Positions 1-64,000 of a stretch of 64,000 nt of DNA are shown in pieces. The stretch spans positions 4,763,547-4,827,546 of the forward strand of contig NZ_CP123897.1 of assembly GCF_029910655.1 (NCBI RefSeq). The letters run 5' to 3'. Each line of letters opens with the position of its first letter. The first letter of the stretch is position 1. The notes beneath the pieces were generated by a model. It made no database searches. It saw nothing but the letters and a program-made list of their open reading frames with translations, and was not told where the DNA came from. Both the position numbers and the translations under genes were made by a program. The stretch comes from Methylomonas sp. UP202 (GTDB taxonomy: Bacteria > Pseudomonadota > Gammaproteobacteria > Methylococcales > Methylomonadaceae).

Positions 1-2478
1 GGCCAAGGTGCCCAAGGCCGCTTGTCCACCTTGCAACAGCGGCTTGGCCAAGACCTGCAAGGTATGGCCGGCGCCGACTTCCAATAACAGCAATTGCCCG
101 AATTCGGCGCACAGCGTCTGCAAGCCGTCGGCGAAACGCACCGGTTTCAGCATGTGTTGTTGCCAATACGCAGCCGACGAATCGGTCGCATCGTACCAGC
201 CACCGCTCAAGTTGGAGACAAAGGGAATGGCATTGGGCCGCAGGTTCAGCGTTTGGAACGACTCGGCAAACTGGTCAGCCGCCGTCTGCATCAACGGCGA
301 ATGGAAAGCATGGGACACCGCCAAGGGATGATAGGCAATGCCTTGCTCTTTCAGGGTCGGCAATAAGCGATCGATGGCCGTTTGACTGCCGCTTAACACG
401 CATTGGTTTTCGGCATTCACCGCCGCCAACACCAAGTCTTCAGTCAACCAGGGCCGGCATTGCGCTTCCGTCGCCCTGACCGCCAGCATACCGCCGGACG
501 GCGCTTCCGCCATCAAGCGAGCGCGTTCCGCCACCAGCGTTAAAGCCTGTTCCAGGCTAAATACCCCAGCGAGACAGGCCGCGACGTATTCGCCCAAACT
601 GTGGCCTATCATCGCCGCAGGTGCTATGCCCCAGGCAATCAATTGCCTGGCCAAGGCGTATTCGAAAACAAATAACGCCGGCTGAGTATGTTCGGTTTGC
701 CGTAGCCGCTGCTCCGCCTGCTGCTCCTGCCCAGGCTCCGGAAACATCAACATCCTTAAATCCAAACCCAACAGCGCTTGTAAATAGTCGCAGCAAACAT
801 CCACTTCCTGCTTAAACACCGCTTCGCTCTGGTAAAGCGCCCGCCCCATGCCGACTTTTTGCGTGCCCTGGCCGGGAAACATAAACACCAGCGCCGGTTT
901 GACGGTTGCGTCATAACCCTCATCCGGGCAACGCAAGGCTTGCACCGCTTGCTCGAGGTTATCCGCGACGACGACGCACCGCAGCGGCAACTCCCGGCGA
1001 CCGACCGCTAGACTATAAGCCACATCGGCCAGCGACAATTCTTTCCGCTGGGTTAAATGCTCGGCCAGCGACACCGCCAGCCGCGCCAAGGCTTCCGGTG
1101 ATTTGGCCGATAAGGGCAAGATTTGCCGCGCTCTGCCGGCGTCGGCGGAATGCAGGATTTCGGGGAATTCTTCCAGCACCACGTGAGCGTTGGTGCCGCC
1201 GATACCGAAAGAACTGACGCCGGCGCGGCGCGGGCACTCGGTCCGCGGCCAATCCTGCAACTGTCGGTTGACGTAGAAAGGACTTTGGTGGAAATCGATG
1301 TTCGGATTGGCTTGATTGAAATGCAGCGACGCCGGGATTTGCTGGTGCCGCAACATCAATGCCGCCTTGATCAAACCGGCGATGCCGGCTGCGGTATCCA
1401 TATGGCCGAGATTGGTTTTAATCGAACCCAACGCACAATACTGCTTTTGCTTCGCCCTGGCGAAAGCCTGTTTCAGCGCGGCCACCTCGATCGGATCACC
1501 CAGCGGCGTCGCCGTGCCGTGGGCTTCGACATAACCGATGCTATCGGCCGATACGCCCGCCACGGCCAGGGCTTCGGCAATAACCGCCGCTTGGCCGTTG
1601 ACGCTGGGCGCGGTAAATCCCAGCTTATCGGCACCGTCGTTATTGACCGCCGAGCCTTTGATGACCGCATAAATCGTATCACTATCCCGTAGCGCATCCT
1701 CCAGGCGTTTGAGCAACACCAGCCCGGCGCCGCTGGCGGGTACCGTGCCGCCCGCCTGGGCGTCGAAGGCCCGGCAATGGCCGTCCGCCGAAGGAATTCC
1801 GCCTTCTTGGTAGAGATAGCCCGCCCGTTGCGGCACCAATAACGTCGCCCCGCCCGCGATGGCCGCGTCGCATTGATAATCCCACAGGCTTTGGCAGGCG
1901 TAATGCACGGTAACCAAAGACGTCGAACAGGCCGTATTGACCGCGACCGCTGGGCCTTTCAGATTCAATTTATACGCCAGCCGGGTGGCGGCAAAGTCTT
2001 TATCGCTGCCGATCAGCATTTGGTAAAAATCGGTCGATTCTTTCAGCCGGTAATCGGTCAATAAATGGCTAAGCAAATAGATATTCATGCCCACGCCGAC
2101 ATAAGCGGCAATATCGCCTTCGAAGCGGTCCGGGTCCAGCGCGGCCATTTCCAACAACTGCCAGGCGCATTCGAGCAAGACCCGTTGCTGAGGGTCCATC
2201 AGCTCGGCTTCGCGCGGCGTGTAACCGAACAAATGCGCATCGAAATTTTCGATGCCTTCGATCATGCCCTTGGCTTTGACATAAGCCGGCTGCGCCAACT
2301 GCGACGGCGAAACGCCGGCGGCAAGCAGTTCCTCGTCGGAAAAAAACCGTATGCCCTCTTCGCCCTGAATCAACAAGCGCCATAAGTCCTCGATACCGTC
2401 CGCTTTCGGAAAGCGGCACGCCATGCTGACGATCGCGATCGGCTCCAATTCGTTTTCCGCTGACTGATGTTCGTTCAT
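1..2478 (-). CDS. Type I polyketide synthase, KS-AT portion (3' end beyond left edge)
   Basis: This is the fifth protein of the assembly line and should extend the peptidyl chain handed over by the upstream NRPS. I translated it by eye: ATG at 2478, open to base 1 (826 codons). The ketosynthase spans about residues 13-435, with active-site Cys184 in NTACSTSL, the HGTAT histidine motif and KTNLGHM. The acyltransferase spans about 510-800, with GHSLGEY (Ser near 627) and the HAFH motif that normally marks malonyl-CoA specificity. The N-terminus has only about 12 residues before the KS, so no coiled-coil docking helix is visible, unlike the three upstream PKS proteins. It starts 8 bp after the NRPS stop, which implies co-transcription and probably translational coupling. 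Reductive domains, ACP and any thioesterase must lie left of base 1. The family call is firm; what follows the AT is unknown. Confidence 0.95.
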   Translation of the reverse strand, partial: MNEHQSAENELEPIAIVSMACRFPKADGIEDLWRLLIQGEEGIRFFSDEELLAAGVSPSQLAQPAYVKAKGMIEGIENFDAHLFGYTPREAELMDPQQRVLLECAWQLLEMAALDPDRFEGDIAAYVGVGMNIYLLSHLLTDYRLKESTDFYQMLIGSDKDFAATRLAYKLNLKGPAVAVNTACSTSLVTVHYACQSLWDYQCDAAIAGGATLLVPQRAGYLYQEGGIPSADGHCRAFDAQAGGTVPASGAGLVLLKRLEDALRDSDTIYAVIKGSAVNNDGADKLGFTAPSVNGQAAVIAEALAVAGVSADSIGYVEAHGTATPLGDPIEVAALKQAFARAKQKQYCALGSIKTNLGHMDTAAGIAGLIKAALMLRHQQIPASLHFNQANPNIDFHQSPFYVNRQLQDWPRTECPRRAGVSSFGIGGTNAHVVLEEFPEILHSADAGRARQILPLSAKSPEALARLAVSLAEHLTQRKELSLADVAYSLAVGRRELPLRCVVVADNLEQAVQALRCPDEGYDATVKPALVFMFPGQGTQKVGMGRALYQSEAVFKQEVDVCCDYLQALLGLDLRMLMFPEPGQEQQAEQRLRQTEHTQPALFVFEYALARQLIAWGIAPAAMIGHSLGEYVAACLAGVFSLEQALTLVAERARLMAEAPSGGMLAVRATEAQCRPWLTEDLVLAAVNAENQCVLSGSQTAIDRLLPTLKEQGIAYHPLAVSHAFHSPLMQTAADQFAESFQTLNLRPNAIPFVSNLSGGWYDATDSSAAYWQQHMLKPVRFADGLQTLCAEFGQLLLLEVGAGHTLQVLAKPLLQGGQAALGTLA

Positions 2479-2486
2479 GGTTGCGC

Positions 2487-5400
2487 TTAGCTGTTGATTA
2501 GATTTTTACGCCGGACGGTTTTTTGCCTCGACGCTTTAAGTTCGGCTTTGGCAACGGCGGCGGAGGCATCCGCGCCGCTGTCATCCAGAAAAGCCGCCAA
2601 TTTGGCTATCGTCGGATAGCGGAATAAATCAACGGTTTGTAAGGCGGGATACTGTGGTTGCAGCGCGTTCCAGACTTGCATCAACAATAACGAATGGCCG
2701 CCCAAATCGAAGAAACTCTCTTCGGTGCCGAAATCGTCGCGCTGCAATACCTGCTGCCAGATGGCCAACAGTTGTTTTTGAGTTTGGGTTTTTGGCTGAC
2801 CGGCAACGGGTTTGGGACCGTCGCTACGTTGAGGTTTGGGCAAGGCTTTGCGGTCGACTTTTCCGGAATGGGTCAACGCAAACGTTTCCAAATGAATAAA
2901 TTCGCTAGGCAGCATATAAGCGGGCAAATACTCCGCCAAGTAATCGCGCAGCTCGCGGGCCGACGAAAGCTTGCCGCGATAGTAAACCAGCAATTGCTGG
3001 TTGTCCGCCTGCGTTTGATTGATGACGGCCACCGCTTGCTCGATATCGGCTCTATCTTCCAGCCGGGCTTCGATCTCGCCCAGCTCTATCCGATAACCGC
3101 GGATTTTGGCTTGAAAATCGAGCCGTCCCAAGTATTCGATGCTGCCGTCGAGATGGCGAACGACCTGATCTCCGGTGCGGTACATGCGTTCGCCGGCGGC
3201 CGAAAAAGGATCGAGGATGAAGCGCTCGGCCGTCAAACCGGCGCGATGCCGATACCCCCTGGCCACGCCCTCCCCGGCTATCATCAACTCGCCGGGAAAA
3301 CCCGGCGGCAGCAGATTCAAGTCTTCATCGACCACGTACAACCGGGTGTTGGCCAAAGGCTCGCCTAGTTTGATCTTGCCGTCGCCCGTTACCAGGCAAC
3401 GGCTAGACCAAACCGTGGTCTCGGTCGGACCGTAGACATTCCACACTTCGCCAGCTCGCTGCCTAAGCTGGTCGGCCAAATTTAGCGGCAAGGCTTCGCC
3501 GCCGCACAACACCTTAAAGCCAGGCCTGCCTTGCCAACCGGAAGCGAGCAACAGGCGCCAACTGGCGGGCGTCGCCTGCATCAACGTAATATCGTGCTCT
3601 TGCAATAAAGCCTGTAAGACGTGGCCGTCAGCGCTTTGCAGGCTATCGGCCAATACCACGGTGGCGCCCACCGTCAGCGGCAAATACAACTCCAACGCGG
3701 CAATGTCGAACGCCAAGGTCGTCACCGCCAACAAGCGGTCGTCGGCAACGATGCCGGGCCGTTCCGCCATGGTCAGCATGAAATTAACGATATTTTTATG
3801 ACTGATTTGAACGGCTTTCGGCTTGCCGGTCGAGCCGGACGTGTAAATCACGTAAGCCAGATTATCGGGCCTGACCTTGACTTGCTCGCACCGCGTTTCG
3901 GCGGCGTCGGCCGATAGCCGGGCGACATCGCATGTGGCGACCGGAAACGCCGGCGCGGTCGAACCATACACCAGCACCAACGCCGCCCCCGAATCTTCGA
4001 CCATATAGTGCAAACGCTTGACCGGCAAATTCAAATCCAGCGGCAAATACGCGGCACCGGTTTTCAATACCGCCAGCAACGCCACGATCATTTCGATGCA
4101 ACGCGGCATGCAGATCGCGACGACGCTTTCGACGCCGATACCCAACGCCTGCAACTGCCCGGCCATGCGCTCGGCCCGCTGTTCCAACTCGGCATAGCTC
4201 AGCGATTGCTCGCCGAATGTCACGGCGGTTTTATTGGCGGACTGCCGCGCCTGCCGCTCGATCAGACTATGCAAACACAGTCCCGGCAGACAATGGCTGG
4301 CGACCGCCCGCCGGTCAAGCTGCACCAAATCTTGCTGCGCCGCTTGCGACAACAAGCCTATCCCCGACAGCAAAGCGCCAGGTGCGCTTATCATCCGCGT
4401 CAGGATGTCTTGCAAATGCCGTAACACACCTTGAATAGCGTCGGCGTCGAAGCGTTGCCGTTGATAGGAAATTTTCAAGCTCAATTCCCGGCCCGGCGTC
4501 ACCAGCAGCGTCAACGGCAAGTCGGTTTGCTCGTAAACTTGAAAATCGTTCAGCTGCAAGATCGATGAGGACTGGCTCAGCGCTTCGTCTATCGGATAGT
4601 TTTCGAAGATGAACAGCGTGTCAAACAGTGCCTGACCCGCCGGCACTTGACTCCAGCCTTGCATTTCGGCCAGTTGCAAATAAGTAAAAGGCTCACGCTC
4701 CATGCCGTCGTCCATCAATTGTCGCAACAGTTGTTCCACGGTTTGCCCCGATGCCAACTTCGCGCGTACCGGCACGGTGTTGATAAACAGACCCAGCATG
4801 TCGCCAACCCGCTCCAACTCGGCCGGCCGGCCGGAAACCGTCAAACCGAACAGAATGTCGCGGCTGCCGCAATACCGGCTCAGCAACACGACCCAAGCCG
4901 CCTGCAACACAATGTTGACCGTCACCCGTTGTTGCTGAGCAAACTGTTGCAAAGCGGCCGTCGTCTTACGATCCAAAACCGCTTGCGCTTGAGCAAACTC
5001 CGCCTGCCGGCTATGGCTGTCGCCACCGCTATCGATCGCCAGTTTGTTAACGTCGCTAAATCCATCGAGTTGCCGCCGCCAATAAGCCTCCATCGTGCGG
5101 CTATCCTGTTCGAGCAACCAAGCAATATAGTCGCGAAAAGGCCTTCTATCCGGCAAACACGGTTGCCGGCCGCTTACGTAAGCGGCATAAAGACCGAAGG
5201 CGTCCTCGATCAGTTTCGGCAAACTCCAGCCGTCCAGCAAAATATGATGATAGCTGCAAACAAACACCGATTCCGTGACACTCAAACGCAATAGGGCAAA
5301 GCGCAATAACGGCTGGGCTTTAACATCGAACGGCGTTTGCCTGTCTTGGCGTAAAAAGCTTGCCGATAATTGCTGCCGTTCCGCCGGCGACTTTTTGCTG

Positions 5401-8400
5401 TAATCGAGGTCCCGCCACACGAACGGCACATCATCAAACACCACTTGCAGTGGTTGCCGCGCGCCCGGCCAATCGAAGCCCGTCCTTAAAATCGAGTGCC
5501 GCCGCATCAATTCCCGCCAAGCTCGCCGCCAGGAATCGACTTGCAGCTCACCGCTGAAACGCCAACTGACTTGTTGCAAGTAGCTGCCGGATTGGCTGTC
5601 GAACACGCTGTGAAACAGCAAGCCTTGCTGTAACGGCGCGAGCGGATAAACATCCCGCACGCCGCCGCGCCGCCTCATGTCGCTCAGCCTTTGCTCGTCC
5701 GGCATTGCCAACTCGAAGCCGGATTCGACGGGTGCCTGGGCCAAAAGGCCACTCAAATGGCGTTTAAAATCGGCGAGCAATTGCAAAACGGTCGAACGAT
5801 CGAACTGTAACGGGCTGTAACGCAACTCCAGCCTTAGACAATCTTGATGTACCGCGCCATTAAAATCCATCAACAAGCCAAAATCCTGCCGGCCGGAGCG
5901 CTCGTCGCCGCGTCGTTCTTGCGCCTGGGCGATGAATACCGAAGCCTGTTTAGCCTTCTCGAAACGCCCCAAGTAATTGAAGCGAATACCGGTAGCCCGT
6001 TGTTCCGCATCCTCCAGTTTCCTTCGCAGAGTCGCGTCGGCGCTCAAATAACGCAAAACACCGTAACTCAAGCCCCGATGCGGCAAAGCGCGCATGGCCG
6101 CTTTGACAGCGGACAAGGCCGTTGCTAGGTTTGCCTCGACCGCCAACGGAAACAGCGAGGTAAACCAGCCAACGCTCCTGGAAACGTCCAAATCCTCGAA
6201 CACATTTTCCCGGCCATGACCTTCGAGTTCGATGACTAGCGTAGTTTTGCCCAAGCGTTGCCACAAGCTTTCCAGCAGCGCCGCCAGCAACACTTCTTCG
6301 ACGCTGGCTTGTAAGGCTCTCGGCGCCAGCATCAAGGCTTGAGTGATCTCATGGTCGAGTTGCAAGGACTCGACGACGGTATCGGCCAAGGTTATCTTGT
6401 TGCCGGCCGCATGGTCCAAGGGCAAGCGGGCAAAGCCATACTCACAATGGCGCAGCCAATAGGCTTGGTCGGGCAAGGTATTGGACCATTGCCGCAAGCG
6501 CTCGGCCCAAGCGGGAAAGGCACTGGTTTTTTTCGGCAAATTCGGGACTTGTCCGGCGCTTGCCGCCTGATAAGCCAGCTGTAAATCTTCCAACAAAATC
6601 CGCCAAGAGACGCCGTCCACCAACAAGTGATGCAACACCAAAAACAAACGGCTATTTCGGTCTTGCCCCTTCGCTTGGAACAACACGACCTTTAGCAACG
6701 GCGCATTGAGCCATTGCAGCGAAGCTTGGACGGCTTCGGCCTGCTCGGCCAAATCCTCGGCATCGCGGAAGGTTTTCAACTGAAGCACCTGCTCTATCTC
6801 ACCATCGGATGGGATATAAAGCTCGACCGGCGACCTGACTTGCATTCTGAGGACATCGTGATGATCGAGCACCGCCGCCAAGCTCTTCCGCAATGCGGCA
6901 ACGTCGATATCAGACGGCACTTCCAACAGCACTGACTGATTGAAATGCTGAACATCCTTGGTCACCGTCTCGAAAAAGTAATGCACTATCGGAGTAGGCA
7001 TCACCGTCCCCGTAACCCGTCCTTGCTCGGCGCTGGATTTTTCGGCCGCCTCGGCCGATTCGGCGAGAACGGCAATCGTCTGGGCGGAAAACAACTGCTT
7101 CAAATCCAGTCGGATCCCGGCTTGTCTTGCCTTAGCCACGATCTGAATGCTTAAAATAGAATCGCCGCCCAATTCGAAATAGTTGTCGTCGATGCCGATG
7201 CGGTCTTGGTTCAAGACTTCCCGCCAGATACCCACCAAGCGTTGTTCCACGGCATTGCGCGCTTCCCGGTAGGGCTGTTGGACTTGAATGTCCGGTTCTT
7301 TCAGCGCTTTGCGGTCCAGTTTGCCGCTAGCGGTCAACGGCAATTGCTCTAGCCTGACAGTTTGGCTCGGCCGCATGTAATCGGGCAGTTGCTGCAATTG
7401 CTGCTTGACGGCCTGATCGAAATCGGCCGCGTGGCTCACCACATAGGCCACCAAGCGTTTACTTTGCCCTTGGCTCCAAACCTTGACCGCCGCCTCTTGA
7501 ATCTCGGCATGCTGTTTGAGCACGCTTTCGATTTCGCCCAACTCGATCCGAAAGCCTCTGAGCTTGATTTGGCCGTCTTCCCGGCCTTGGTATTCGATGA
7601 CGCCGTTCGCCCGGTAGCGGCATATGTCGCCAGTCCGGTACAGCCTTTCGCCGTCGCCGAACGGATTGGGTACGAAGCGTTCCGCGGTCAGCTGCGGCTT
7701 TTGCTGGTAGCCCCGCGCCAAGCCGATGCCGGCGATATACAGTTCCCCGGACACACCGACCGGCACCGGCTGTAACTGGCCGTCGAGGATGTATAGGCGC
7801 AGGTTGTCGATCGGTTTGCCGATCGCGACGATGGGGCTGGCGGTGTCGTCTTCATGGCAAGGCCATTCGCTGACGTCGATCGCCGCTTCGGTCGGGCCGT
7901 AGAGATTGTAGAGACGCGCCGATGTCAATTTGCCGTAAACCTGTTGTTGCAGGCTCAACGGTAAGGCTTCGCCGCTGCAGATGATGCGCCGTAAGCTGTT
8001 GCAGTGTGCCGCTTCGGGGTCGTCGATGAAGGCTTGCAGCATGGACGGCACGAAGTGCAGGGTGTCGATGTGCTGGGCTTGGATCAGTTTGGCCAGGTAA
8101 TCGCTGTCTTTATGTCCGCCCGGTTTGGCGATGACCAAACGGGCGCCGGCGATCAACGGCCAGAAAAATTCCCAGACCGAGACGTCGAAGCTGTACGGGG
8201 TTTTTTGCAAGACGCTGTTTTGCCCGCTCAATGCGTAACGGCGCTGCATCCAGTTGAGCCGGTTGGCCAGCGCTTGATGGTGGTTGGCCACGCCTTTCGG
8301 TTGGCCGGTGGAGCCCGAGGTGTAAATCAGATAGGCGAGCTGTTGCGGATGGCATTCAAGGGCCGGCGCGCCGGCCGGTTGCTGGGCCAGCTCGGTTTGC

Positions 8401-11400
8401 AAGGCTTCGATGATCAGCACTTGGCCGGGATAATCTTGCAGCTTGGCGGCCAAGGCCTGCTGGGTCAGACACCAGCCGGCACCGGCATTGGCGATCATAT
8501 AGTCCAAGCGTTCTTGCGGGTAGTCGGGGTCTAGCGGCACATAAGCCGCGCCGGCCTTGACGATCGAATGCAGGCTGACCACCAACTCCAGGCTGCGCTC
8601 CATACACACCGCCACCAGGCTTTCGGTGCCGACGCCTTGCGAGATTAGATAATGCGCCAATTGGTTGCTGCGCAGCTCTAGTTCTGCATAAGTCCATTGG
8701 CTTTGTTCGAACACCAGGGCGATGGCCTCCGGCGTTTGCTTTGCCTGACGGCTCAACAACTCCGGGATCAAGGCCTCAGGATATGCGTACTCGGTGGCGT
8801 TCCAGTCTTCGAGACAACGCTTTCGTTCTTGGGCCTCAAGCAAGGCAAACTCGGCCAAGGGTTTAGCGCCGGCCGACAACAGGAAATTCAACGCCGATTT
8901 AAAATGCGCCAACAGCCTGTTGACGGTAGCGGCGGCAAAAACCTCGGCTTGGAACATGGCCTTGATTTGCAATTGTTCGCCCGGCACGACGACCAGCGTC
9001 AGCGGATAATTGGTTTGTTCCTTGAACTGCGCGGCAACGATTTTCAAACCCGCCTGTTCGTCATTCAGCAAGCCGGCGTCCAACGGATAATTTTCCAGCA
9101 CCAGCAAACTTTGAAACAAAGACTGGCCGGCCGCATGGCGGCCGCTGCATTCCACGATCTTGCTCAACGGTAAATAAGCGTGGGCATCGCGCTTGAACTG
9201 TTCGGCGGTCAGCGCTTGCAACCAATCACAGACCGATCGCCGGTTATCGATATGGGCCGCGACCGGAATCGTATTGATGAACAAGCCTACGACAGACTCA
9301 ATCCCCGGCAATTGCGGCGGCCGGCCGGAAACCGTCATGCCGAACACGACGTTTTGCTCCGAACTGTACCGGCTCAAGATCAAGGCCCAGGCCGCCTGCA
9401 ACAACACCGCTAGCGTGGTGCGCTCCTGTTTAACGAAAGCGCCGATGCGGCGGCTTAATTCCGCCTCCCAAACCGTCGCCGCGTCGGCATAACCGGCACA
9501 GGTTTTCGGTTCGACGCAAGGCAGCACGGTCGCGGCCTGAATCGCCGCCAACTGTTGTTGCCAATATTGCATGGCCGGCTGCGGGTCTTGCTGTGCCAGC
9601 CAATGCAGATAATCGGCAAACGGCCTGAGCGGTTTTGCCTGGTAGGCCTGTCCCTGCACCAACGCTTGATACTGCTTGGCAACGTCCTGCAAAACCAAAG
9701 GCAAGGACCAGCCATCCATCAATAAATGATGGTAACTCCAGAGTAAACAATATCGCCGCTCGCCCAGTTTAATTAAGCTCAAATGCGACAACGGGCCACG
9801 GCTGACGTCGAAGCCTTGCCCGGCTTGTTGCTGCTGCAATAGCGCCTGCCGTTGCCGCTGTTCGTCGGCCGCCATGGCGCTCCAGTCCAGTACCTGCCAC
9901 GAGCAAAACCCGGTTTCTATCAATTGCTGATAAGGTTTGCCGCCGCTTTGTTGCCAAATAAACACCCTTCTTAAAGCATCGTGGCGCAGAAAAACCGCCC
10001 ACCAAGCTTGTTTAAACAAATCGGCTTGCAGATCGCCCTCGAACGTCAAAACCACCTGTTGGCAGTAAACGCCTTTGTCGTCATCGTACAAGGCATGAAA
10101 CAGCATGCCTTCCTGAGTCGGCGACAACGGCAGGCATTGGTTATCGCCATCGGCGGCGGCGACCATCGATTGTTCGGTTTGTTTAGCCAAGCCGGCCAAT
10201 TCGGCAATCGTCTGGCCGAGGAATAAATCCTCGACCCGCAACTCAAGGCCGGCCTCTCTGGCTCTGGCCACGATCTGAATGCTTAAAATAGAATCGCCGC
10301 CCAATTCGAAATAGTTGTCGTCGATGCCGATGCGGTCTTGGTTCAAGACTTCCCGCCAGATACCCACCAAGCGTTGTTCCACGGCATTGCGCGCTTCCCG
10401 GTAGGGCTGTTGGGCTTGAATGTCCGGTTCTTTCAGCGCTTTGCGGTCCAGTTTGCCGCTAGCGGTCAACGGCAGTTGCTCTAGCCTGACAGTTTGGCTC
10501 GGCCGCATGTAATCGGGCAGTTGCTGCAATTGCTGCTTGACGGCCTGATCGAAGTCGGCCGCGTGGCTCACCACATAAGCCACCAAGCGTTTACTTTGCC
10601 CTTGGCTCCAAACCTTGACCGCCGCCTCTTGAATCTCGGCATGCTGTTTGAGCACGCTTTCGATTTCGCCCAACTCGATCCGAAAGCCTCTGAGCTTAAT
10701 TTGGCCATCTTCGCGGCCTTGGTATTCGATGACGCCGTCGGCCCGGTAGCGGCATATGTCGCCGGTCCGGTACAGCCTTTCGCCTTGACCGAACGGATTG
10801 GGTACGAAGCGTTCGGCGGTCAGCTGCGGCTTTTGCTGATAGCCGCGCGCCAAGCCGATGCCGGCGATGTACAGTTCGCCGGACACGCCGATCGGCACCG
10901 GCTGCAGTTGGCCGTCGAGGATGTATAAACGTAGGTTGTCGATCGGTTTGCCGATGGCAACTATCGCGCTGGCGGTGTCGGCTGCGTCGCAAGCCCATTC
11001 GCTGACGTCGATCGCCGCTTCGGTCGGGCCGTAGAGATTGTAGAGACGCACCGATGGCAGCTTGCCGTAGACCTGTTGTTGCAGGCTCAACGGTAAGGCT
11101 TCGCCGCTGCAGATGATGCGCCGTAAGCTGCCGCAGTGTGCCGCTTCGGGGTCGTCGATGAAGGCTTGCAGCATGGACGGCACGAAGTGCAGGGTGTCGA
11201 TGTGCTGGGCCTGGATCAGTTTGGCCAGGTAATCGCTGTCTTTATGTCCGCCCGGTTTGGCGATGACCAAACGGGCGCCGGCGATCAACGGCCAGAAAAA
11301 TTCCCAGACCGAGACGTCGAAGCTGTACGGGGTTTTTTGTAAGACCCGGTCTTGCTCGCTCAATGGGTAACGCCGCTGCATCCACTGGATCCGGTTGGCC

Positions 11401-14400
11401 AGCGCTTGGTGGTGATTGGCCACGCCTTTCGGTTGGCCGGTGGAACCGGAGGTGTAAATCAGGTACGCGAGCTGCTGCGGATGGCATCTCACTGCCGGCG
11501 CGCTGACCGCTTGCTGGGCCAGTTCGGCTTGCAGGGCTTCGAGGACCAGTACCTGGCCGGGATACGATTGCAGTTTACCGGCCAGGGCCTGCTGGGTCAG
11601 ACACCAGCCGGCACCGGCATTGGCGATCATATAGTCCAAGCGTTCTTGCGGGTAGTCGGGGTCTAGCGGCAGGTAAGCCGCGCCGGCCTTGATGATCGCA
11701 TGCAGGCTGACCACCAACTCCAGGCTGCGCTCCATACACACCGCGACTAAACTTTCCGGACCGACGCCTTGCGAGATTAGATAATGCGCCAATTGGTTGC
11801 TGCGCCGTTCCAGTTCGTCGTAGGTCAATTGGCGTTGTTCGAACACCAACGCCACCGCCGCCGGCGTCCGTTGCGCCTGACGGCTTAACAATTCCGGTAT
11901 CAAGACCTCAGGGTACGAGTAGGCGGTGGCGTTCCAGTCCTCCACAACCTGCGTCAGTTGCGCTTGAGTCAACAGCGGTATGCGCGCCAACGGCAAACGC
12001 GGGTTCTCGGCCAGCGTTTCCAACGCATTCGCCAGCGCCGACAGCATCGCGGTAATGCTGGCTGGCTCGAACAAATCGCTGCTGTATTCCATCGCCAGCG
12101 ACCAATGCTGGTCTTCTTCGATCGCATATAAAGTCAAATCGCATTTCGCCGTGGTGCTCGGTAATACCAGCGGCTGAACGTTCAAATCCGGCAACGAAAA
12201 AGCTTGCTGCCCTTGGCTTTGATACACGAACATCACCTGGAATAACGGCGAAACCGCCAAATTCCGTTCCGGCTGCAAGGCTTCGACCAAACCTTCGAAG
12301 GGATAATATTGATATTCGTAAGCCGATAATGCAGTCGCCTTGACCTGGTCCAGCAATTGTTCGAAAGACGAGTTGCCGTCGAGCTTGATCCTCATCAACA
12401 AGGTATTGACGAATAAACCGACCACATCCTGCACGTCCTGTTGATCCCGGTTCGCCACCGGCGTGCCGATCATGAAATCCGACTGCCCGCTATAGCGGTA
12501 TAAGACTGCCGCAAATGCCGCCAGCAGCAACATGAAGTCGGTTGCCCCCTGCTGTTGCGCTTGCGCGTGCAACGCGGCCCGAATGGACGCCGGAATCGCG
12601 TGAAATTGCATCGCGCCGCGGAAAGTTGGCAGCAGCGGCCGGCTGTGGTCGTAATTCAATGCCAAGGTCGTCGGCGCATCGCCTAAAGCCGTCAACCAAT
12701 AATCCTTAGCCGCCTTAAACCAGCCTTGTTCGGCCAGCATGCGTTGCCAACGGCAGTAATCGCCGTATTGCACCGGCAAATCCGGCAATTCGGCGGCGGC
12801 GCCCGTCAGGCATTGGCGATACAAAAGCGATACGTCGTGCAGCAAGACCTTAACCGACCAACCGTCGGCCACGATATGGTGCATGACCAGCAACAGCAAA
12901 TGGTGCCGAGGGGCGATTTCCAATAAACATGCCTTGAAGACTTGCCCGGTGGCCGGTTCCAAGCCGCTATTGGCCTCCTGGCGGAGGATAGATTCAAGCC
13001 CTTGGACGGCAACCACCGGTGCGCTATAGTAAGCCAATACCGGAACGCCGTGTTCTAGAACTTGTTGACGCAAACCGAGCCCTTCGCCGAAAACCTTGCT
13101 GCGCAAGGCCTGATGCCTATTCACCAAGGCTTGCAAGGCACCTTGTAAGGCCTCGCGGTTTAAGTCCCCATAGACATGAAAAGCCAGCGGAATATGGTAA
13201 ACGCCACCGGCATTTTCCAGACTATTGACGAACCATAAGCGTTCTTGCGAGAACGATAAGGGCGCATCCGCCCGGTCTTGCGGCGAAATCGCCGGCCAAG
13301 CCAGCCGCTGCCGATCGCCGTCCAGCAAAAGCTCGCCTAAGCCTTGAATGCTGGCGTGGTTGAAAACATCTTCTATGCTGAGTTTGGTGTGAAAAACCGC
13401 CGCCAATTTGGCGATCAAGCGTAGCGCCAGCAGCGAATGGCCGCCGACATGAAAAAAATTGCTGTGAATGCCGAACTCGCGGTGTTGCAATAATTGCTGC
13501 CAAATATCGGCTATTTGCCGCTGCAAGTCGTTGTCCGGGGCGCTGCGGTCCTCATCCTGGCTGACTACATCCATGGCCGGCAAGGCCTTACGGTCGACTT
13601 TACCGTTAGCCGATAAAGGCAGCTCGGGCAGCACCATAAATGCAGCCGGCAGCATGTAATCGGGCAAAAAGCTCTGCATGAATTCGCGTATCGGCTTGAT
13701 CAAGGCCGGCGTATCGTCGACGCCGGCCCGCAAGGTCAGATAAGCCAGCAAGGCTGGCTCGCCACGGAATGGCTTAGCCGTGAGCACGCAATTTTGCACC
13801 ACCGGATGTTGTTTCAATATGGCTTCGATTTCGCCCAACTCGATCCGAAAGCCTCTGAGCTTAATTTGGCCGTCTTCGCGGCCTTGGTATTCGATGACGC
13901 CGTCGGCCCGGTAGCGGCATATGTCGCCGGTCCGGTACAGCCTTTCGCCTTGACCGAACGGATTGGGTACGAAGCGTTCGGCGGTCAGCTGCGGCTTTTG
14001 CTGATAGCCGCGCGCCAAGCCGATGCCGGCGATGTACAGTTCGCCGGACACGCCGATCGGCACCGGCTGCAGTTGGCCGTCGAGGATGTATAAACGTAGG
14101 TTGTCGATCGGTTTGCCGATGGCAACTATCGCGCTGGCGGTGTCGGCTGCGTCGCAAGCCCATTCGCTGACGTCGATCGCCGCTTCGGTCGGGCCGTAGA
14201 GATTGTAGAGACGCACCGATGGCAGCTTGCCGTAGACCTGTTGTTGCAGGCTCAACGGTAAGGCTTCGCCGCTGCAGATGATGCGCCGTAAGCTGCCGCA
14301 GTGTGCCGCTTCGGGGTCGTCGATGAAGGCTTGCAGCATGGACGGCACGAAGTGCAGGGTGTCGATGTGCTGGGCCTGGATCAGTTTGGCCAGGTAATCG

Positions 14401-16655
14401 CTGTCTTTATGTCCGCCCGGTTTGGCGATGACCAAACGGGCGCCGGCGATCAACGGCCAGAAAAATTCCCAGACCGAGACGTCGAAGCTGTACGGGGTTT
14501 TTTGTAAGACCCGGTCTTGCTCGCTCAATGGGTAACGCCGCTGCATCCACTGGATCCGGTTGGCCAGCGCTTGGTGGTGATTGGCCACGCCTTTCGGTTG
14601 GCCGGTGGAACCGGAGGTGTAAATCAGGTACGCGAGCTGCTGCGGATGGCATCTCACTGCCGGCGCGCTGACCGCTTGCTGGGCCAGTTCGGCTTGCAGG
14701 GCTTCGAGGACCAGTACCTGGCCGGGATACGATTGCAGTTTACCGGCCAGGGCCTGCTGGGTCAGACACCAGCCGGCACCGGCATTGGCGATCATATAGT
14801 CCAAGCGTTCTTGCGGGTAGTCGGGGTCTAGCGGCAGGTAAGCCGCGCCGGCCTTGATGATCGCATGCAGGCTGACCACCAACTCCAGGCTGCGCTCCAT
14901 ACACACCGCGACTAAACTTTCCGGACCGACGCCTTGCGAGATTAGATAATGCGCCAATTGGTTGCTGCGCCGTTCCAGTTCGTCGTAGGTCAATTGGCGT
15001 TGTTCGAACACCAACGCCACCGCCGCCGGCGTCCGTTGCGCCTGACGGCTTAACAATTCCGGTATCAAGACCTCAGGGTACGAGTAGGCGGTGGCGTTCC
15101 AGTCTGCCAACAACTGGCGTTGATACTCGCCATTCAGCAAGGGCAGAAAAACCGCCGGTTTGTCTTGAAACGCCGATAGCGATTGCAGGCTGGTGAAATA
15201 ATAATCGGCTAAGCGTTGCGCATCGTCGGCATCCATTACCTCGCTATTAAATTTAAGCGAACCGACTAAGTCGCCGCCCGCTTCCATCAACTCCAACGAC
15301 AGATCGAACTGCCCTTCCTGTTGAAACAAGGCATAGGGCGCCAACGCCAAACCACCCCAGTCCACGGTTTGCCCGGCAGTTCGACCGCTGCCGCTGGCAT
15401 CGAGCAGTAGCTGGGCTTTTTGCAATTGCTGGAACACGAAAGCGGCCTGAAACAACGGCGGACGGCTGGTATCGCGGGACAGCGCCAGCCGCTCGATAAT
15501 CAAAGCTAACGGGAAAGCCTGATGCGCCATGGCCGACAATACTTCCCGACGACAGGCGCGAACGAAATCGGCGACCGTTTGCTCTGGGTTTAGCTCCGAT
15601 AGAATCGGCAAGGGATTGACGAAATACCCCACGACGCCGGCATAACGATCGTCATCCCGACCGGCCAACGGCGTACCGACACAAAGCCGTTGCTGACCGC
15701 CGCAGCGGTGTAGCAATAACTGATAAGCCGCGAGCAATAACACGTATAAGGTAACATCCAGCTCGACGGCTAGCGCCCGCAAGGCGGAGACTGTCCGGCT
15801 ATCGATACGTAAAGGATACGAGGCGCCGCGGTAATTCCGCCGCGCCGGAAAAGGCCGCTTGGTGGGCAGGTTTAATAACGGTGGGGCTTGCACGAATTTA
15901 TCGCGCCAATACCGCCAATCCGCTTCCAACGTTCCTGAATCAACCTCGGCCACCTGTGTTTCGGCATACTGACGATACGAAAGCGATAACCTCGGCAAAT
16001 CAGGCTCACGCCCGGCCACTAAGGCCGAATACACCTGAGCGAGTTCGTCGAGCAACAGCCACAGCGACCAGCCGTCGCCGATAATATGGTGAAAAACCAG
16101 CAATAACACCGATTGCCGGGGCGCGCATTGAAATAAACCTACCCTGAACAACGATCGCGAACCGTTCAAATCGAATGGCGCGGCGTAATGTCCGGCCACC
16201 TGATCACTTAAGGTTTGCTCGTCCCAGCCGGACGCATCGATGTGTTGAAAATCGATGCTTGCGCCAGGATCGATGAACTGGCGCGGCTCGCCGTCTTGCG
16301 CTTCAAAACGCAAACGTAGCGCAGGATGGCGCTCCGCCAAATAGCGCAAGGCTTGCCGCAGGCGCTCGGGGTCGACCGCCGACAAAATCCTGGCCGAGAA
16401 AGCCACGTTATAAGCCGCGCTATCCGGCGCCGTTTGGTACAGGAACCACAAAGCCCGTTGCCCGTAAGTCAAGACAAAGGGCTCGCGTTGCAAGGCTTGA
16501 AAATGCTCGATTAAAGCTTGTTTATGGCTTTTAAGCGCGTCCAGCAGCGCCTCGTTGACGGCTTGTTTCGGCGCCCGGTAACGTAATTTATCGCCTTCCA
16601 GCCACAGTTCCACCCGATTTTCGGCCAAATCCCGCAGTAATCCTTGCACGCTCAA
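2487..16655 (-). CDS. Four-module non-ribosomal peptide synthetase (predicted Ser-Ser-D-Ser-Gly)
   Basis: A 4722-residue cytoplasmic NRPS. Order with rough residues: TubC-type N-terminal docking domain (1-55); C1 (57-490, HHIIGDG); A1 (520-1030); T1 (GGHSL near 1073); C2 (HHIVADG near 1262); A2 (1570-2000); T2 (GGDSI near 2120); C3 (HHLLMDG near 2310); A3 (2610-3060); T3 (GGDSI near 3163); epimerisation domain (HHLLVDGVSW near 3345, later GHGRE and NYLGRF); C4 (HHILLDG near 3805); A4 (4100-4550); T4 (GGHSL near 4652). Aligned by eye to the GrsA pocket, A1, A2 and A3 each give DVWHISLIDK, a serine code. A4 gives DILQLGVVWK, closest to glycine codes. C1 and C2 have LCL-type first motifs; C3 and C4 have DCL-type. 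There is no thioesterase; T4 hands on to the next PKS. The start is TTG at 16655: its TTGA overlaps the upstream stop, and GGAGG lies 7 nt before it. Confidence 0.96.
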   Translation of the reverse strand: MSVQGLLRDLAENRVELWLEGDKLRYRAPKQAVNEALLDALKSHKQALIEHFQALQREPFVLTYGQRALWFLYQTAPDSAAYNVAFSARILSAVDPERLRQALRYLAERHPALRLRFEAQDGEPRQFIDPGASIDFQHIDASGWDEQTLSDQVAGHYAAPFDLNGSRSLFRVGLFQCAPRQSVLLLVFHHIIGDGWSLWLLLDELAQVYSALVAGREPDLPRLSLSYRQYAETQVAEVDSGTLEADWRYWRDKFVQAPPLLNLPTKRPFPARRNYRGASYPLRIDSRTVSALRALAVELDVTLYVLLLAAYQLLLHRCGGQQRLCVGTPLAGRDDDRYAGVVGYFVNPLPILSELNPEQTVADFVRACRREVLSAMAHQAFPLALIIERLALSRDTSRPPLFQAAFVFQQLQKAQLLLDASGSGRTAGQTVDWGGLALAPYALFQQEGQFDLSLELMEAGGDLVGSLKFNSEVMDADDAQRLADYYFTSLQSLSAFQDKPAVFLPLLNGEYQRQLLADWNATAYSYPEVLIPELLSRQAQRTPAAVALVFEQRQLTYDELERRSNQLAHYLISQGVGPESLVAVCMERSLELVVSLHAIIKAGAAYLPLDPDYPQERLDYMIANAGAGWCLTQQALAGKLQSYPGQVLVLEALQAELAQQAVSAPAVRCHPQQLAYLIYTSGSTGQPKGVANHHQALANRIQWMQRRYPLSEQDRVLQKTPYSFDVSVWEFFWPLIAGARLVIAKPGGHKDSDYLAKLIQAQHIDTLHFVPSMLQAFIDDPEAAHCGSLRRIICSGEALPLSLQQQVYGKLPSVRLYNLYGPTEAAIDVSEWACDAADTASAIVAIGKPIDNLRLYILDGQLQPVPIGVSGELYIAGIGLARGYQQKPQLTAERFVPNPFGQGERLYRTGDICRYRADGVIEYQGREDGQIKLRGFRIELGEIEAILKQHPVVQNCVLTAKPFRGEPALLAYLTLRAGVDDTPALIKPIREFMQSFLPDYMLPAAFMVLPELPLSANGKVDRKALPAMDVVSQDEDRSAPDNDLQRQIADIWQQLLQHREFGIHSNFFHVGGHSLLALRLIAKLAAVFHTKLSIEDVFNHASIQGLGELLLDGDRQRLAWPAISPQDRADAPLSFSQERLWFVNSLENAGGVYHIPLAFHVYGDLNREALQGALQALVNRHQALRSKVFGEGLGLRQQVLEHGVPVLAYYSAPVVAVQGLESILRQEANSGLEPATGQVFKACLLEIAPRHHLLLLVMHHIVADGWSVKVLLHDVSLLYRQCLTGAAAELPDLPVQYGDYCRWQRMLAEQGWFKAAKDYWLTALGDAPTTLALNYDHSRPLLPTFRGAMQFHAIPASIRAALHAQAQQQGATDFMLLLAAFAAVLYRYSGQSDFMIGTPVANRDQQDVQDVVGLFVNTLLMRIKLDGNSSFEQLLDQVKATALSAYEYQYYPFEGLVEALQPERNLAVSPLFQVMFVYQSQGQQAFSLPDLNVQPLVLPSTTAKCDLTLYAIEEDQHWSLAMEYSSDLFEPASITAMLSALANALETLAENPRLPLARIPLLTQAQLTQVVEDWNATAYSYPEVLIPELLSRQAQRTPAAVALVFEQRQLTYDELERRSNQLAHYLISQGVGPESLVAVCMERSLELVVSLHAIIKAGAAYLPLDPDYPQERLDYMIANAGAGWCLTQQALAGKLQSYPGQVLVLEALQAELAQQAVSAPAVRCHPQQLAYLIYTSGSTGQPKGVANHHQALANRIQWMQRRYPLSEQDRVLQKTPYSFDVSVWEFFWPLIAGARLVIAKPGGHKDSDYLAKLIQAQHIDTLHFVPSMLQAFIDDPEAAHCGSLRRIICSGEALPLSLQQQVYGKLPSVRLYNLYGPTEAAIDVSEWACDAADTASAIVAIGKPIDNLRLYILDGQLQPVPIGVSGELYIAGIGLARGYQQKPQLTAERFVPNPFGQGERLYRTGDICRYRADGVIEYQGREDGQIKLRGFRIELGEIESVLKQHAEIQEAAVKVWSQGQSKRLVAYVVSHAADFDQAVKQQLQQLPDYMRPSQTVRLEQLPLTASGKLDRKALKEPDIQAQQPYREARNAVEQRLVGIWREVLNQDRIGIDDNYFELGGDSILSIQIVARAREAGLELRVEDLFLGQTIAELAGLAKQTEQSMVAAADGDNQCLPLSPTQEGMLFHALYDDDKGVYCQQVVLTFEGDLQADLFKQAWWAVFLRHDALRRVFIWQQSGGKPYQQLIETGFCSWQVLDWSAMAADEQRQRQALLQQQQAGQGFDVSRGPLSHLSLIKLGERRYCLLWSYHHLLMDGWSLPLVLQDVAKQYQALVQGQAYQAKPLRPFADYLHWLAQQDPQPAMQYWQQQLAAIQAATVLPCVEPKTCAGYADAATVWEAELSRRIGAFVKQERTTLAVLLQAAWALILSRYSSEQNVVFGMTVSGRPPQLPGIESVVGLFINTIPVAAHIDNRRSVCDWLQALTAEQFKRDAHAYLPLSKIVECSGRHAAGQSLFQSLLVLENYPLDAGLLNDEQAGLKIVAAQFKEQTNYPLTLVVVPGEQLQIKAMFQAEVFAAATVNRLLAHFKSALNFLLSAGAKPLAEFALLEAQERKRCLEDWNATEYAYPEALIPELLSRQAKQTPEAIALVFEQSQWTYAELELRSNQLAHYLISQGVGTESLVAVCMERSLELVVSLHSIVKAGAAYVPLDPDYPQERLDYMIANAGAGWCLTQQALAAKLQDYPGQVLIIEALQTELAQQPAGAPALECHPQQLAYLIYTSGSTGQPKGVANHHQALANRLNWMQRRYALSGQNSVLQKTPYSFDVSVWEFFWPLIAGARLVIAKPGGHKDSDYLAKLIQAQHIDTLHFVPSMLQAFIDDPEAAHCNSLRRIICSGEALPLSLQQQVYGKLTSARLYNLYGPTEAAIDVSEWPCHEDDTASPIVAIGKPIDNLRLYILDGQLQPVPVGVSGELYIAGIGLARGYQQKPQLTAERFVPNPFGDGERLYRTGDICRYRANGVIEYQGREDGQIKLRGFRIELGEIESVLKQHAEIQEAAVKVWSQGQSKRLVAYVVSHAADFDQAVKQQLQQLPDYMRPSQTVRLEQLPLTASGKLDRKALKEPDIQVQQPYREARNAVEQRLVGIWREVLNQDRIGIDDNYFELGGDSILSIQIVAKARQAGIRLDLKQLFSAQTIAVLAESAEAAEKSSAEQGRVTGTVMPTPIVHYFFETVTKDVQHFNQSVLLEVPSDIDVAALRKSLAAVLDHHDVLRMQVRSPVELYIPSDGEIEQVLQLKTFRDAEDLAEQAEAVQASLQWLNAPLLKVVLFQAKGQDRNSRLFLVLHHLLVDGVSWRILLEDLQLAYQAASAGQVPNLPKKTSAFPAWAERLRQWSNTLPDQAYWLRHCEYGFARLPLDHAAGNKITLADTVVESLQLDHEITQALMLAPRALQASVEEVLLAALLESLWQRLGKTTLVIELEGHGRENVFEDLDVSRSVGWFTSLFPLAVEANLATALSAVKAAMRALPHRGLSYGVLRYLSADATLRRKLEDAEQRATGIRFNYLGRFEKAKQASVFIAQAQERRGDERSGRQDFGLLMDFNGAVHQDCLRLELRYSPLQFDRSTVLQLLADFKRHLSGLLAQAPVESGFELAMPDEQRLSDMRRRGGVRDVYPLAPLQQGLLFHSVFDSQSGSYLQQVSWRFSGELQVDSWRRAWRELMRRHSILRTGFDWPGARQPLQVVFDDVPFVWRDLDYSKKSPAERQQLSASFLRQDRQTPFDVKAQPLLRFALLRLSVTESVFVCSYHHILLDGWSLPKLIEDAFGLYAAYVSGRQPCLPDRRPFRDYIAWLLEQDSRTMEAYWRRQLDGFSDVNKLAIDSGGDSHSRQAEFAQAQAVLDRKTTAALQQFAQQQRVTVNIVLQAAWVVLLSRYCGSRDILFGLTVSGRPAELERVGDMLGLFINTVPVRAKLASGQTVEQLLRQLMDDGMEREPFTYLQLAEMQGWSQVPAGQALFDTLFIFENYPIDEALSQSSSILQLNDFQVYEQTDLPLTLLVTPGRELSLKISYQRQRFDADAIQGVLRHLQDILTRMISAPGALLSGIGLLSQAAQQDLVQLDRRAVASHCLPGLCLHSLIERQARQSANKTAVTFGEQSLSYAELEQRAERMAGQLQALGIGVESVVAICMPRCIEMIVALLAVLKTGAAYLPLDLNLPVKRLHYMVEDSGAALVLVYGSTAPAFPVATCDVARLSADAAETRCEQVKVRPDNLAYVIYTSGSTGKPKAVQISHKNIVNFMLTMAERPGIVADDRLLAVTTLAFDIAALELYLPLTVGATVVLADSLQSADGHVLQALLQEHDITLMQATPASWRLLLASGWQGRPGFKVLCGGEALPLNLADQLRQRAGEVWNVYGPTETTVWSSRCLVTGDGKIKLGEPLANTRLYVVDEDLNLLPPGFPGELMIAGEGVARGYRHRAGLTAERFILDPFSAAGERMYRTGDQVVRHLDGSIEYLGRLDFQAKIRGYRIELGEIEARLEDRADIEQAVAVINQTQADNQQLLVYYRGKLSSARELRDYLAEYLPAYMLPSEFIHLETFALTHSGKVDRKALPKPQRSDGPKPVAGQPKTQTQKQLLAIWQQVLQRDDFGTEESFFDLGGHSLLLMQVWNALQPQYPALQTVDLFRYPTIAKLAAFLDDSGADASAAVAKAELKASRQKTVRRKNLINS
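7135..7568. repeat. Near-identical repeat, copy 1 (end of A3 plus T3)
   Basis: Matches 10267-10700 at an offset of 3132 bp with only a handful of mismatches seen by eye. It covers the C-terminal adenylation subdomain and the start of the GGDSI carrier domain of module 3. Similarity continues further into the A domain at lower identity. Confidence 0.85.
10267..10700. repeat. Near-identical repeat, copy 2 (end of A2 plus T2)
   Basis: Partner of 7135-7568. A2 is therefore a mosaic: its core matches A1 almost perfectly, while its C-terminal subdomain and carrier domain match module 3. Confidence 0.85.
10659..11939. repeat. 1281-bp near-identical repeat, copy 2 (A2 domain)
   Basis: Partner of 13824-15104 and encodes most of adenylation domain 2. 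The right end breaks at the start of the domain, just after the conserved WNATAYSYPE linker. The left end breaks near the GFRIELGEIE motif. The homologous part of A3 (about 7500-8820) is clearly related but carries many more substitutions. Confidence 0.93.
13824..15104. repeat. 1281-bp near-identical repeat, copy 1 (A1 domain)
   Basis: This stretch encodes most of adenylation domain 1. It matches 10659-11939 at a constant offset of 3165 bp. Reading the two side by side I saw a single mismatch, at 13869 versus 10704. The flanking condensation-domain sequence differs completely on both sides, so the identity stops sharply. This fits recent intragenic duplication or gene conversion confined to the substrate-selecting domain. 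Confidence 0.93.
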
Positions 16656-19600
16656 ATTTCCCCCTCCAGCATATCTTCATCCTCGGCTATCGAGGCGGTC
16701 TTAGCCCGTTCTAGCGGCAATAGGTTCACTTGCAGATAATCGACCAAACCCCAACCTTCGCACTGCAATAGCTGGCTGACCGGCACTTCGGTTTGCAGGG
16801 TTTTGCGCATGACTGCGCGTAACTCCACGGCGGCCAAGGAATCCAAACCCAGAGAACTCAGCGAGCGACTCAATTCGCATTGCGCCGCCGATAATTTCAA
16901 GATTCCCGCCAATTGCCGCTTGAGCCAATCGCCCAACATCGCCTTGGATTGTTCTGAGTCGGCGGAACGTAAAGCCCGCAAATATTCGTCGCCGTCAACG
17001 GCCTCCACGCCGACAGCCGGCATCAGTTCCGCCAGTAATCCCTCCGCCACGCCATGCCCCGCGCTCTTGGCGGCCTGCCGCCAATCGCAATTCACCACGC
17101 AAACTTGCCCAGTCTGGCGGCCGCCGAGCAGCCCCTGCAACACCGTTCCAGCGCGTTCGTCATCGATCAAGCCCAAACCCGATTGGCGCCAAAAAGCACG
17201 TAGCCCATCGCTGCTCTGTTGCTGTATCCCACTCTGCCAAGGGCCCCAGTCGATAGCCAGAGCCGGAAAGCCGTCATGCCCGCGTTGCCATGCCAAGGCG
17301 TCCATCGCCGCATTGGCCGCCGCGTAAGCGCCTTGGCCGACATTGCCCAACAAGGCGTTCAACGACGAATACAGCCAGAAAAAATCCAGCGGTTGGTTGC
17401 GGGACGCTTGATCCAGCAAAACCGCCGCTTGTAACTTGACCCGATTCAATTGTGCCAACCGCAACGCCGATTGCTTTAGCAACAGATCGTCGTCGGTAAA
17501 ACCCGCGCAGTGCACAATGCCTTTTAGCGGCCTGCCGCTATGTTCGATGTTAGCAAACAGCCGCTCGACGGCCAGAGGTTCGCAAACGTCCAGCGTCATT
17601 ACGATTAACTCGAGATCGGCATATTGGCCTTGCAAATCCAGCAAGCGGCTCGGCAACCGCGCATGCTCCCGGCGACTGCTCAGATAAAGATGACGGGCAC
17701 CTTGCTCGATCAACCAACAAGCGGTCGTTAACCCTAAATCGCCCAAACCGCCGCTCACCAGGTAACTGGCCTGTTGATCGATCTCCACCGGCGTTTCGGC
17801 CAGCGGTTTATATCGCTGTAAACGCTGCACCCATAAGCTATCGCCTATCGCGGCCAAGCGTTGCTCGCCGCTGTTGTCCAATAAGCCGGCTAGCAATGCC
17901 TCAGCGCTATCGGCATCGATGATGCGCGGTTTCAGCTCGCTATGCTCCTGGAACAAAACCGCCGCCATCCCCCACAACGCGGCGCCGCCGTAATTCATTT
18001 GTCGGCAAAATTCGCCTTGCGCGTTGCGGGTCGTCAGCGTCAAATTCAGGCGATGGCCTTGCAACAACGGCAGCAAGGCCAACAACTGCCCCGACGCCTC
18101 CATGGCATGTGCCGCGCCGTCCACCGCTAAAAACCCGCTCAAATCGACCAACTCGTTGACGCCGATTAAATCGTCGGCACTCAGCTGATCCAAATTCAAT
18201 GTGCTAACCCTATGGCCTTGCCGGGTTAAGGGCTCGACCAAGGCCGGCTGGTCTTGGCCGGCAATGAACAGCCAGGACTTTCCGCCCCGGCCGACCACGG
18301 CACGATGCGGCCGCCAAACCGGCTGATAGAACCAGTCGGGCATGGGCGACAGGATTTGTTTCAAACGACTTTCGCTGACAGTCGCCACTTCGACGCCGGC
18401 AATCGAAAACTGCAATTGCCGCTGAGCGTTGAAAATCGCCAAATCGGTCTGCCCTGATTCATTCAAGGTAGCGCTAGTCCAACAACTCTCGGCAAAATCC
18501 CCTCGCCAGCATTCGATCCGCCGGATACGCACCGGCAAACGCAAACCCCGGCTGTCCGGTTCGAACACCGCGGCCATCAATTGCAGCGCCGAATCGAGTA
18601 CGACCGTATCAAGCGCGGCGGAGTCCACCAACCGTTGATCGAGCCGGGCAACAGCCCGGCCTTGCTGTTGCCAAAGTTTGGCGATGCCTCGAAAACGCGG
18701 CCCGTATTGCAAACCGTGCTCGGCAAACAAGCGATAAAATTGCTCTGCTGAGTATTCGTCCCCTTGTTCCGGCAATCCTGACGACACGGCCGTAGTATCG
18801 ATACTTTCGCTCAGCGGTTGCAGGGCAGCGCTGACATGTTGCCGCCACTGCTCGCCACCTTCCTCCCGGCTGACTATTTTCAAGTCAGCCGAGTCGCCCA
18901 CGCCGCTAAATATCAATTGCAAGTCGATGGACTCATGCTCGGGAATCAGCAGCGCGCGCTCGATTTCCAAATCGACAATCGCAAAGCCCGTGTGCCCATC
19001 GCGCTTAAATAACGCTTGGTAAGTCATGGCGATCAACAAGGCCAGCGGCGCGACCGCCAAACCATACAGCCGATGTTCGCTTAGCCAGGGCTGGTTCGCA
19101 AGGCTTAATGTCCAGGCGTAAACACTGCTATTTTCTGCAAACGCAGGACTAGTGAGCCAACGGCCTTGCCGGTCAAGCAACGGCAGCGTGTCAAACTCGA
19201 ACCAATCGGGCCAATAACGCTGGCGCTGCCAAGGGTAAGTGGGCAGATCCGTGAGCTGGCCGGCATTAAGCGCCTGCCAATTCAGTTCCAAACCGGAGGC
19301 GACCGCCTCGGCCAACGCTTGGTTAAAAGAGCCTTGATTTCCGGGGCAAGCCGAAACGGCAGTCACATTCGCCGCCTGCTGCCGAATCAAGCCGGTCAAC
19401 ACCGGCTTAGGGCCGATTTCCAGCCATAAATCCACATCCTGCCGCGCCAAGGTCTCCAGGCTTTGTTGAAATAGCACCGGCTGGCGCAAATGCCGTAACC
19501 AATAATCGGCCTCGGCGTAAGCAGCACTTGCAAGGTCACCGGTCAAATTGGCAATAATCGGAATCGAGGCGGCGTTTAGCGCTACCCCGGCAAAACAGGC

Positions 19601-21904
19601 GGCAAACTCAGGCAATATGGGCTGCATGCACGGCGAATGAAAGCCGTGTGAGGTGTTAAGGCGCCTATATTCCAACCCTTGCTCGGCGCATACTTGCAAA
19701 AATCCGGACAGTTCGATCTCCTCGCCGGAGACCACTTGATTTTCCGCACTGTTATAAGCGGCAATGCTCAAGCTTGGAAAGCCGGTCAGCATCGTTTGCA
19801 GGCGCTCGGCACACGTAAACACCGCCGCCATGCCGCCCCGACCGGGGGCTTCTTGCATCAATTTGGCTCGTTTGACGATCAGGCGCAAGCTTTGCTCCAA
19901 ATCGAACACGCCAGCAATGCAGGCCGCCACGTATTCGCCTAGGCTGTGACCGATCAGACAAACGGCATTTACGCCCCAAGCTTGCCATTGTTTGGCCAGG
20001 GCGTATTCGAAGGCAAACAAGGCCGGCTGAGCGTTCGCACTTAAATGAATGTCCTCGGCCGATGGCTCGAGCAACAAGCGCTTCAAATCGATGGTACTGA
20101 ACTGGCGCAGCAACCGATCGCAGCAGTCGATTTGCCGGCTAAACTCCGGATAAACCTCGTACAACTGCGCCGCCATCCCCGGCCATTGCGAACCTTGTCC
20201 GGTAAACGCCAAGCCAATCCTCGGCTTGGCGCGGGTGACATGGCGATAGCCTGAAAAAGCGGCACCCTGCTCCGCAAACGCCAGTAAGCGCGACTTGCAC
20301 TCGGCCACCGAATCGGCCGTCACGGCCAAACGGTGAGCGAAACGCGAGCGCCGGGAATTGGCGGTATAACAAATATCGGCCACCGCCGCAGTTTCCGAGC
20401 CGAATAGCCGGGTGGCATATTCGGATGCCAATTGCTGCAAAGCCGGCAAGGTTTTAGCGGATAACAGCAACAGGTTTACGCCCGCGGCCGCCCCTGCGTC
20501 TATCGGTTCGGACGGCGGCGCTTGTTCGATTATCAGATGAGCATTGGTCCCGCTTAAACCGAACGAACTGACCGCCGCCAACCGGGGTTGCCCGTCGGCG
20601 GGCCAAGCCTGGCGGGTTAGGGGAATATTTACCGGCCAGGCCTGCCAATCGATATGCGAGCTGGGGCGGCTGAAATGCAAATGCGGGAACAATTCGGCTT
20701 CGTGCAGCGACAACACGGTCTTGATCAAACCGGCAATCCCGGCGGCCGCTTCCAAATGGCCTAAATTGGTTTTGACCGAAGCAATGTACACCGGGCTGCG
20801 GTCAGGATGTTTACCGTAGCAGGCGGCTAAGGCCCGCATTTCGATCGGGTCGCCCAACGGCGTTCCGGTACCGTGTGCTTCGATATAGCCGACGTGCTCG
20901 GCCTTCACGCCGGCCGCGGCCAAGGCGGCGTTGATCACCGCCTGCTGGGAAGGGCCGGACGGTATCGTCAAGCCGCCGCTGGCGCCGTCCTGATTGACAG
21001 CCGAGCCGCGAATCACGGCCCAGATGCGATCGCCTTGTTTTTCGGCGTCGGACAAGCGCTTTAATACGACAGCCCCGCTGCCTTCCGAGCGAATGAAACC
21101 GTCGGCGTCTTCGGCAAAAGTCTTGCATCGTGCGTCTTTGGAAAGCATACCGGCGCGGCTGAAAGCCACGTAAGTTTCGGGCGCCAAAATCACATTGACG
21201 CCGCCGGCGATCGCCATCGTGCATTCGCCGGCGCGCAAACTCTGGCAGGCGCTATGTACGGCGACCAACGACGAGGAACACGCGGCATCGATCGCCATGC
21301 TGGGCCCGGTCAAACCGAGCCAATAAGACAAACGACCGGCCAACATATTCAGCGAAGCGCCGGTGCCCAGATAAGCATCGACCTGATCCGACGGCAATTT
21401 TTTGGCCATAACCGCCGCAAAATCAAAGCTACTGGCGCCGACGAAAACCCCGGTTTGAGTGGCAAACAAATCGCCGGGAACGATATTGGCATGCTCCAAG
21501 GCTTCCCAGCAGACTTCAAGCCACAAGCGCTGTTGCGGATCCATGGCCATGGCCTCGCGCGGCGAAATACCGAAGAAATCGGCGTCGAAGCGATCCAGCT
21601 GCTCAATAAAGCCGCCTTCGCGTACATACATTTTCCCGGGTCGTTCCGGATCGGCATTGAAATAATCGTCCACCCGCCAACGCCAAGCCGGCATTGACCC
21701 GATGGCGTCCATCCCGTGGCGCAACAAATCCAAATATGCCGCCAAACCCTCGGCCCCTGGAAATCGGCAGCCCATGCCGACAACGGCAATGGCTTCCCGC
21801 GATTGTTGGGCGGTTTTAAGTTTTCCTTCCAAGGCATCGATCTTACGCAACGCCTCCAGCATCAAGGCTCGATAATCGGTTTTCGGTTCGCTCTTTTCGG
21901 TCAT
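16652..21904 (-). CDS. Type I polyketide synthase module, KS-AT-DH-KR-ACP (third PKS)
   Basis: Cytoplasmic single-module PKS, about 1750 residues, adding one ketide unit and delivering to the NRPS. KS has DAACSSSL (Cys near 210), HGTGT and KTNLGHLEAA. AT has GHSLGEY (Ser near 654) and HGFH, a malonyl-like variant. DH is intact: HRLYGLAVAP fits HxxxGxxxxP near 943 and DSALQ fits DxxxQ. KR has SGGLGDLG near 1381 and the Ser/Tyr/Asn set in YSSLNALLG and GQGAYAAAN. ACP has GLDSL near 1688. The expected product of the module is an alpha,beta-unsaturated unit. The N-terminus has a short predicted coiled-coil docking helix. The C-terminus ends in the acidic tail EDEDMLEGEI, a plausible short motif for the TubC-type docking domain of the NRPS. 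An upstream in-frame TTG at 21910 would overlap the previous stop; I prefer ATG at 21904, 2 bp after it. Confidence 0.95.
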   Translation of the reverse strand: MTEKSEPKTDYRALMLEALRKIDALEGKLKTAQQSREAIAVVGMGCRFPGAEGLAAYLDLLRHGMDAIGSMPAWRWRVDDYFNADPERPGKMYVREGGFIEQLDRFDADFFGISPREAMAMDPQQRLWLEVCWEALEHANIVPGDLFATQTGVFVGASSFDFAAVMAKKLPSDQVDAYLGTGASLNMLAGRLSYWLGLTGPSMAIDAACSSSLVAVHSACQSLRAGECTMAIAGGVNVILAPETYVAFSRAGMLSKDARCKTFAEDADGFIRSEGSGAVVLKRLSDAEKQGDRIWAVIRGSAVNQDGASGGLTIPSGPSQQAVINAALAAAGVKAEHVGYIEAHGTGTPLGDPIEMRALAACYGKHPDRSPVYIASVKTNLGHLEAAAGIAGLIKTVLSLHEAELFPHLHFSRPSSHIDWQAWPVNIPLTRQAWPADGQPRLAAVSSFGLSGTNAHLIIEQAPPSEPIDAGAAAGVNLLLLSAKTLPALQQLASEYATRLFGSETAAVADICYTANSRRSRFAHRLAVTADSVAECKSRLLAFAEQGAAFSGYRHVTRAKPRIGLAFTGQGSQWPGMAAQLYEVYPEFSRQIDCCDRLLRQFSTIDLKRLLLEPSAEDIHLSANAQPALFAFEYALAKQWQAWGVNAVCLIGHSLGEYVAACIAGVFDLEQSLRLIVKRAKLMQEAPGRGGMAAVFTCAERLQTMLTGFPSLSIAAYNSAENQVVSGEEIELSGFLQVCAEQGLEYRRLNTSHGFHSPCMQPILPEFAACFAGVALNAASIPIIANLTGDLASAAYAEADYWLRHLRQPVLFQQSLETLARQDVDLWLEIGPKPVLTGLIRQQAANVTAVSACPGNQGSFNQALAEAVASGLELNWQALNAGQLTDLPTYPWQRQRYWPDWFEFDTLPLLDRQGRWLTSPAFAENSSVYAWTLSLANQPWLSEHRLYGLAVAPLALLIAMTYQALFKRDGHTGFAIVDLEIERALLIPEHESIDLQLIFSGVGDSADLKIVSREEGGEQWRQHVSAALQPLSESIDTTAVSSGLPEQGDEYSAEQFYRLFAEHGLQYGPRFRGIAKLWQQQGRAVARLDQRLVDSAALDTVVLDSALQLMAAVFEPDSRGLRLPVRIRRIECWRGDFAESCWTSATLNESGQTDLAIFNAQRQLQFSIAGVEVATVSESRLKQILSPMPDWFYQPVWRPHRAVVGRGGKSWLFIAGQDQPALVEPLTRQGHRVSTLNLDQLSADDLIGVNELVDLSGFLAVDGAAHAMEASGQLLALLPLLQGHRLNLTLTTRNAQGEFCRQMNYGGAALWGMAAVLFQEHSELKPRIIDADSAEALLAGLLDNSGEQRLAAIGDSLWVQRLQRYKPLAETPVEIDQQASYLVSGGLGDLGLTTACWLIEQGARHLYLSSRREHARLPSRLLDLQGQYADLELIVMTLDVCEPLAVERLFANIEHSGRPLKGIVHCAGFTDDDLLLKQSALRLAQLNRVKLQAAVLLDQASRNQPLDFFWLYSSLNALLGNVGQGAYAAANAAMDALAWQRGHDGFPALAIDWGPWQSGIQQQSSDGLRAFWRQSGLGLIDDERAGTVLQGLLGGRQTGQVCVVNCDWRQAAKSAGHGVAEGLLAELMPAVGVEAVDGDEYLRALRSADSEQSKAMLGDWLKRQLAGILKLSAAQCELSRSLSSLGLDSLAAVELRAVMRKTLQTEVPVSQLLQCEGWGLVDYLQVNLLPLERAKTASIAEDEDMLEGEI

Positions 21905-21906
21905 CT

Positions 21907-24900
21907 TCAATCCATAGCCGCCAAACGCCGTTCCAATAAAGCCGAAAGCTGCTGTTCCGAAAAATCGTCGAGATTGTCGCTCAAGGGCTCCTCTTCCGCG
22001 CCGAATTCCGTTGCCAACTGTTGACTAAGATAAGCTAACAGCGCCTCAATGGTCGGATAGTCGAAAAGCATAGTCGAGGCCAGTCGCAATTCCAACGTCT
22101 GGCCTAATTTTCGGCTTAACTCCATCGCCAATAAAGAGTCGAAGCCGATATCGAACAAACGCTGCCGGGGCGCCAACCCAAGGCTTTCCGGATTCCGCAA
22201 CACCTGGGCGATTCCCTGCCGCACGGCTTGTTCCAATAAAGCCGGCCGCCGGGCAGCGTCGCTTTGCCGCCATTGCTGAATCAAACTCTCCGACTGAGTA
22301 TCGTGGCCAGCCTCGTTAGCCGCCATCGTTCGATAATAATTCGGCACCTCGAACGGTAAGGCGGCAAAAAACGCCGGCCAGTCCACCGGCATCACCGCCG
22401 CCTGCGGTAAATCTTCAGTCAACAAACGCTCGAATAAAGCCAAGCCCTGCAGCGGTTGAATCAGGGCCAAGCCTTTTTCGGCCATCGCCTCAGCCGCACC
22501 GGCCAGCATGCCCTCGCCGCTCCAGCCGCCCCAGTTAATTGTCAACGCCGCTAAACCTTGGTGTTTTCGGTTCAGCATCAGCGCATCGGCATAGGCATTG
22601 GCCGCCGCATAATTGCCCTGCCCCGGCGCCCCGGTCAATGCGGCCAACGATGAAAACACCGCGAAAAACGCCAGTTCCGGGAACGATTGATCTAAAAACC
22701 GCAACGCGCTGACTTTAGCCCGCCAAGGCCGCTCGAAATCGGCTTGATTCATCTTCAACAAAGACGCATCGCTCAATGCGCCGGCGGCATGGACAATGCC
22801 GGCCAAGGGCGGCAAGGACTGTAATTGCGCCATCAAAGCGCTGACGCCTTCCGCTAGCGCCAAGTCGGCCGCGACTCCGATAATTTTCGCGCCTTGAGCT
22901 GCCAATGCCTGCAACTTCAACGGGTCGATGGCGGTTAAGCCCTTGCGGCTGGCAATCAGCACGCTATCCGCGCCGTGTTCAACCAGCCACTCCACGACCG
23001 CAAAGCCCAAGGCGCCGGAACCGCCGGTAACCAAATACGTCTTGTCGGCCGCTATGGTTAATGCCGCGCGGTTTTCCGGACGCCAAGGCAACAATCTCGC
23101 GGCATAACATTGCCCGCCCCGCAAGGCCAACTGTTGTTCGCCGCTGATGCCGGACAACAACCGCGCCAGCTTGCCATTTTCGGCGGTATCGATAGCGTCT
23201 ACATCCAATGCTTGCCAAATCCGCTGCGGAAACTCCAGTGCCGCGGTCTTAAGCAAAGCCACGCAAGCGCTTTGTTTCGGGCAAACGGCCTCGAGGTCGA
23301 TCACAGCGCCTCCCCGAGTCAGCAGAGTGACTTTAGCCGCGATATTCCGGATTTCCAACGTCTGAACCAACGTTAAAAAGCCTAAACAGACGCTGCTGTC
23401 CTCTTGGCCTAAAAAGTCCTCGGCGCAATAAACCAAATGCAAGGGTTTCGAGCTTGCCGAAAAAGTCTGCCAATACCCGGAATCTCGCAACTGTTCGGGA
23501 CTCATCAAGCTCAAGCCCACGACTTGGGTCCGTAATTTAGCCAACAACCGGTTTGCCGTTACCGTGCCGATGCACAAAACGTGCTCGCCAGCCGGCTGTT
23601 CGGTCAGTTCGGTATCGGCTAGCAATGTCCAACCCGGCCGACAAAGCCAATCCTCCGGCCGTTGATCCGCCGCTACCGCCAACGCTTGTTTGGCTAATGG
23701 CTGAAAACTGACGCCTTGCATAGCCAATGTCAGGTTTTCACGGTCTTTCAGGATCACATCGACCTGACAAGCCTGGTCTGTTCTGGACGACAATCTGGCA
23801 AGACATGAGCCGCCAAACTCGAGCGGCCGGTAAAAATCGATACGCTCTACCGCGAACGGTAGCCAGGTTTCGTCGCCGGCGGTTTCGCCGACCGCTATGC
23901 CGGCGGTTTGCAGACAACCATCCCAAATAGCCGGATGCAAGAGATGTCCCGGTTCACATGCTCTGGGTTTAAAGCCGGCAAAGACAGTCTGTCCGGCGAT
24001 CTCAATGCTCTCCAGCACCTTAAAGGTCTCGCCGTACACGATGTCTTTTTGCCGAAATTGCCGGTAGAGCTTGTCCGCTGCAAGGCTTTGCCGCTCGTCG
24101 TCAGCAGCCGGTGCTTCGAAATCTTTAAAGCTCATGCAAACATCGGTTTCGGCACTGATATGACGATGCCAGCCGGCAGCGTCCAAGCGGGAAAAAATAC
24201 CGAGTTGATATTGGCCGCCGACGGCCTTAGCCTTAATTTGCAGCTGAGTTTCGCTATCCCGCGACAAAAGCAAAGGCCGTTCGATCCGCAGATTTTTCAA
24301 TGCGAGGGCCGACGATTTACTCAACTGTTGCCCGGCTTCGAACAATATTTCCAGCAACACCGCGAACGGTGCCAATAGCCGGCCGAAGACTTGGTGTTCG
24401 CTCAAATAGGCCTGTTCCCTCGGCGCCAGCCAAGTTTCGAAATAAACCGACTGCGAATCGGCTAGCTCCAAACGCTTGCTCAGCAACGGCGATAAGGTTT
24501 GCGTTGTTTCCACTCGTCGACTTTTTAACGCGCTGTCGGGCAGCCAATAACGTTTACCGGAAAAAGGGTACACCGGTAGCGGCGGGCAGTACGCTTCAGG
24601 CGCTTCGCCGAAAATCGCTTGCCAATTCAAATCAAAACCGCCGGTATATAAGCGGGCGGCGCAATGCAGCACACTATCGGCTTGCTTGGGCTGCAAACTG
24701 GCAAATATCCGCTCCGCCTCGATCGCGTTGGCCGACAACATGGGCGCCAAAACCGGCTTCGCTCCGCATTCCAAAAACACGTCGCACCCCAATTGCCGTA
24801 ACGCGCCCACATTGTCGGCAAAGGCGACCGGTTGCCGGCAGTGTTGCAGCCAATAATCGGCCCAGGCGATGTCATCGCCGATCACTCGGCCGGTAACATT

Positions 24901-27249
24901 AGACATCAACGGCATGAAGGCTTTGCCGTACGCCGTTTGTTCGAAGATCCGCCTCAACGCCGGTAATACTGGCTCCATCATCCGGGAGTGAAAAGCATGC
25001 GAGACCGCTAGCGGCGTACACTGTACGGCACTCTCCGAAAAATATTGCCTAGCCTGCTCGATCAGTACGCTAGAGCCCGCCAAGACGCAATGCCTAGGCG
25101 AATTGACCGCCGCGATGTCCAACTCCGGCCAGTTAGCCGCCAATAAAGCGTTAAGCCCTTCGCGACTTGCCGCGACAGCCAGCATCGCGCCTCCGCTCGG
25201 GGCTTGCTGCATCAGTTGCGCCCGGGCTACCACCAAGCTTATAGCCTGTTCCAAGCTGAATACGCCGGCGACGCAAGCCGCGACGTATTCGCCCAGACTG
25301 TGCCCCATCACCGCATCCGGCTCTATGCCCCAAGACTGCCATAGGCGAAACAGCGCGTAATCGACCGCGAAAATGGCCGGCTGCGCATAGCAGGTTTGTT
25401 GCAATTGCGCGTCGCTGCTGTCGAATAGCAGTTGCTGCAGCGGTATAGGCAAAGATTTTTGCAAATATTCGGCGCATTGATCGATGGTTTGCCTGAAAAC
25501 CGGCCAGCGCCGGTATAAATCTTGGGCCATGCCGGGATACTGCGAACCCTGACCGCTGAACACCATCGCCAATTTTGGCTTTTGCCGGCCTTGCCCGGAG
25601 CGGTATAAACGCCCATCGTCCCGACCTGTTGCCAACGCCGACAAAGCCTGTTCGATCTGCTGTCGGTCGGCGGCGACGATCAGCGCGCGGTGTTTCAAAT
25701 CCGCCCGGCTAACGGCGGCGCGATAACACACCGCATGTAAATCGGCATCGTGCGCAGCCAGCCAGTGTTGATATGCCGCCGCCAGCGCCGTTAAGGAAGC
25801 CTCGCTGTTGGCCGAGAGCTTTAGCGCCAAACCCCGGCCCCGTTCGACAGGGTGTTCCGCATTCCGAGTCGGCGCTTCCGCCAGCAATACGTGCACATTG
25901 GTGCCGCTCAAACCAAAGGCGCTAACGCCGGCTATCCGCGTTTGTCCTTCCTCCACTTGCCACGCCTCGAACTTTGTCGCCACTTTCAGCGGTATCGCCT
26001 GCCAAGGAATATGGGCGCTGGGCGTGCTAACGTTCAAATGCGGCACCCGCATGCGCTGTTGCAACATCAAGACGGCCTTAATTAATCCGGCGATGCCCGC
26101 CGCGCCTTCCATATGACCGAAATTGGTTTTCAAGGAACCGATATAAAGCGGATTGGCCGCGGCGCGACCACCGCCCAACACGCTGTTCAACGCGCCGACT
26201 TCGATCGGATCGCCCAAGGCCGTGCCGGTGCCGTGAGCTTCGATATAACCGACATCGGCCGCCGTCAACAGCGCATCGGCCAAGGCCGCTTTCAATACGG
26301 CTTCCTGTGCCCGTTCGCTGGGTACGGTCAAACCGCTGCTACGGCCGTCGTGATTGGCGGCGCTGCCCTTGATCACTGCGCAAATCGGATCGCCTGCCGC
26401 CAACGCATCACTAAGCCGCTTCAATACCACCAGCCCAACACCGTCGCCACGACCGATGCCGTCGGCCTTCGCATCGAAGGTTTTGCACAAGCCGTCCGCC
26501 GCCAGCATCATCGCCTGACTTTCGGTAATCGCGGCACGCGGCGATAGCTGCAAATTGACGCCACCGACCAAGGCCATATCGATTTCGTTGCCGCGCAGGC
26601 TTTTCACCGCCAAATGCACCGCCAACAACGATGACGAACACGCGGCATCGATGGCCATCGCCGGGCCTTGCATACCGTAATAATAGGCCAAGCGGCCGGC
26701 CAGAATACTCGGCGCGTTGCCGGTACCCGTGTGAACGTCGATAGCGCTGTCGTCTTTGATCAGCTCGGCATATTCCTGCGTCATGCAACCGATATACACC
26801 CCGCTACGGCTATTGCGTAAGGTTTTGGGATGAATGCCGGCGCGCTCGAAAGCTTGCCAGCTGGTTTCCAGCAACAAGCGTTGCTGCGGGTCCATCTGTT
26901 CGGCTTCGCGAGCGGCAATGGCAAAAAAATCGGCATCGAAGCGGTCGATATCGCTTAAAAAAGCGCCGTAACGGCTGCTGATTTTGCCGGGCGTTTGAGC
27001 CGGTTCGGCATAATATTCGGCTAGCGACCAGCGCTGTTCCGGTACTTCGCCACGGGCATTTTTGCCTTCCGCTAAAAACTGCCATAAAGCCTCGGGAGAA
27101 TCGCAAGCGCCGGGAAAACGGCACCCGATCGCCAGCACGGCGATCGGCTCGTGCGCGGCCTGTTGATAGTGGGCCAACTGGCCGCGCAACTCTCGCAACT
27201 CGTCCAAGGCCCTGCGCATTAAGGCTTGTTGTTTCTCCGACTCAGTCAT
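21907..27249 (-). CDS. Type I polyketide synthase module, KS-AT-DH-KR-ACP (second PKS)
   Basis: About 1780 residues; one extension module. KS: DAACSSSL (Cys204), HGTGT, KTNFGHMEGA. AT: GHSLGEY (Ser651) and HAFH, indicating malonyl-CoA. DH: HQVFGRLLAP fits HxxxGxxxxP near 950, and DGCLQ fits DxxxQ near 1115, so dehydration should occur. KR: TGGSGALG near 1405 with FSSLAALTG and GQGNYAAAN. ACP: GFDSL near 1704. There is no enoylreductase between DH and KR, so the expected unit is an enoyl group. I take ATG at 27249 as the start: the ATGACTGA overlaps the upstream stop by 8 bp, and GGAAAG precedes it. The longer reading to 27321 runs back into the upstream coding sequence and adds unrelated residues. 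The C-terminal helix (FSEQQLSALLERRL) resembles PKS docking tails. Confidence 0.95.
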   Translation of the reverse strand: MTESEKQQALMRRALDELRELRGQLAHYQQAAHEPIAVLAIGCRFPGACDSPEALWQFLAEGKNARGEVPEQRWSLAEYYAEPAQTPGKISSRYGAFLSDIDRFDADFFAIAAREAEQMDPQQRLLLETSWQAFERAGIHPKTLRNSRSGVYIGCMTQEYAELIKDDSAIDVHTGTGNAPSILAGRLAYYYGMQGPAMAIDAACSSSLLAVHLAVKSLRGNEIDMALVGGVNLQLSPRAAITESQAMMLAADGLCKTFDAKADGIGRGDGVGLVVLKRLSDALAAGDPICAVIKGSAANHDGRSSGLTVPSERAQEAVLKAALADALLTAADVGYIEAHGTGTALGDPIEVGALNSVLGGGRAAANPLYIGSLKTNFGHMEGAAGIAGLIKAVLMLQQRMRVPHLNVSTPSAHIPWQAIPLKVATKFEAWQVEEGQTRIAGVSAFGLSGTNVHVLLAEAPTRNAEHPVERGRGLALKLSANSEASLTALAAAYQHWLAAHDADLHAVCYRAAVSRADLKHRALIVAADRQQIEQALSALATGRDDGRLYRSGQGRQKPKLAMVFSGQGSQYPGMAQDLYRRWPVFRQTIDQCAEYLQKSLPIPLQQLLFDSSDAQLQQTCYAQPAIFAVDYALFRLWQSWGIEPDAVMGHSLGEYVAACVAGVFSLEQAISLVVARAQLMQQAPSGGAMLAVAASREGLNALLAANWPELDIAAVNSPRHCVLAGSSVLIEQARQYFSESAVQCTPLAVSHAFHSRMMEPVLPALRRIFEQTAYGKAFMPLMSNVTGRVIGDDIAWADYWLQHCRQPVAFADNVGALRQLGCDVFLECGAKPVLAPMLSANAIEAERIFASLQPKQADSVLHCAARLYTGGFDLNWQAIFGEAPEAYCPPLPVYPFSGKRYWLPDSALKSRRVETTQTLSPLLSKRLELADSQSVYFETWLAPREQAYLSEHQVFGRLLAPFAVLLEILFEAGQQLSKSSALALKNLRIERPLLLSRDSETQLQIKAKAVGGQYQLGIFSRLDAAGWHRHISAETDVCMSFKDFEAPAADDERQSLAADKLYRQFRQKDIVYGETFKVLESIEIAGQTVFAGFKPRACEPGHLLHPAIWDGCLQTAGIAVGETAGDETWLPFAVERIDFYRPLEFGGSCLARLSSRTDQACQVDVILKDRENLTLAMQGVSFQPLAKQALAVAADQRPEDWLCRPGWTLLADTELTEQPAGEHVLCIGTVTANRLLAKLRTQVVGLSLMSPEQLRDSGYWQTFSASSKPLHLVYCAEDFLGQEDSSVCLGFLTLVQTLEIRNIAAKVTLLTRGGAVIDLEAVCPKQSACVALLKTAALEFPQRIWQALDVDAIDTAENGKLARLLSGISGEQQLALRGGQCYAARLLPWRPENRAALTIAADKTYLVTGGSGALGFAVVEWLVEHGADSVLIASRKGLTAIDPLKLQALAAQGAKIIGVAADLALAEGVSALMAQLQSLPPLAGIVHAAGALSDASLLKMNQADFERPWRAKVSALRFLDQSFPELAFFAVFSSLAALTGAPGQGNYAAANAYADALMLNRKHQGLAALTINWGGWSGEGMLAGAAEAMAEKGLALIQPLQGLALFERLLTEDLPQAAVMPVDWPAFFAALPFEVPNYYRTMAANEAGHDTQSESLIQQWRQSDAARRPALLEQAVRQGIAQVLRNPESLGLAPRQRLFDIGFDSLLAMELSRKLGQTLELRLASTMLFDYPTIEALLAYLSQQLATEFGAEEEPLSDNLDDFSEQQLSALLERRLAAMD

Positions 27250-30200
27250 CGCTCTGTCCGCTTTCCCATTTCGACAATTCCCGCTCCAACAGCACCGCAA
27301 TATCCTCTTCTTCCTGATCAAACGCTTCCGTCGGCGACTTTTCCTGTCCGGCCTGCTCGCTGAACAACGCCGGGAAAACCTCTAGGCTGATATATGCCAA
27401 TAATTCGTCGACCGACGGATATTTGAACGCCAGCGTGGACGGTAAAGCCGTCTGGGTGGATTTTTGCAAACGATTGCGTAATTCCAGCGTCATCAAAGAA
27501 TCCATGCCCAACTCGGCAAACCCGATTCCCGCAGCCAATTGCCCAAGGTCGTGCAAGCCAAGCACCGCAGCGACATGCTCGGTCAAATGCCGGTGCAAAA
27601 ACCGCCGCCGCTGCTCGAGCGGCAACAGGCCAAGCTGTTCGGCCAGGGTCTGCCGGTTTTGCTCAACCGGCTCGAAGGCTTTGGTCAACGACGAACGGTT
27701 AAATTTGAAGTGCCGCCAATCGACATTGAATAAACCGACCGGCGCCGGAAGACGCTCTCGATTGTCGGACAAAAGCCGCTCGAGAAACGCAAACGCTTGC
27801 TCGGCGCTTAATTTGCCGATCCCCGCCAAAGCCAAACTATCGGCAGTTTGAATATCGGCCATGCCCGCGCCGGCCCAAGGCCCCCAGCCCATACTCAAGC
27901 CCGGCAAGCCTTGCTGCCGCCGCCATTGCATCAAGGCATCCATAAACCCGTTAGCGGTCGCGTAATTGCCTTGTCCGGGCGCGCCCAACCAAGCCGCCAT
28001 CGAGGAATAGGCCACGAAACAATCCAAGTTCAATCCCTGGCTAAAACGATGCAAATTCCATAAGCCAAACACTTTGGGTTTCAGCACTTGCGCCAGCCGT
28101 TCACTATCTAGATTGGCCACAACGCTGTCCTGCAACACCCCGGCGGCATGGAAAATCCCACGTAAATCTTCGCCATGCTCAGTCAAAATGGCTTGTACTT
28201 GTTGCGCATCGGCAATATCGGCTTTAAGCTCGATCACTTCGGCGCCCAAACGCAAAATCGCCTCTAACCGGTCTTTGCCGCTGTCCCGAACGCCGTGGCG
28301 CGAGACTAACACCAGTTTAGCGACGCCTTTTTCCGCCAACCAGTGCGCCGTTTGCAATGCCAAAGCCCCGGAACCGCCGGTCAGTAAATAAGTGCCCCGC
28401 GCGCTAAAACCCGGTTTTTGGGCGACGCTAAACGTATGCAACCGCGGCGAAAAACAATAGTCGCCGCGTAAAGCGATTTCGGTTTCTTGCGCGTGACGCG
28501 TTAAAACTGCCACGACATGCTCGGCGGTAAGCCGGGTTTCATCCCAATCCAACCATTGGCAAGGATTTAGCGGATACTCGTGGTTAAAACTACGCAATAA
28601 CCCGGATAAGCCCTCGAGAGTCGGATCGAGCACATCTGTATCATTAACCGGCCTGGCTTGGCGGCTTAACAGCGCTATTTTGACCCCGGCCCGTTCGCCG
28701 ATGGCGGCGGCCTTTTGCAAAAATCGCAATAAAACAACGGCGTTTTGTGCCGCTTGCGACGCCATATTCTCGGCCAACGAAGCGCTATCCAAACACAACA
28801 AAACGCCTTCGGCGTTTAGGTCCGAGGCGATAAACCCGTCAAAATCCAGCCATTGCGCCCAGGCCGCCGTATCGGCGAAGGCTTTGGCCAAGGCATTCCC
28901 TGTAACCAGCCAACGCGAAGCAAGCGGTTCTACTGTCGCCTTGGACAGCGCCTCGGTTTGACGCCAAACGATGGCGTAAGCGTTTTTCTCCACCGTCAAG
29001 GCTTGCCGCATCGCATTGCTGTCGGCTTTACGCAAGCTAACGGCGGATAATTCGGCAAGGACTTGCCCCGATTCGTTGAATAATGTCACCCGGCCTTGAA
29101 TGCTGCCTTGCCGGCCGATTTCCCCATCCGTCAAGCACGCATGGCACCATAACTGGGTCAAGCGGTTTTCCGCCGCCAATTGCAATTGCTCGACCGCTAC
29201 CGGTATGTAAGTCTCGGTGTATTGCTCCGGCACGGCGGCACCCAACAATTGAAAGCAGGCATCGATAAGTCCGGGCGGCAGTCCGAAGGTCTTATCCTGA
29301 GCTGTCAAGGAGCGAATCCTGGCTAAAGCCTGATGTTGACCTTTGAATAATTGTTCGAACCAGCGAAAACTTTCGCCCAATTGCACGTGTTGCAGCGTCA
29401 GCAATTGGTAGAAATTTTGCACGTCAACCGACTCCGGGCATTGCCGGCGCAGTTCCTTCAAATCCAGATCGGCGAAGTTAGCCGGGGCCGCTACCATCGA
29501 CGCCGACAGATGCTCGGTAAACTCGGCCGCTTTTTCGTCGAACAAGCTAATCACTTTGATTTGATATTGCCGCTCGCCGAGCGGCGTCAGCCCCACTTGT
29601 AATAAACGCTGTTCCTGTTCCGCCAGTTGCAGGGCTTCGATAAATTCAATATCTTGGATTTTGAACACCTGCGTCGGGTAGCGCTCCCGGCCGACGGCAA
29701 TCAAGGCCGACAAGTGACAAGCCCCCGCGACCACCACCCGATCGAAGACTTTATGATCGAGCAAGAACGGCAAATGCCGGCAAGCTATCCGCCCTTGGTA
29801 CAAATTCCCAGTCCAGAAAGGCGACGTTATCGCTTGTTGCAACATCGGATGGATGCTCTCGCCAAGCGCGACATCGGCTTTTACCGGTCTTGGGCTGAAC
29901 CAATAGCGCTGTCTTTTCCAGGGATAATTCGGCAAACTCAGCAAACGCCGGCGCCGGCCTTGGTAAACGCTTGGCCAATCCAAGTCGTGGCCGGCTTGGT
30001 ATAAAACCGCCGCGACTTGTTGGCAGGCGCGCCAGTCGTTGCCCTTGGCATCCAGGGAACACGCGCCGGCAAGATTCGTTTGTTGCACCAGGCTACTCAA
30101 TACCGGCCGACCGCCAAATTCGATAAAGAAATTAGCACCTAGTCGCGCGGCCGCCGTCAATGCCTGTTTGAATAAAACCGGCTGCCTGACATGCCGAAGC

Positions 30201-32587
30201 CAATAGTCGACGCTACGCAAGACTTCGCTTTCCGCTTTGCCGGTCAGCGTTGAAATAAACGGCCATTGCGGTTTATTGAAGGCAATCCCGTGCAAACAGG
30301 TTTCGAAATCCGCCAACATGCTATCGACCTGGGGCGAGTGAAAACCCCGCTTGACCGGCAAGACTTTAGTAAACCAATCCTGTTGCTGGGCCCGCACGGT
30401 AAAATCGTTAATCGCTTCGCCGGCACCGGACACCACAAGCTGTTGTTCGGCGTTCACCGCGGCAATAGCCAGTTTGGATTCCAGACCGCTGAGCAATTGA
30501 CGGACTTGTTCTTCATTGGCGTAGACGGCCAGCATGGCGCCGTCTTCCGGCAAGGCCTGCATCAACCGGCCTCGGCAAACCACCAAGCGCAAGGCCGCCT
30601 GCAAATCGAATACCCCGGCGATACAAGCCGCGGCATATTCGCCCAAGCTATGGCCCAACACCATGGCGGGCTTTACCCCCCACGACAGCCACATCTTGGC
30701 CAATGCGTATTGCAATGAAAATAAAGCCACTTGCTCGTGCTCGGTCTGCTCCAAACGAACCGAGGCTTGGTCGCCATAAAGCAATTCAGTAACTTGAGTC
30801 CGATTTTGTTTAACCAATTCGGCGTCGCAAGCATCCAAGGCGGCCTTGAATACCGGCTGCCCGTTGTATAAGGCCCATCCGGCACCGGCTCTAACACTGC
30901 CTTGTCCGGCGAATAAAAATACCGGTGCAATAGGCGCTTTAAGATTCGATTGCCAAGTTTTTTCCGCCAACGAGGTTTGTAAAAACCCTTGCAACTGTTC
31001 GACGCTATCGACTACCGCAGCCAGTCGCCAATTAAAATCGTCTCGGCCGATATTGGCGCTGAAGCAAAAATCCGCCAAGTCTTCAGCTTTTAATGTAGCC
31101 AATTGCTTAAGGTGGCTTGCCAGCCAATCCTGCAAAGCCGGTTCCGATTTGGCCGACAATTTGAACAAATAGCTGCCTTCCGCATCGCTCGACACAGCGG
31201 TTTGCTGGCAATCGGCCGCCGCCACGAGTACCTGGGCATTGGTGCCGCTCAAGCCGAACGAACTGACGATCCCCGCTTTGGACGGTAGCGGCCAGGCCGC
31301 AGCCTGTGTTGCAACTTTCAGCGGATAATCCTGCCAGGGAATGGCCGGATTCGGCTGGTCGAAATGCAAACTGGCCGGAATCCGGTTATGGCCTATCGCC
31401 AAAATCAGTTTAATTAAACCGGCGATTCCTGCCGCGGCTTCCAAATGGCCGATATTGGTTTTCACCGAACCCAACAATAATGGCTCGGTTGACTGCTTGC
31501 GCAGTACCTCGGCCAAAGCCTGGTATTCGATGGGATCGCCGAGCGAAGTCCCGGTACCGTGAGTTTCGATATAAGCAATCTCGCCGGCCCGCGCATTAGC
31601 CATTTGCAATAATTTTTTCAATAACAGTTCTTGAGCCCGGCCGTTTGGCACCGTTAAGCCGCTGCTGCGGCCGTCGTGGTCAACGGCGGAACCGCGGATC
31701 ACCGCCAAGACTCGGTCACCGTCGCGTTGCGCGTCGGACAAACGTTTCAGCGCCACCATACCCGCACCTTCGCCGCGCCCATAGCCGTCGGCCGAGGCGG
31801 CGAAACTCTTGCAGCGGCCGTCTTTAGCCAAGGCTTTGGCTGCCGACATCAACACAAATGCGCTGGGCGACAGCATCAATTGCACACCGCCGGTTAAGGC
31901 CAAATCGCACTCTTGAGCCCGTAGACTTAAACAAGCCTGATGCAAAGCCACCAGCGAAGAAGAACAAGCGGTATCGATAGAAAAACTAGGGCCTTGCAGA
32001 CCTAGTTGATAAGACAACCGACCCGAAGCAAAACAAAATCCGTTACCGGTACCGGTATAAAGTTCGGCGCCGGCCATATCCCCCGACTCACGTAATAAAT
32101 GTAAATAGTCTTGCTGGCCGATACCAATAAATACACCGGTTTGACTGTTCTTCAAGCGTCGGCTGGCAATGCCGGCATGTTGTAAGGTTTCGTGGGCGAG
32201 CTCCAGTAACAGGCGCTGCTGAGGGTCCAGGCTGTTGGCTTCGCGGGGAGGAATGGCGAAGAATTCCGCGTCGAAACCGTCGATTTGCTGCAGAAACGCC
32301 GCTTCGCCGACATAAGTGCTACCCGGCCTTTCACCGCTAGGATCGAAAAATAAAGAATGGTCCCAGCGCTCTTTAGGGATGGGACCGACCGCATCCACTT
32401 CGTCCTGCAGCATTTGCCAGTATTGTTCGACGGAGTCGGCTTTTCCCGGAAAACGGCAAGCCATACCGATAACGGCAATCGGCTCAGTCTGCGAGCGCTG
32501 ATAATGTTCTAACTTAGCCTGTAATCTTTCAATCGCCAAAAAGGCTTTTTGTAAAGGCGTTAGGGAGTGATCCACGTGATTTACCAT
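27242..32587 (-). CDS. Type I polyketide synthase module, KS-AT-DH-KR-ACP (first PKS of the line)
   Basis: 1781 residues. The N-terminal helix (about residues 8-33) resembles a docking coiled coil. KS has DTACSSSL (Cys208), HGTGT and [10 protein letters not shown], so it is an elongating rather than a decarboxylating loading KS. AT has GHSLGEY (Ser647), but the specificity motif is RGFH (His750) instead of HAFH or YASH. The DH histidine is present (near 944), but the motif reads [10 protein letters not shown], with Asp for the Gly and Ala for the Pro of HxxxGxxxxP; DACFQ keeps the second Asp. Dehydration is therefore less certain here. KR has TGGSGALA near 1400 and YSSMAAWLG with [12 protein letters not shown] has GMDSL near 1696. 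It is the first gene of the operon and has no loading domain, so the starter must come from a protein encoded elsewhere. ATG at 32587, with AGAGGG some 15 nt upstream. Confidence 0.95.
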
Positions 32588-32672
32588 GCTACTGATAGCA
32601 CAACCCTCTTAATTTAAGAAAATCATCGAATAATTTCGTTAACTTGTAATATCTAGCGTGACAGTATGCGCC

Positions 32673-32684
32673 TCAGTTAACTGA
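32673..32684. promoter_or_regulatory. 12-bp perfect palindrome upstream of the PKS/NRPS operon
   Basis: TCAGTTAACTGA is a perfect palindrome about 86 bp before the first PKS start. On the minus strand it overlaps a TTGTCA that could act as a -35 element, although no good -10 lies at 17 bp. It could be an operator for a dimeric regulator. This is inference from symmetry and position only. Confidence 0.3.
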
Positions 32685-32757
32685 CAATTAAGGATAGTAA
32701 AAATCCTCCGCAAGGCCGGGAAATTTATAATGCGACCACTAACGCGCGTCCTTATCG

Positions 32758-33060
32758 TTAACTACCAATCGGTGGCGACTCGTGGCCAAAGGTGTATTTA
32801 CGCCATTCGCGGGTCTTCCTGCCCTTGATGCCGGAAATTTTCCTGATCCATCGCCCCCCTGCCGGCCATCTAAACAAAATACCGTCACGCCCCGTAATGC
32901 TGCCGCGCGAAGTCGCGCTTTTTCTCGCGTTAGAGCCTGGGCAAATGAATCGCGCTCTTGCCTTTGATGTCGTCAATAATCTGCGACATCGAAATTTTTG
33001 GCGGTTGCAAGATCAGCATATGCACATGGCCCGGCATCGCGTGCCCGTCCAATGCTCAGC
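32758..33060 (-). pseudogene. Decayed IS200/IS605-type Y1 transposase (TnpA) remnant
   Basis: Reading the minus strand in one frame gives GHAMPGHVHML, then KGKSAIHLPRL, a stop, REKKRDFARQHYGA, a stop, RYFV, a stop, and RWIRKISGIKGRK. The order and spacing match the IS200-type transposase: a GHVMPDHIHML-like HUH motif, KGKSAIH, a GQHFWARGYFV-like block and an IRxYIRxQ-like helix. Three in-frame stops and a missing N-terminus mark it as dead. The catalytic Tyr region is degraded. The family call rests on remembered motif order, not an alignment. Confidence 0.7.
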
Positions 33061-33329
33061 TTTCTATCTGGCTACTACTTGCCAAAACACTTCACGGAAC
33101 GATCATGAAACTGCCGCATCGCCCCGGCAAATGAAAGATGCTGTGCGCGAAAGGCGGCGGAAAGAGGTCGATTAATTTTTAAGAGGCTAGAGCCCGACAC
33201 CTAACATACCCCGTTGGGCTGTGGCTCAGCTAAGCTCACAGTCTGTGTGGTGTCAGAAAACAACTAGGGCGAGTTCGGCAGTCTTAAACAGAGCGGCGCG
33301 AGATGGCAATGGATGCGTCGCTTCAGCCG

Positions 33330-33445
33330 GAACTCGTTACGCTAGAAAGCACCGGCATTGAGTGGCAAAGCCCATATGCGGCTTTGGAGTGGCACGGCTC
33401 AAGACCAGCCGAGGTCTACGCCAGCCATGTCAAGCAAAAGCGCAG
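33330..33445 (+). pseudogene. Fragment of an IS110-family (DEDD) transposase
   Basis: The plus-strand translation contains LVTLESTGIEWQSPYAALE followed by a HVKQ. This resembles the conserved MESTGxYWxxxYxxLE and (A/R)HVKxxPGRKTDxxD region of IS110-family transposases. The following GRKTD block is absent and no other part of the gene is visible. It is a short relic. Confidence 0.5.
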
Positions 33446-33878
33446 GGGAAACACGCCACCTCCCAGAACCTTGGCATCCACAGCCGCCAGAAACCGGCGC
33501 TGCCGCTCATCCTGCGCTTCTCGGATTAGCACCCAATGTTGGCGAATGCAGAATCAGATACCATGCATCGAAAAATATACGACTACAGGGAGTTGAATAA
33601 GCTATTTGTTAACAATACATTAGCGATACGGCAACAAAACGCAAAAGTCATCTACCAATGCTGACGCCGAAAATTCAGAGGTTACCTTTTGATTTGCCAT
33701 CGACAATTGACAGCTTTGCCGCAGAGCAGTTACGGGAGACCTAATTTATTAGAGCACCGCGTGTAGGCTTTACAGGGAGGGATTTGTTTTTTAGAAGGCG
33801 ACGCCAGCAACAGCAATCTATTAAGATGCCTGATGGCTTTTTAAAGCGGGAGCAACACTTGCAAGGCGCTGATTTTAC
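33446..33878. other. Gene-free stretch between the IS relics and the tRNA cluster
   Basis: I see no coding sequence with family resemblance and no convincing terminator. A GCCTGATGGC hairpin followed by T residues near 33825 points along the plus strand, away from the tRNA transcription direction, so it is unlikely to end the tRNA transcript. Confidence 0.5.
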
Positions 33879-33955
33879 TGGGGTGAACGATGGGGCTCGA
33901 ACCCACGACAACCGGAATCACAATCCGGGGCTCTACCAACTGAGCTACGCTCACC
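33879..33955 (-). tRNA. tRNA-His (anticodon GTG)
   Basis: 77 nt including an encoded CCA. It begins with the extra G characteristic of tRNA-His, with an acceptor arm pairing GTGAGCG with CGTTCAC. The D arm is GCTCAGTTGGTAGAGC, the anticodon stem encloses TTGTGAT, and the T loop is GGGTTCGAGCCC. It is the last tRNA of a three-gene minus-strand cluster and the one closest to the PKS/NRPS region, so it is a possible integration site. Confidence 0.97.
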
Positions 33956-33972
33956 ATAACGTGAATTTGCAA

Positions 33973-34049
33973 TGGCACGCTTGGCAGGACTCGAACCTGC
34001 GACCCTCGGCTTAGAAGGCCGATGCTCTATCCGGCTGAGCTACAAGCGC
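33973..34049 (-). tRNA. tRNA-Arg (anticodon TCT)
   Basis: 77 nt including an encoded CCA. The acceptor arm is GCGCTTG with CAAGCGT, the anticodon loop is CTTCTAA inside a GGC-rich stem, and the T arm contains GGTTCGAGTCC. It lies 17 bp upstream of tRNA-His on the same strand. Confidence 0.97.
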
Positions 34050-34055
34050 AAAACT

Positions 34056-34132
34056 TGGTCGGGGTAGAGAGATTCGAACTCCCGACATTCTGCTCCCAAA
34101 GCAGACGCGCTACCAGACTGCGCTATACCCCG
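34056..34132 (-). tRNA. tRNA-Pro (anticodon TGG)
   Basis: 77 nt including an encoded CCA. CGGGGTA pairs with TACCCCG, the anticodon loop is TTTGGGA, and the T arm contains GAGTTCGAATCTC. It is only 6 bp from the tRNA-Arg gene. The grouping of Pro, Arg and His genes resembles the arginine-histidine-leucine-proline tRNA operon of other gammaproteobacteria. Confidence 0.97.
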
Positions 34133-34275
34133 AATTGATCTTGTTTTCTCCCCGCCACTCGCATGAGCACCGGAAAGACCGACATCTTACCTGTCCATCC
34201 AAGCCACGTCAACCACTTTTTACGTTACCGAGCGCGGCAGACGTGTCGGTTCCCGAAAACACCACCGCATCTGAA

Positions 34276-36510
34276 TCAAACCACACTTTCCAATCCATCG
34301 ACTTTTTGAAAGCCTCTAGGCAATATATTTCCGCGGTTGGCGCGGCTGCCGGAGTATTGAGCGATGTCGATGGCCTTCAACGTGACGAACCGCTTACCGG
34401 ACAGAATTTTCAGCTCACCGTGGGTCACCAAGGCCGTCACCGCGACCACCGCATCCTTACCGGATGCCAGATCGGCGGACGGAATCTGAATCAGCTTGTT
34501 ACCCTTGCCCTTTGCCAATTCCGGTAAATCTGCGACCGGGAAGATCAGCAAGCGGCCTTGCAAGGTCGCAACCGCCAGCCACTCGGCGTCCCGCGGAATC
34601 GGCGTCGGCGTCATGACTTCGGCCTTATCCGGTACGGTCAAGACCGCTTTGCCGGCCTTGTTCTTGCCGTAAAGCTCCTTTAATTGCACCCGGAACCCGT
34701 AACCGGCGCTACTGCTCATCAACACCCAATCCTCGGCCTGCCCGGTAAACACGTCGGTGAAGATGCTGCCTGGAGGCGGATTCAGCCGCCCGGTCAACGG
34801 TTCGCCTTGACTACGCGCCGACGGCAGGTCGTGGGTGGTAATCGTGTACACCCGACCGGTCGAATCGAGCACATAGGCCGGCAAGGTAGTTCGCCCCTTG
34901 GCCGACGACAAATAGCCGTCTCCGGCCCGATAACTTAGGCCCTCGACTTCGATGTCGTATCCTTTTGCCGCGCGAATCCAGCCCTTCTGAGACAAGATGA
35001 TGGTCACCGGTTCGTTGGCGATTAGCTCCGTGGTATCCAGGGCTTGGGCGGCTTCGCGGGCCACAATCGGCGAACGACGGGCGTCGCCGTATTTCTCGGC
35101 GTCACGTTCTATTTCCTTTCGGATCAAGCGGTTCAGCAAATGCGCGGAGCCGAGAGTCTTTTCCAACTCCTCCCGCTCCCGCTCCAACTCGTCCTGCTCG
35201 CCGCGAATCTTCATTTCTTCCAATTTCGCCAAGTGGCGCAGCTTCAATTCCAGAATCGCTTCCGCCTGCACGTCGCTCAAACCGAAGCGCGCCATCAATA
35301 CTGGCTTGGGATGATCTTCCCGGCGAATGATCGCGATCACTTCGTCGATGTTCAGGTAGGCGATCAGCAAACCTTCCAGGATGTGCAGGCGCGCCAGGAC
35401 CTTGTCCAAACGGAATTGCAAACGCCGACGCACGGTTTCGGTTCGGAACGAAATCCACTCGGTCAGAATTTGCCGCAGATTTTTCACTTGCGGTTTGCCG
35501 TTCAGACCGATCATGTTCAGGTTGACCCGAAAGTTTTTCTCCAGATCGGTCGTAGCGAACAGATGCGACATCACGGCGTCGACATCGGTACGCTTGGTCT
35601 TGGGGATGATTAACAAGCGGGTCGGATTTTCGTGATCGGACTCGTCGCGCAGGTCCTCGATCATGGGCAGTTTTTTCGCCAACATCTGCGCGGCGATCTG
35701 CTCCAACAATTTCGCGCCGGACACTTGATGCGGCAACGCGGTGATGACGATATTGCCATCTTCGACCTCGTATTTCGCGCGCATTTTCACCGAGCCGTTA
35801 CCGGTCAAATACAGCTTTTGCAAATCGGCGGCCGGCGTGACGATTTCCGCGTCGGTCGGAAAGTCCGGACCCTTGATATGCGCCAGCAAGCTTTCCAGCG
35901 GCGTCTCCGGCTCGTCGAGCAGTTGCAGGACGGCGGCGGCCACTTCCCGCAGATTGTGCGGTGGAATATCGGTCGCCATGCCCACCGCGATACCGGTGGT
36001 CCCGTTCAAAAGCACATTGGGCAAGCGCGCCGGCAGCAGCGATGGCTCTTCCAGCGTGCCATCGAAATTGTCCACCCAATCCACCGTGCCCTGGCCCAAC
36101 TCGCTGAGCAGGGTTTGCGCGTAGGCGGTCAGCCGCGATTCGGTATAACGCATCGCCGCGAAGGATTTGGGATCGTCGGGCGAGCCCCAGTTGCCCTGCC
36201 CGTCGATCAACGGATAACGGTAGGAAAAATCCTGAGCCATCAACACCATTGCCTCGTAGCAGGCCGAATCACCGTGCGGATGATATTTACCCAATACGTC
36301 ACCGACGGTACGCGCCGATTTCTTGTATTTAGCTAGAGCTGTCAGACCCAGTTCGGACATCGCATAGACGATGCGCCGTTGCACCGGCTTCAAGCCATCG
36401 CCGATGTGCGGCAGCGCCCGGTCCAGAATGACGTACATCGAGTAATCGAGGTAAGCCTTTTCGGTAAAGTCTTTGAGAGGGAGAGTTTCGAAGTTTTCCT
36501 GTACGCCCAT
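34276..36510 (-). CDS. parC: DNA topoisomerase IV subunit A
   Basis: 744 residues, typical for ParC. It is the breakage-reunion subunit that, with ParE, decatenates daughter chromosomes. The catalytic tyrosine is Tyr122 in [10 protein letters not shown]. The quinolone-determining region reads [14 protein letters not shown], keeping Ser82 and Glu86 (E. coli Ser80 and Glu84), the sensitive-type residues. The C-terminal part is a beta-pinwheel-like region. I call ParC rather than GyrA because the protein is short, the N-terminus ([19 protein letters not shown]) is ParC-like, and the GyrA box is not apparent. parE is not adjacent. It is divergent from dusB across about 236 bp. Confidence 0.97.
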
Positions 36511-36746
36511 ATCCAGTCGTTTGCAATCAATGGCTAGCCGCGGGTTGCGGTGAAGTTTTGTCTTTCTAAAATATCACAGGCGTCGAAACGGGTTAGCGAG
36601 AAAACGCGAAAGCGCGCCCATCTCGGCCCGATAGCGAAAGCCTGACGTCGGCAGCCGCGTTGGGCTCGTCGATTCGACCCGACAAAACATCGTGTCGGGC
36701 GCGGTTTTCGAGTATCATTTTCGGCCTTCCGAAGCCTCCCCAAGTT

Positions 36747-37724
36747 ATGCGCATAGGCCCTTATTCCCTGCCCAACAATTTGCTGCTGGCGCCGATGGCC
36801 GGCATCACCGATCAGCCTTTTCGGCAACTTTGCCGCCGATTCGGCGCGGGACTGGCGGTATCTGAAATGGTAATCTCCAATACCGAATTGCAACAGCACC
36901 CCAGAACACTGCAGAAAACCGATTACACCGGCGAAACCGGCCTCAGAGCCGTGCAAATCTTGGGTAACGATCCGGTGAAAATGGCGGAAGCGGCCAAATT
37001 GAATCAACAACGCGGCGCCCACATCATTGACATCAACATGGGCTGCCCGGCCAAGAAGGTCTGTTCCACCGCCGCAGGTTCGGCCTTGTTGAAAGACGAG
37101 AAGCTGGTGGAAAACATTTTGACCGCTGTCGTCGCCGCCGTCGACATTCCGGTAACGTTGAAAATCCGGACCGGCTGGGACCGTGAAAACCGTAACGCGG
37201 CCAAAATCGCCAGTATCGCCGAAAACTGCGGCATTCAGGCCCTGACGATCCATGGCCGCACCCGCGCTTGCAAATTCGAGGGCCAAGCCGAATACGACAC
37301 TATTCGGCAGGTCAAGCAAACCGCGCGGATTCCGATCATTGCCAACGGCGACATCGACAGCCCCGAAAAAGCCCGACGGGTACTGGCGCACACGGGCGCA
37401 GACGCCATCATGATCGGCCGAGCCGCGCAAGGTCAGCCGTGGATTTTCGCCGAACTGGCCGCCGCGCTCAACGGCGAACATTGGCAATACCCGGCGCTGG
37501 CCGACGTCCAGGGCGTAATGAACAGTCATCTGGAGTATTTATACCGTTTTTACGGTGACGACTGCGGTGTTAGAATTGCCCGCAAACACATCGGCTGGTA
37601 CTTCGAACGTCTGGGCGGCTTGCCCGCCGAGCACAAGCAGTCTATCAATCAAGCCCAACATCCCGTGCAACAACTGACGCGGGTTAACGCGTCGTTCAAT
37701 CATCTCCTACCAAGAGCCGCCTAG
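36747..37724 (+). CDS. dusB: tRNA-dihydrouridine synthase B
   Basis: 325 residues. It is an FMN-dependent TIM-barrel enzyme that reduces uridine to dihydrouridine in the tRNA D loop. LLAPMAGITDQPFR opens the barrel, NMGCPAKKVC carries the conserved catalytic-region cysteine, and IANGDI and GADAIMIGRAAQG form the FMN phosphate-binding end. The ATG at 36747 gives a normal N-terminus (MRIGPYSLPN); a longer in-frame reading to 36660 adds a tail unlike the family. fis follows with no gap (stop 37724, ATG 37725), the conserved dusB-fis operon of gammaproteobacteria. Confidence 0.97.
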   Translation: MRIGPYSLPNNLLLAPMAGITDQPFRQLCRRFGAGLAVSEMVISNTELQQHPRTLQKTDYTGETGLRAVQILGNDPVKMAEAAKLNQQRGAHIIDINMGCPAKKVCSTAAGSALLKDEKLVENILTAVVAAVDIPVTLKIRTGWDRENRNAAKIASIAENCGIQALTIHGRTRACKFEGQAEYDTIRQVKQTARIPIIANGDIDSPEKARRVLAHTGADAIMIGRAAQGQPWIFAELAAALNGEHWQYPALADVQGVMNSHLEYLYRFYGDDCGVRIARKHIGWYFERLGGLPAEHKQSINQAQHPVQQLTRVNASFNHLLPRAA

Positions 37725-37988
37725 ATGGGAAGCCACGACAGCCAAAATGCCAGCGACAGCGTCGATACGTTGTCCGACCACGTCCGCCATTGCGTCGAAG
37801 ACTATTTTTCGCATCTGAACGGCCACGATTCCAGCGGTCTGTACCATTTGGTGCTGGCCGAAGTGGAAAAACCGCTACTGGAAACCACGCTGAAATATTG
37901 CGATTTCAATCAAAGCAAGGCGGCGGTCATTCTGGGTCTCAGCCGCAGCACCTTGCGTAAAAAGCTCGACCACTACGGTATCGGCTAA
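37725..37988 (+). CDS. fis: DNA-binding protein Fis
   Basis: 87 residues, slightly shorter than E. coli Fis (98). It is a nucleoid-associated homodimer that bends DNA and regulates rRNA, tRNA and growth-phase genes. The C-terminal half is a helix-turn-helix: [24 protein letters not shown] is split here by known helices, with the recognition helix near residues 68-82. The N-terminal beta-hairpin region is poorly conserved. It follows dusB directly and depends on that gene's promoter. Confidence 0.96.
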
Positions 37989-38017
37989 ATCGATTTTCTT
38001 TTGTTTTTGAGGTTTGC

Positions 38018-39580
38018 ATGAAAAAACAAGTCAACCGGGCGCTGGTTAGCGTCTCGGATAAAACCGGCGTACTCGAATTTTGCCGAAGTCTCAGCGCGCT
38101 GGGCGTGGAACTGCTGTCCACCGGCGGCACCGCCAAATTGCTGGCCGAGCATAAAATCCCGGTTACCGAAGTGTCCGACTACACCGGCTTTCCGGAAATG
38201 ATGGACGGCCGAGTGAAAACCCTGCATCCCAAGGTGCATGGTGGAATTCTGGGCCGGCGGGGGATCGACGACGCGGTAATGGCCGAAAACGGCATCAAAG
38301 CCATCGACATGGTCGTGGTCAATCTCTATCCCTTCGAACAAACCGTCGCTAAACCGGATTGCGATCTGGAAACCGCGATCGAAAACATCGACATCGGCGG
38401 CCCCAGCATGATTCGCGGCGCGGCCAAAAACCATAACGACGTCGCCATCGTCGTCGACCCGGCCGACTACTCCAGCATTCTGACCGAACTGCAAGCCGAG
38501 GCCGGTTCGCTGAGCCACGAAACCCGCTTTCGATTGGCGCTAAAAAGTTTCGAGCATACCGCCCGCTACGACACGATGATCGCGGCTTATCTAAGTAAGG
38601 TTGTCGATGCCGGCCATTTTCCGGAAACGCTGAATTTGCAATTCCATCGACTGCAAAGCATGCGTTACGGCGAAAACCCGCATCAAAACGCGGCGTTTTA
38701 CGGCGAGAAAAACCCGCCGGCCGGCAGTATCGCCAGCGCCAAGCAACTGCAAGGCAAGGAACTGTCTTATAACAATATCGCCGACGCCGATGCCGCGCTG
38801 GAATGCGTCAAATCCTTCGCCGAGCAACCGGCCTGCGTCATCGTCAAGCACGCCAATCCGTGCGGCGTGGCCATCGCCGATAGCCTATTCGACGCCTATA
38901 ACGCCGCCTATACCACCGATCCGACGTCGGCCTTCGGCGGCATTATTGCCTTCAACCGGGAGTTGGACGAACAAACCGCCGGCGAAATCGCCCGCCGCCA
39001 GTTTGTCGAAGTCATCATCGCCCCGCTAGTTTCCGCCGGCGCTAAGGCCGCGCTAGCAAAAAAACCGAACGTACGGGTTCTGGAAACCGGCCTCTGGTCG
39101 CCAAGCCAACCCGAGGCGCTGGACTTCAAACGCGTCGCCGGCGGTCTGCTGGTGCAGGACAAAGACACCGGCAGCATCAGTCCCGCAGACTTGAAAGTGG
39201 TCAGCAAGCGCGTGCCGACAGAGCAAGAGCTGGCTGATTTGTTGTTCGTCTGGAAGGTGGCCAAGTTCGTAAAATCCAACGCTATCGTCTACGGCAAGGG
39301 CGGCCAAACCATCGGCATCGGCGCCGGCCAAATGAGCCGGGTTTATTCCGCCAAGATCGCCGGCATCAAAGCCGCCGACGAGGGCCTGGAAGTGCCGGGC
39401 TCGGTAATGGCGTCCGACGCGTTTTTCCCGTTTCGCGACGGCATCGACGCGGCGGCGGCGGCCGGCGTCACCGCGGTGATACACCCCGGCGGCTCGATGC
39501 GCGACCAGGAAGTCATCGACGCGGCCGACGAACACAACATCGCAATGGTGTTGACCGGCATGCGCCATTTCAGACACTGA
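38018..39580 (+). CDS. purH: Bifunctional AICAR transformylase / IMP cyclohydrolase
   Basis: 520 residues. It catalyses the last two steps of de novo IMP synthesis: formylation of AICAR by 10-formyl-THF, then ring closure. The N-terminal MGS-like cyclohydrolase domain (1-200) begins [12 protein letters not shown] and has STGGTAKLL and [15 protein letters not shown]. The transformylase domain follows, with RYGENPHQ near 210, VKHANPCG near 275 and a C-terminal [16 protein letters not shown] lies upstream of the ATG. It lies 29 bp after fis and immediately before purD, so the four genes may share transcription. Confidence 0.97.
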
Positions 39581-39595
39581 TTGCGGAGTAAGTAC

Positions 39596-40876
39596 ATGAT
39601 GAACGTATTGATCGTGGGTAGCGGCGGTCGCGAGCACGCGCTCGCCTGGAAGGCCAGACAGTCTCCGCTGGCGGGGCAAATCTATGTCGCGCCCGGCAAC
39701 GCCGGCACCGATTTGGAGAACGGTATCGTTAACGTCGACATCCCGGCGGACGACATCGAAGGTTTATTGGGGTTCGCACTGGCCCGCGACATCGGCCTGA
39801 CTATCGTTGGCCCGGAAGTGCCGCTGGTAAAAGGCATTGTCGATCGCTTCTCGGCGGCAGGCTTGAAATGCTTCGGACCCAAAGCACAAGCCGCGCAATT
39901 GGAAGGCTCCAAATCGTTCTGCAAGGACTTTCTGGCCCGCCATCGCATTCCGACCGCCGAGTACCAAACCTTCACCGACACCGAGGCCGCAATCGCCTAC
40001 ATTCGCCGCAAAGGCGCCCCCATCGTCGTCAAGGCGGACGGACTGGCGGCCGGCAAGGGCGTCATCGTCGCCCAAAACGAGCAACAGGCGATAGACGCGG
40101 TCAACGATATGTTGGCTGGCAACAGTTTCGGTGAAGCCGGACATCGGGTGGTGATTGAGGAGTTCCTGGTCGGAGAGGAAGCCAGCTTCATTGTCATCGT
40201 CGATGGCGAACACGCGCTGGCGATGGCCACCTCGCAAGATCACAAGGCTCGGGACAACGGCGATCTAGGCCCCAATACCGGCGGCATGGGCGCCTATTCG
40301 CCGGCGCCGGTGGTCACGCCCGCCATCCATCAGCGTGTCATGGACGAGGTAATTTATCCCACCTTGCAAGGCATGCGCGACGATGGCACGCCCTACACCG
40401 GCTTCCTCTACGCCGGTTTGATGATCGACGCGCGCGGCAACGTCAAGGTGTTGGAATACAATTGCCGATTCGGCGATCCGGAAACTCAGCCCATCATGAT
40501 GCGGCTAAAATCGGACTTGGTCGAACTCTGCTTGGCGGCGTTGGACGGTAAGCTGGACCAAATTACAACCGAATGGGACGACCGAGCCGCACTCGGCGTG
40601 GTGTTGGCGGCCGGAGGCTACCCGGACGCATACGCCAAGGGCGAACCGATTTCCGGGCTGGACGGCGTCGATTCTGCAAATGCCAAAGTCTTCCACGCCG
40701 GCACGCAAAGCGCCGGCGGCACCATCGTCACCAACGGCGGCCGAGTACTGTGCGCCTGCGCGCTAGGCGACAATATCGCCGACGCACAACGCGAAGCCTA
40801 TGCGCTGTGTAAACGCATCAATTGGCAATCCATTTATTATCGTACCGATATCGGCTTCAAGGCCATCAAGGCTTAG
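39596..40876 (+). CDS. purD: Phosphoribosylamine-glycine ligase (GAR synthetase)
   Basis: 426 residues. It is an ATP-grasp enzyme joining glycine to phosphoribosylamine, the second step of purine synthesis. The N-terminus is [17 protein letters not shown]; the ATP-grasp region contains [14 protein letters not shown], and [10 protein letters not shown] is the family signature. GGAG at 39585 sits 7 nt before the ATG at 39596; a second ATG at 39599 is nearly equivalent. It lies 15 bp after purH, the usual purHD pair, and is followed by a strong bidirectional terminator. Confidence 0.97.
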
Positions 40877-40898
40877 CGCGAACCATCGAAAACAAAAA

Positions 40899-40929
40899 GG
40901 CGCGATTGCCCGGCAATCGCGCCTTTTTT
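40899..40929. terminator. Bidirectional rho-independent terminator between purD and the rlpA-like gene
   Basis: GGCGCGATTGCC pairs with a matching GGCAATCGCGCC arm. The hairpin is flanked by AAAAA on the left and TTTTTT on the right, so it can stop the convergent transcripts of purD and the RlpA-like gene. Confidence 0.9.
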
Positions 40930-40934
40930 CCGCG

Positions 40935-41339
40935 CTAAGCTTCGCCCCAGCGCAAGATTTCGATCTTGACTTGAGCCAACCCGGCCTGGACAAATCCCAG
41001 CTCCTTGGCGGCTCGTTTGGAGACGTCGAGCAAGCGCTTGTTATGCCGGCCCGGCCGTCCGTTGACCCGCAGATCAACACTGCGGTTATTGTTGAGATTG
41101 ACCACCCGTAGCAAGGTCCCGAACGGGAGATTGGCATGGGCCGCTGTTAACGAATTTTTGTCGTAGATTTCACCGCTTGCTGTCCGCTGACCATGCAGTT
41201 TATCGCTGTAATAAGAGGCGACTCCGCTATGTGCAATGGACAATAAACCGTGTCTTTCTGTTTTCGCTAAACTTACAGAGCTAAAAGACGCTAGACTCAT
41301 AGAAACCAGCATAACTGCCGTCCATTTCGTTTTTCGCAT
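40935..41339 (-). CDS. RlpA-family (double-psi beta-barrel) exported protein
   Basis: 134 residues. A signal peptide (KTKWTAVMLVSMSLASFSSVSLA, about residues 3-26, shown here only for its hydrophobic run) precedes a compact RlpA-like domain: GVASYYSDKLHGQRTASGE, AAHANLPFGTLLRVVNL and RSVDLRVNGRPG. RlpA proteins bind or cleave peptidoglycan denuded of stem peptides and are usually larger, with a C-terminal SPOR domain; this one has the barrel only. The usual catalytic Asp of the VRINDRGP motif is Asn here (RVNGRPG), which raises doubt about lytic activity. ATG at 41339 is chosen because GGAGG lies 6-7 nt upstream. It converges on purD. Confidence 0.85.
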   Translation of the reverse strand: MRKTKWTAVMLVSMSLASFSSVSLAKTERHGLLSIAHSGVASYYSDKLHGQRTASGEIYDKNSLTAAHANLPFGTLLRVVNLNNNRSVDLRVNGRPGRHNKRLLDVSKRAAKELGFVQAGLAQVKIEILRWGEA

Positions 41340-41502
41340 CCTACCCTCCTTTCGTTGAGTATTGACAGGAGGTAGGGAGGTTACCCCAGAAGGCATTGAT
41401 TTGGCAAGCCTTTACGGCCAAACGGCTCTAGCGTCGCTCCAAAAACGTGACGATCCGCCAACAAAAATCCAGAGCCGGCAAGGGATAGCCGGCGTCAACC
41501 GA

Positions 41503-41868
41503 TCAGCCAAAAAAGAAGAAAATTTGCTTGGTCATCGCGACTTTCGAAATATAAAACAGGCAAAGCAAGGCCACGCCAAACCACCTCCAGCGACTTGCGC
41601 CCTCCTCGCGGATAGTCCGAACACCGGCGATCATAAAGCCGACCAAAACCACTAATTTCGCGATAATCCACCCGAAGTTGCCGGCAAGCCAGTCGCCTTG
41701 AAATACCAAAACCGAGCCACTCAACAACAGCACGCCGGCGATGACATGCGGAGCCAGTTTCAGCCATTTCCGCGCCAATAGTTCCGGCTTAAATTGCGCC
41801 AACGCTACCCGCCCCAAAAAACTGACCACCAGCAATGCCACGAAAAACAAGTGAATATGCTTAACCAT
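41503..41868 (-). CDS. SirB2-family small membrane protein
   Basis: 121 residues with four hydrophobic segments (near 5-22, 40-60, 70-90 and 97-113). HIHLFFVALLVVSFLGR at the start and the central KLAPHVIAGVLLLSG stretch are typical of the SirB2 family ('invasion gene expression up-regulator'), whose molecular function is unknown. The ATG at 41868 is preceded by GGAG; an upstream in-frame start at 41898 is less likely. It stands alone on the minus strand. Confidence 0.8.
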   Translation of the reverse strand: MVKHIHLFFVALLVVSFLGRVALAQFKPELLARKWLKLAPHVIAGVLLLSGSVLVFQGDWLAGNFGWIIAKLVVLVGFMIAGVRTIREEGASRWRWFGVALLCLFYISKVAMTKQIFFFFG

Positions 41869-42116
41869 GTAAACGTTTCTCCGAATGTAAAAAGACAACC
41901 AAACCGCCGAATACCGAAGCTATCCGCCCGATCAGTAGCGCTGGCGAGCTTAAGATACCCCGAACCGAAGCTAAAACCCACATCCGCCTCGATACCGGTC
42001 GCCTGTCTGCAAGCGACGCCTTGCGTCCCAGTCGCATACAAAACAAATTTTTATCAATTAATTCATAAACATAAGCCGACACCAACACCAATCAGCACAA
42101 AAAAAAAAATAATGTT

Positions 42117-42145
42117 TTGACACAAAACAAATTTAAGTGTAAAAA
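42117..42145 (+). promoter_or_regulatory. Sigma-70-type promoter for the small membrane protein
   Basis: A perfect -35 (TTGACA, 42117-42122), a 17-bp spacer and TAAAAA as -10 (4 of 6). It lies about 100 bp before the ATG of the 65-residue protein. The rest of the 41869-42244 gap is A-rich and shows no gene. Confidence 0.6.
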
Positions 42146-42244
42146 ATACCCCGTCGACTAAAAAAACACTAAACATTCGACATACAACTCGAGTTGCCCC
42201 TGCTAGACGGGCTGATTATTACAACAAAGATGAGGATTATAAAA

Positions 42245-42442
42245 ATGGCTGAACAAGAAAAAGACAATACCTTTACCGTCGTCGCTGTCGTAACCGCTAT
42301 CGCTATTGCTGGCGTACTACTTCTGAAAATGGACGAAACTAAACACTTGAAAATGAGCGGCGAAACCACTGCTCAACAGGAAGCACAAGTCTTGGCTAAA
42401 CACAAAGACTTCAACAACGATATCCTGAGCCAAGCAAAGTAA
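42245..42442 (+). CDS. Small single-helix membrane protein, unknown function
   Basis: 65 residues. A short charged N-terminus (MAEQEKDN) precedes one transmembrane helix (about residues 9-27, TFTVVAVVTAIAIAGVLLL), then a polar, lysine-rich tail ending in KDFNNDILSQAK. I do not recognise a family. Support for it being real: GAGG upstream of the ATG, a strong -35 promoter at 42117, and an excellent rho-independent terminator 40 bp after the stop, so it is a stand-alone transcription unit. The topology is probably N-in with a soluble tail. It could be a stress-type or assembly-factor small protein; nothing in the sequence decides this. Confidence 0.75.
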   Translation: MAEQEKDNTFTVVAVVTAIAIAGVLLLKMDETKHLKMSGETTAQQEAQVLAKHKDFNNDILSQAK

Positions 42443-42481
42443 TCGTTTTCCATAATAATAATTAAGTTCTTCTTTCGATTA

Positions 42482-42513
42482 GGCGCTGTTTCTATAGAAA
42501 CAGCGCCTTTTTT
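42482..42513 (+). terminator. Rho-independent terminator after the small membrane protein
   Basis: GGCGCTGTTTC, loop TATA, GAAACAGCGCC, then TTTTTT: a perfect 11-bp stem with a T tract. Confidence 0.93.
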
Positions 42514-42598
42514 GTGCCTCACGTAAACCGGTCCGACGCTTCGACTGGCGCTTAACTACGGTAAAATCACCGGTTTCCAACCATCTCTGCAAAGCTCA

Positions 42599-44887
42599 AT
42601 GGATGTCATCAAGCGCATAGCCGCGGAACTCTCCGTCAAACCTCAACAAATCGCCGCCGCCGTCGCGTTGCTCGACGAAGGCGCCACCGTGCCGTTTATC
42701 GCCCGCTACCGTAAGGAAGTGACCGAAGGCCTGGACGACACTCAATTGCGGCATCTGGAGGAAAGGCTAACTTATCTACGGGAACTGAACGACAGACGCA
42801 ATACGATACTCGACAGCATACGTTCGCAGGGCAAACTGACACCGGAGCTGGAACAGGCCATACTCGACGCAGATACCAAAACCTTGCTGGAAGACTTGTA
42901 CCTACCTTACAAACCCAAGCGCCGTACCAAGGCGCAAATCGCCCGCGAAGCCGGACTGGAGCCGCTGGCCGATGCGCTATTGGACGATCGCGAACTCATT
43001 CCGGAGCAAGTCGCCCAGCACTATATCGATGCGGACAAAGGGATAGCCGATGTCGCCGCCGCGTTGGATGGCGCCCGCCAGATCATCATGGAACGAATTT
43101 CCGAAGACGCCGAATTACTTTCCGAACTGCGGGAGCGCATTTGGAACAAAGGCATATTGCAATCGACCATCGTCGCCGGCAAGGAAGTTGAAGCCGCGAA
43201 ATTCAAGGATTACTTCGATTACAGCGAAGCCATCAACAAAATTCCGTCGCATCGCGCGTTGGCCCTGTTCCGCGGCCGTAACGAGGACATGCTGAATTTA
43301 ACGCTGAAACCGGCCGAGCTTGACCAGGAAGAACATCAACTCTGCACCCAATTCGTTTGCCAGCGTTTACAGATCACCGACACCGCCAAACCCGCGGACT
43401 CTTGGCTGGCCGATACCGCCCGTTTCGCCTGGAAGATCAAACTCTTCACCCGCATCGACATGGATTTGAAACTGCGCTTGCGCGAAGCCGCCGAGCAGGA
43501 GGCCATCCGCGTTTTCGCCAGCAATTTGCGCGACTTGTTGCTGGCGGCGCCGGCAGGTCCGAAAGCGACGATGGGTCTGGATCCCGGTATCCGCACCGGC
43601 GTCAAGGTGGCGGTCGTCGATGCCACCGGCAAACTGCTGGCCACCGAAACCGTTTATCCCCACCAGCCGAAAAACCAGTGGGACCAATCCATCGCCACGC
43701 TGGCGCGCATGATTGCTCAATTCGGCGTGCAACTGGTCAGTATCGGCAACGGTACCGCATCCCGTGAAACCGACCAGCTGGTCGCCGATTTGATGAAACG
43801 GCATAAAGAACTGCTGTTCCAGAAAATCACCGTTTCGGAAGCCGGCGCCTCGGTGTATTCGGCATCGGAATTGGCCGCCAAGGAATTTCCCGATCTCGAC
43901 GTATCGTTACGCGGCGCGGTATCCATCGCCCGCCGCTTGCAAGACCCGTTGGCCGAATTGGTCAAGATCGACCCCAAATCCATCGGCGTCGGCCAATACC
44001 AGCACGACGTCAACCAAGTGCAACTGGCTCGCATGTTGGACACCGTGGTCGAAGATTGCGTGAACGCGGTCGGTGTTGACGTCAATACCGCATCGGTCGC
44101 CTTGCTGAAACAAGTCTCCGGCCTGAGTGCCAGTATCAGCGAAAACATCGTCGCCTTCCGCAACCAAAACGGCCCTTTCGCCAACCGCGCGCAGTTGAAG
44201 AAAGTGCCGCGCCTCGGCGACAAAGCCTTCGAACAGGCCGCCGGCTTTTTACGCATCATGAACGGCGACAACCCGCTCGACGCCTCGGCGGTGCATCCCG
44301 AGGCTTACCCGGTGGTCAACGCCATCCTGGACGACACCGGCAAATCGATACGCGATCTGATTGGCCAAAGCCAGGCACTACGTAGCCTGAATCCCGCCAA
44401 CTACGCCAACGCCGACTTCGGCCTGCCGACCGTCACCGATATTTTGCAGGAATTGGAAAAACCCGGCCGCGACCCGCGCCCCGAGTTCAAAAGCGTGCAA
44501 TTCAAGGAAGGTGTCGAGAAAATCACCGATCTGGAACCCGGCATGACACTGGAGGGTGTGGTCACCAATGTCGCCGCCTTTGGCGCCTTCGTCGACATCG
44601 GCGTGCACCAGGACGGTCTGGTGCATATTTCTCACTTGGCCGACGACTTCGTCAAGGATCCGCGCGATGTCGTCAAAGCGGGCGACATGGTCAAAGTCAG
44701 AGTATTGGAAATCGATGTCGCTAGGCAGCGGATTTCGTTGAGCATGAAAAAGAGTGTCGACGAAGCCGACATCGTGCGCGGCGAAAAGCCGCAAAGGCCC
44801 GCGAACAAACCGGCGCTTAAAGGCAAACCACAACAGGTTGTGCCGAATACCATGAGCAATGCCTTCGCCAAGGCCTTGAAAAAGTAA
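42599..44887 (+). CDS. tex: Tex family RNA-binding transcription accessory protein
   Basis: 762 residues, the normal Tex/YhgF length. Order: N-terminal helical Tex region (1-200), with [17 protein letters not shown] near 32-48 and [14 protein letters not shown] near 100; a YqgF/RuvC-like RNase H fold (about 325-450) starting [17 protein letters not shown]; helix-hairpin-helix repeats (about 490-560, with [15 protein letters not shown] and [17 protein letters not shown]); and a C-terminal S1 RNA-binding domain (about 645-715, [19 protein letters not shown]). The protein acts in the cytoplasm on RNA and transcription complexes. It is transcribed alone. Confidence 0.97.
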
Positions 44888-44968
44888 GCACACCCACTGC
44901 TATACTTGCTCGGGTACCGTCGCCCGCTTGCGGGCGGCGCCGATTCGTCAACAGATTCAGGATACGCT

Positions 44969-45352
44969 ATGAAAGCAAAGCAAACCGTTTGGGCCTTCAG
45001 CTTGATCGCCGCGTTCGCCGCCGCCGCGCATGCCCAACCCGGTGAAAACGAAAGCTATGGAGAAACGGTAGGCCGCAAACTCAGCTCCGGATTGGCCAAT
45101 ATCGCCACTGCGTCGCTGGAAATCCCTAAGAACATCATCATCATCAATAACCAGAGCAATGTCGTGTACGGTTTCGTTGGCGGCACTTTCAAAGGCTTGA
45201 TCAATATGGGGGCCAGGATGGGCGTCGGTGTGCTTGACTTAATCTCGGCGCCGATTCCCACTCAACCCATCGTCAGGCCGGTCTACGTTTGGGACGATTT
45301 CAACGCGGACACCACTTACGGCAAAGCCTTCAAACCGACGCCAAATCCATGA
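44969..45352 (+). CDS. Exosortase system-associated protein, TIGR04073 type
   Basis: 127 residues. A signal peptide (residues 1-23, ending AAAHAQ) gives a small exported protein. The core KLSSGLANIATASLEIPKN followed by a glycine-rich segment matches, from memory, the TIGR04073 family that co-occurs with exosortase/PEP-CTERM systems; its function is unknown. The ATG at 44969 was chosen because it gives a clean signal peptide. It lies about 6.4 kb from the exosortase-type sugar locus, between tex and sbcC, rather than within it. A GC hairpin (CGCCCGC/GCGGGCG, 44925-44940) precedes it. Confidence 0.75.
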   Translation: MKAKQTVWAFSLIAAFAAAAHAQPGENESYGETVGRKLSSGLANIATASLEIPKNIIIINNQSNVVYGFVGGTFKGLINMGARMGVGVLDLISAPIPTQPIVRPVYVWDDFNADTTYGKAFKPTPNP

Positions 45353-45363
45353 ACACCTGAACA

Positions 45364-45389
45364 GGCCCGACCGCGCCGGCGGTCAGGCC
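45364..45389. terminator. GC-rich hairpin between convergent genes
   Basis: GGCC-c-GACCGC and GCGGTC-a-GGCC form a 10-bp stem with one mismatch, located between the TIGR04073-type gene and sbcC and overlapping the sbcC stop. There is no T tract, so intrinsic termination is uncertain. Confidence 0.4.
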
Positions 45390-48300
45390 ACCATTTTCAA
45401 CTCGCTAAAACCGTTGGTGTTTTTGACCAACTCGATTTGGGTCTTAATCCGCTTTTTCACGGCATCTACGTGAGAAATCACCCCGACAATCTTACCTTGG
45501 GTTTTCAGGCTCTCCAGCGTCGTCATCGCCAGATACAGCGCCTCGGCGTCAAGATTGCCGAACCCCTCGTCCAAGAACAAGGAATCGATCGCTCTACCGT
45601 TGTTGGCAATTTCCGATAGAGCCAAGGCCAGCGCCAGGCTGACAACAAAACTCTCGCCGCCCGATAAGGTTTTCGGCAAACGCCGTACGTTGATCTGCTT
45701 AGTATCCTCGACTTCCAATGCCAAACCGTACTCGCTAAAGCCGTTACGTAAATAATAGCGACCGCTCAAGCCTTCCAAGATTCGATTCGCCTGCCGTAGC
45801 AGTTTCTCGACCAACAACTGTTGAATCCGCCGCCGCATCCCGCCCTGCTCGTGGTTGATCAAATTCAACTCCGCTTCCGCTTCGGCGAAAGCCGCTAGTT
45901 CCCGCCGCAGTTGTTCTTGCAGTTCGCCAAAGGTCTCCGCGTAAGTCTGTTGCTTGGCCAGTTTGTGCTCCAAGCTACGGATCTCGTGCTCGGCAATGTC
46001 GATTTTTTCAGACAGCGCGCGTTGCATGGCTAGTAAATCGGCCGCTGTGTCGGGCCCAGGCAACGCGGCATAGGCTTTTTGCAAGCGTAAATCCAGCTCG
46101 GCCAATTCTACGTTCAATGCCGCCAAGCGCTGCTCCAATTGCACTAGCTTCCCAGACATTTCCGCCCGGCTATCCCACTGCGCCAACACCGCCCGCAAGC
46201 TGTCCAGATCGCTGAAACCGCCGGCCAGCAATCGCTGCAGCAATTGGTCGTGGTCAACCTCGTAATCCGCCTCCAACTCACTGAGCCGAACTTCAAGGTC
46301 GGCGATTGACGTTTGTTTCTCGAACAATGCCAAATGCAAACCCGACAACTCATGGCTTTGCAAGGCTTCGGACAGTTCGGCAATTTCCGCTTGATAGCGA
46401 ATAATGCGCGCCTGACCGGATTGCAAACCGTCCTGCAAACCGTTGATATCGCCAAGCACACCCTGCTTGCGCAAATCGCGTATTTGATAGTCCTGGCGCC
46501 GGACATTCAGGCGATCGAACAAAGCATTTTCCTTGGACTTGCCCGGTATTTTCTCCCCCAGAGGCATCAACGCTTTCTCCAGTTTGTCCAACAAGGCCTT
46601 TTCAGAAGCTTTCAACGCGGCCAATTGCTGTTCGCCTTCAATGGCTTCGGGCGGACGGTTGTTCCACGCGGTTTCCAATTGCTCGACGACAGCCGCCAAT
46701 TTGAGGATTTGCGCTTGTTTCACGCCGATTTCGTCGGTCCATTTCCCGATGTTGCGTTGCCACTGGCCGACATCTTTCAGCAGCAGTTTAATTTTTTCGA
46801 GTTCTTCGGTTTCCTGGTCCAAACACTGCTTTTGCAAGCTCAGATTTTCGATCGCCATACCGTCGCGGGCGACATTCAGCCGATTCACCAAAACCCGCCA
46901 TTGCGCGCGCATTTCCTGCAAGCGCCGTTCCTTGGCGGACATCTGTGAACTACGTTTTTCCGCCGCGGTCAACTGGGCTTCGATATTGGCCATGGCAGCC
47001 TTCAAAGCTTGCATTTTGCCGCGCTGATCGACTAACGCCTTTTTTGAGTCGGTCATTACCGGCGGTTTCGACGTGTAAGGATGATGCAAGGAGCCGCATA
47101 GGAAACAAGGTTTGCCATCCACCAATTTCCCGCGATCGGGCGTCATTTTGCGCAACAAGGCCTCGTTGGCGATCGCTTGTTCCAGCGCCGAGCCGATGTT
47201 TTCCTCTCGGCCGAATTCGTGTTTCAGCGCCGCCAATTTGTCGCGCAGTTCGCCCTCGTCGGGAAACTCCGACGACTTGTTCGTCGACAGCCAACCGAAC
47301 AAGCCCTTTTTGGTCACCTTCGCATTGACGCTGGCTAACGAATACAACTCTTGGAAATCGTTGACCCTCGCCTGTTGCTCGGATAACAGCTCGCGAATTT
47401 CATCGACGCTTCTACCCTGACCGTGCGTCGCGATATTTGCCTCGGCTGCCGCGATCCGCTCCTGTAACTCAACCAAGCCGGCCTTGGCATCGGTCAAGGC
47501 TGTTTGATTCTTTTTCAAGGCCGCCGAGGTATTTTTCGACCAAGCCAACTGCGTCTTCTGCTTGGCACCTAGTTCCGCGATCTCGGTTCTGAGATTGCGC
47601 AACTGCACGACATCCGGAAAGTCGGTTAGCAGAATGGCCTCGCTGCGATGCTCTTGCAACCACCCTTCCAGCTCGGTGAGCGCGGCACGTTTGTCGGCCA
47701 AGGTTTGCTGGGCCGTTTCCACCGCCGCCATTTCTCTGGGCAATTCTAATTTCAGCTCGCTGAGCCTGATCTTGATGTCATCGATAATCCGTTTCTGCGA
47801 GGCCCAATCCCGATCGCCGGCGGGTGGATCCAGATCGCTGCCGCCAACGCCCAACTGCTGACGCAGACTAGCCACTTCCCGGCGCAAACTCGCTAGCTCG
47901 CTTTGGAGTTCGCCGATTTTAGACTGCTTGGCATCCAATCCCGCCAACTGTTCACGATAGCTGTCGACATCGTCAATCGCGGCGATTCGTTGCAAATCCG
48001 ATTGCAAAGTCTGCATTTGGGTTTGAAGCTCGGCGGTTTGCCGGGCCAGTTGCCGCTCTTCGGCCTCCAATGCGGCGACGTTTTCCAATTTAAGCTGATG
48101 TTGTCTTAAATAGTCCTGCTGACCGGACAATTCGGTGTGTTGATCTAGAAAATCCCGCAGGTCGGCGCGACTGGCGTCGAGTTCTGCTTCCTCGAGCAAG
48201 GGAATCGCGGCGCTATCCTGTTGCAATTGGCGGACGCGATCCGCGATTTGGCGATAGTGGGCTTCGACTTGTTGGCGGTATTGTTCGTAAATGTCGCCGC

Positions 48301-48823
48301 CGGCGATTTTTTCGAGTATGTCCATGCGCTCGCTATCCAGCGCATTTAAAAATACCGCGAAATCGCCTTGCGGCAACACCATCGATTTGCTGAATTTATG
48401 GAAATCCATACCGGTCAGTTCGGCAATCCGCCCACGCACCGTCGATGGCGTTTCGGCCAACAACTCGTCGCTCTCGCCAAGCTTGGTCAACGACATCTCG
48501 GTCTCGGCCCGCGACTGTTTATCGCCTTCCGCCCGCCTGGCATACCAATCGGAACGAAACTTCTCGCCACCCAACGAAAACTCGACGCTGGCCACGCTTT
48601 CGTCGGTCTGTTTGGTCATTACATGCTCGGCCGGCTTGTCGAAACGAAAGGTCTCGCCATAGAGGCCCAGCGTGATGACATCAAGGATACTGGTTTTACC
48701 CGAACCGTTCGGACCGGTAATCGCAAACACGCCAGCCTCAGCGATAGGCCCTTGATCGAAATAGATCCGCCCTTCGCCGGCCAGGGAATTGATGTTTTTG
48801 TAACGAATGTTCAGGATGCGCAT
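45383..48823 (-). CDS. sbcC: SbcC-type SMC-like nuclease ATPase subunit
   Basis: 1146 residues. It is the Rad50-like ATPase partner of the SbcD nuclease, which together process hairpins and DNA ends. Walker A is GPNGSGKT (residues 37-44). Long heptad-rich coiled coils flank a central zinc-hook CFLC near 573. The C-terminal ATPase half has the LSGGES signature near 1054 and the Walker B LFLDEGFGNLD near 1085. All the key elements are intact. sbcD, usually just upstream, is absent: the region before the start holds only about 120 bp and then the end of an unrelated glycosyltransferase gene. Confidence 0.95.
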   Translation of the reverse strand: MRILNIRYKNINSLAGEGRIYFDQGPIAEAGVFAITGPNGSGKTSILDVITLGLYGETFRFDKPAEHVMTKQTDESVASVEFSLGGEKFRSDWYARRAEGDKQSRAETEMSLTKLGESDELLAETPSTVRGRIAELTGMDFHKFSKSMVLPQGDFAVFLNALDSERMDILEKIAGGDIYEQYRQQVEAHYRQIADRVRQLQQDSAAIPLLEEAELDASRADLRDFLDQHTELSGQQDYLRQHQLKLENVAALEAEERQLARQTAELQTQMQTLQSDLQRIAAIDDVDSYREQLAGLDAKQSKIGELQSELASLRREVASLRQQLGVGGSDLDPPAGDRDWASQKRIIDDIKIRLSELKLELPREMAAVETAQQTLADKRAALTELEGWLQEHRSEAILLTDFPDVVQLRNLRTEIAELGAKQKTQLAWSKNTSAALKKNQTALTDAKAGLVELQERIAAAEANIATHGQGRSVDEIRELLSEQQARVNDFQELYSLASVNAKVTKKGLFGWLSTNKSSEFPDEGELRDKLAALKHEFGREENIGSALEQAIANEALLRKMTPDRGKLVDGKPCFLCGSLHHPYTSKPPVMTDSKKALVDQRGKMQALKAAMANIEAQLTAAEKRSSQMSAKERRLQEMRAQWRVLVNRLNVARDGMAIENLSLQKQCLDQETEELEKIKLLLKDVGQWQRNIGKWTDEIGVKQAQILKLAAVVEQLETAWNNRPPEAIEGEQQLAALKASEKALLDKLEKALMPLGEKIPGKSKENALFDRLNVRRQDYQIRDLRKQGVLGDINGLQDGLQSGQARIIRYQAEIAELSEALQSHELSGLHLALFEKQTSIADLEVRLSELEADYEVDHDQLLQRLLAGGFSDLDSLRAVLAQWDSRAEMSGKLVQLEQRLAALNVELAELDLRLQKAYAALPGPDTAADLLAMQRALSEKIDIAEHEIRSLEHKLAKQQTYAETFGELQEQLRRELAAFAEAEAELNLINHEQGGMRRRIQQLLVEKLLRQANRILEGLSGRYYLRNGFSEYGLALEVEDTKQINVRRLPKTLSGGESFVVSLALALALSEIANNGRAIDSLFLDEGFGNLDAEALYLAMTTLESLKTQGKIVGVISHVDAVKKRIKTQIELVKNTNGFSELKMVA

Positions 48824-48854
48824 GCCGGATGAATTCAGTCATTCGAAAGTAGGA

Positions 48855-48872
48855 GGCGTTCGCACGAACGCC
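48855..48872. repeat. Perfect 8-bp inverted repeat upstream of sbcC
   Basis: GGCGTTCG-CA-CGAACGCC, preceded by GTAGGA. The shape resembles a dispersed intergenic REP-like unit. No second copy was noticed in this window. Confidence 0.4.
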
Positions 48873-48943
48873 ATCCGAAAATCGACACCATGTTACACGA
48901 TGGGCACGCCTTAGGAAACCGTAGCCCCAACCTTGTTCGGAAT

Positions 48944-50959
48944 CTAACTATTAGAGTTTAAGTCCTTGACTCTACTCGCTCGGATAAAATCTCGAAGCGT
49001 CGAAAACTCTTTCCGATCAAATCCATTAACGTTAGGCCACTTTTCAACGACGTCAATTATTGCCTCTGCTTTTTCGTACTCCCTTAGCGTTATAAGCAAA
49101 TAAGCTTTCTCGGTTTGAAAATATACTTTATCTGGCGCCGCCAAAATAGCTTTTTCCATAAAATCGAAAGCTTTTTGAACTTCTCCCCGCTTACAGAGAA
49201 CCTTTGCTTTGATTAAACTCATCATTCCCTGATCATAAAACTCCGGCCGAGACAACGCTATATCAATCCACCCTTCAATATCGCCACTAATTTCACGACA
49301 TTCGTAGTCGTCATTTATCAAACAATTCGCCACACTCCTCAGCTCTAACATCGTACGCAACGGCGAGGATTTTGCACTTATCCTTCTTATAACCTCTTGA
49401 TTTAACAAGTGTCTAAGCTCTTCCATATATGCCATATTGATCTGTATAGAATCGTCATAGGATCTTGGAAGCGTCACCGGTGCCTCGTATACTTTTACAC
49501 GGTTGAGATATATCAGTCGACTCAACTCAAGGTACGCCTCCACCAGTGAAGCAATTTCATAGTTATTCAACTTAGCTGCTTTCAAGTAATATTGATAACT
49601 CTCTATATTTGGACCAACCTTAAGTTCGACAGTGTTTGCATACACTGTATTTGCCCGAGGAGATGACGGGTGATTTCTAACCTCGAAATAAGCCAGGCTA
49701 TCCAAATCAGCCCATATTGAAGCTCGCAAATACGTACCTGCTGACAAAGCGACAATCAAAGCTAAAAACAGCGCATTGATAAAGCTTTTACTTACGTATT
49801 TCGAAAGAAATTGATACACGCCTAACACAAAAAAAATCACCACACCTACGCTCGGCAGATAATTGCGATGCTCAAAAACCAGCTCCAATGGATATATCGT
49901 AGACTCGATGGAATGCCCTACCAAAAACCACATAATTGCAAAACCCACCAATGACTCTTTTCGACACAGCAGGGAACGGACTGGTACTGTGAGCAGTACA
50001 ATTATTCCCACCAATGCTAACGCAGTAGTTGCCGGGTTAAATAAGCCAAAACTAATTGGGAAGTCATCATTAAATAATCCAAAACTACGATTATCCGGAT
50101 AGAACAACAATCCGACATAGTAAAATAAAACTCTAGCCTCGGTCATCAAACGCTGACTTGGAGTAAACTCTCTAACGGCATAATCTCGAAATATAAAGTC
50201 CGGAGCGACCAACAACAGCACCAGACCGACCAGCATCGGAAGTACCAAGGTCAACGCATAATAGATACGTAATTTAGACTTATCCGATCGCGATCTATTT
50301 TGCTCACGGGGCAAAATAAAAAACTCGCAAACAGCAATCATGAAAGGCAATAACAATGCATTTTCTTTCGCCGCCACGCCGAATCCAGTCCCCGAGATGC
50401 AGCCAGCGAACATTAAAATCAAACTATATTTCGCATTTAATGCCAACCGACCTTTCAAAAACAGCCAAATCCCCATTAATACGAAACTCGTCGAAAGACT
50501 GGTCATACGTTGTACAACGTAAAGCACTGTACTGACTTGTAATGGATGTAACGCCCAGACCATGGCTACTAACCAAGCCACATAATCCGATGGACAGCTT
50601 GGTGCATACGCTCCAACTAAAAGCCTGGCGACCAAAAACACCAGTATCGCGTTTACGCCGTGAACGGCGATATTAGTCAGCTTAAAGACTTGTTTGTCGT
50701 AGGATTGTCCAGAAAAATAATAATTCAACGCAAAACTAACCCCCGCTAACGGCCTTTTAAATCTGGCCCCGGTATTCCCAACCATCGCAGAGCGGATAGA
50801 ATCGACATCCAAGCTGTCAATGGCAACTCCAGAATTATCCAATATATTTGGAAAGTCATCGGCAACAAAAGGGCCATTTTTCCCGGGAAAATAAACCAGG
50901 ACAACAGCCAGAAATAATATTGACAGCTTTAGATACAAATTAGAAAATACACTAACCAT
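48944..50959 (-). CDS. GT-C-type membrane glycosyltransferase with C-terminal TPR region (candidate pilin glycosyltransferase)
   Basis: About 671 residues. The N-terminal two-thirds has around ten hydrophobic segments. The first large loop carries an Asp-Asp pair (FVADDFPNI), as in GT-C enzymes that use lipid-linked sugars. Motifs such as RPLAGVSFALNY and NIAVHGVNAILVFLVARLL recall the TMTC/PMT-like proteins with C-terminal tetratricopeptide repeats. The C-terminal 250 residues are soluble and helical, with a TPR-like GEVQKAFDFMEKAI near 590. It is the next gene after the pilin on the same strand, past a terminator. In other bacteria a GT-C gene beside pilA glycosylates the pilin, so that role is inferred. 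Base composition is more AT-rich than its neighbours. An alternative TTG start lies at 50986. Confidence 0.7.
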   Translation of the reverse strand: MVSVFSNLYLKLSILFLAVVLVYFPGKNGPFVADDFPNILDNSGVAIDSLDVDSIRSAMVGNTGARFKRPLAGVSFALNYYFSGQSYDKQVFKLTNIAVHGVNAILVFLVARLLVGAYAPSCPSDYVAWLVAMVWALHPLQVSTVLYVVQRMTSLSTSFVLMGIWLFLKGRLALNAKYSLILMFAGCISGTGFGVAAKENALLLPFMIAVCEFFILPREQNRSRSDKSKLRIYYALTLVLPMLVGLVLLLVAPDFIFRDYAVREFTPSQRLMTEARVLFYYVGLLFYPDNRSFGLFNDDFPISFGLFNPATTALALVGIIVLLTVPVRSLLCRKESLVGFAIMWFLVGHSIESTIYPLELVFEHRNYLPSVGVVIFFVLGVYQFLSKYVSKSFINALFLALIVALSAGTYLRASIWADLDSLAYFEVRNHPSSPRANTVYANTVELKVGPNIESYQYYLKAAKLNNYEIASLVEAYLELSRLIYLNRVKVYEAPVTLPRSYDDSIQINMAYMEELRHLLNQEVIRRISAKSSPLRTMLELRSVANCLINDDYECREISGDIEGWIDIALSRPEFYDQGMMSLIKAKVLCKRGEVQKAFDFMEKAILAAPDKVYFQTEKAYLLITLREYEKAEAIIDVVEKWPNVNGFDRKEFSTLRDFIRASRVKDLNSNS

Positions 50960-50984
50960 TAACAAATCACAGAAGATTAATGCC

Positions 50985-51014
50985 AAAAAGAAAAGGGGCT
51001 AAAAAGCCCCTTTT
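50985..51014 (-). terminator. Rho-independent terminator after the pilin gene
   Basis: AAAAGGGGCT and AGCCCCTTTT form a 10-bp stem around a 4-nt loop. On the minus strand the hairpin is followed by CTTTTT. It lies 31 bp past the pilin stop and would limit read-through into the glycosyltransferase gene. Confidence 0.88.
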
Positions 51015-51045
51015 CAATAACCACCTTAAAATTACGCTTATAATC

Positions 51046-51519
51046 TTAGGTTTTTGGGTTGTACTTAGCGTTAACCGGGTTTGAAGTACCTGAGGCTGGT
51101 ATGCTCCATTTCATGCCCGCTCCAGCAGTGCATTCGCCTCTATAATAAAGCTTATTCGACGTCGAGGTAATCGAACTCCCAATTACAGTATAGGTAATCG
51201 TAACCAGAGCAGTACTAGAGCTTGATGTCGTGAGTAAGGCCGAATTCACATACTTGCCGTTTATCGTAGTAGACGCTGCCAAACCATAGTCCAGATTAGT
51301 TTTAGTTGCCGTAGCTCCCAAATCTTGCTCACTACAAGCCACCCCCGCAGCAGTAAAAAGCGGAGAGGCCAAACTCGGACCTTCTGAAACTTTAGCTTTA
51401 ACGGTGTAGTCTTGATAAGCCGGAATCGCGATAGCGGCCAAAATACCGATAATCGCGACGACGATCATCAGTTCGATCAAGGTGAAACCTTGTTGTGTTT
51501 TACGCATTTGAATGTTCAT
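51046..51519 (-). CDS. pilA: Type IV major pilin
   Basis: 157 residues. The prepilin leader [11 protein letters not shown] is cleaved by PilD before Phe12; the mature chain (146 residues) starts [20 protein letters not shown] with Glu5 of the mature protein present. The usual [12 protein letters not shown] helix follows. A C-terminal disulfide loop is likely between Cys62 and Cys130. The segment between them is rich in Ser and Thr (for example [13 protein letters not shown]), which would suit O-glycosylation by the adjacent GT-C enzyme. A sigma-54-type promoter lies about 45 bp upstream, as for other pilA genes controlled by PilS/PilR; pilS and pilR are not in the window. Confidence 0.95.
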
Positions 51520-51560
51520 AGCGGTATCTCTCTGTCTGATTGAATAACGAACGCATTAAC

Positions 51561-51580
51561 CAATACAAGACTTATGCCAG
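51561..51580 (-). promoter_or_regulatory. Putative sigma-54 promoter of pilA
   Basis: On the minus strand the site reads CTGGCATAAGTCTTGTATTG. It matches TGGCAC-N5-TTGCA with two changes (TGGCAT, TTGTA) and keeps the correct GG to TG spacing. It sits about 40 bp before the ATG. Confidence 0.6.
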
Positions 51581-51759
51581 AACGGGCTTTTGCGATTACA
51601 ACATAGCTAGTGATTTTTTTAAAAACAAGATCAACAGCTTACCTAAAACCCAGCCCTAGACCACTAAATCAAACAGCAACCCGCGGAAACCCGGCAAGCC
51701 TTGCACCATCGTTCCAAGTCGAAAACTGACGTTTTTTGTCACTCGCCTTGCCGCGTGCA

Positions 51760-53550
51760 TCACGCCTTTTGTTTGCCGGCAAACCACAGTTCCAACATCA
51801 TCAAAATCCAGATCAGTTCGCCGTAGTAGGCCGCGTGTATGCTTTGATGCATCGCAATCGCGTGATCGAGAAATTCCGGCTTGAAATAACCGCGCTTTTT
51901 CAACGCGTTGATCGCGTCGTAGGCCAAATCTTTCAAGGGTTGATGGTCCTTGAGCCAAATACCGAACGGCAGCCCGAAGCCGTGCTTGGATTTGTTGATG
52001 ATCGCGTCCGGCAGAAAATCCGCCATCGCCTGCTTATAAAACCAACGTAATTTTTGACCGTGCAATTTAGCGGCGGACGGTATTTGGCAGGACAACTCAA
52101 CGATACGGCTATCGAGCAACGGATAGCAGACCTCAACGCCGGCCAGTTCGCACATCCGATTGACCTTGACCAAATCGTTGTCGTGCAGCGTGGCTTTCCA
52201 GTCCATATACAGCATTCTGTTCAAGGTGCTCGCCTGATCCGGGCGCCGGTAATTGTCTCGTAGCAGTTGCAGCGGTTCGCCGGTATCGATTTGCGCCAGA
52301 AAATCGCCGACAAAAATGTCGGCAGCGGTGTGACGGTGCAAAAAGTTGTAATCCTGCAATCGATCCGGCATCGCGGCCTTGGCTTGCTCGATATAGCGTT
52401 TGGCCTTGAAAGGCAATTTAGTATTCGCCAAGCCGGCCGGCAAGGCGTTCAACAACCATTCCAGACCAGCGCCAACCGCTTGGGGCAGCCGATGGTAATG
52501 CTCGAACAACATCTGCTTGGCGTAGCGCTCGTTGCCGGCGAAGATCTCATCGCCGCCGTCGCCGGCCAGCAAGCGCCCGACGCCGTTGTCCTTAGCCAAT
52601 TTCGCGCAATAGTAGGCCGCCAAGGCCGAAGAATTGCCGAACGGCTCATCGTAATACGCGGCAATCATCGGGACGGCATTGACGGTGTCTTCCGGCGTTA
52701 CGTAATACTCGTGTTGGCGCGTGTTGAAATGTTTGACCGCAATGTTGGCATATTCGATTTCGTTGTAACCTTCGACCGGAAAACCCATCGAAAAAGTCTT
52801 GGCCTTCCCGGGAAACACCCTGGCCAGCGTGCCGGCCACGCTGGAACTATCCAAACCACCGCTTAAAAATGCGCCGGTATCGTCTTCGCTACCGACCATG
52901 CCTCGCACGGTTTCGATCAAGCCGGCTTTCAAGTCCTCGCCGGCCTGCCGCAAATCGAGCGCGGATTCATTAAACGTCGGCACCCAGTAACGCCGCAGTG
53001 CCAATTTGCCGTCTTCGAAACTCAATTGCTGACCGCCTTCCAACTTCTTGACCTTGGTGTAGATGGTGTTCGGGCTAGGGCAATGGTGGTAATAGACGTA
53101 ATCGTAAATAGCCTGCGCCGAAATTTCGCTTTCGACCGCCGGATGGCGAACCACGAAATCGGCACTGGAACCAAACACGATCACGGAATCGGTAACCGCG
53201 TAATAAATGTGACTCAAGCCGATCGGGTCCGTGGCAGCCAACAGCAAACGGCGGACGCTATCGATCAAAACCACGCCATCGCATGCGCTACCGCCATCGA
53301 ATAACGCGGCACCGTGCCGCCGATACCGCGCCAAGACTTCCCGCAAATGCTCCGGAGAAGCAGCCGTCTTCAAAGCAAACAACAGAATGCCATCGTCTCG
53401 GAGCAGCGCCGGCGCTTGACTGGCCAGTCCGAAATGACCGTCGTATTGAAAATCGAAGGCCGACCCGGCCCGACCGACCAACTCGGTCAGACTCGCGACT
53501 GCGCTTTCGTTCCAGGGTCCGCTGCCCACCCATCCCGCGAATTTTGTCAT
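51760..53550 (-). CDS. Asparagine synthase-family protein lacking the glutaminase cysteine
   Basis: 596 residues. The C-terminal half is an asparagine-synthetase-type ATP pyrophosphatase: PP-loop FLSGGLDSSS near 230, then GDGGDEIFAG and a CYPLLDSRIVEL region. The N-terminal half keeps a degenerate Ntn-amidotransferase fold, but position 2 is Thr (MTKFAGW) rather than the catalytic Cys. It cannot hydrolyse glutamine in the usual way and may use ammonia, a different amine or another nucleophile, as in beta-lactam and lasso-peptide cyclases. It is the last gene of the exopolysaccharide operon, 9 bp after the PaaK-like gene. The role is probably modification of a sugar or peptide carboxylate; the substrate is unknown. 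Confidence 0.85.
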   Translation of the reverse strand: MTKFAGWVGSGPWNESAVASLTELVGRAGSAFDFQYDGHFGLASQAPALLRDDGILLFALKTAASPEHLREVLARYRRHGAALFDGGSACDGVVLIDSVRRLLLAATDPIGLSHIYYAVTDSVIVFGSSADFVVRHPAVESEISAQAIYDYVYYHHCPSPNTIYTKVKKLEGGQQLSFEDGKLALRRYWVPTFNESALDLRQAGEDLKAGLIETVRGMVGSEDDTGAFLSGGLDSSSVAGTLARVFPGKAKTFSMGFPVEGYNEIEYANIAVKHFNTRQHEYYVTPEDTVNAVPMIAAYYDEPFGNSSALAAYYCAKLAKDNGVGRLLAGDGGDEIFAGNERYAKQMLFEHYHRLPQAVGAGLEWLLNALPAGLANTKLPFKAKRYIEQAKAAMPDRLQDYNFLHRHTAADIFVGDFLAQIDTGEPLQLLRDNYRRPDQASTLNRMLYMDWKATLHDNDLVKVNRMCELAGVEVCYPLLDSRIVELSCQIPSAAKLHGQKLRWFYKQAMADFLPDAIINKSKHGFGLPFGIWLKDHQPLKDLAYDAINALKKRGYFKPEFLDHAIAMHQSIHAAYYGELIWILMMLELWFAGKQKA

Positions 53551-53559
53551 GTTGCTCGA

Positions 53560-54909
53560 TTAAGGCTTGACGTGGCTGATAACGTACCGGAATTTGCCGG
53601 AACGCTCCTTGGGTATGTAATCGGTATATTCGATCGCAACGTTGACCGTGTCACCCAATCGCTTTTTAAATTCGGCGACGATGCGTTGTTCGGATTCGGC
53701 TCGGTAAGCGTCGGTCTTGACGATTTGCACGCTGGTCTTATCCAGACTGTCTTGCGTGATCTTGAAAGCGTCGACACCTTCTAAATCGCGCAACACATAA
53801 ATCAAGGCCAGGCCGTGCAGCACGGTGCCGTCCCGCGCCACAACGAAGTCGGTGGTGCGACCTTGTATGTCTTCAAGCAACGGCAGCCCTCGCCCGCAAG
53901 CGCACGTTTTGTCGGACAAGATTCCCATGTCGCCGGTGCGGTAGCGGATAAACGGAAAATCGCGCGTCGCCAGATGGGTGACGACAATCTCGCCCAACTC
54001 GCCATTGGGCAGCGGCTTGCCTTGTTTATCGACAATTTCGACGATGATGTCTTCCGCCGTGATGTGCATCGCGCCTTCCGGACATTGATGGGCGATGAAA
54101 CCGGCATCGCGGCCGCCATAGCCGTTGGCAACCGGACAACCGAAGACCGCTTGGATCTTGTCACGCTGATAATCGTATAAGCGCTCGGACGTGACGAAGG
54201 CCACCTTGATACCCAAATCGGTCATTGCCACGCCGCGCTTTTCGGCGTGACTGGCAATATGCGCTAACGCCGACGGATAGCCGAACAGCATTTTCGGCCG
54301 GATTTGCCGTATCCTGGCCACGAAGCCGTCCAACTTTTCTTGAGACATCTCGAAAGCCGGTATCAAATGGGTCCGCAACAGCTTGTCGCGAATCAGCCGA
54401 ATTTTATCCTGCGCGCCCAGCTCGATCGGCGACCCCCATATCACCGCTTCGGGATCGCCAATGTCGACACCCCACCAACGGGTGGCGCGCCATTTGGCGG
54501 CCACGTCGTGACTGACGCGGCGACTGCCGATGTAAAAAATCAACGGCTCTCCACTTGATCCGCCGGTATTAAAGCGGGCCAAACCCTCGGCATCATCCGC
54601 CCGCATTTTATCCAAATTGGCGCGTATCGTCGGTTTGTCCAACAAGGGCAGGCGAGCTAAATCCGCTAAACTGGTGACCTGCCCCGGATTGAAGTCTAAT
54701 GCCGCAAACAATGTCCGATAGTAAGGCACATGCTGGCCAATATCGGTTAGAAACCGTGTCAAGTCCTTGACCTGAGCCTGGCGAATTTCGTCCACGCCCA
54801 ACCACTGGCTACGCTCCATCGCCTTGCGCACCCTGACGGTACTGTGTTTTTTTAACGCTTCGTGTAGAGGAAACAGCACGGAGGAGCACAGCGAGGTGTA
54901 AAGGCTCAT
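53560..54909 (-). CDS. Phenylacetate-CoA ligase-like (PaaK/CapK) AMP-forming enzyme
   Basis: 449 residues. An adenylate-forming enzyme of the PaaK/CapK type: the ATP-binding loop FNTGGSSGEPL near 145, NGYGGRDAG near 265 and YRTGDMG near 335, then a four-cysteine-like CACGRG. CapK-type members in capsule and exosortase-linked gene clusters are thought to activate a carboxylic acid for transfer to the polysaccharide; the substrate here is unknown. The ATG at 54909 overlaps the upstream glycosyltransferase stop as ATGA; the longer reading to 55143 runs antisense-like through that gene and adds a non-homologous Cys/Arg-rich stretch. Confidence 0.88.
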   Translation of the reverse strand: MSLYTSLCSSVLFPLHEALKKHSTVRVRKAMERSQWLGVDEIRQAQVKDLTRFLTDIGQHVPYYRTLFAALDFNPGQVTSLADLARLPLLDKPTIRANLDKMRADDAEGLARFNTGGSSGEPLIFYIGSRRVSHDVAAKWRATRWWGVDIGDPEAVIWGSPIELGAQDKIRLIRDKLLRTHLIPAFEMSQEKLDGFVARIRQIRPKMLFGYPSALAHIASHAEKRGVAMTDLGIKVAFVTSERLYDYQRDKIQAVFGCPVANGYGGRDAGFIAHQCPEGAMHITAEDIIVEIVDKQGKPLPNGELGEIVVTHLATRDFPFIRYRTGDMGILSDKTCACGRGLPLLEDIQGRTTDFVVARDGTVLHGLALIYVLRDLEGVDAFKITQDSLDKTSVQIVKTDAYRAESEQRIVAEFKKRLGDTVNVAIEYTDYIPKERSGKFRYVISHVKP

Positions 54910-56114
54910 GATCGATTTACCAGTTGGTTGAATTCCGCCACCAAGGCAGCGACGCGTTGAACCCAGGCATTCTGAGCGGCATAGGCAATAATCGCATGGC
55001 GATCCCAGTCCCGCCCTAGCGCGGCATCGAGCGCCTCCAGCAAGGCATCGCGATCGCCGAACGGCACCACCTGTCCCAAACTCCGGTCGCAAACCACCTC
55101 GCGATTGCCGCCAACATCGGTGGTTATGATCGGCAAACCGCAAGCCATCGCTTCCAAGAACACATTGGCCCAGCCTTCGTTAGCAGTCGCCAATACAAAA
55201 ACGTCGGCGGCGGACAGAACCTCTTTCAAGGCTGCGGCGGGCATCGCACCCAGGAAACGCACCTGTTCAGCGAGGCCGAGTTCGGCGACTTGCTTCTCCA
55301 GACGCTGGCGAATATCACCCTCCGGACTGCCGCCACCGACAATCAAGTAGCGTAAACCGGGATGTTTTGCCAGCAGCGCCGGCAATATCTCGATGACTCG
55401 GTGAAACCCTTTGCGATCGACCAAGCCACCCACTGAAATCAGCACCGGCGCATCGACGTTGAGTTGCAAATTCTGACGAGTCGAGACTTTATCCAGCGGA
55501 TAGAAGACATTCGTATCGACGCCATTCCCCACCACCAAAATTTTACCGGCTTCGGCACCGATGCTAACGACATGTCGTTTAAGCGATTCCGACACAGAGA
55601 ACACTCGAGCGGCCCTACGAAGCGCCGCCAACAGGCGCGCCCGCCGACTGGCGATTTTGGACAACGGTACTTCGGTGCCGCGTAACGTGATTGTAACCGG
55701 CACGTGGAAACAGCGCCCCAACCATCCTGCCGCGTAGCCGTCCGGATAGGCAAAATGCGCGTCAATCAGATTAAATCCGAAGTTGCGAGACAATCGGTAT
55801 AAAGTCCGATAACTGCCCAACGCCATCATCAAACCGTCCCACCGGCGGCCTAATCCTGGCAAGGACAGAAACCTCGGGAAATAAACGTCGATACCGTCCT
55901 GACATTCGTAAGTGGCGGGCTGTGGCCGGTAATTGGGCTTGAATTTGCGGATCACCCCTTGAAACGGGAACCATGGTACCGGCGAGACCACCGCCAACGC
56001 ACAGTGCGCCGCGACCCTGCGCATGCGCTCCCGGACGAATACACCGGCATTCGGGCGAACCTGACTGGGGTAGAGACTGCTGAAAACCACCAGCCTGGGA
56101 TCAGTCCGCGTCAT
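54906..56114 (-). CDS. GT4-family glycosyltransferase
   Basis: 402 residues with two Rossmann-like halves (GT-B fold). The C-terminal donor site has the EX7E motif in ANEGWANVFLEAM near 315 and GGLVDRKGFH near 230. The N-terminal half contains RPNAGVFVRERMR and HFAYPDGYAAG, as in exopolysaccharide GT4 enzymes. It is cytoplasmic and transfers a sugar to a lipid-linked intermediate; donor and acceptor are unknown. It overlaps the upstream glycosyltransferase by 14 bp and the downstream PaaK-like gene by 4 bp, so the three are translationally coupled. Confidence 0.92.
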   Translation of the reverse strand: MTRTDPRLVVFSSLYPSQVRPNAGVFVRERMRRVAAHCALAVVSPVPWFPFQGVIRKFKPNYRPQPATYECQDGIDVYFPRFLSLPGLGRRWDGLMMALGSYRTLYRLSRNFGFNLIDAHFAYPDGYAAGWLGRCFHVPVTITLRGTEVPLSKIASRRARLLAALRRAARVFSVSESLKRHVVSIGAEAGKILVVGNGVDTNVFYPLDKVSTRQNLQLNVDAPVLISVGGLVDRKGFHRVIEILPALLAKHPGLRYLIVGGGSPEGDIRQRLEKQVAELGLAEQVRFLGAMPAAALKEVLSAADVFVLATANEGWANVFLEAMACGLPIITTDVGGNREVVCDRSLGQVVPFGDRDALLEALDAALGRDWDRHAIIAYAAQNAWVQRVAALVAEFNQLVNRS

Positions 56115-57321
56115 GCCCGTCCCGTATCAATCCGGCATACACCGCTTGATAACGTGCCACGCTGGTTTGCCAGTTACGGATTTGTTCGACATAGTGCCGT
56201 CCAGCTCGACGGATGTCGTCCCAATGCGATTTATCGGCCAAGGCATTCAAAACGGTCGACGCCAAGGCCGCTTGGTCGCCGGCTCGGAACAAATAGCCGG
56301 TCCGACGATCTTCGATCAATTCGTGATGACCGCCGACATCCGAAGCCACCAACAGGCGACCTTGCGCCATGGCTTCGAGCGGCTTCAGGGGCGTAACCAA
56401 ATCGGTCAGTCGCATCGACAATCTCGGATAGACGAAAATATCGACCAAATTGTAATACCGTTGCACCTGATCATGGGGAACCCGTCCCGGCATCACAACC
56501 CAGCCCGCCAGCCCTAAGGCTTGAATTTTCTGTTGGATTTGTGCTTGTTGCGGACCGCCGCCAACCAACAGCAGCCGGACATCCGGCCGCTGCCGGACGA
56601 TCTCGGGCAAAGCATCCAGCAACAACAATAAACCTTCGTACGCATAAAACGAACCAATGAAACCGAGTACAATTTTTCCCGTCAGGCCTAGTTGATCGAG
56701 TAGCGCGGGCTCGGCAACATCACCGAAACTGAATTTTTCGATATCGACCGCGTTGGGAATCACGGTGATTTTTTCGGCTGGAATACCCCGTCCGATAATA
56801 TCGTTGCGGAGTCCTTCGCAAATCGTCGTCACAGCATCGGCATTCTTAAACACATACGTTTCCAGGGCTTTGGTAATACGGTAACGCAAGCTACCTTCCG
56901 CGGTCGTACCGTGGTCGACGGCGGCATCTTCCCAAAATGCCCGGCATTCGTAAACCAACGGCAATCGGTATTTTTTGGCCATTCTCAAAGCCGCCATCCC
57001 GTTTAATGCCGGAGAATGAGCATGGAGGATATCCGGGCGAATTTCCGGAATGATCTGGTCCAACCTCCGCGCCAGAGTCTGAACAATCGCCCATTGGTTC
57101 ATAACGGGTAATTTTGCCTGTAAACCGCGCGGTTGGGACGAACGATAAAAATCCAAGCCATCCACCGTTTCGAAATCGCTACCGGGAGCCTGATGCTTGG
57201 CGGAAGTCACATGAAAAGTGTGCCAACCCAGCTTACGTTGCTGTTCGAGTATCGCTCGGGTACGAAAGGTGTAGCCGCTGTGCAATGGAATCGAGTGATC
57301 CAGAATATGTAAGATTTTCAT
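56101..57321 (-). CDS. Exosortase A-associated glycosyltransferase (TIGR04063 type)
   Basis: 406 residues, GT4. The N-terminus ILHILDHSIPLHSGYTFRT is the hallmark of the TIGR04063 PEP-CTERM/exosortase A-associated glycosyltransferases. The donor half has GFIGSFYAYEG near 220 and the EX7E-like region replaced by LTDLVTPLKPLEAMAQG. It assembles the exopolysaccharide repeat unit on the cytoplasmic side. The ATG at 57321 gives the family N-terminus; a longer reading to 57375 does not. The upstream nucleotidyltransferase stop is 60 bp away. Confidence 0.93.
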   Translation of the reverse strand: MKILHILDHSIPLHSGYTFRTRAILEQQRKLGWHTFHVTSAKHQAPGSDFETVDGLDFYRSSQPRGLQAKLPVMNQWAIVQTLARRLDQIIPEIRPDILHAHSPALNGMAALRMAKKYRLPLVYECRAFWEDAAVDHGTTAEGSLRYRITKALETYVFKNADAVTTICEGLRNDIIGRGIPAEKITVIPNAVDIEKFSFGDVAEPALLDQLGLTGKIVLGFIGSFYAYEGLLLLLDALPEIVRQRPDVRLLLVGGGPQQAQIQQKIQALGLAGWVVMPGRVPHDQVQRYYNLVDIFVYPRLSMRLTDLVTPLKPLEAMAQGRLLVASDVGGHHELIEDRRTGYLFRAGDQAALASTVLNALADKSHWDDIRRAGRHYVEQIRNWQTSVARYQAVYAGLIRDGHDAD

Positions 57322-57381
57322 GTCGAGAAGGTTCTTGTTTAAGACTGTCAAGTCGGCTCGCCATGAAGTGAGCACCCGGAA

Positions 57382-58461
57382 TTAGTGCTTCTCTTTGCCG
57401 GTCAGACGCATCCAGGCCTTGATAGTCAGATGGGGCAATAGCAAATACCACGGCATTTTTAACCAATGCGCCCGCAAAAATAATACGTTACGGGCCAAAC
57501 CTGTCCAGCGGTCGGTGCAACTTGGATGGACCGGCATCAGCGCGCGAATGAACAAAAAATCCATCACCGCGAGAATTGCCTTGGCGGGCGTCACTTGTTG
57601 AAGTTGCCGGGCCAATTCGTCCGACAGCGGTGTACCGAGTATTGTAGTCGAGTAACGCAATGCGTAAAGGACTGGCCTTGCCAGACCCAATTCGGATGAA
57701 CGTGAAATCAATCTGACCTGCTGTTCGCCCAAACCGCGAATCAGCGCATCTAAATCGACCAAGTCCCGCAAGCCGTGCTCCAATTCACCGTCGTAAAACA
57801 AATGAACCGCGCTGTGTATCACTTGATCGACAGGAGATAATACCGCTAGTCCATCGAATTTATCCAATGCGCGCGCATCGGCTAGTAGTAATCCGGCATC
57901 GGGACAATCCTTACACGTTATCGGCAGGATGTTATGGTGTAGATCGATGACGCTGCCCCTGGACAGGTGTCTGATTGGTGGAATTTCATGCATCCAGCGC
58001 CGGTAATAACGTTCGTTGTAAACGCCGTTTTGCCCGCCCATCCAACCATGAATCATCAAACGCTTCTCGGCGGAGCCTATTTTTTCGCGGGGAACCAGTA
58101 AATCAATATCTGAAAAGACCCTACCTCTCGCGGCGGGGTGTTCAGTCACTGCATACGCCGCGCCCTTCAACAAGACAAAAGGAAACTCTAACTGTCGAGC
58201 CACTTTTTGCAACTGGCGAATTTCCCAAAATAGGTCGTTGCTTTGTTTTTCGGAAAAACATTTTGCGGAGATTAAATGCCGACGCGCGGCTTCCGGAATT
58301 TCATCCAGTCCGCCACGGCTCTCCACCCAGTGAACCAGCTTCGCCAGTAGCATCGATGCACGTGCCTGCCTGACTAATAATCCCCATTCGGGTAAGGACA
58401 ACTCGGCATGAGACACCTGATCGTTGATCACCTTGACCAACAAGGGCCATTCAAAACTCAT
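57382..58461 (-). CDS. Nucleotidyltransferase-fold protein of the exosortase/HPr-rel-A neighbourhood
   Basis: 359 residues. LLKGAAYAV near 98-107 and the metal-binding GRVFSDIDLLVPREKI near 113-127 (an Asp-x-Asp pair) match the family of uncharacterised nucleotidyltransferases found in polysaccharide and peptide-modification loci. RGSVIDLHHNI near 170 supplies a third conserved acidic residue. It may adenylylate or phosphorylate a sugar, protein or peptide; no substrate is known. It overlaps the upstream kinase gene by ATGA, so these two are coupled. Confidence 0.85.
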   Translation of the reverse strand: MSFEWPLLVKVINDQVSHAELSLPEWGLLVRQARASMLLAKLVHWVESRGGLDEIPEAARRHLISAKCFSEKQSNDLFWEIRQLQKVARQLEFPFVLLKGAAYAVTEHPAARGRVFSDIDLLVPREKIGSAEKRLMIHGWMGGQNGVYNERYYRRWMHEIPPIRHLSRGSVIDLHHNILPITCKDCPDAGLLLADARALDKFDGLAVLSPVDQVIHSAVHLFYDGELEHGLRDLVDLDALIRGLGEQQVRLISRSSELGLARPVLYALRYSTTILGTPLSDELARQLQQVTPAKAILAVMDFLFIRALMPVHPSCTDRWTGLARNVLFLRAHWLKMPWYLLLPHLTIKAWMRLTGKEKH

Positions 58462-59369
58462 TCGGCTATCTTAAGTTGGTCGAAAATTTGAACCGCTTCG
58501 TCTAGGCAGCTGTAACGCAACTGGTAACAGCTTGCTCGGTCCAATACATTACGCAAGGCGTAAAATCCCGCGTAGCCTAACCGACTAAAATTAAACGCGT
58601 TATCCGCTACATCAATAAACGTTAACGATTTTGCCTTTGGCGCAAACTCGGTCGCGGAGCCAGCTTCATATTTTGGAAATATGATCCACGCAATCGGACA
58701 AGACTCGCTCTGCCGACTGACGCTGGTTTCGGGTGGCTTAAGATGGCAAACAGTGCCCTTCGATGTATCCGTTGACAATGGCCCGAACACAAGGCCAGGA
58801 TAGCGCTTGGCGACGATGTCAATGGATTGATTCTTCAAGCTGACGGGACGGGGAAAGGGGTGTACTCGGAATGTCACTGGATCAACCAGAGTCAATTCGT
58901 CCGATAGTAATCGCCAACCTTCTTGAATCAACGTGGCGGTCAAAGTACTTTTTCCGGATCCCGGCGGCGCCGGTAACACAGCCGCCCAGCCATTTTTCTC
59001 TATGACAGCAGCATGGATTATCAAAAAAGTATTAATTTGACTAGATACACACCAATTCATCCCCCATTCGATCAAAGCCGGGGCATGTTGTAGCGGTAAA
59101 GGATTGAAGGGCGCGTAGCCATCAAAACGAAATTCAGCGCTTTTACTTATCGAGCTGAACCAATTATGTCCAGAAGCAACCGATACGGGGAAATCGACGA
59201 ACACACTACTATCAAAAACTTCAAAATCGGCATACAAAATCGAAAGACTCTGCGCCACTGAAGCCAATTTAGTCGTGATAGCAAAGCAAAACTGACCAAG
59301 TTGCAAATTCAAACCGCTATTTCGCAGTCGGCTATTAACCTCCTGGAAAGGCAAATGCTGTAATCTCAA
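58458..59369 (-). CDS. HprK-related kinase A
   Basis: 303 residues. Central P-loop LPAPPGSGKSTLT near 135-147, preceded by FLIIHAAVIEKNGWAAVL and followed by RLLSDELTLV near 160-170. This is the HPr kinase-like ATPase core of the HPr-rel-A family (TIGR04352 by memory). Related kinases phosphorylate the C-terminal residue of lasso peptides, so a small-peptide substrate is conceivable. The start is a TTG overlapping the PqqD-like stop (TTGA); no internal Met is available in the first 100 residues. Its neighbours on both sides are coupled, so they probably act together. Confidence 0.88.
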   Translation of the reverse strand: MRLQHLPFQEVNSRLRNSGLNLQLGQFCFAITTKLASVAQSLSILYADFEVFDSSVFVDFPVSVASGHNWFSSISKSAEFRFDGYAPFNPLPLQHAPALIEWGMNWCVSSQINTFLIIHAAVIEKNGWAAVLPAPPGSGKSTLTATLIQEGWRLLSDELTLVDPVTFRVHPFPRPVSLKNQSIDIVAKRYPGLVFGPLSTDTSKGTVCHLKPPETSVSRQSESCPIAWIIFPKYEAGSATEFAPKAKSLTFIDVADNAFNFSRLGYAGFYALRNVLDRASCYQLRYSCLDEAVQIFDQLKIAE

Positions 59370-59638
59370 TTTACCGGCTCAATTAATTCTTTTTGCAACA
59401 AAACCTGTATCAGACTTTCTAAATACCCAGCTTTGTCGCGCGATTTATCCGATAAGTCGAAATTTCCGATGATGTCTTCAAGCATCGTTTGATCAAATGG
59501 CGTAGGCTGAAAACATCGCTGAATCAGCTCTAACGGCATCGCCTCAAACAAAAACGTAGTACCGGAGTTGCGATGATAAATCACGACCCCATCACCCCAA
59601 TCCACGCAATAGACTTCTCCAACTACTCGCCAGAGCAT
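59366..59638 (-). CDS. PqqD-like peptide chaperone of the HPr-rel-A system
   Basis: 90 residues. MLWRVVGEVYCVDWGDG and VVIYHRNSGTTFLFEAMPLEL match the HPr-rel-A-type PqqD family (TIGR04353 by memory); PqqD/RRE domains bind leader peptides of ribosomally made modified peptides. ATG at 59638 gives the normal family N-terminus and lies 20 bp after the upstream stop. An in-frame TTG at 59671 would add 11 residues. It is always found beside an HprK-related kinase in this system, and is so here. Confidence 0.85.
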   Translation of the reverse strand: MLWRVVGEVYCVDWGDGVVIYHRNSGTTFLFEAMPLELIQRCFQPTPFDQTMLEDIIGNFDLSDKSRDKAGYLESLIQVLLQKELIEPVN

Positions 59639-59658
59639 AAAACCAGAAGACTGTTGTC

Positions 59659-60495
59659 TTACGCCGTGCAACCGTCAGAGATCAAGTGATGGCAAAAGTC
59701 AATAATATCCTGGGCTGAACAATCTACTGCACCAACTTTATACTTACCTCCGGTCTTTACCGCCTGAAAACAAGCTTGGACATCCGACAGCGAGCTTCCA
59801 ACCACATGTTTGCCATCACAAGCGTTAACAAACAACCAAGCCATACAGTTATCCAACCCTATATCAGTCCCTTGATCCAGCTCTTTTATACAATCGTTTA
59901 ACGTTTTGTTGGCATTGGTGGTAGGCCCTAACGCAGTATCACTGAAGATATAATATCCGTAGGTGGCCTCGTTACGCTTAAGAGTCGCATAGTCATTCTG
60001 GCCGTTGGATCGCAATTCACTCTTCGTTTTCGGCGCTTGAGTGCTTTTAGTCCACACCGCATTTAAGTTCCATTGCCCCTTTTGAGTGTCGTTCCGGTTT
60101 GAGGTCCAAGAGTTTGGCGCCGTTCTATCTCGTCGACACCCAGATCCCCCTTCCAAAGTTCCACCCGTCTCGTGTTTACTCGAGTGAGGCTTACATTTGC
60201 TTAAAGGCCACTGACTCGGGTTGTCGCAATAATGCTTCGGGGGACGCGGCCCCGGATTAGTCACAATATTACCGGAGTACGCAGTTCTATTCGGACCTAT
60301 TGAATGAAACCCAGAAATGGTACATTCGTCAACGCCACCAGTACCCCCTCCCCATGCAGGACGATTAGCCAAAGTTAGGATGACAGGAACCGCAACGCCA
60401 GCTTTAGCAAACTTTCTTCTGGATTTATCAATGACTTGCTTGCCCTCTTGCAGTTGACCGTTCTCGATCAGGCTATCATCTTCTTCGAATCGCAT
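59659..60495 (-). CDS. Cysteine-rich protein with Tat-like twin-arginine motif, candidate substrate of the HPr-rel-A genes
   Basis: 278 residues, no family recognised. SRRKFAK (residues 25-31) fits the Tat motif SRRxFxK and is followed by a short hydrophobic stretch (32-43, GVAVPVILTLAN) and a Gly-rich WGGG. The mature part is hydrophilic and has 11 cysteines, most in x-x-C-polar contexts. A positively charged, low-complexity region spans about 70-150. If exported, the cysteines would form disulfides. It is the first gene of a coupled unit with the PqqD-like chaperone, kinase and nucleotidyltransferase. The hydrophobic segment is shorter than in ordinary Tat signals, so the Tat reading is tentative; residues 1-45 could instead be a leader peptide recognised by the PqqD protein. 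Confidence 0.7.
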   Translation of the reverse strand: MRFEEDDSLIENGQLQEGKQVIDKSRRKFAKAGVAVPVILTLANRPAWGGGTGGVDECTISGFHSIGPNRTAYSGNIVTNPGPRPPKHYCDNPSQWPLSKCKPHSSKHETGGTLEGGSGCRRDRTAPNSWTSNRNDTQKGQWNLNAVWTKSTQAPKTKSELRSNGQNDYATLKRNEATYGYYIFSDTALGPTTNANKTLNDCIKELDQGTDIGLDNCMAWLFVNACDGKHVVGSSLSDVQACFQAVKTGGKYKVGAVDCSAQDIIDFCHHLISDGCTA

Positions 60496-60588
60496 ATTAC
60501 ACCGCCACTTAGAAAAACTTGAATTGGTTCACACTCTAGCAAATCAATTAATTAATGTCTATTGCCCGCTCGTACAAGTTAACCAGCG

Positions 60589-62478
60589 TCAAAACCCGGC
60601 ATTTCTAAGAAACGCCTCGAACATTAACAGCGACCAAATCGCAGCGCTGTAATCTCGCAAACCTGCCTGGTGTTGGGTCACTATATGCTCCAAGTAAGTG
60701 CGATTAAACCAACCCGTTTGACCAAGCGCATTACCCAACAATGCCACCCGTACGCGTTCTTTCAAAGGCCCTCGGAACCAACTGCTCAAAGGCACGGCAA
60801 ACCCCATTTTAGGTCGATACAGAATATCGTTCGGAAGATAAGACTCCAGTGACTTTTTAAACAAATATTTGCCTTCTCGACCATTGAGCTTATAAGACGG
60901 CGGCAATGTCGCCATCCATTCCACCAGTTTGTAGTCCAACAACGGAACCCTGACTTCCAAGGCGTGAGCCATGCTTGCCCTGTCGACTTTAGTCAGGATG
61001 TCACCGGCTAAGTAAGTCTTCAGATCCAGATATTGAACCATAGACAGAGGATCGCTCGGTGCTTTTTCCCGATATCGATGAAATACCTCGATTGCGCCGT
61101 AACCTTGCAATTCCGCCCTTAGCTGCTCGCTAAATAATTGCTGACGCATGCCATTAGACAGCACCGACACGCTATGAAAATAGCCCGCCATAGAATCTCG
61201 GCCTATCGACTCCAACGTGGTTTTTGCTCTAAATACCTTCGGTGCCCAGTCGAGTTTTGGGTAGACCCGACCTAAGGTCGAAAACAAAGGCATCCGCAAA
61301 CCGTCCGGCAATAAAGAACGCATTCTCTCCTCGTAGGTATGCCAGCGATAGCGCCGATAACCCGCTAAATTTTCGTCGCCGCCATCCCCGGACAACACCA
61401 CGGTCACTTGTTTTTTGGCTAACTCGCAAACCCGATAAGTGGGTAATGCGGAACTGTCGGCATAGGGTTCGTCATACAAACCGGATAAGCAATCAATCAG
61501 ACTGAAATCATCGGGATCGACTTGTTCGACCCGATGAGCAGTGTGATATCGACCGGCAACTTGAGCCGCGAATTGCGATTCGTTGAATTTTGGATCGCCG
61601 AACGAAATCGAGCAAGTGTTAACCGGATCGTCGGACAAACCGGCCATTAAAGCCACGACCGCGCTGGAATCAACGCCGCCCGACAGGAAGGCTCCCAAAG
61701 GCACGTCAGCCATCATCCGGATTTTAACAGCCTCCCGTAAGCGTTCGATCAACTCTTCACCAGCAGCATCCATGCTAGAGAAATTACCCGGATCGAAAGT
61801 CACATCCCAATATTGACGAGGCTTAATCCGTTCGTCTCCGCGCCGAATCGCCAAACTATACCCCGGCTCCAGCTTATAGACATCCCGATAAATTGTTTTA
61901 GGGTCTGGCACGTAACCGAAACCGAAATAGTCCTCGACCGCCGTCGGATCAATCCGAGTTGGCAGCAGCGGATGCTGCTTAAGCGCCTTCAACTCGGAAC
62001 CGAATATGAAATGTCCGTTAGCCAATAGTGAGTAGTACAACGGCTTGACACCCAATCGATCACGCGCAAGGAACAAGGTTTGTTTTGGTCTGTCCCACAA
62101 CGCAAACGCAAACATACCCCGTAGTCGGTCCACGCAAGCTTCTCCCCACGCTTGCCAAGCGTAGAGTATTACCTCGGTATCGCAGTGAGTTCTGAAGCTG
62201 TAGCCCAAGGCTTCCAACTCGCCGCGCAGCTCGGGAAAGTTGTATACCTCGCCATTGTAGGTTAGGACGACATTTCTATCCGCGCTGTGCATCGGTTGCT
62301 GACCACTGGACAAGTCGATGATCGACAAACGACGATGCCCAAAGCCCAAGCCGGGCTCACTATGCAGACCGCCCTCGTCCGGTCCACGATGAAACTGGGA
62401 TTCGTTCATTTTCGACAACAATCCGCGGTCAATTTCCCCGCTGCCTTGCATATCGAATATCCCCACGATGCCACACAT
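60589..62478 (-). CDS. Exosortase A system-associated amidotransferase (asparagine synthase, glutamine-hydrolysing)
   Basis: 629 residues, matching the length of the TIGR03108 XrtA-associated amidotransferase 1 family. The glutaminase Cys2 is present (MCGIVGIFD); FHRGPDEGG and YNGEVYNFPELR complete the N-terminal Ntn domain. The C-terminal synthetase domain has the PP-loop FLSGGVDSSAV near 263, SGDGGDENLAGYRRY near 370 and KVDRASMAHALEVRVPLLD. It probably amidates a carboxylic acid (for example a uronic acid) in the exopolysaccharide using glutamine nitrogen. It sits between the glycosyltransferases and the HPr-rel-A-type genes; 93 bp separate it from the next gene. Confidence 0.93.
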   Translation of the reverse strand: MCGIVGIFDMQGSGEIDRGLLSKMNESQFHRGPDEGGLHSEPGLGFGHRRLSIIDLSSGQQPMHSADRNVVLTYNGEVYNFPELRGELEALGYSFRTHCDTEVILYAWQAWGEACVDRLRGMFAFALWDRPKQTLFLARDRLGVKPLYYSLLANGHFIFGSELKALKQHPLLPTRIDPTAVEDYFGFGYVPDPKTIYRDVYKLEPGYSLAIRRGDERIKPRQYWDVTFDPGNFSSMDAAGEELIERLREAVKIRMMADVPLGAFLSGGVDSSAVVALMAGLSDDPVNTCSISFGDPKFNESQFAAQVAGRYHTAHRVEQVDPDDFSLIDCLSGLYDEPYADSSALPTYRVCELAKKQVTVVLSGDGGDENLAGYRRYRWHTYEERMRSLLPDGLRMPLFSTLGRVYPKLDWAPKVFRAKTTLESIGRDSMAGYFHSVSVLSNGMRQQLFSEQLRAELQGYGAIEVFHRYREKAPSDPLSMVQYLDLKTYLAGDILTKVDRASMAHALEVRVPLLDYKLVEWMATLPPSYKLNGREGKYLFKKSLESYLPNDILYRPKMGFAVPLSSWFRGPLKERVRVALLGNALGQTGWFNRTYLEHIVTQHQAGLRDYSAAIWSLLMFEAFLRNAGF

Positions 62479-62499
62479 ATTATTATTCTCCGGCGCTAT

Positions 62500-63633
62500 T
62501 TATCGCTCGTCATAAACCCGTTGGTAGCGAGACACCATATTATCGATCGAAAACTCCTGGCGGATGCGCTCCAATCCGGCCGCCCCAAAACGGCGACGCT
62601 TGTCGGAATCGGCAACCCACTCCGCTAGCACCTTTGCCATAGCCTCCGGATTTTCCTTTTCGACCAGCATCCCTGTCTCTCCGTCCAAGATCAGCTCGGG
62701 ATTGCCTCCAACCCTCGTCGCCAACACTGGAAGCCCCGTTGCCATCGCTTCCAGTATAGTATTGGATATACCTTCGGCCTTGGATGGCAACACAAAAATA
62801 TCCAGGCAACGCAAAATATCGGGGATGTCGTCACGATCACCAGACATCCAAGCTTGGTCTAGCAATCCGGCATCCGTCAATAGGCCAGCACTCTCTGCTC
62901 GTAAAGGCCCATCGCCTATCAACCAAAGCCGAGTCACTCCAGCAAAGCCCGGATACGTTTGGCAAGCATGAATGTACGCCCTAACCAGTGTCAATTGATC
63001 CTTTACTCCATGCATACGACCCACCGTGCCTATGACGACTTTCCCGGACAAAAGCATATCGCAATGCATTGGAGCCGCCCGATCGCAATCGCGAGGATAA
63101 AACCGGTTTGTGTCAACACCGTTACAAATGCGAGTGATTTTAGCTGCCGGAATTTTGACCTTTTCCTGCAAATAATCCTGCAAATGTTTGGACAATGGAA
63201 TGAATCGATGAATGATTAGCCCCAACGCTCGACGCAAGCGCTGATACTTTAGGTTATTGCCGTCAGGATCAAACACGTCCCAGCCGTGTTCCCCGTGAAC
63301 CCGGTAGGGTATTCGAGCCAACCAGGCGCAAACCTGATATTCGATAGCCCCTAGATTTCGGGTATGCACAACCGCAGGCTTCCAAGCCTTAAACAACTTA
63401 TAAACCTTATAAAACGACGCCCAGTCCTGCCCCGGTTTCTTATGTAACTGGTGGACGACGACATCGGACCGGTCGATACGCTGGGTAAAATCTGTCGCAT
63501 CGGCCAAACAAATGATGGCATGCCGATAACGTTCTTTCGGCATTTTGTTAATGATATTAACTAAGCCATTTTCCAAACCGCCGATGCCGAGACGGTAAAT
63601 GATATGCACAACCAAAGGCACCGCTTCGTCCAT
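62500..63633 (-). CDS. XrtA-associated glycosyltransferase (TIGR03088 type)
   Basis: 377 residues, GT4. VVHIIYRLGIGGLENGLVN is the N-terminal signature of the TIGR03088 PEP-CTERM/XrtA-system glycosyltransferases. The donor half has GTVGRMHGVKDQ near 205 and EX7E in SKAEGISNTILEAM near 295. It is a cytoplasmic, membrane-peripheral enzyme that extends a lipid-linked glycan. ATG at 63633 is preferred over an in-frame TTG at 63639; AAGG lies about 8 nt upstream. Its gene lies 8 bp after the preceding glycosyltransferase stop. Confidence 0.94.
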   Translation of the reverse strand: MDEAVPLVVHIIYRLGIGGLENGLVNIINKMPKERYRHAIICLADATDFTQRIDRSDVVVHQLHKKPGQDWASFYKVYKLFKAWKPAVVHTRNLGAIEYQVCAWLARIPYRVHGEHGWDVFDPDGNNLKYQRLRRALGLIIHRFIPLSKHLQDYLQEKVKIPAAKITRICNGVDTNRFYPRDCDRAAPMHCDMLLSGKVVIGTVGRMHGVKDQLTLVRAYIHACQTYPGFAGVTRLWLIGDGPLRAESAGLLTDAGLLDQAWMSGDRDDIPDILRCLDIFVLPSKAEGISNTILEAMATGLPVLATRVGGNPELILDGETGMLVEKENPEAMAKVLAEWVADSDKRRRFGAAGLERIRQEFSIDNMVSRYQRVYDER

Positions 63634-63641
63634 CGTCAACC

Positions 63642-64000
63642 TTAACCTGCGAGCAAAGTCAAAAGCTTATCGGCATTCGCGGACCAGCCAAACGCACGTT
63701 CGACAAACCGACGGTTGTCTTCGGCGTAAACAGTAGGTTGTTGCAGGTAAGACACAACCCTTTCGGCAAACTCATTTGGTTCATCGGCGACGGCGACCTG
63801 CAACTCTTGACCAGCAGATATCCCTTCCATCGCCGCCGACGTTGCGACCACGGGCTTAGCCATCGCCATGGCTTCCAAAACCTTGTTCTGTATGCCTCGA
63901 GCAATACGTAACGGTGCCACGATCAAACGGGCGTGAACAATATATGGTCGCACGTCGTCGACTTTGCCGGTAACGATCACTGCCGAGTCGTTTTCCGATA
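63642..64000 (-). CDS. XrtA-associated glycosyltransferase (TIGR03087 type), C-terminal part; 5' end beyond right edge
   Basis: Only the C-terminal 119 codons lie in the window; the frame stays open to base 64000. VTGKVDDVRPYIVHARLIV and PLRIARGIQNKVLEAMAM are typical of the TIGR03087 PEP-CTERM/XrtA glycosyltransferases, with the EX7E-type region represented by IQNKVLEAM. It is the most upstream gene of the exopolysaccharide operon visible here. Confidence 0.9.
   Translation of the reverse strand, partial: SENDSAVIVTGKVDDVRPYIVHARLIVAPLRIARGIQNKVLEAMAMAKPVVATSAAMEGISAGQELQVAVADEPNEFAERVVSYLQQPTVYAEDNRRFVERAFGWSANADKLLTLLAG

Follow-up and report, generated by a model that had tools for sequence, protein, structure and literature searches.

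MT-GNAT loading modules methylate malonyl-ACP and then decarboxylate it, giving propionyl, isobutyryl or pivaloyl starters. GdmN and the novobiocin carbamoyltransferase act on non-peptide hydroxyls. Among methanotrophs, Methylobacter makes the secondary metabolite tundrenone; this organism belongs to the same order as the host described here, and its metabolite is much smaller than the molecule predicted below. For the thiamyxins, which are made by a myxobacterial PKS-NRPS with a GNAT start, an isobutyryl start is proposed to arise via double methylation and GNAT decarboxylation (PMC10100342). DLKNFGSDVK is given as a homoserine (Hse) code in PMC7524897, and the heinamide report states that carbamoyl-Hse had not been found in other natural peptides and that the carbamoyltransferase could not be assigned (PMC8471579).

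The locus described here, in Methylomonas sp. UP202, shares this Hse code with the heinamides B and the laxaphycins (PMC7524897), together with a predicted O-carbamoyl-Hse and a cupin-like oxygenase in the cluster (PMC8471579). It differs from them in residue order and in having a carbamoyltransferase in the cluster where none was assignable there. Moreover, laxaphycins start from a β-amino fatty acid via a FAAL and an aminotransferase, which were not found here: all ten AMP-binding domains detected in the scanned cluster proteins sit in NRPS modules, and there was no aminotransferase among the Pfam hits of these proteins. The loading module resembles those of AprA, SxtA, GphF and CurA: its methyltransferase (MT) and GNAT are homologous to theirs along the whole of these domains, and a carrier domain comes next. 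It differs in having a GNAT Arg replaced by Trp and in lying in a gammaproteobacterial methanotroph. While an isobutyryl start is common to our prediction and the thiamyxin proposal, the thiamyxins are thiazole-rich peptides and their loader retains only a methyltransferase remnant (PMC10100342). Finally, the carbamoyltransferase is homologous to GdmN and the decarbamoylnovobiocin carbamoyltransferase over residues 1-664 of 667, but here its neighbours are NRPS modules.

Results

The window is a stretch of 64,000 nucleotides (G000:C1:4763547-4827546) of this genome (G000; 5.68 Mb in two contigs), that of a Methylomonas koyamae-like methanotroph; genes, domains, gene order, conservation and specificity positions were observed directly. 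The original prediction, made from the window alone, placed three KS-AT-DH-KR-ACP proteins, a four-module NRPS and a further KS-AT in one operon, and the reading frames and Pfam domains agree with this (Table 1). PKS1, PKS2 and PKS3 each contain one KS, AT, DH, KR and carrier domain, with KS E-values of 6e-89 to 8e-94; the in-window part of PKS4 is KS-AT; and adjacent genes share up to about 8 bases or leave an 8-base gap. The PKS2 frame can also open at 27321, and the ATG at 27249 was chosen as the likelier start. In the DH domain of PKS1, the His motif is degenerate and the usual Gly and Pro are absent. Opposite the TubC_N docking domain of NRPS A stands the tail of PKS3, EDMLEGEI. We take the AT motifs of the PKS proteins to be malonyl-type and the motifs at their ends to be docking motifs.

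Reading left of base 1 for the remaining domains, a thioesterase and transport, as had been proposed, uncovered further NRPS and PKS genes, a thioesterase and an ABC transporter. The cluster spans ~95 kb (genome positions 4700461 to 4796133), of which the window shows about a third, and encodes not five but 12 megasynthases (seven PKS and five NRPS proteins), all of whose frames are open from start to stop. It comprises seven elongating PKS modules, with the in-line AT arrangement KS-AT-(DH)-(KR)-ACP in 7/7 PKS proteins, and ten NRPS modules, with ten AMP-binding and ten carrier domains in NRPS A to E and a thioesterase at the end of NRPS E. By domain content, the cluster is a predicted modular cis-AT PKS-NRPS hybrid assembly line. 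The original prediction covered its middle third and interpreted that part well.

Table 1. Features of the cluster. Coordinates are window positions unless a genome handle is given; residues and domain functions are predicted.
Feature	Position	Strand	Description
PKS1	27242..32587	-	1781 aa, KS-AT-DH-KR-ACP, KS DTACSSS
PKS2	21907..27249	-	KS-AT-DH-KR-ACP
PKS3	16652..21910	-	1752 aa, KS-AT-DH-KR-ACP
NRPS A	2487..16655	-	4722 aa; TubC_N, (C-A-PCP)x2, (C-A-PCP-E), (C-A-PCP); Ser, Ser, Ser, Gly
1,232-bp perfect direct repeat, Ser1 A-domain copy	13873..15104	-	Within NRPS A
1,232-bp perfect direct repeat, Ser2 A-domain copy	10708..11939	-	Within NRPS A
Putative epimerization domain of NRPS A	5730..6980	-	Condensation-family, after third Ser carrier
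PKS4, in-window part	1..2478	-	N-terminal 826 of 1883 aa, KS-AT; gene runs past base 1
PKS4	2478 to left of base 1	-	1883 aa
NRPS B	Next after PKS4		1554 aa
266-aa protein	G000:C1:4754812-4755612		Between NRPS B and NRPS C
NRPS C	After 266-aa gene		2558 aa
Carbamoyltransferase	Directly before NRPS D		667 aa
NRPS D	After carbamoyltransferase		1091 aa
NRPS E	After NRPS D		2400 aa, C-terminal thioesterase
Cupin_8/JmjC-like protein	After NRPS E		303 aa
ABC transporter	After Cupin_8 protein		554 aa
Stand-alone thioesterase	Beside PKSx3, ~10 kb further left		229 aa
PKSx3	~10 kb further left		3279 aa
PKSx2	~10 kb further left		2185 aa
PKSx1	~10 kb further left		1589 aa
tRNA-His, tRNA-Arg, tRNA-Pro	33879..34132	-	Right edge of cluster; not part of machinery

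The ~10 kb between the PKSx genes and the remaining megasynthase genes holds eight other genes, including those for a symporter, binding proteins and a Band_7 protein. The 266-aa protein had no Pfam or NCBIfam match and a single PDB match (E 0.13), and its predicted structure was too poor to use (mean pLDDT 31.5); the gene is present in G000 and in G165, and no such frame was found in G088. The ABC transporter is closest to cyclic-peptide and PRK10522 exporters, with scores below the curated cut-offs. A megablast search of window positions 1-25000 against plasmids gave no match, and in a promoter and terminator scan before PKS1, sites were no more numerous than in shuffled sequences.

The acyl head of the original prediction is incomplete: no loading domain was detected in PKS1-3 with Pfam, and the probable loader protein, PKSx3, is encoded ~75 kb further left. 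Residues 1-500 of PKSx3 give matches to 7uci (8.8e-134), AprA MT1 6b39 (6.5e-132) and three AprA families of Pfam; the GNAT part, which is followed by a carrier domain, matches 7ucl/7uci, CurA 2ree and GphF 6mfc. With methyltransferase, GNAT and carrier all present, the start of PKSx3 is a predicted AprA/SxtA/GphF-type MT-GNAT loading module. Its methyltransferase motif FDAYHAFS agrees with AprA, differs from FDAFQGFS of 7uci and presumably favours two methylations. Among the GNAT residues that we take to be needed for decarboxylation, Trp and His are kept in G000, Thr is replaced by Ser as in GphF, and the Arg in the YRP motif of CurA, GphF and 7uci is replaced by Trp (YWP) in both G000 and G088. 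Because of this Arg replacement, decarboxylation by the PKSx3 GNAT domain is unsure; Arg and Thr are both named among the decarboxylation residues in the thiamyxin report (PMC10100342). The loader would most likely make a branched starter, isobutyryl.

In the pathway that we propose, the chain would start on the MT-GNAT-ACP loader of PKSx3 and pass through the KS-AT-DH-CMT-ER-KR-ACP module of the same protein, KS-AT-DH-CMT-KR-ACP of PKSx2 and KS-AT-KR-ACP of PKSx1, which would hand it to PKS1. The three modules of PKS1-3 would build a triene, to which NRPS A would add Ser-Ser-D-Ser-Gly. PKS4 would extend Gly by C2, with ketoreduction and probable α-methylation. NRPS B would then add D-Gln, NRPS C D-Thr and Val, NRPS D homoserine, and NRPS E an Ile/Val-like residue and Ala, followed by release by the thioesterase. 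The Cupin_8 protein probably hydroxylates one residue, and the ABC transporter, being of the cyclic-peptide-export kind, would carry the product out. The joining of the PKS blocks, the residues derived from codes, the starter, the carbamoylation site, the stereochemistry and any cyclisation are proposals of this model.

PKS4 had been described as KS-AT, which is accurate inside the window; read beyond it (L004:5374-11025), the protein is a full KS-AT-KR-MT-carrier module, in which a C-methyltransferase-like domain is inserted in the KR. In 5/5 aligned loci, this domain interrupts the KR's catalytic half, at a point that by eye follows the second strand. C-methylation is taken as likelier than O-methylation, the reaction considered first, because the closest solved relatives of the domain are the C-methyltransferases of CurJ and DisA. 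Acting on Gly plus C2, PKS4 would give 4-amino-3-hydroxy-2-methylbutanoate. The predicted structure of the KR-MT part was too poor to use (mean pLDDT 48.9).

Besides TubC_N, Pfam identifies four AMP-binding domains, four carrier domains and five domains of the Condensation family in NRPS A. At the specificity positions, three of the A domains have DVWHISLID and one has DILQLGVVW, which we take to specify Ser and Gly, respectively. The last Condensation-family domain of the third Ser module scored 185.7 bits, the lowest of 20 Condensation-family matches in the genome; from its position and weak score, and by the rules that we assume for such calls, it is taken as an epimerization domain. The earlier reading of Ser-Ser-D-Ser-Gly and then a malonyl-type extension is correct as far as the window reaches.

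A perfect 1,232-bp direct repeat is limited to the Ser1 and Ser2 A domains of NRPS A; in the C-domain stretches preceding it, identity between modules 1 and 2 is about 44-59%. Modules 2 and 3 are 83-99% alike in a later stretch that runs into the carrier region. At the protein level, identity among the three Ser A domains is 81-90% within G000 and 84-92% within G088, while corresponding domains of the two genomes are 77-79% identical. The three Ser codes are retained in both of these genomes, which are the ones showing Ser modules. We regard the repeat as a sign of very recent recombination, and the identities fit repeated A-domain exchange within each cluster. The serine run, which had been singled out as unusual, is therefore in part a product of recombination and accounted for by recent A-domain copying.

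The line continues past the ketide after Gly with which the original prediction closes: six more A domains and the thioesterase come after it. The specificity positions of these domains are DAQDIGVVD, DFWNVGMVH, DAFWLGGTF, DLKNFGSDV, DAFFLGVSF and DLFNNALTY. We assume that DAQDIGVVD specifies Gln, DFWNVGMVH Thr, DAFWLGGTF Val, DAFFLGVSF Ile or Val, and DLFNNALTY Ala, and the Condensation-family domains after the Gln and Thr modules are taken as epimerization domains. NRPS D is predicted by its code DLKNFGSDV to be a homoserine-activating module. The same code series was found from Gly onward in G165, G020 and G234, and including the three Ser in G088, with the variants DALWLGGTF, DAFLLGITF, DAFFLGVTF, DLYNNALTY and DLKSFGADV among the relatives. 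In G088, NRPS D has 784 aa and its A core is missing. In a class-wide search of 369 genomes, matches to NRPS D outside the window genome had at most 43% identity. Hse-type codes (DLKNFGTDI, DLKNLGMDI) also occur in large NRPS loci of other Gammaproteobacteria (G427, G452). In total, the product is most likely branched hydroxy-trienoyl-Ser-Ser-D-Ser-[Gly-C2]-D-Gln-D-Thr-Val-Hse(carbamoyl)-Ile-Ala, for which the linear acid is computed as C60H100N12O21 with [M+H]+ 1325.720, the form minus water as 1307.709, and the latter plus one hydroxyl as 1323.704.

The carbamoyltransferase has Carbam_trans_N and Carbam_trans_C domains (Pfam) and matches GdmN (5e-149) and the decarbamoylnovobiocin carbamoyltransferase (3e-144); by domains and homology, it is a predicted GdmN-type O-carbamoyltransferase, and it shares 99% identity with the Methylomonas koyamae R-45383 enzyme. 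Its gene immediately precedes that of NRPS D, and the enzyme would most likely O-carbamoylate homoserine. Close carbamoyltransferases (at least 72% identity) were found in 7/311 Methylococcales genomes and form one clade with 99/99 support. An Hse-code NRPS D directly follows the carbamoyltransferase gene in 4/7 loci (G000, G165, G020, G234). In the other three, what follows is the A-less NRPS D (G088), the beginning of a C domain where the contig ends (G089, L013) and a gene with no NRPS motif (G228, L015). At three Hse-code loci (two in G427, one in G452), 36-40 kb were read and no match to the carbamoyltransferase was seen; therefore, Hse alone does not require such an enzyme, and the link is particular to the cluster of the methanotrophs. 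The window genome has a second NRPS cluster (G000:C1:1286892-1317279), which includes a carbamoyltransferase paralogue (59%) along with sulfotransferase-like genes and an ABC transporter; the A codes near this paralogue are DSALIAEVW, DVWHLSLVD and DVWHISLVD, with no Hse code among them.

A contig of a Methylobacter MAG (G088:C110) has the 12 megasynthase genes in the same order, at 66-75% protein identity, the value for NRPS D spanning 499 residues only. Here PKSx1 and PKSx2 are separated by an additional gene (628 aa), the 266-aa gene is absent, and of the eight between-block genes four have moved to the opposite end of the contig. On contig C219 of G165, the stretch from the end of NRPS A to NRPS E is present, as are the first 450 aa of PKSx3, and the NRPS part recurs in two further MAGs beyond the Methylobacter MAG. 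The loader was matched at 1e-60 in ten of the 311 Methylococcales genomes, at 64% identity or more in five (G000, G165, G088, G020, G228) and at 37-44% in the other five. The genomes with a close carbamoyltransferase are these five close-loader genomes together with G089, which is 80% complete, and G234. In G234 (99% complete), the NRPS part is present, with NRPS C split in two frames, and the loader was not matched at 1e-60, which counts against a joined line in that genome.

Among 37 Methylomonas genomes, PKS1 DNA was found in G000 and G165, and G187 gave a 629-bp match at 70%. parC is present in 37/37 of these genomes and the adjoining tRNA genes in many, not all. Two such sites were read: in G164 the tRNAs are not followed by a cluster, and in G161 (L076), another Methylomonas species, an unrelated 4495-aa frame that is NRPS-like lies at the same tRNAs. 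The cluster is thus patchy and may have moved; the tRNA-His/Arg/Pro group is a possible insertion hot spot.

Discussion

A loader is present in the PKSx block but an in-line release domain is not, and for PKS1 to NRPS E the reverse holds; this complementary content argues for one line. It is unlikely that PKSx1-3 instead make their own polyketide, freed by the stand-alone thioesterase, with PKS1 primed by an acyl group from primary metabolism. The free thioesterase adjoining PKSx3, the ~10 kb of other genes separating the blocks and the missing loader match in G234 would fit such a pair of pathways. However, docking-like elements, judged by eye, lie at the end of PKSx1 (a tail) and at the start of PKS1 (a helix), and PKS1-3 would be left without a loader. 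Moreover, both blocks occur together in G088 and, as the start of PKSx3, in G165; the eight between-block genes are also on the G088 contig, although four lie at its other end; and the close loader is confined to genomes with the close carbamoyltransferase clade (5/5 occurrences). Partial decay of the line, or production of shortened products, is less probable still: the Arg to Trp change in the GNAT domain, the degenerate DH of PKS1 and the missing A core in NRPS D of G088 point towards it, but the open frames of all 12 PKS/NRPS genes in the window genome and the gene order kept between genera speak against it. Altogether, we consider it probable that the window is the middle of one ~95-kb PKS-NRPS line, with loader, PKSx, PKS and NRPS proteins acting in the proposed order and Hse being carbamoylated.

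As to the carbamoyltransferase, there is a real, if smaller, chance that it acts on a hydroxyl of serine, threonine or a polyketide alcohol rather than on homoserine. Several free hydroxyls are predicted in the product, the non-peptide substrates of GdmN and its novobiocin counterpart would be in line with this, the paralogue lies near A domains without an Hse code, and no NRPS D follows the gene in L015; on the other side stand its position before the Hse-code module in four genomes and before the A-less NRPS D in G088, as well as the existence of carbamoyl-Hse in heinamides B, as described in PMC8471579. That the product is already known, from a cluster with a close MIBiG match, seems very improbable: our literature search was limited to open-licence papers, and a described product of this kind was not found there; moreover, a passage of PMC12810054 calls the polyketide clusters of Methylobacter unexplored. 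The pathway is large and, as a modular PKS-NRPS, ordinary in kind, and its lipopeptide product is apparently undescribed. Tentatively, at somewhat less than an even chance, we suggest that an Hse module and its own O-carbamoyltransferase are first linked here, in a new family of carbamoylated branched hydroxy-trienoyl lipopeptides from methanotrophs of several genera, with an enzyme of the type sought for the heinamides.

The 1,232-bp repeat is a recent, naturally occurring case of A domains being exchanged within one NRPS. If the proposed reading is true, the cluster would supply a clustered candidate enzyme for O-carbamoyl-homoserine and would make the question of the heinamide carbamoyltransferase testable. 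Likewise, a large and costly lipopeptide pathway, absent from the open literature searched, would be shared by methanotrophs, the organisms that control methane release.
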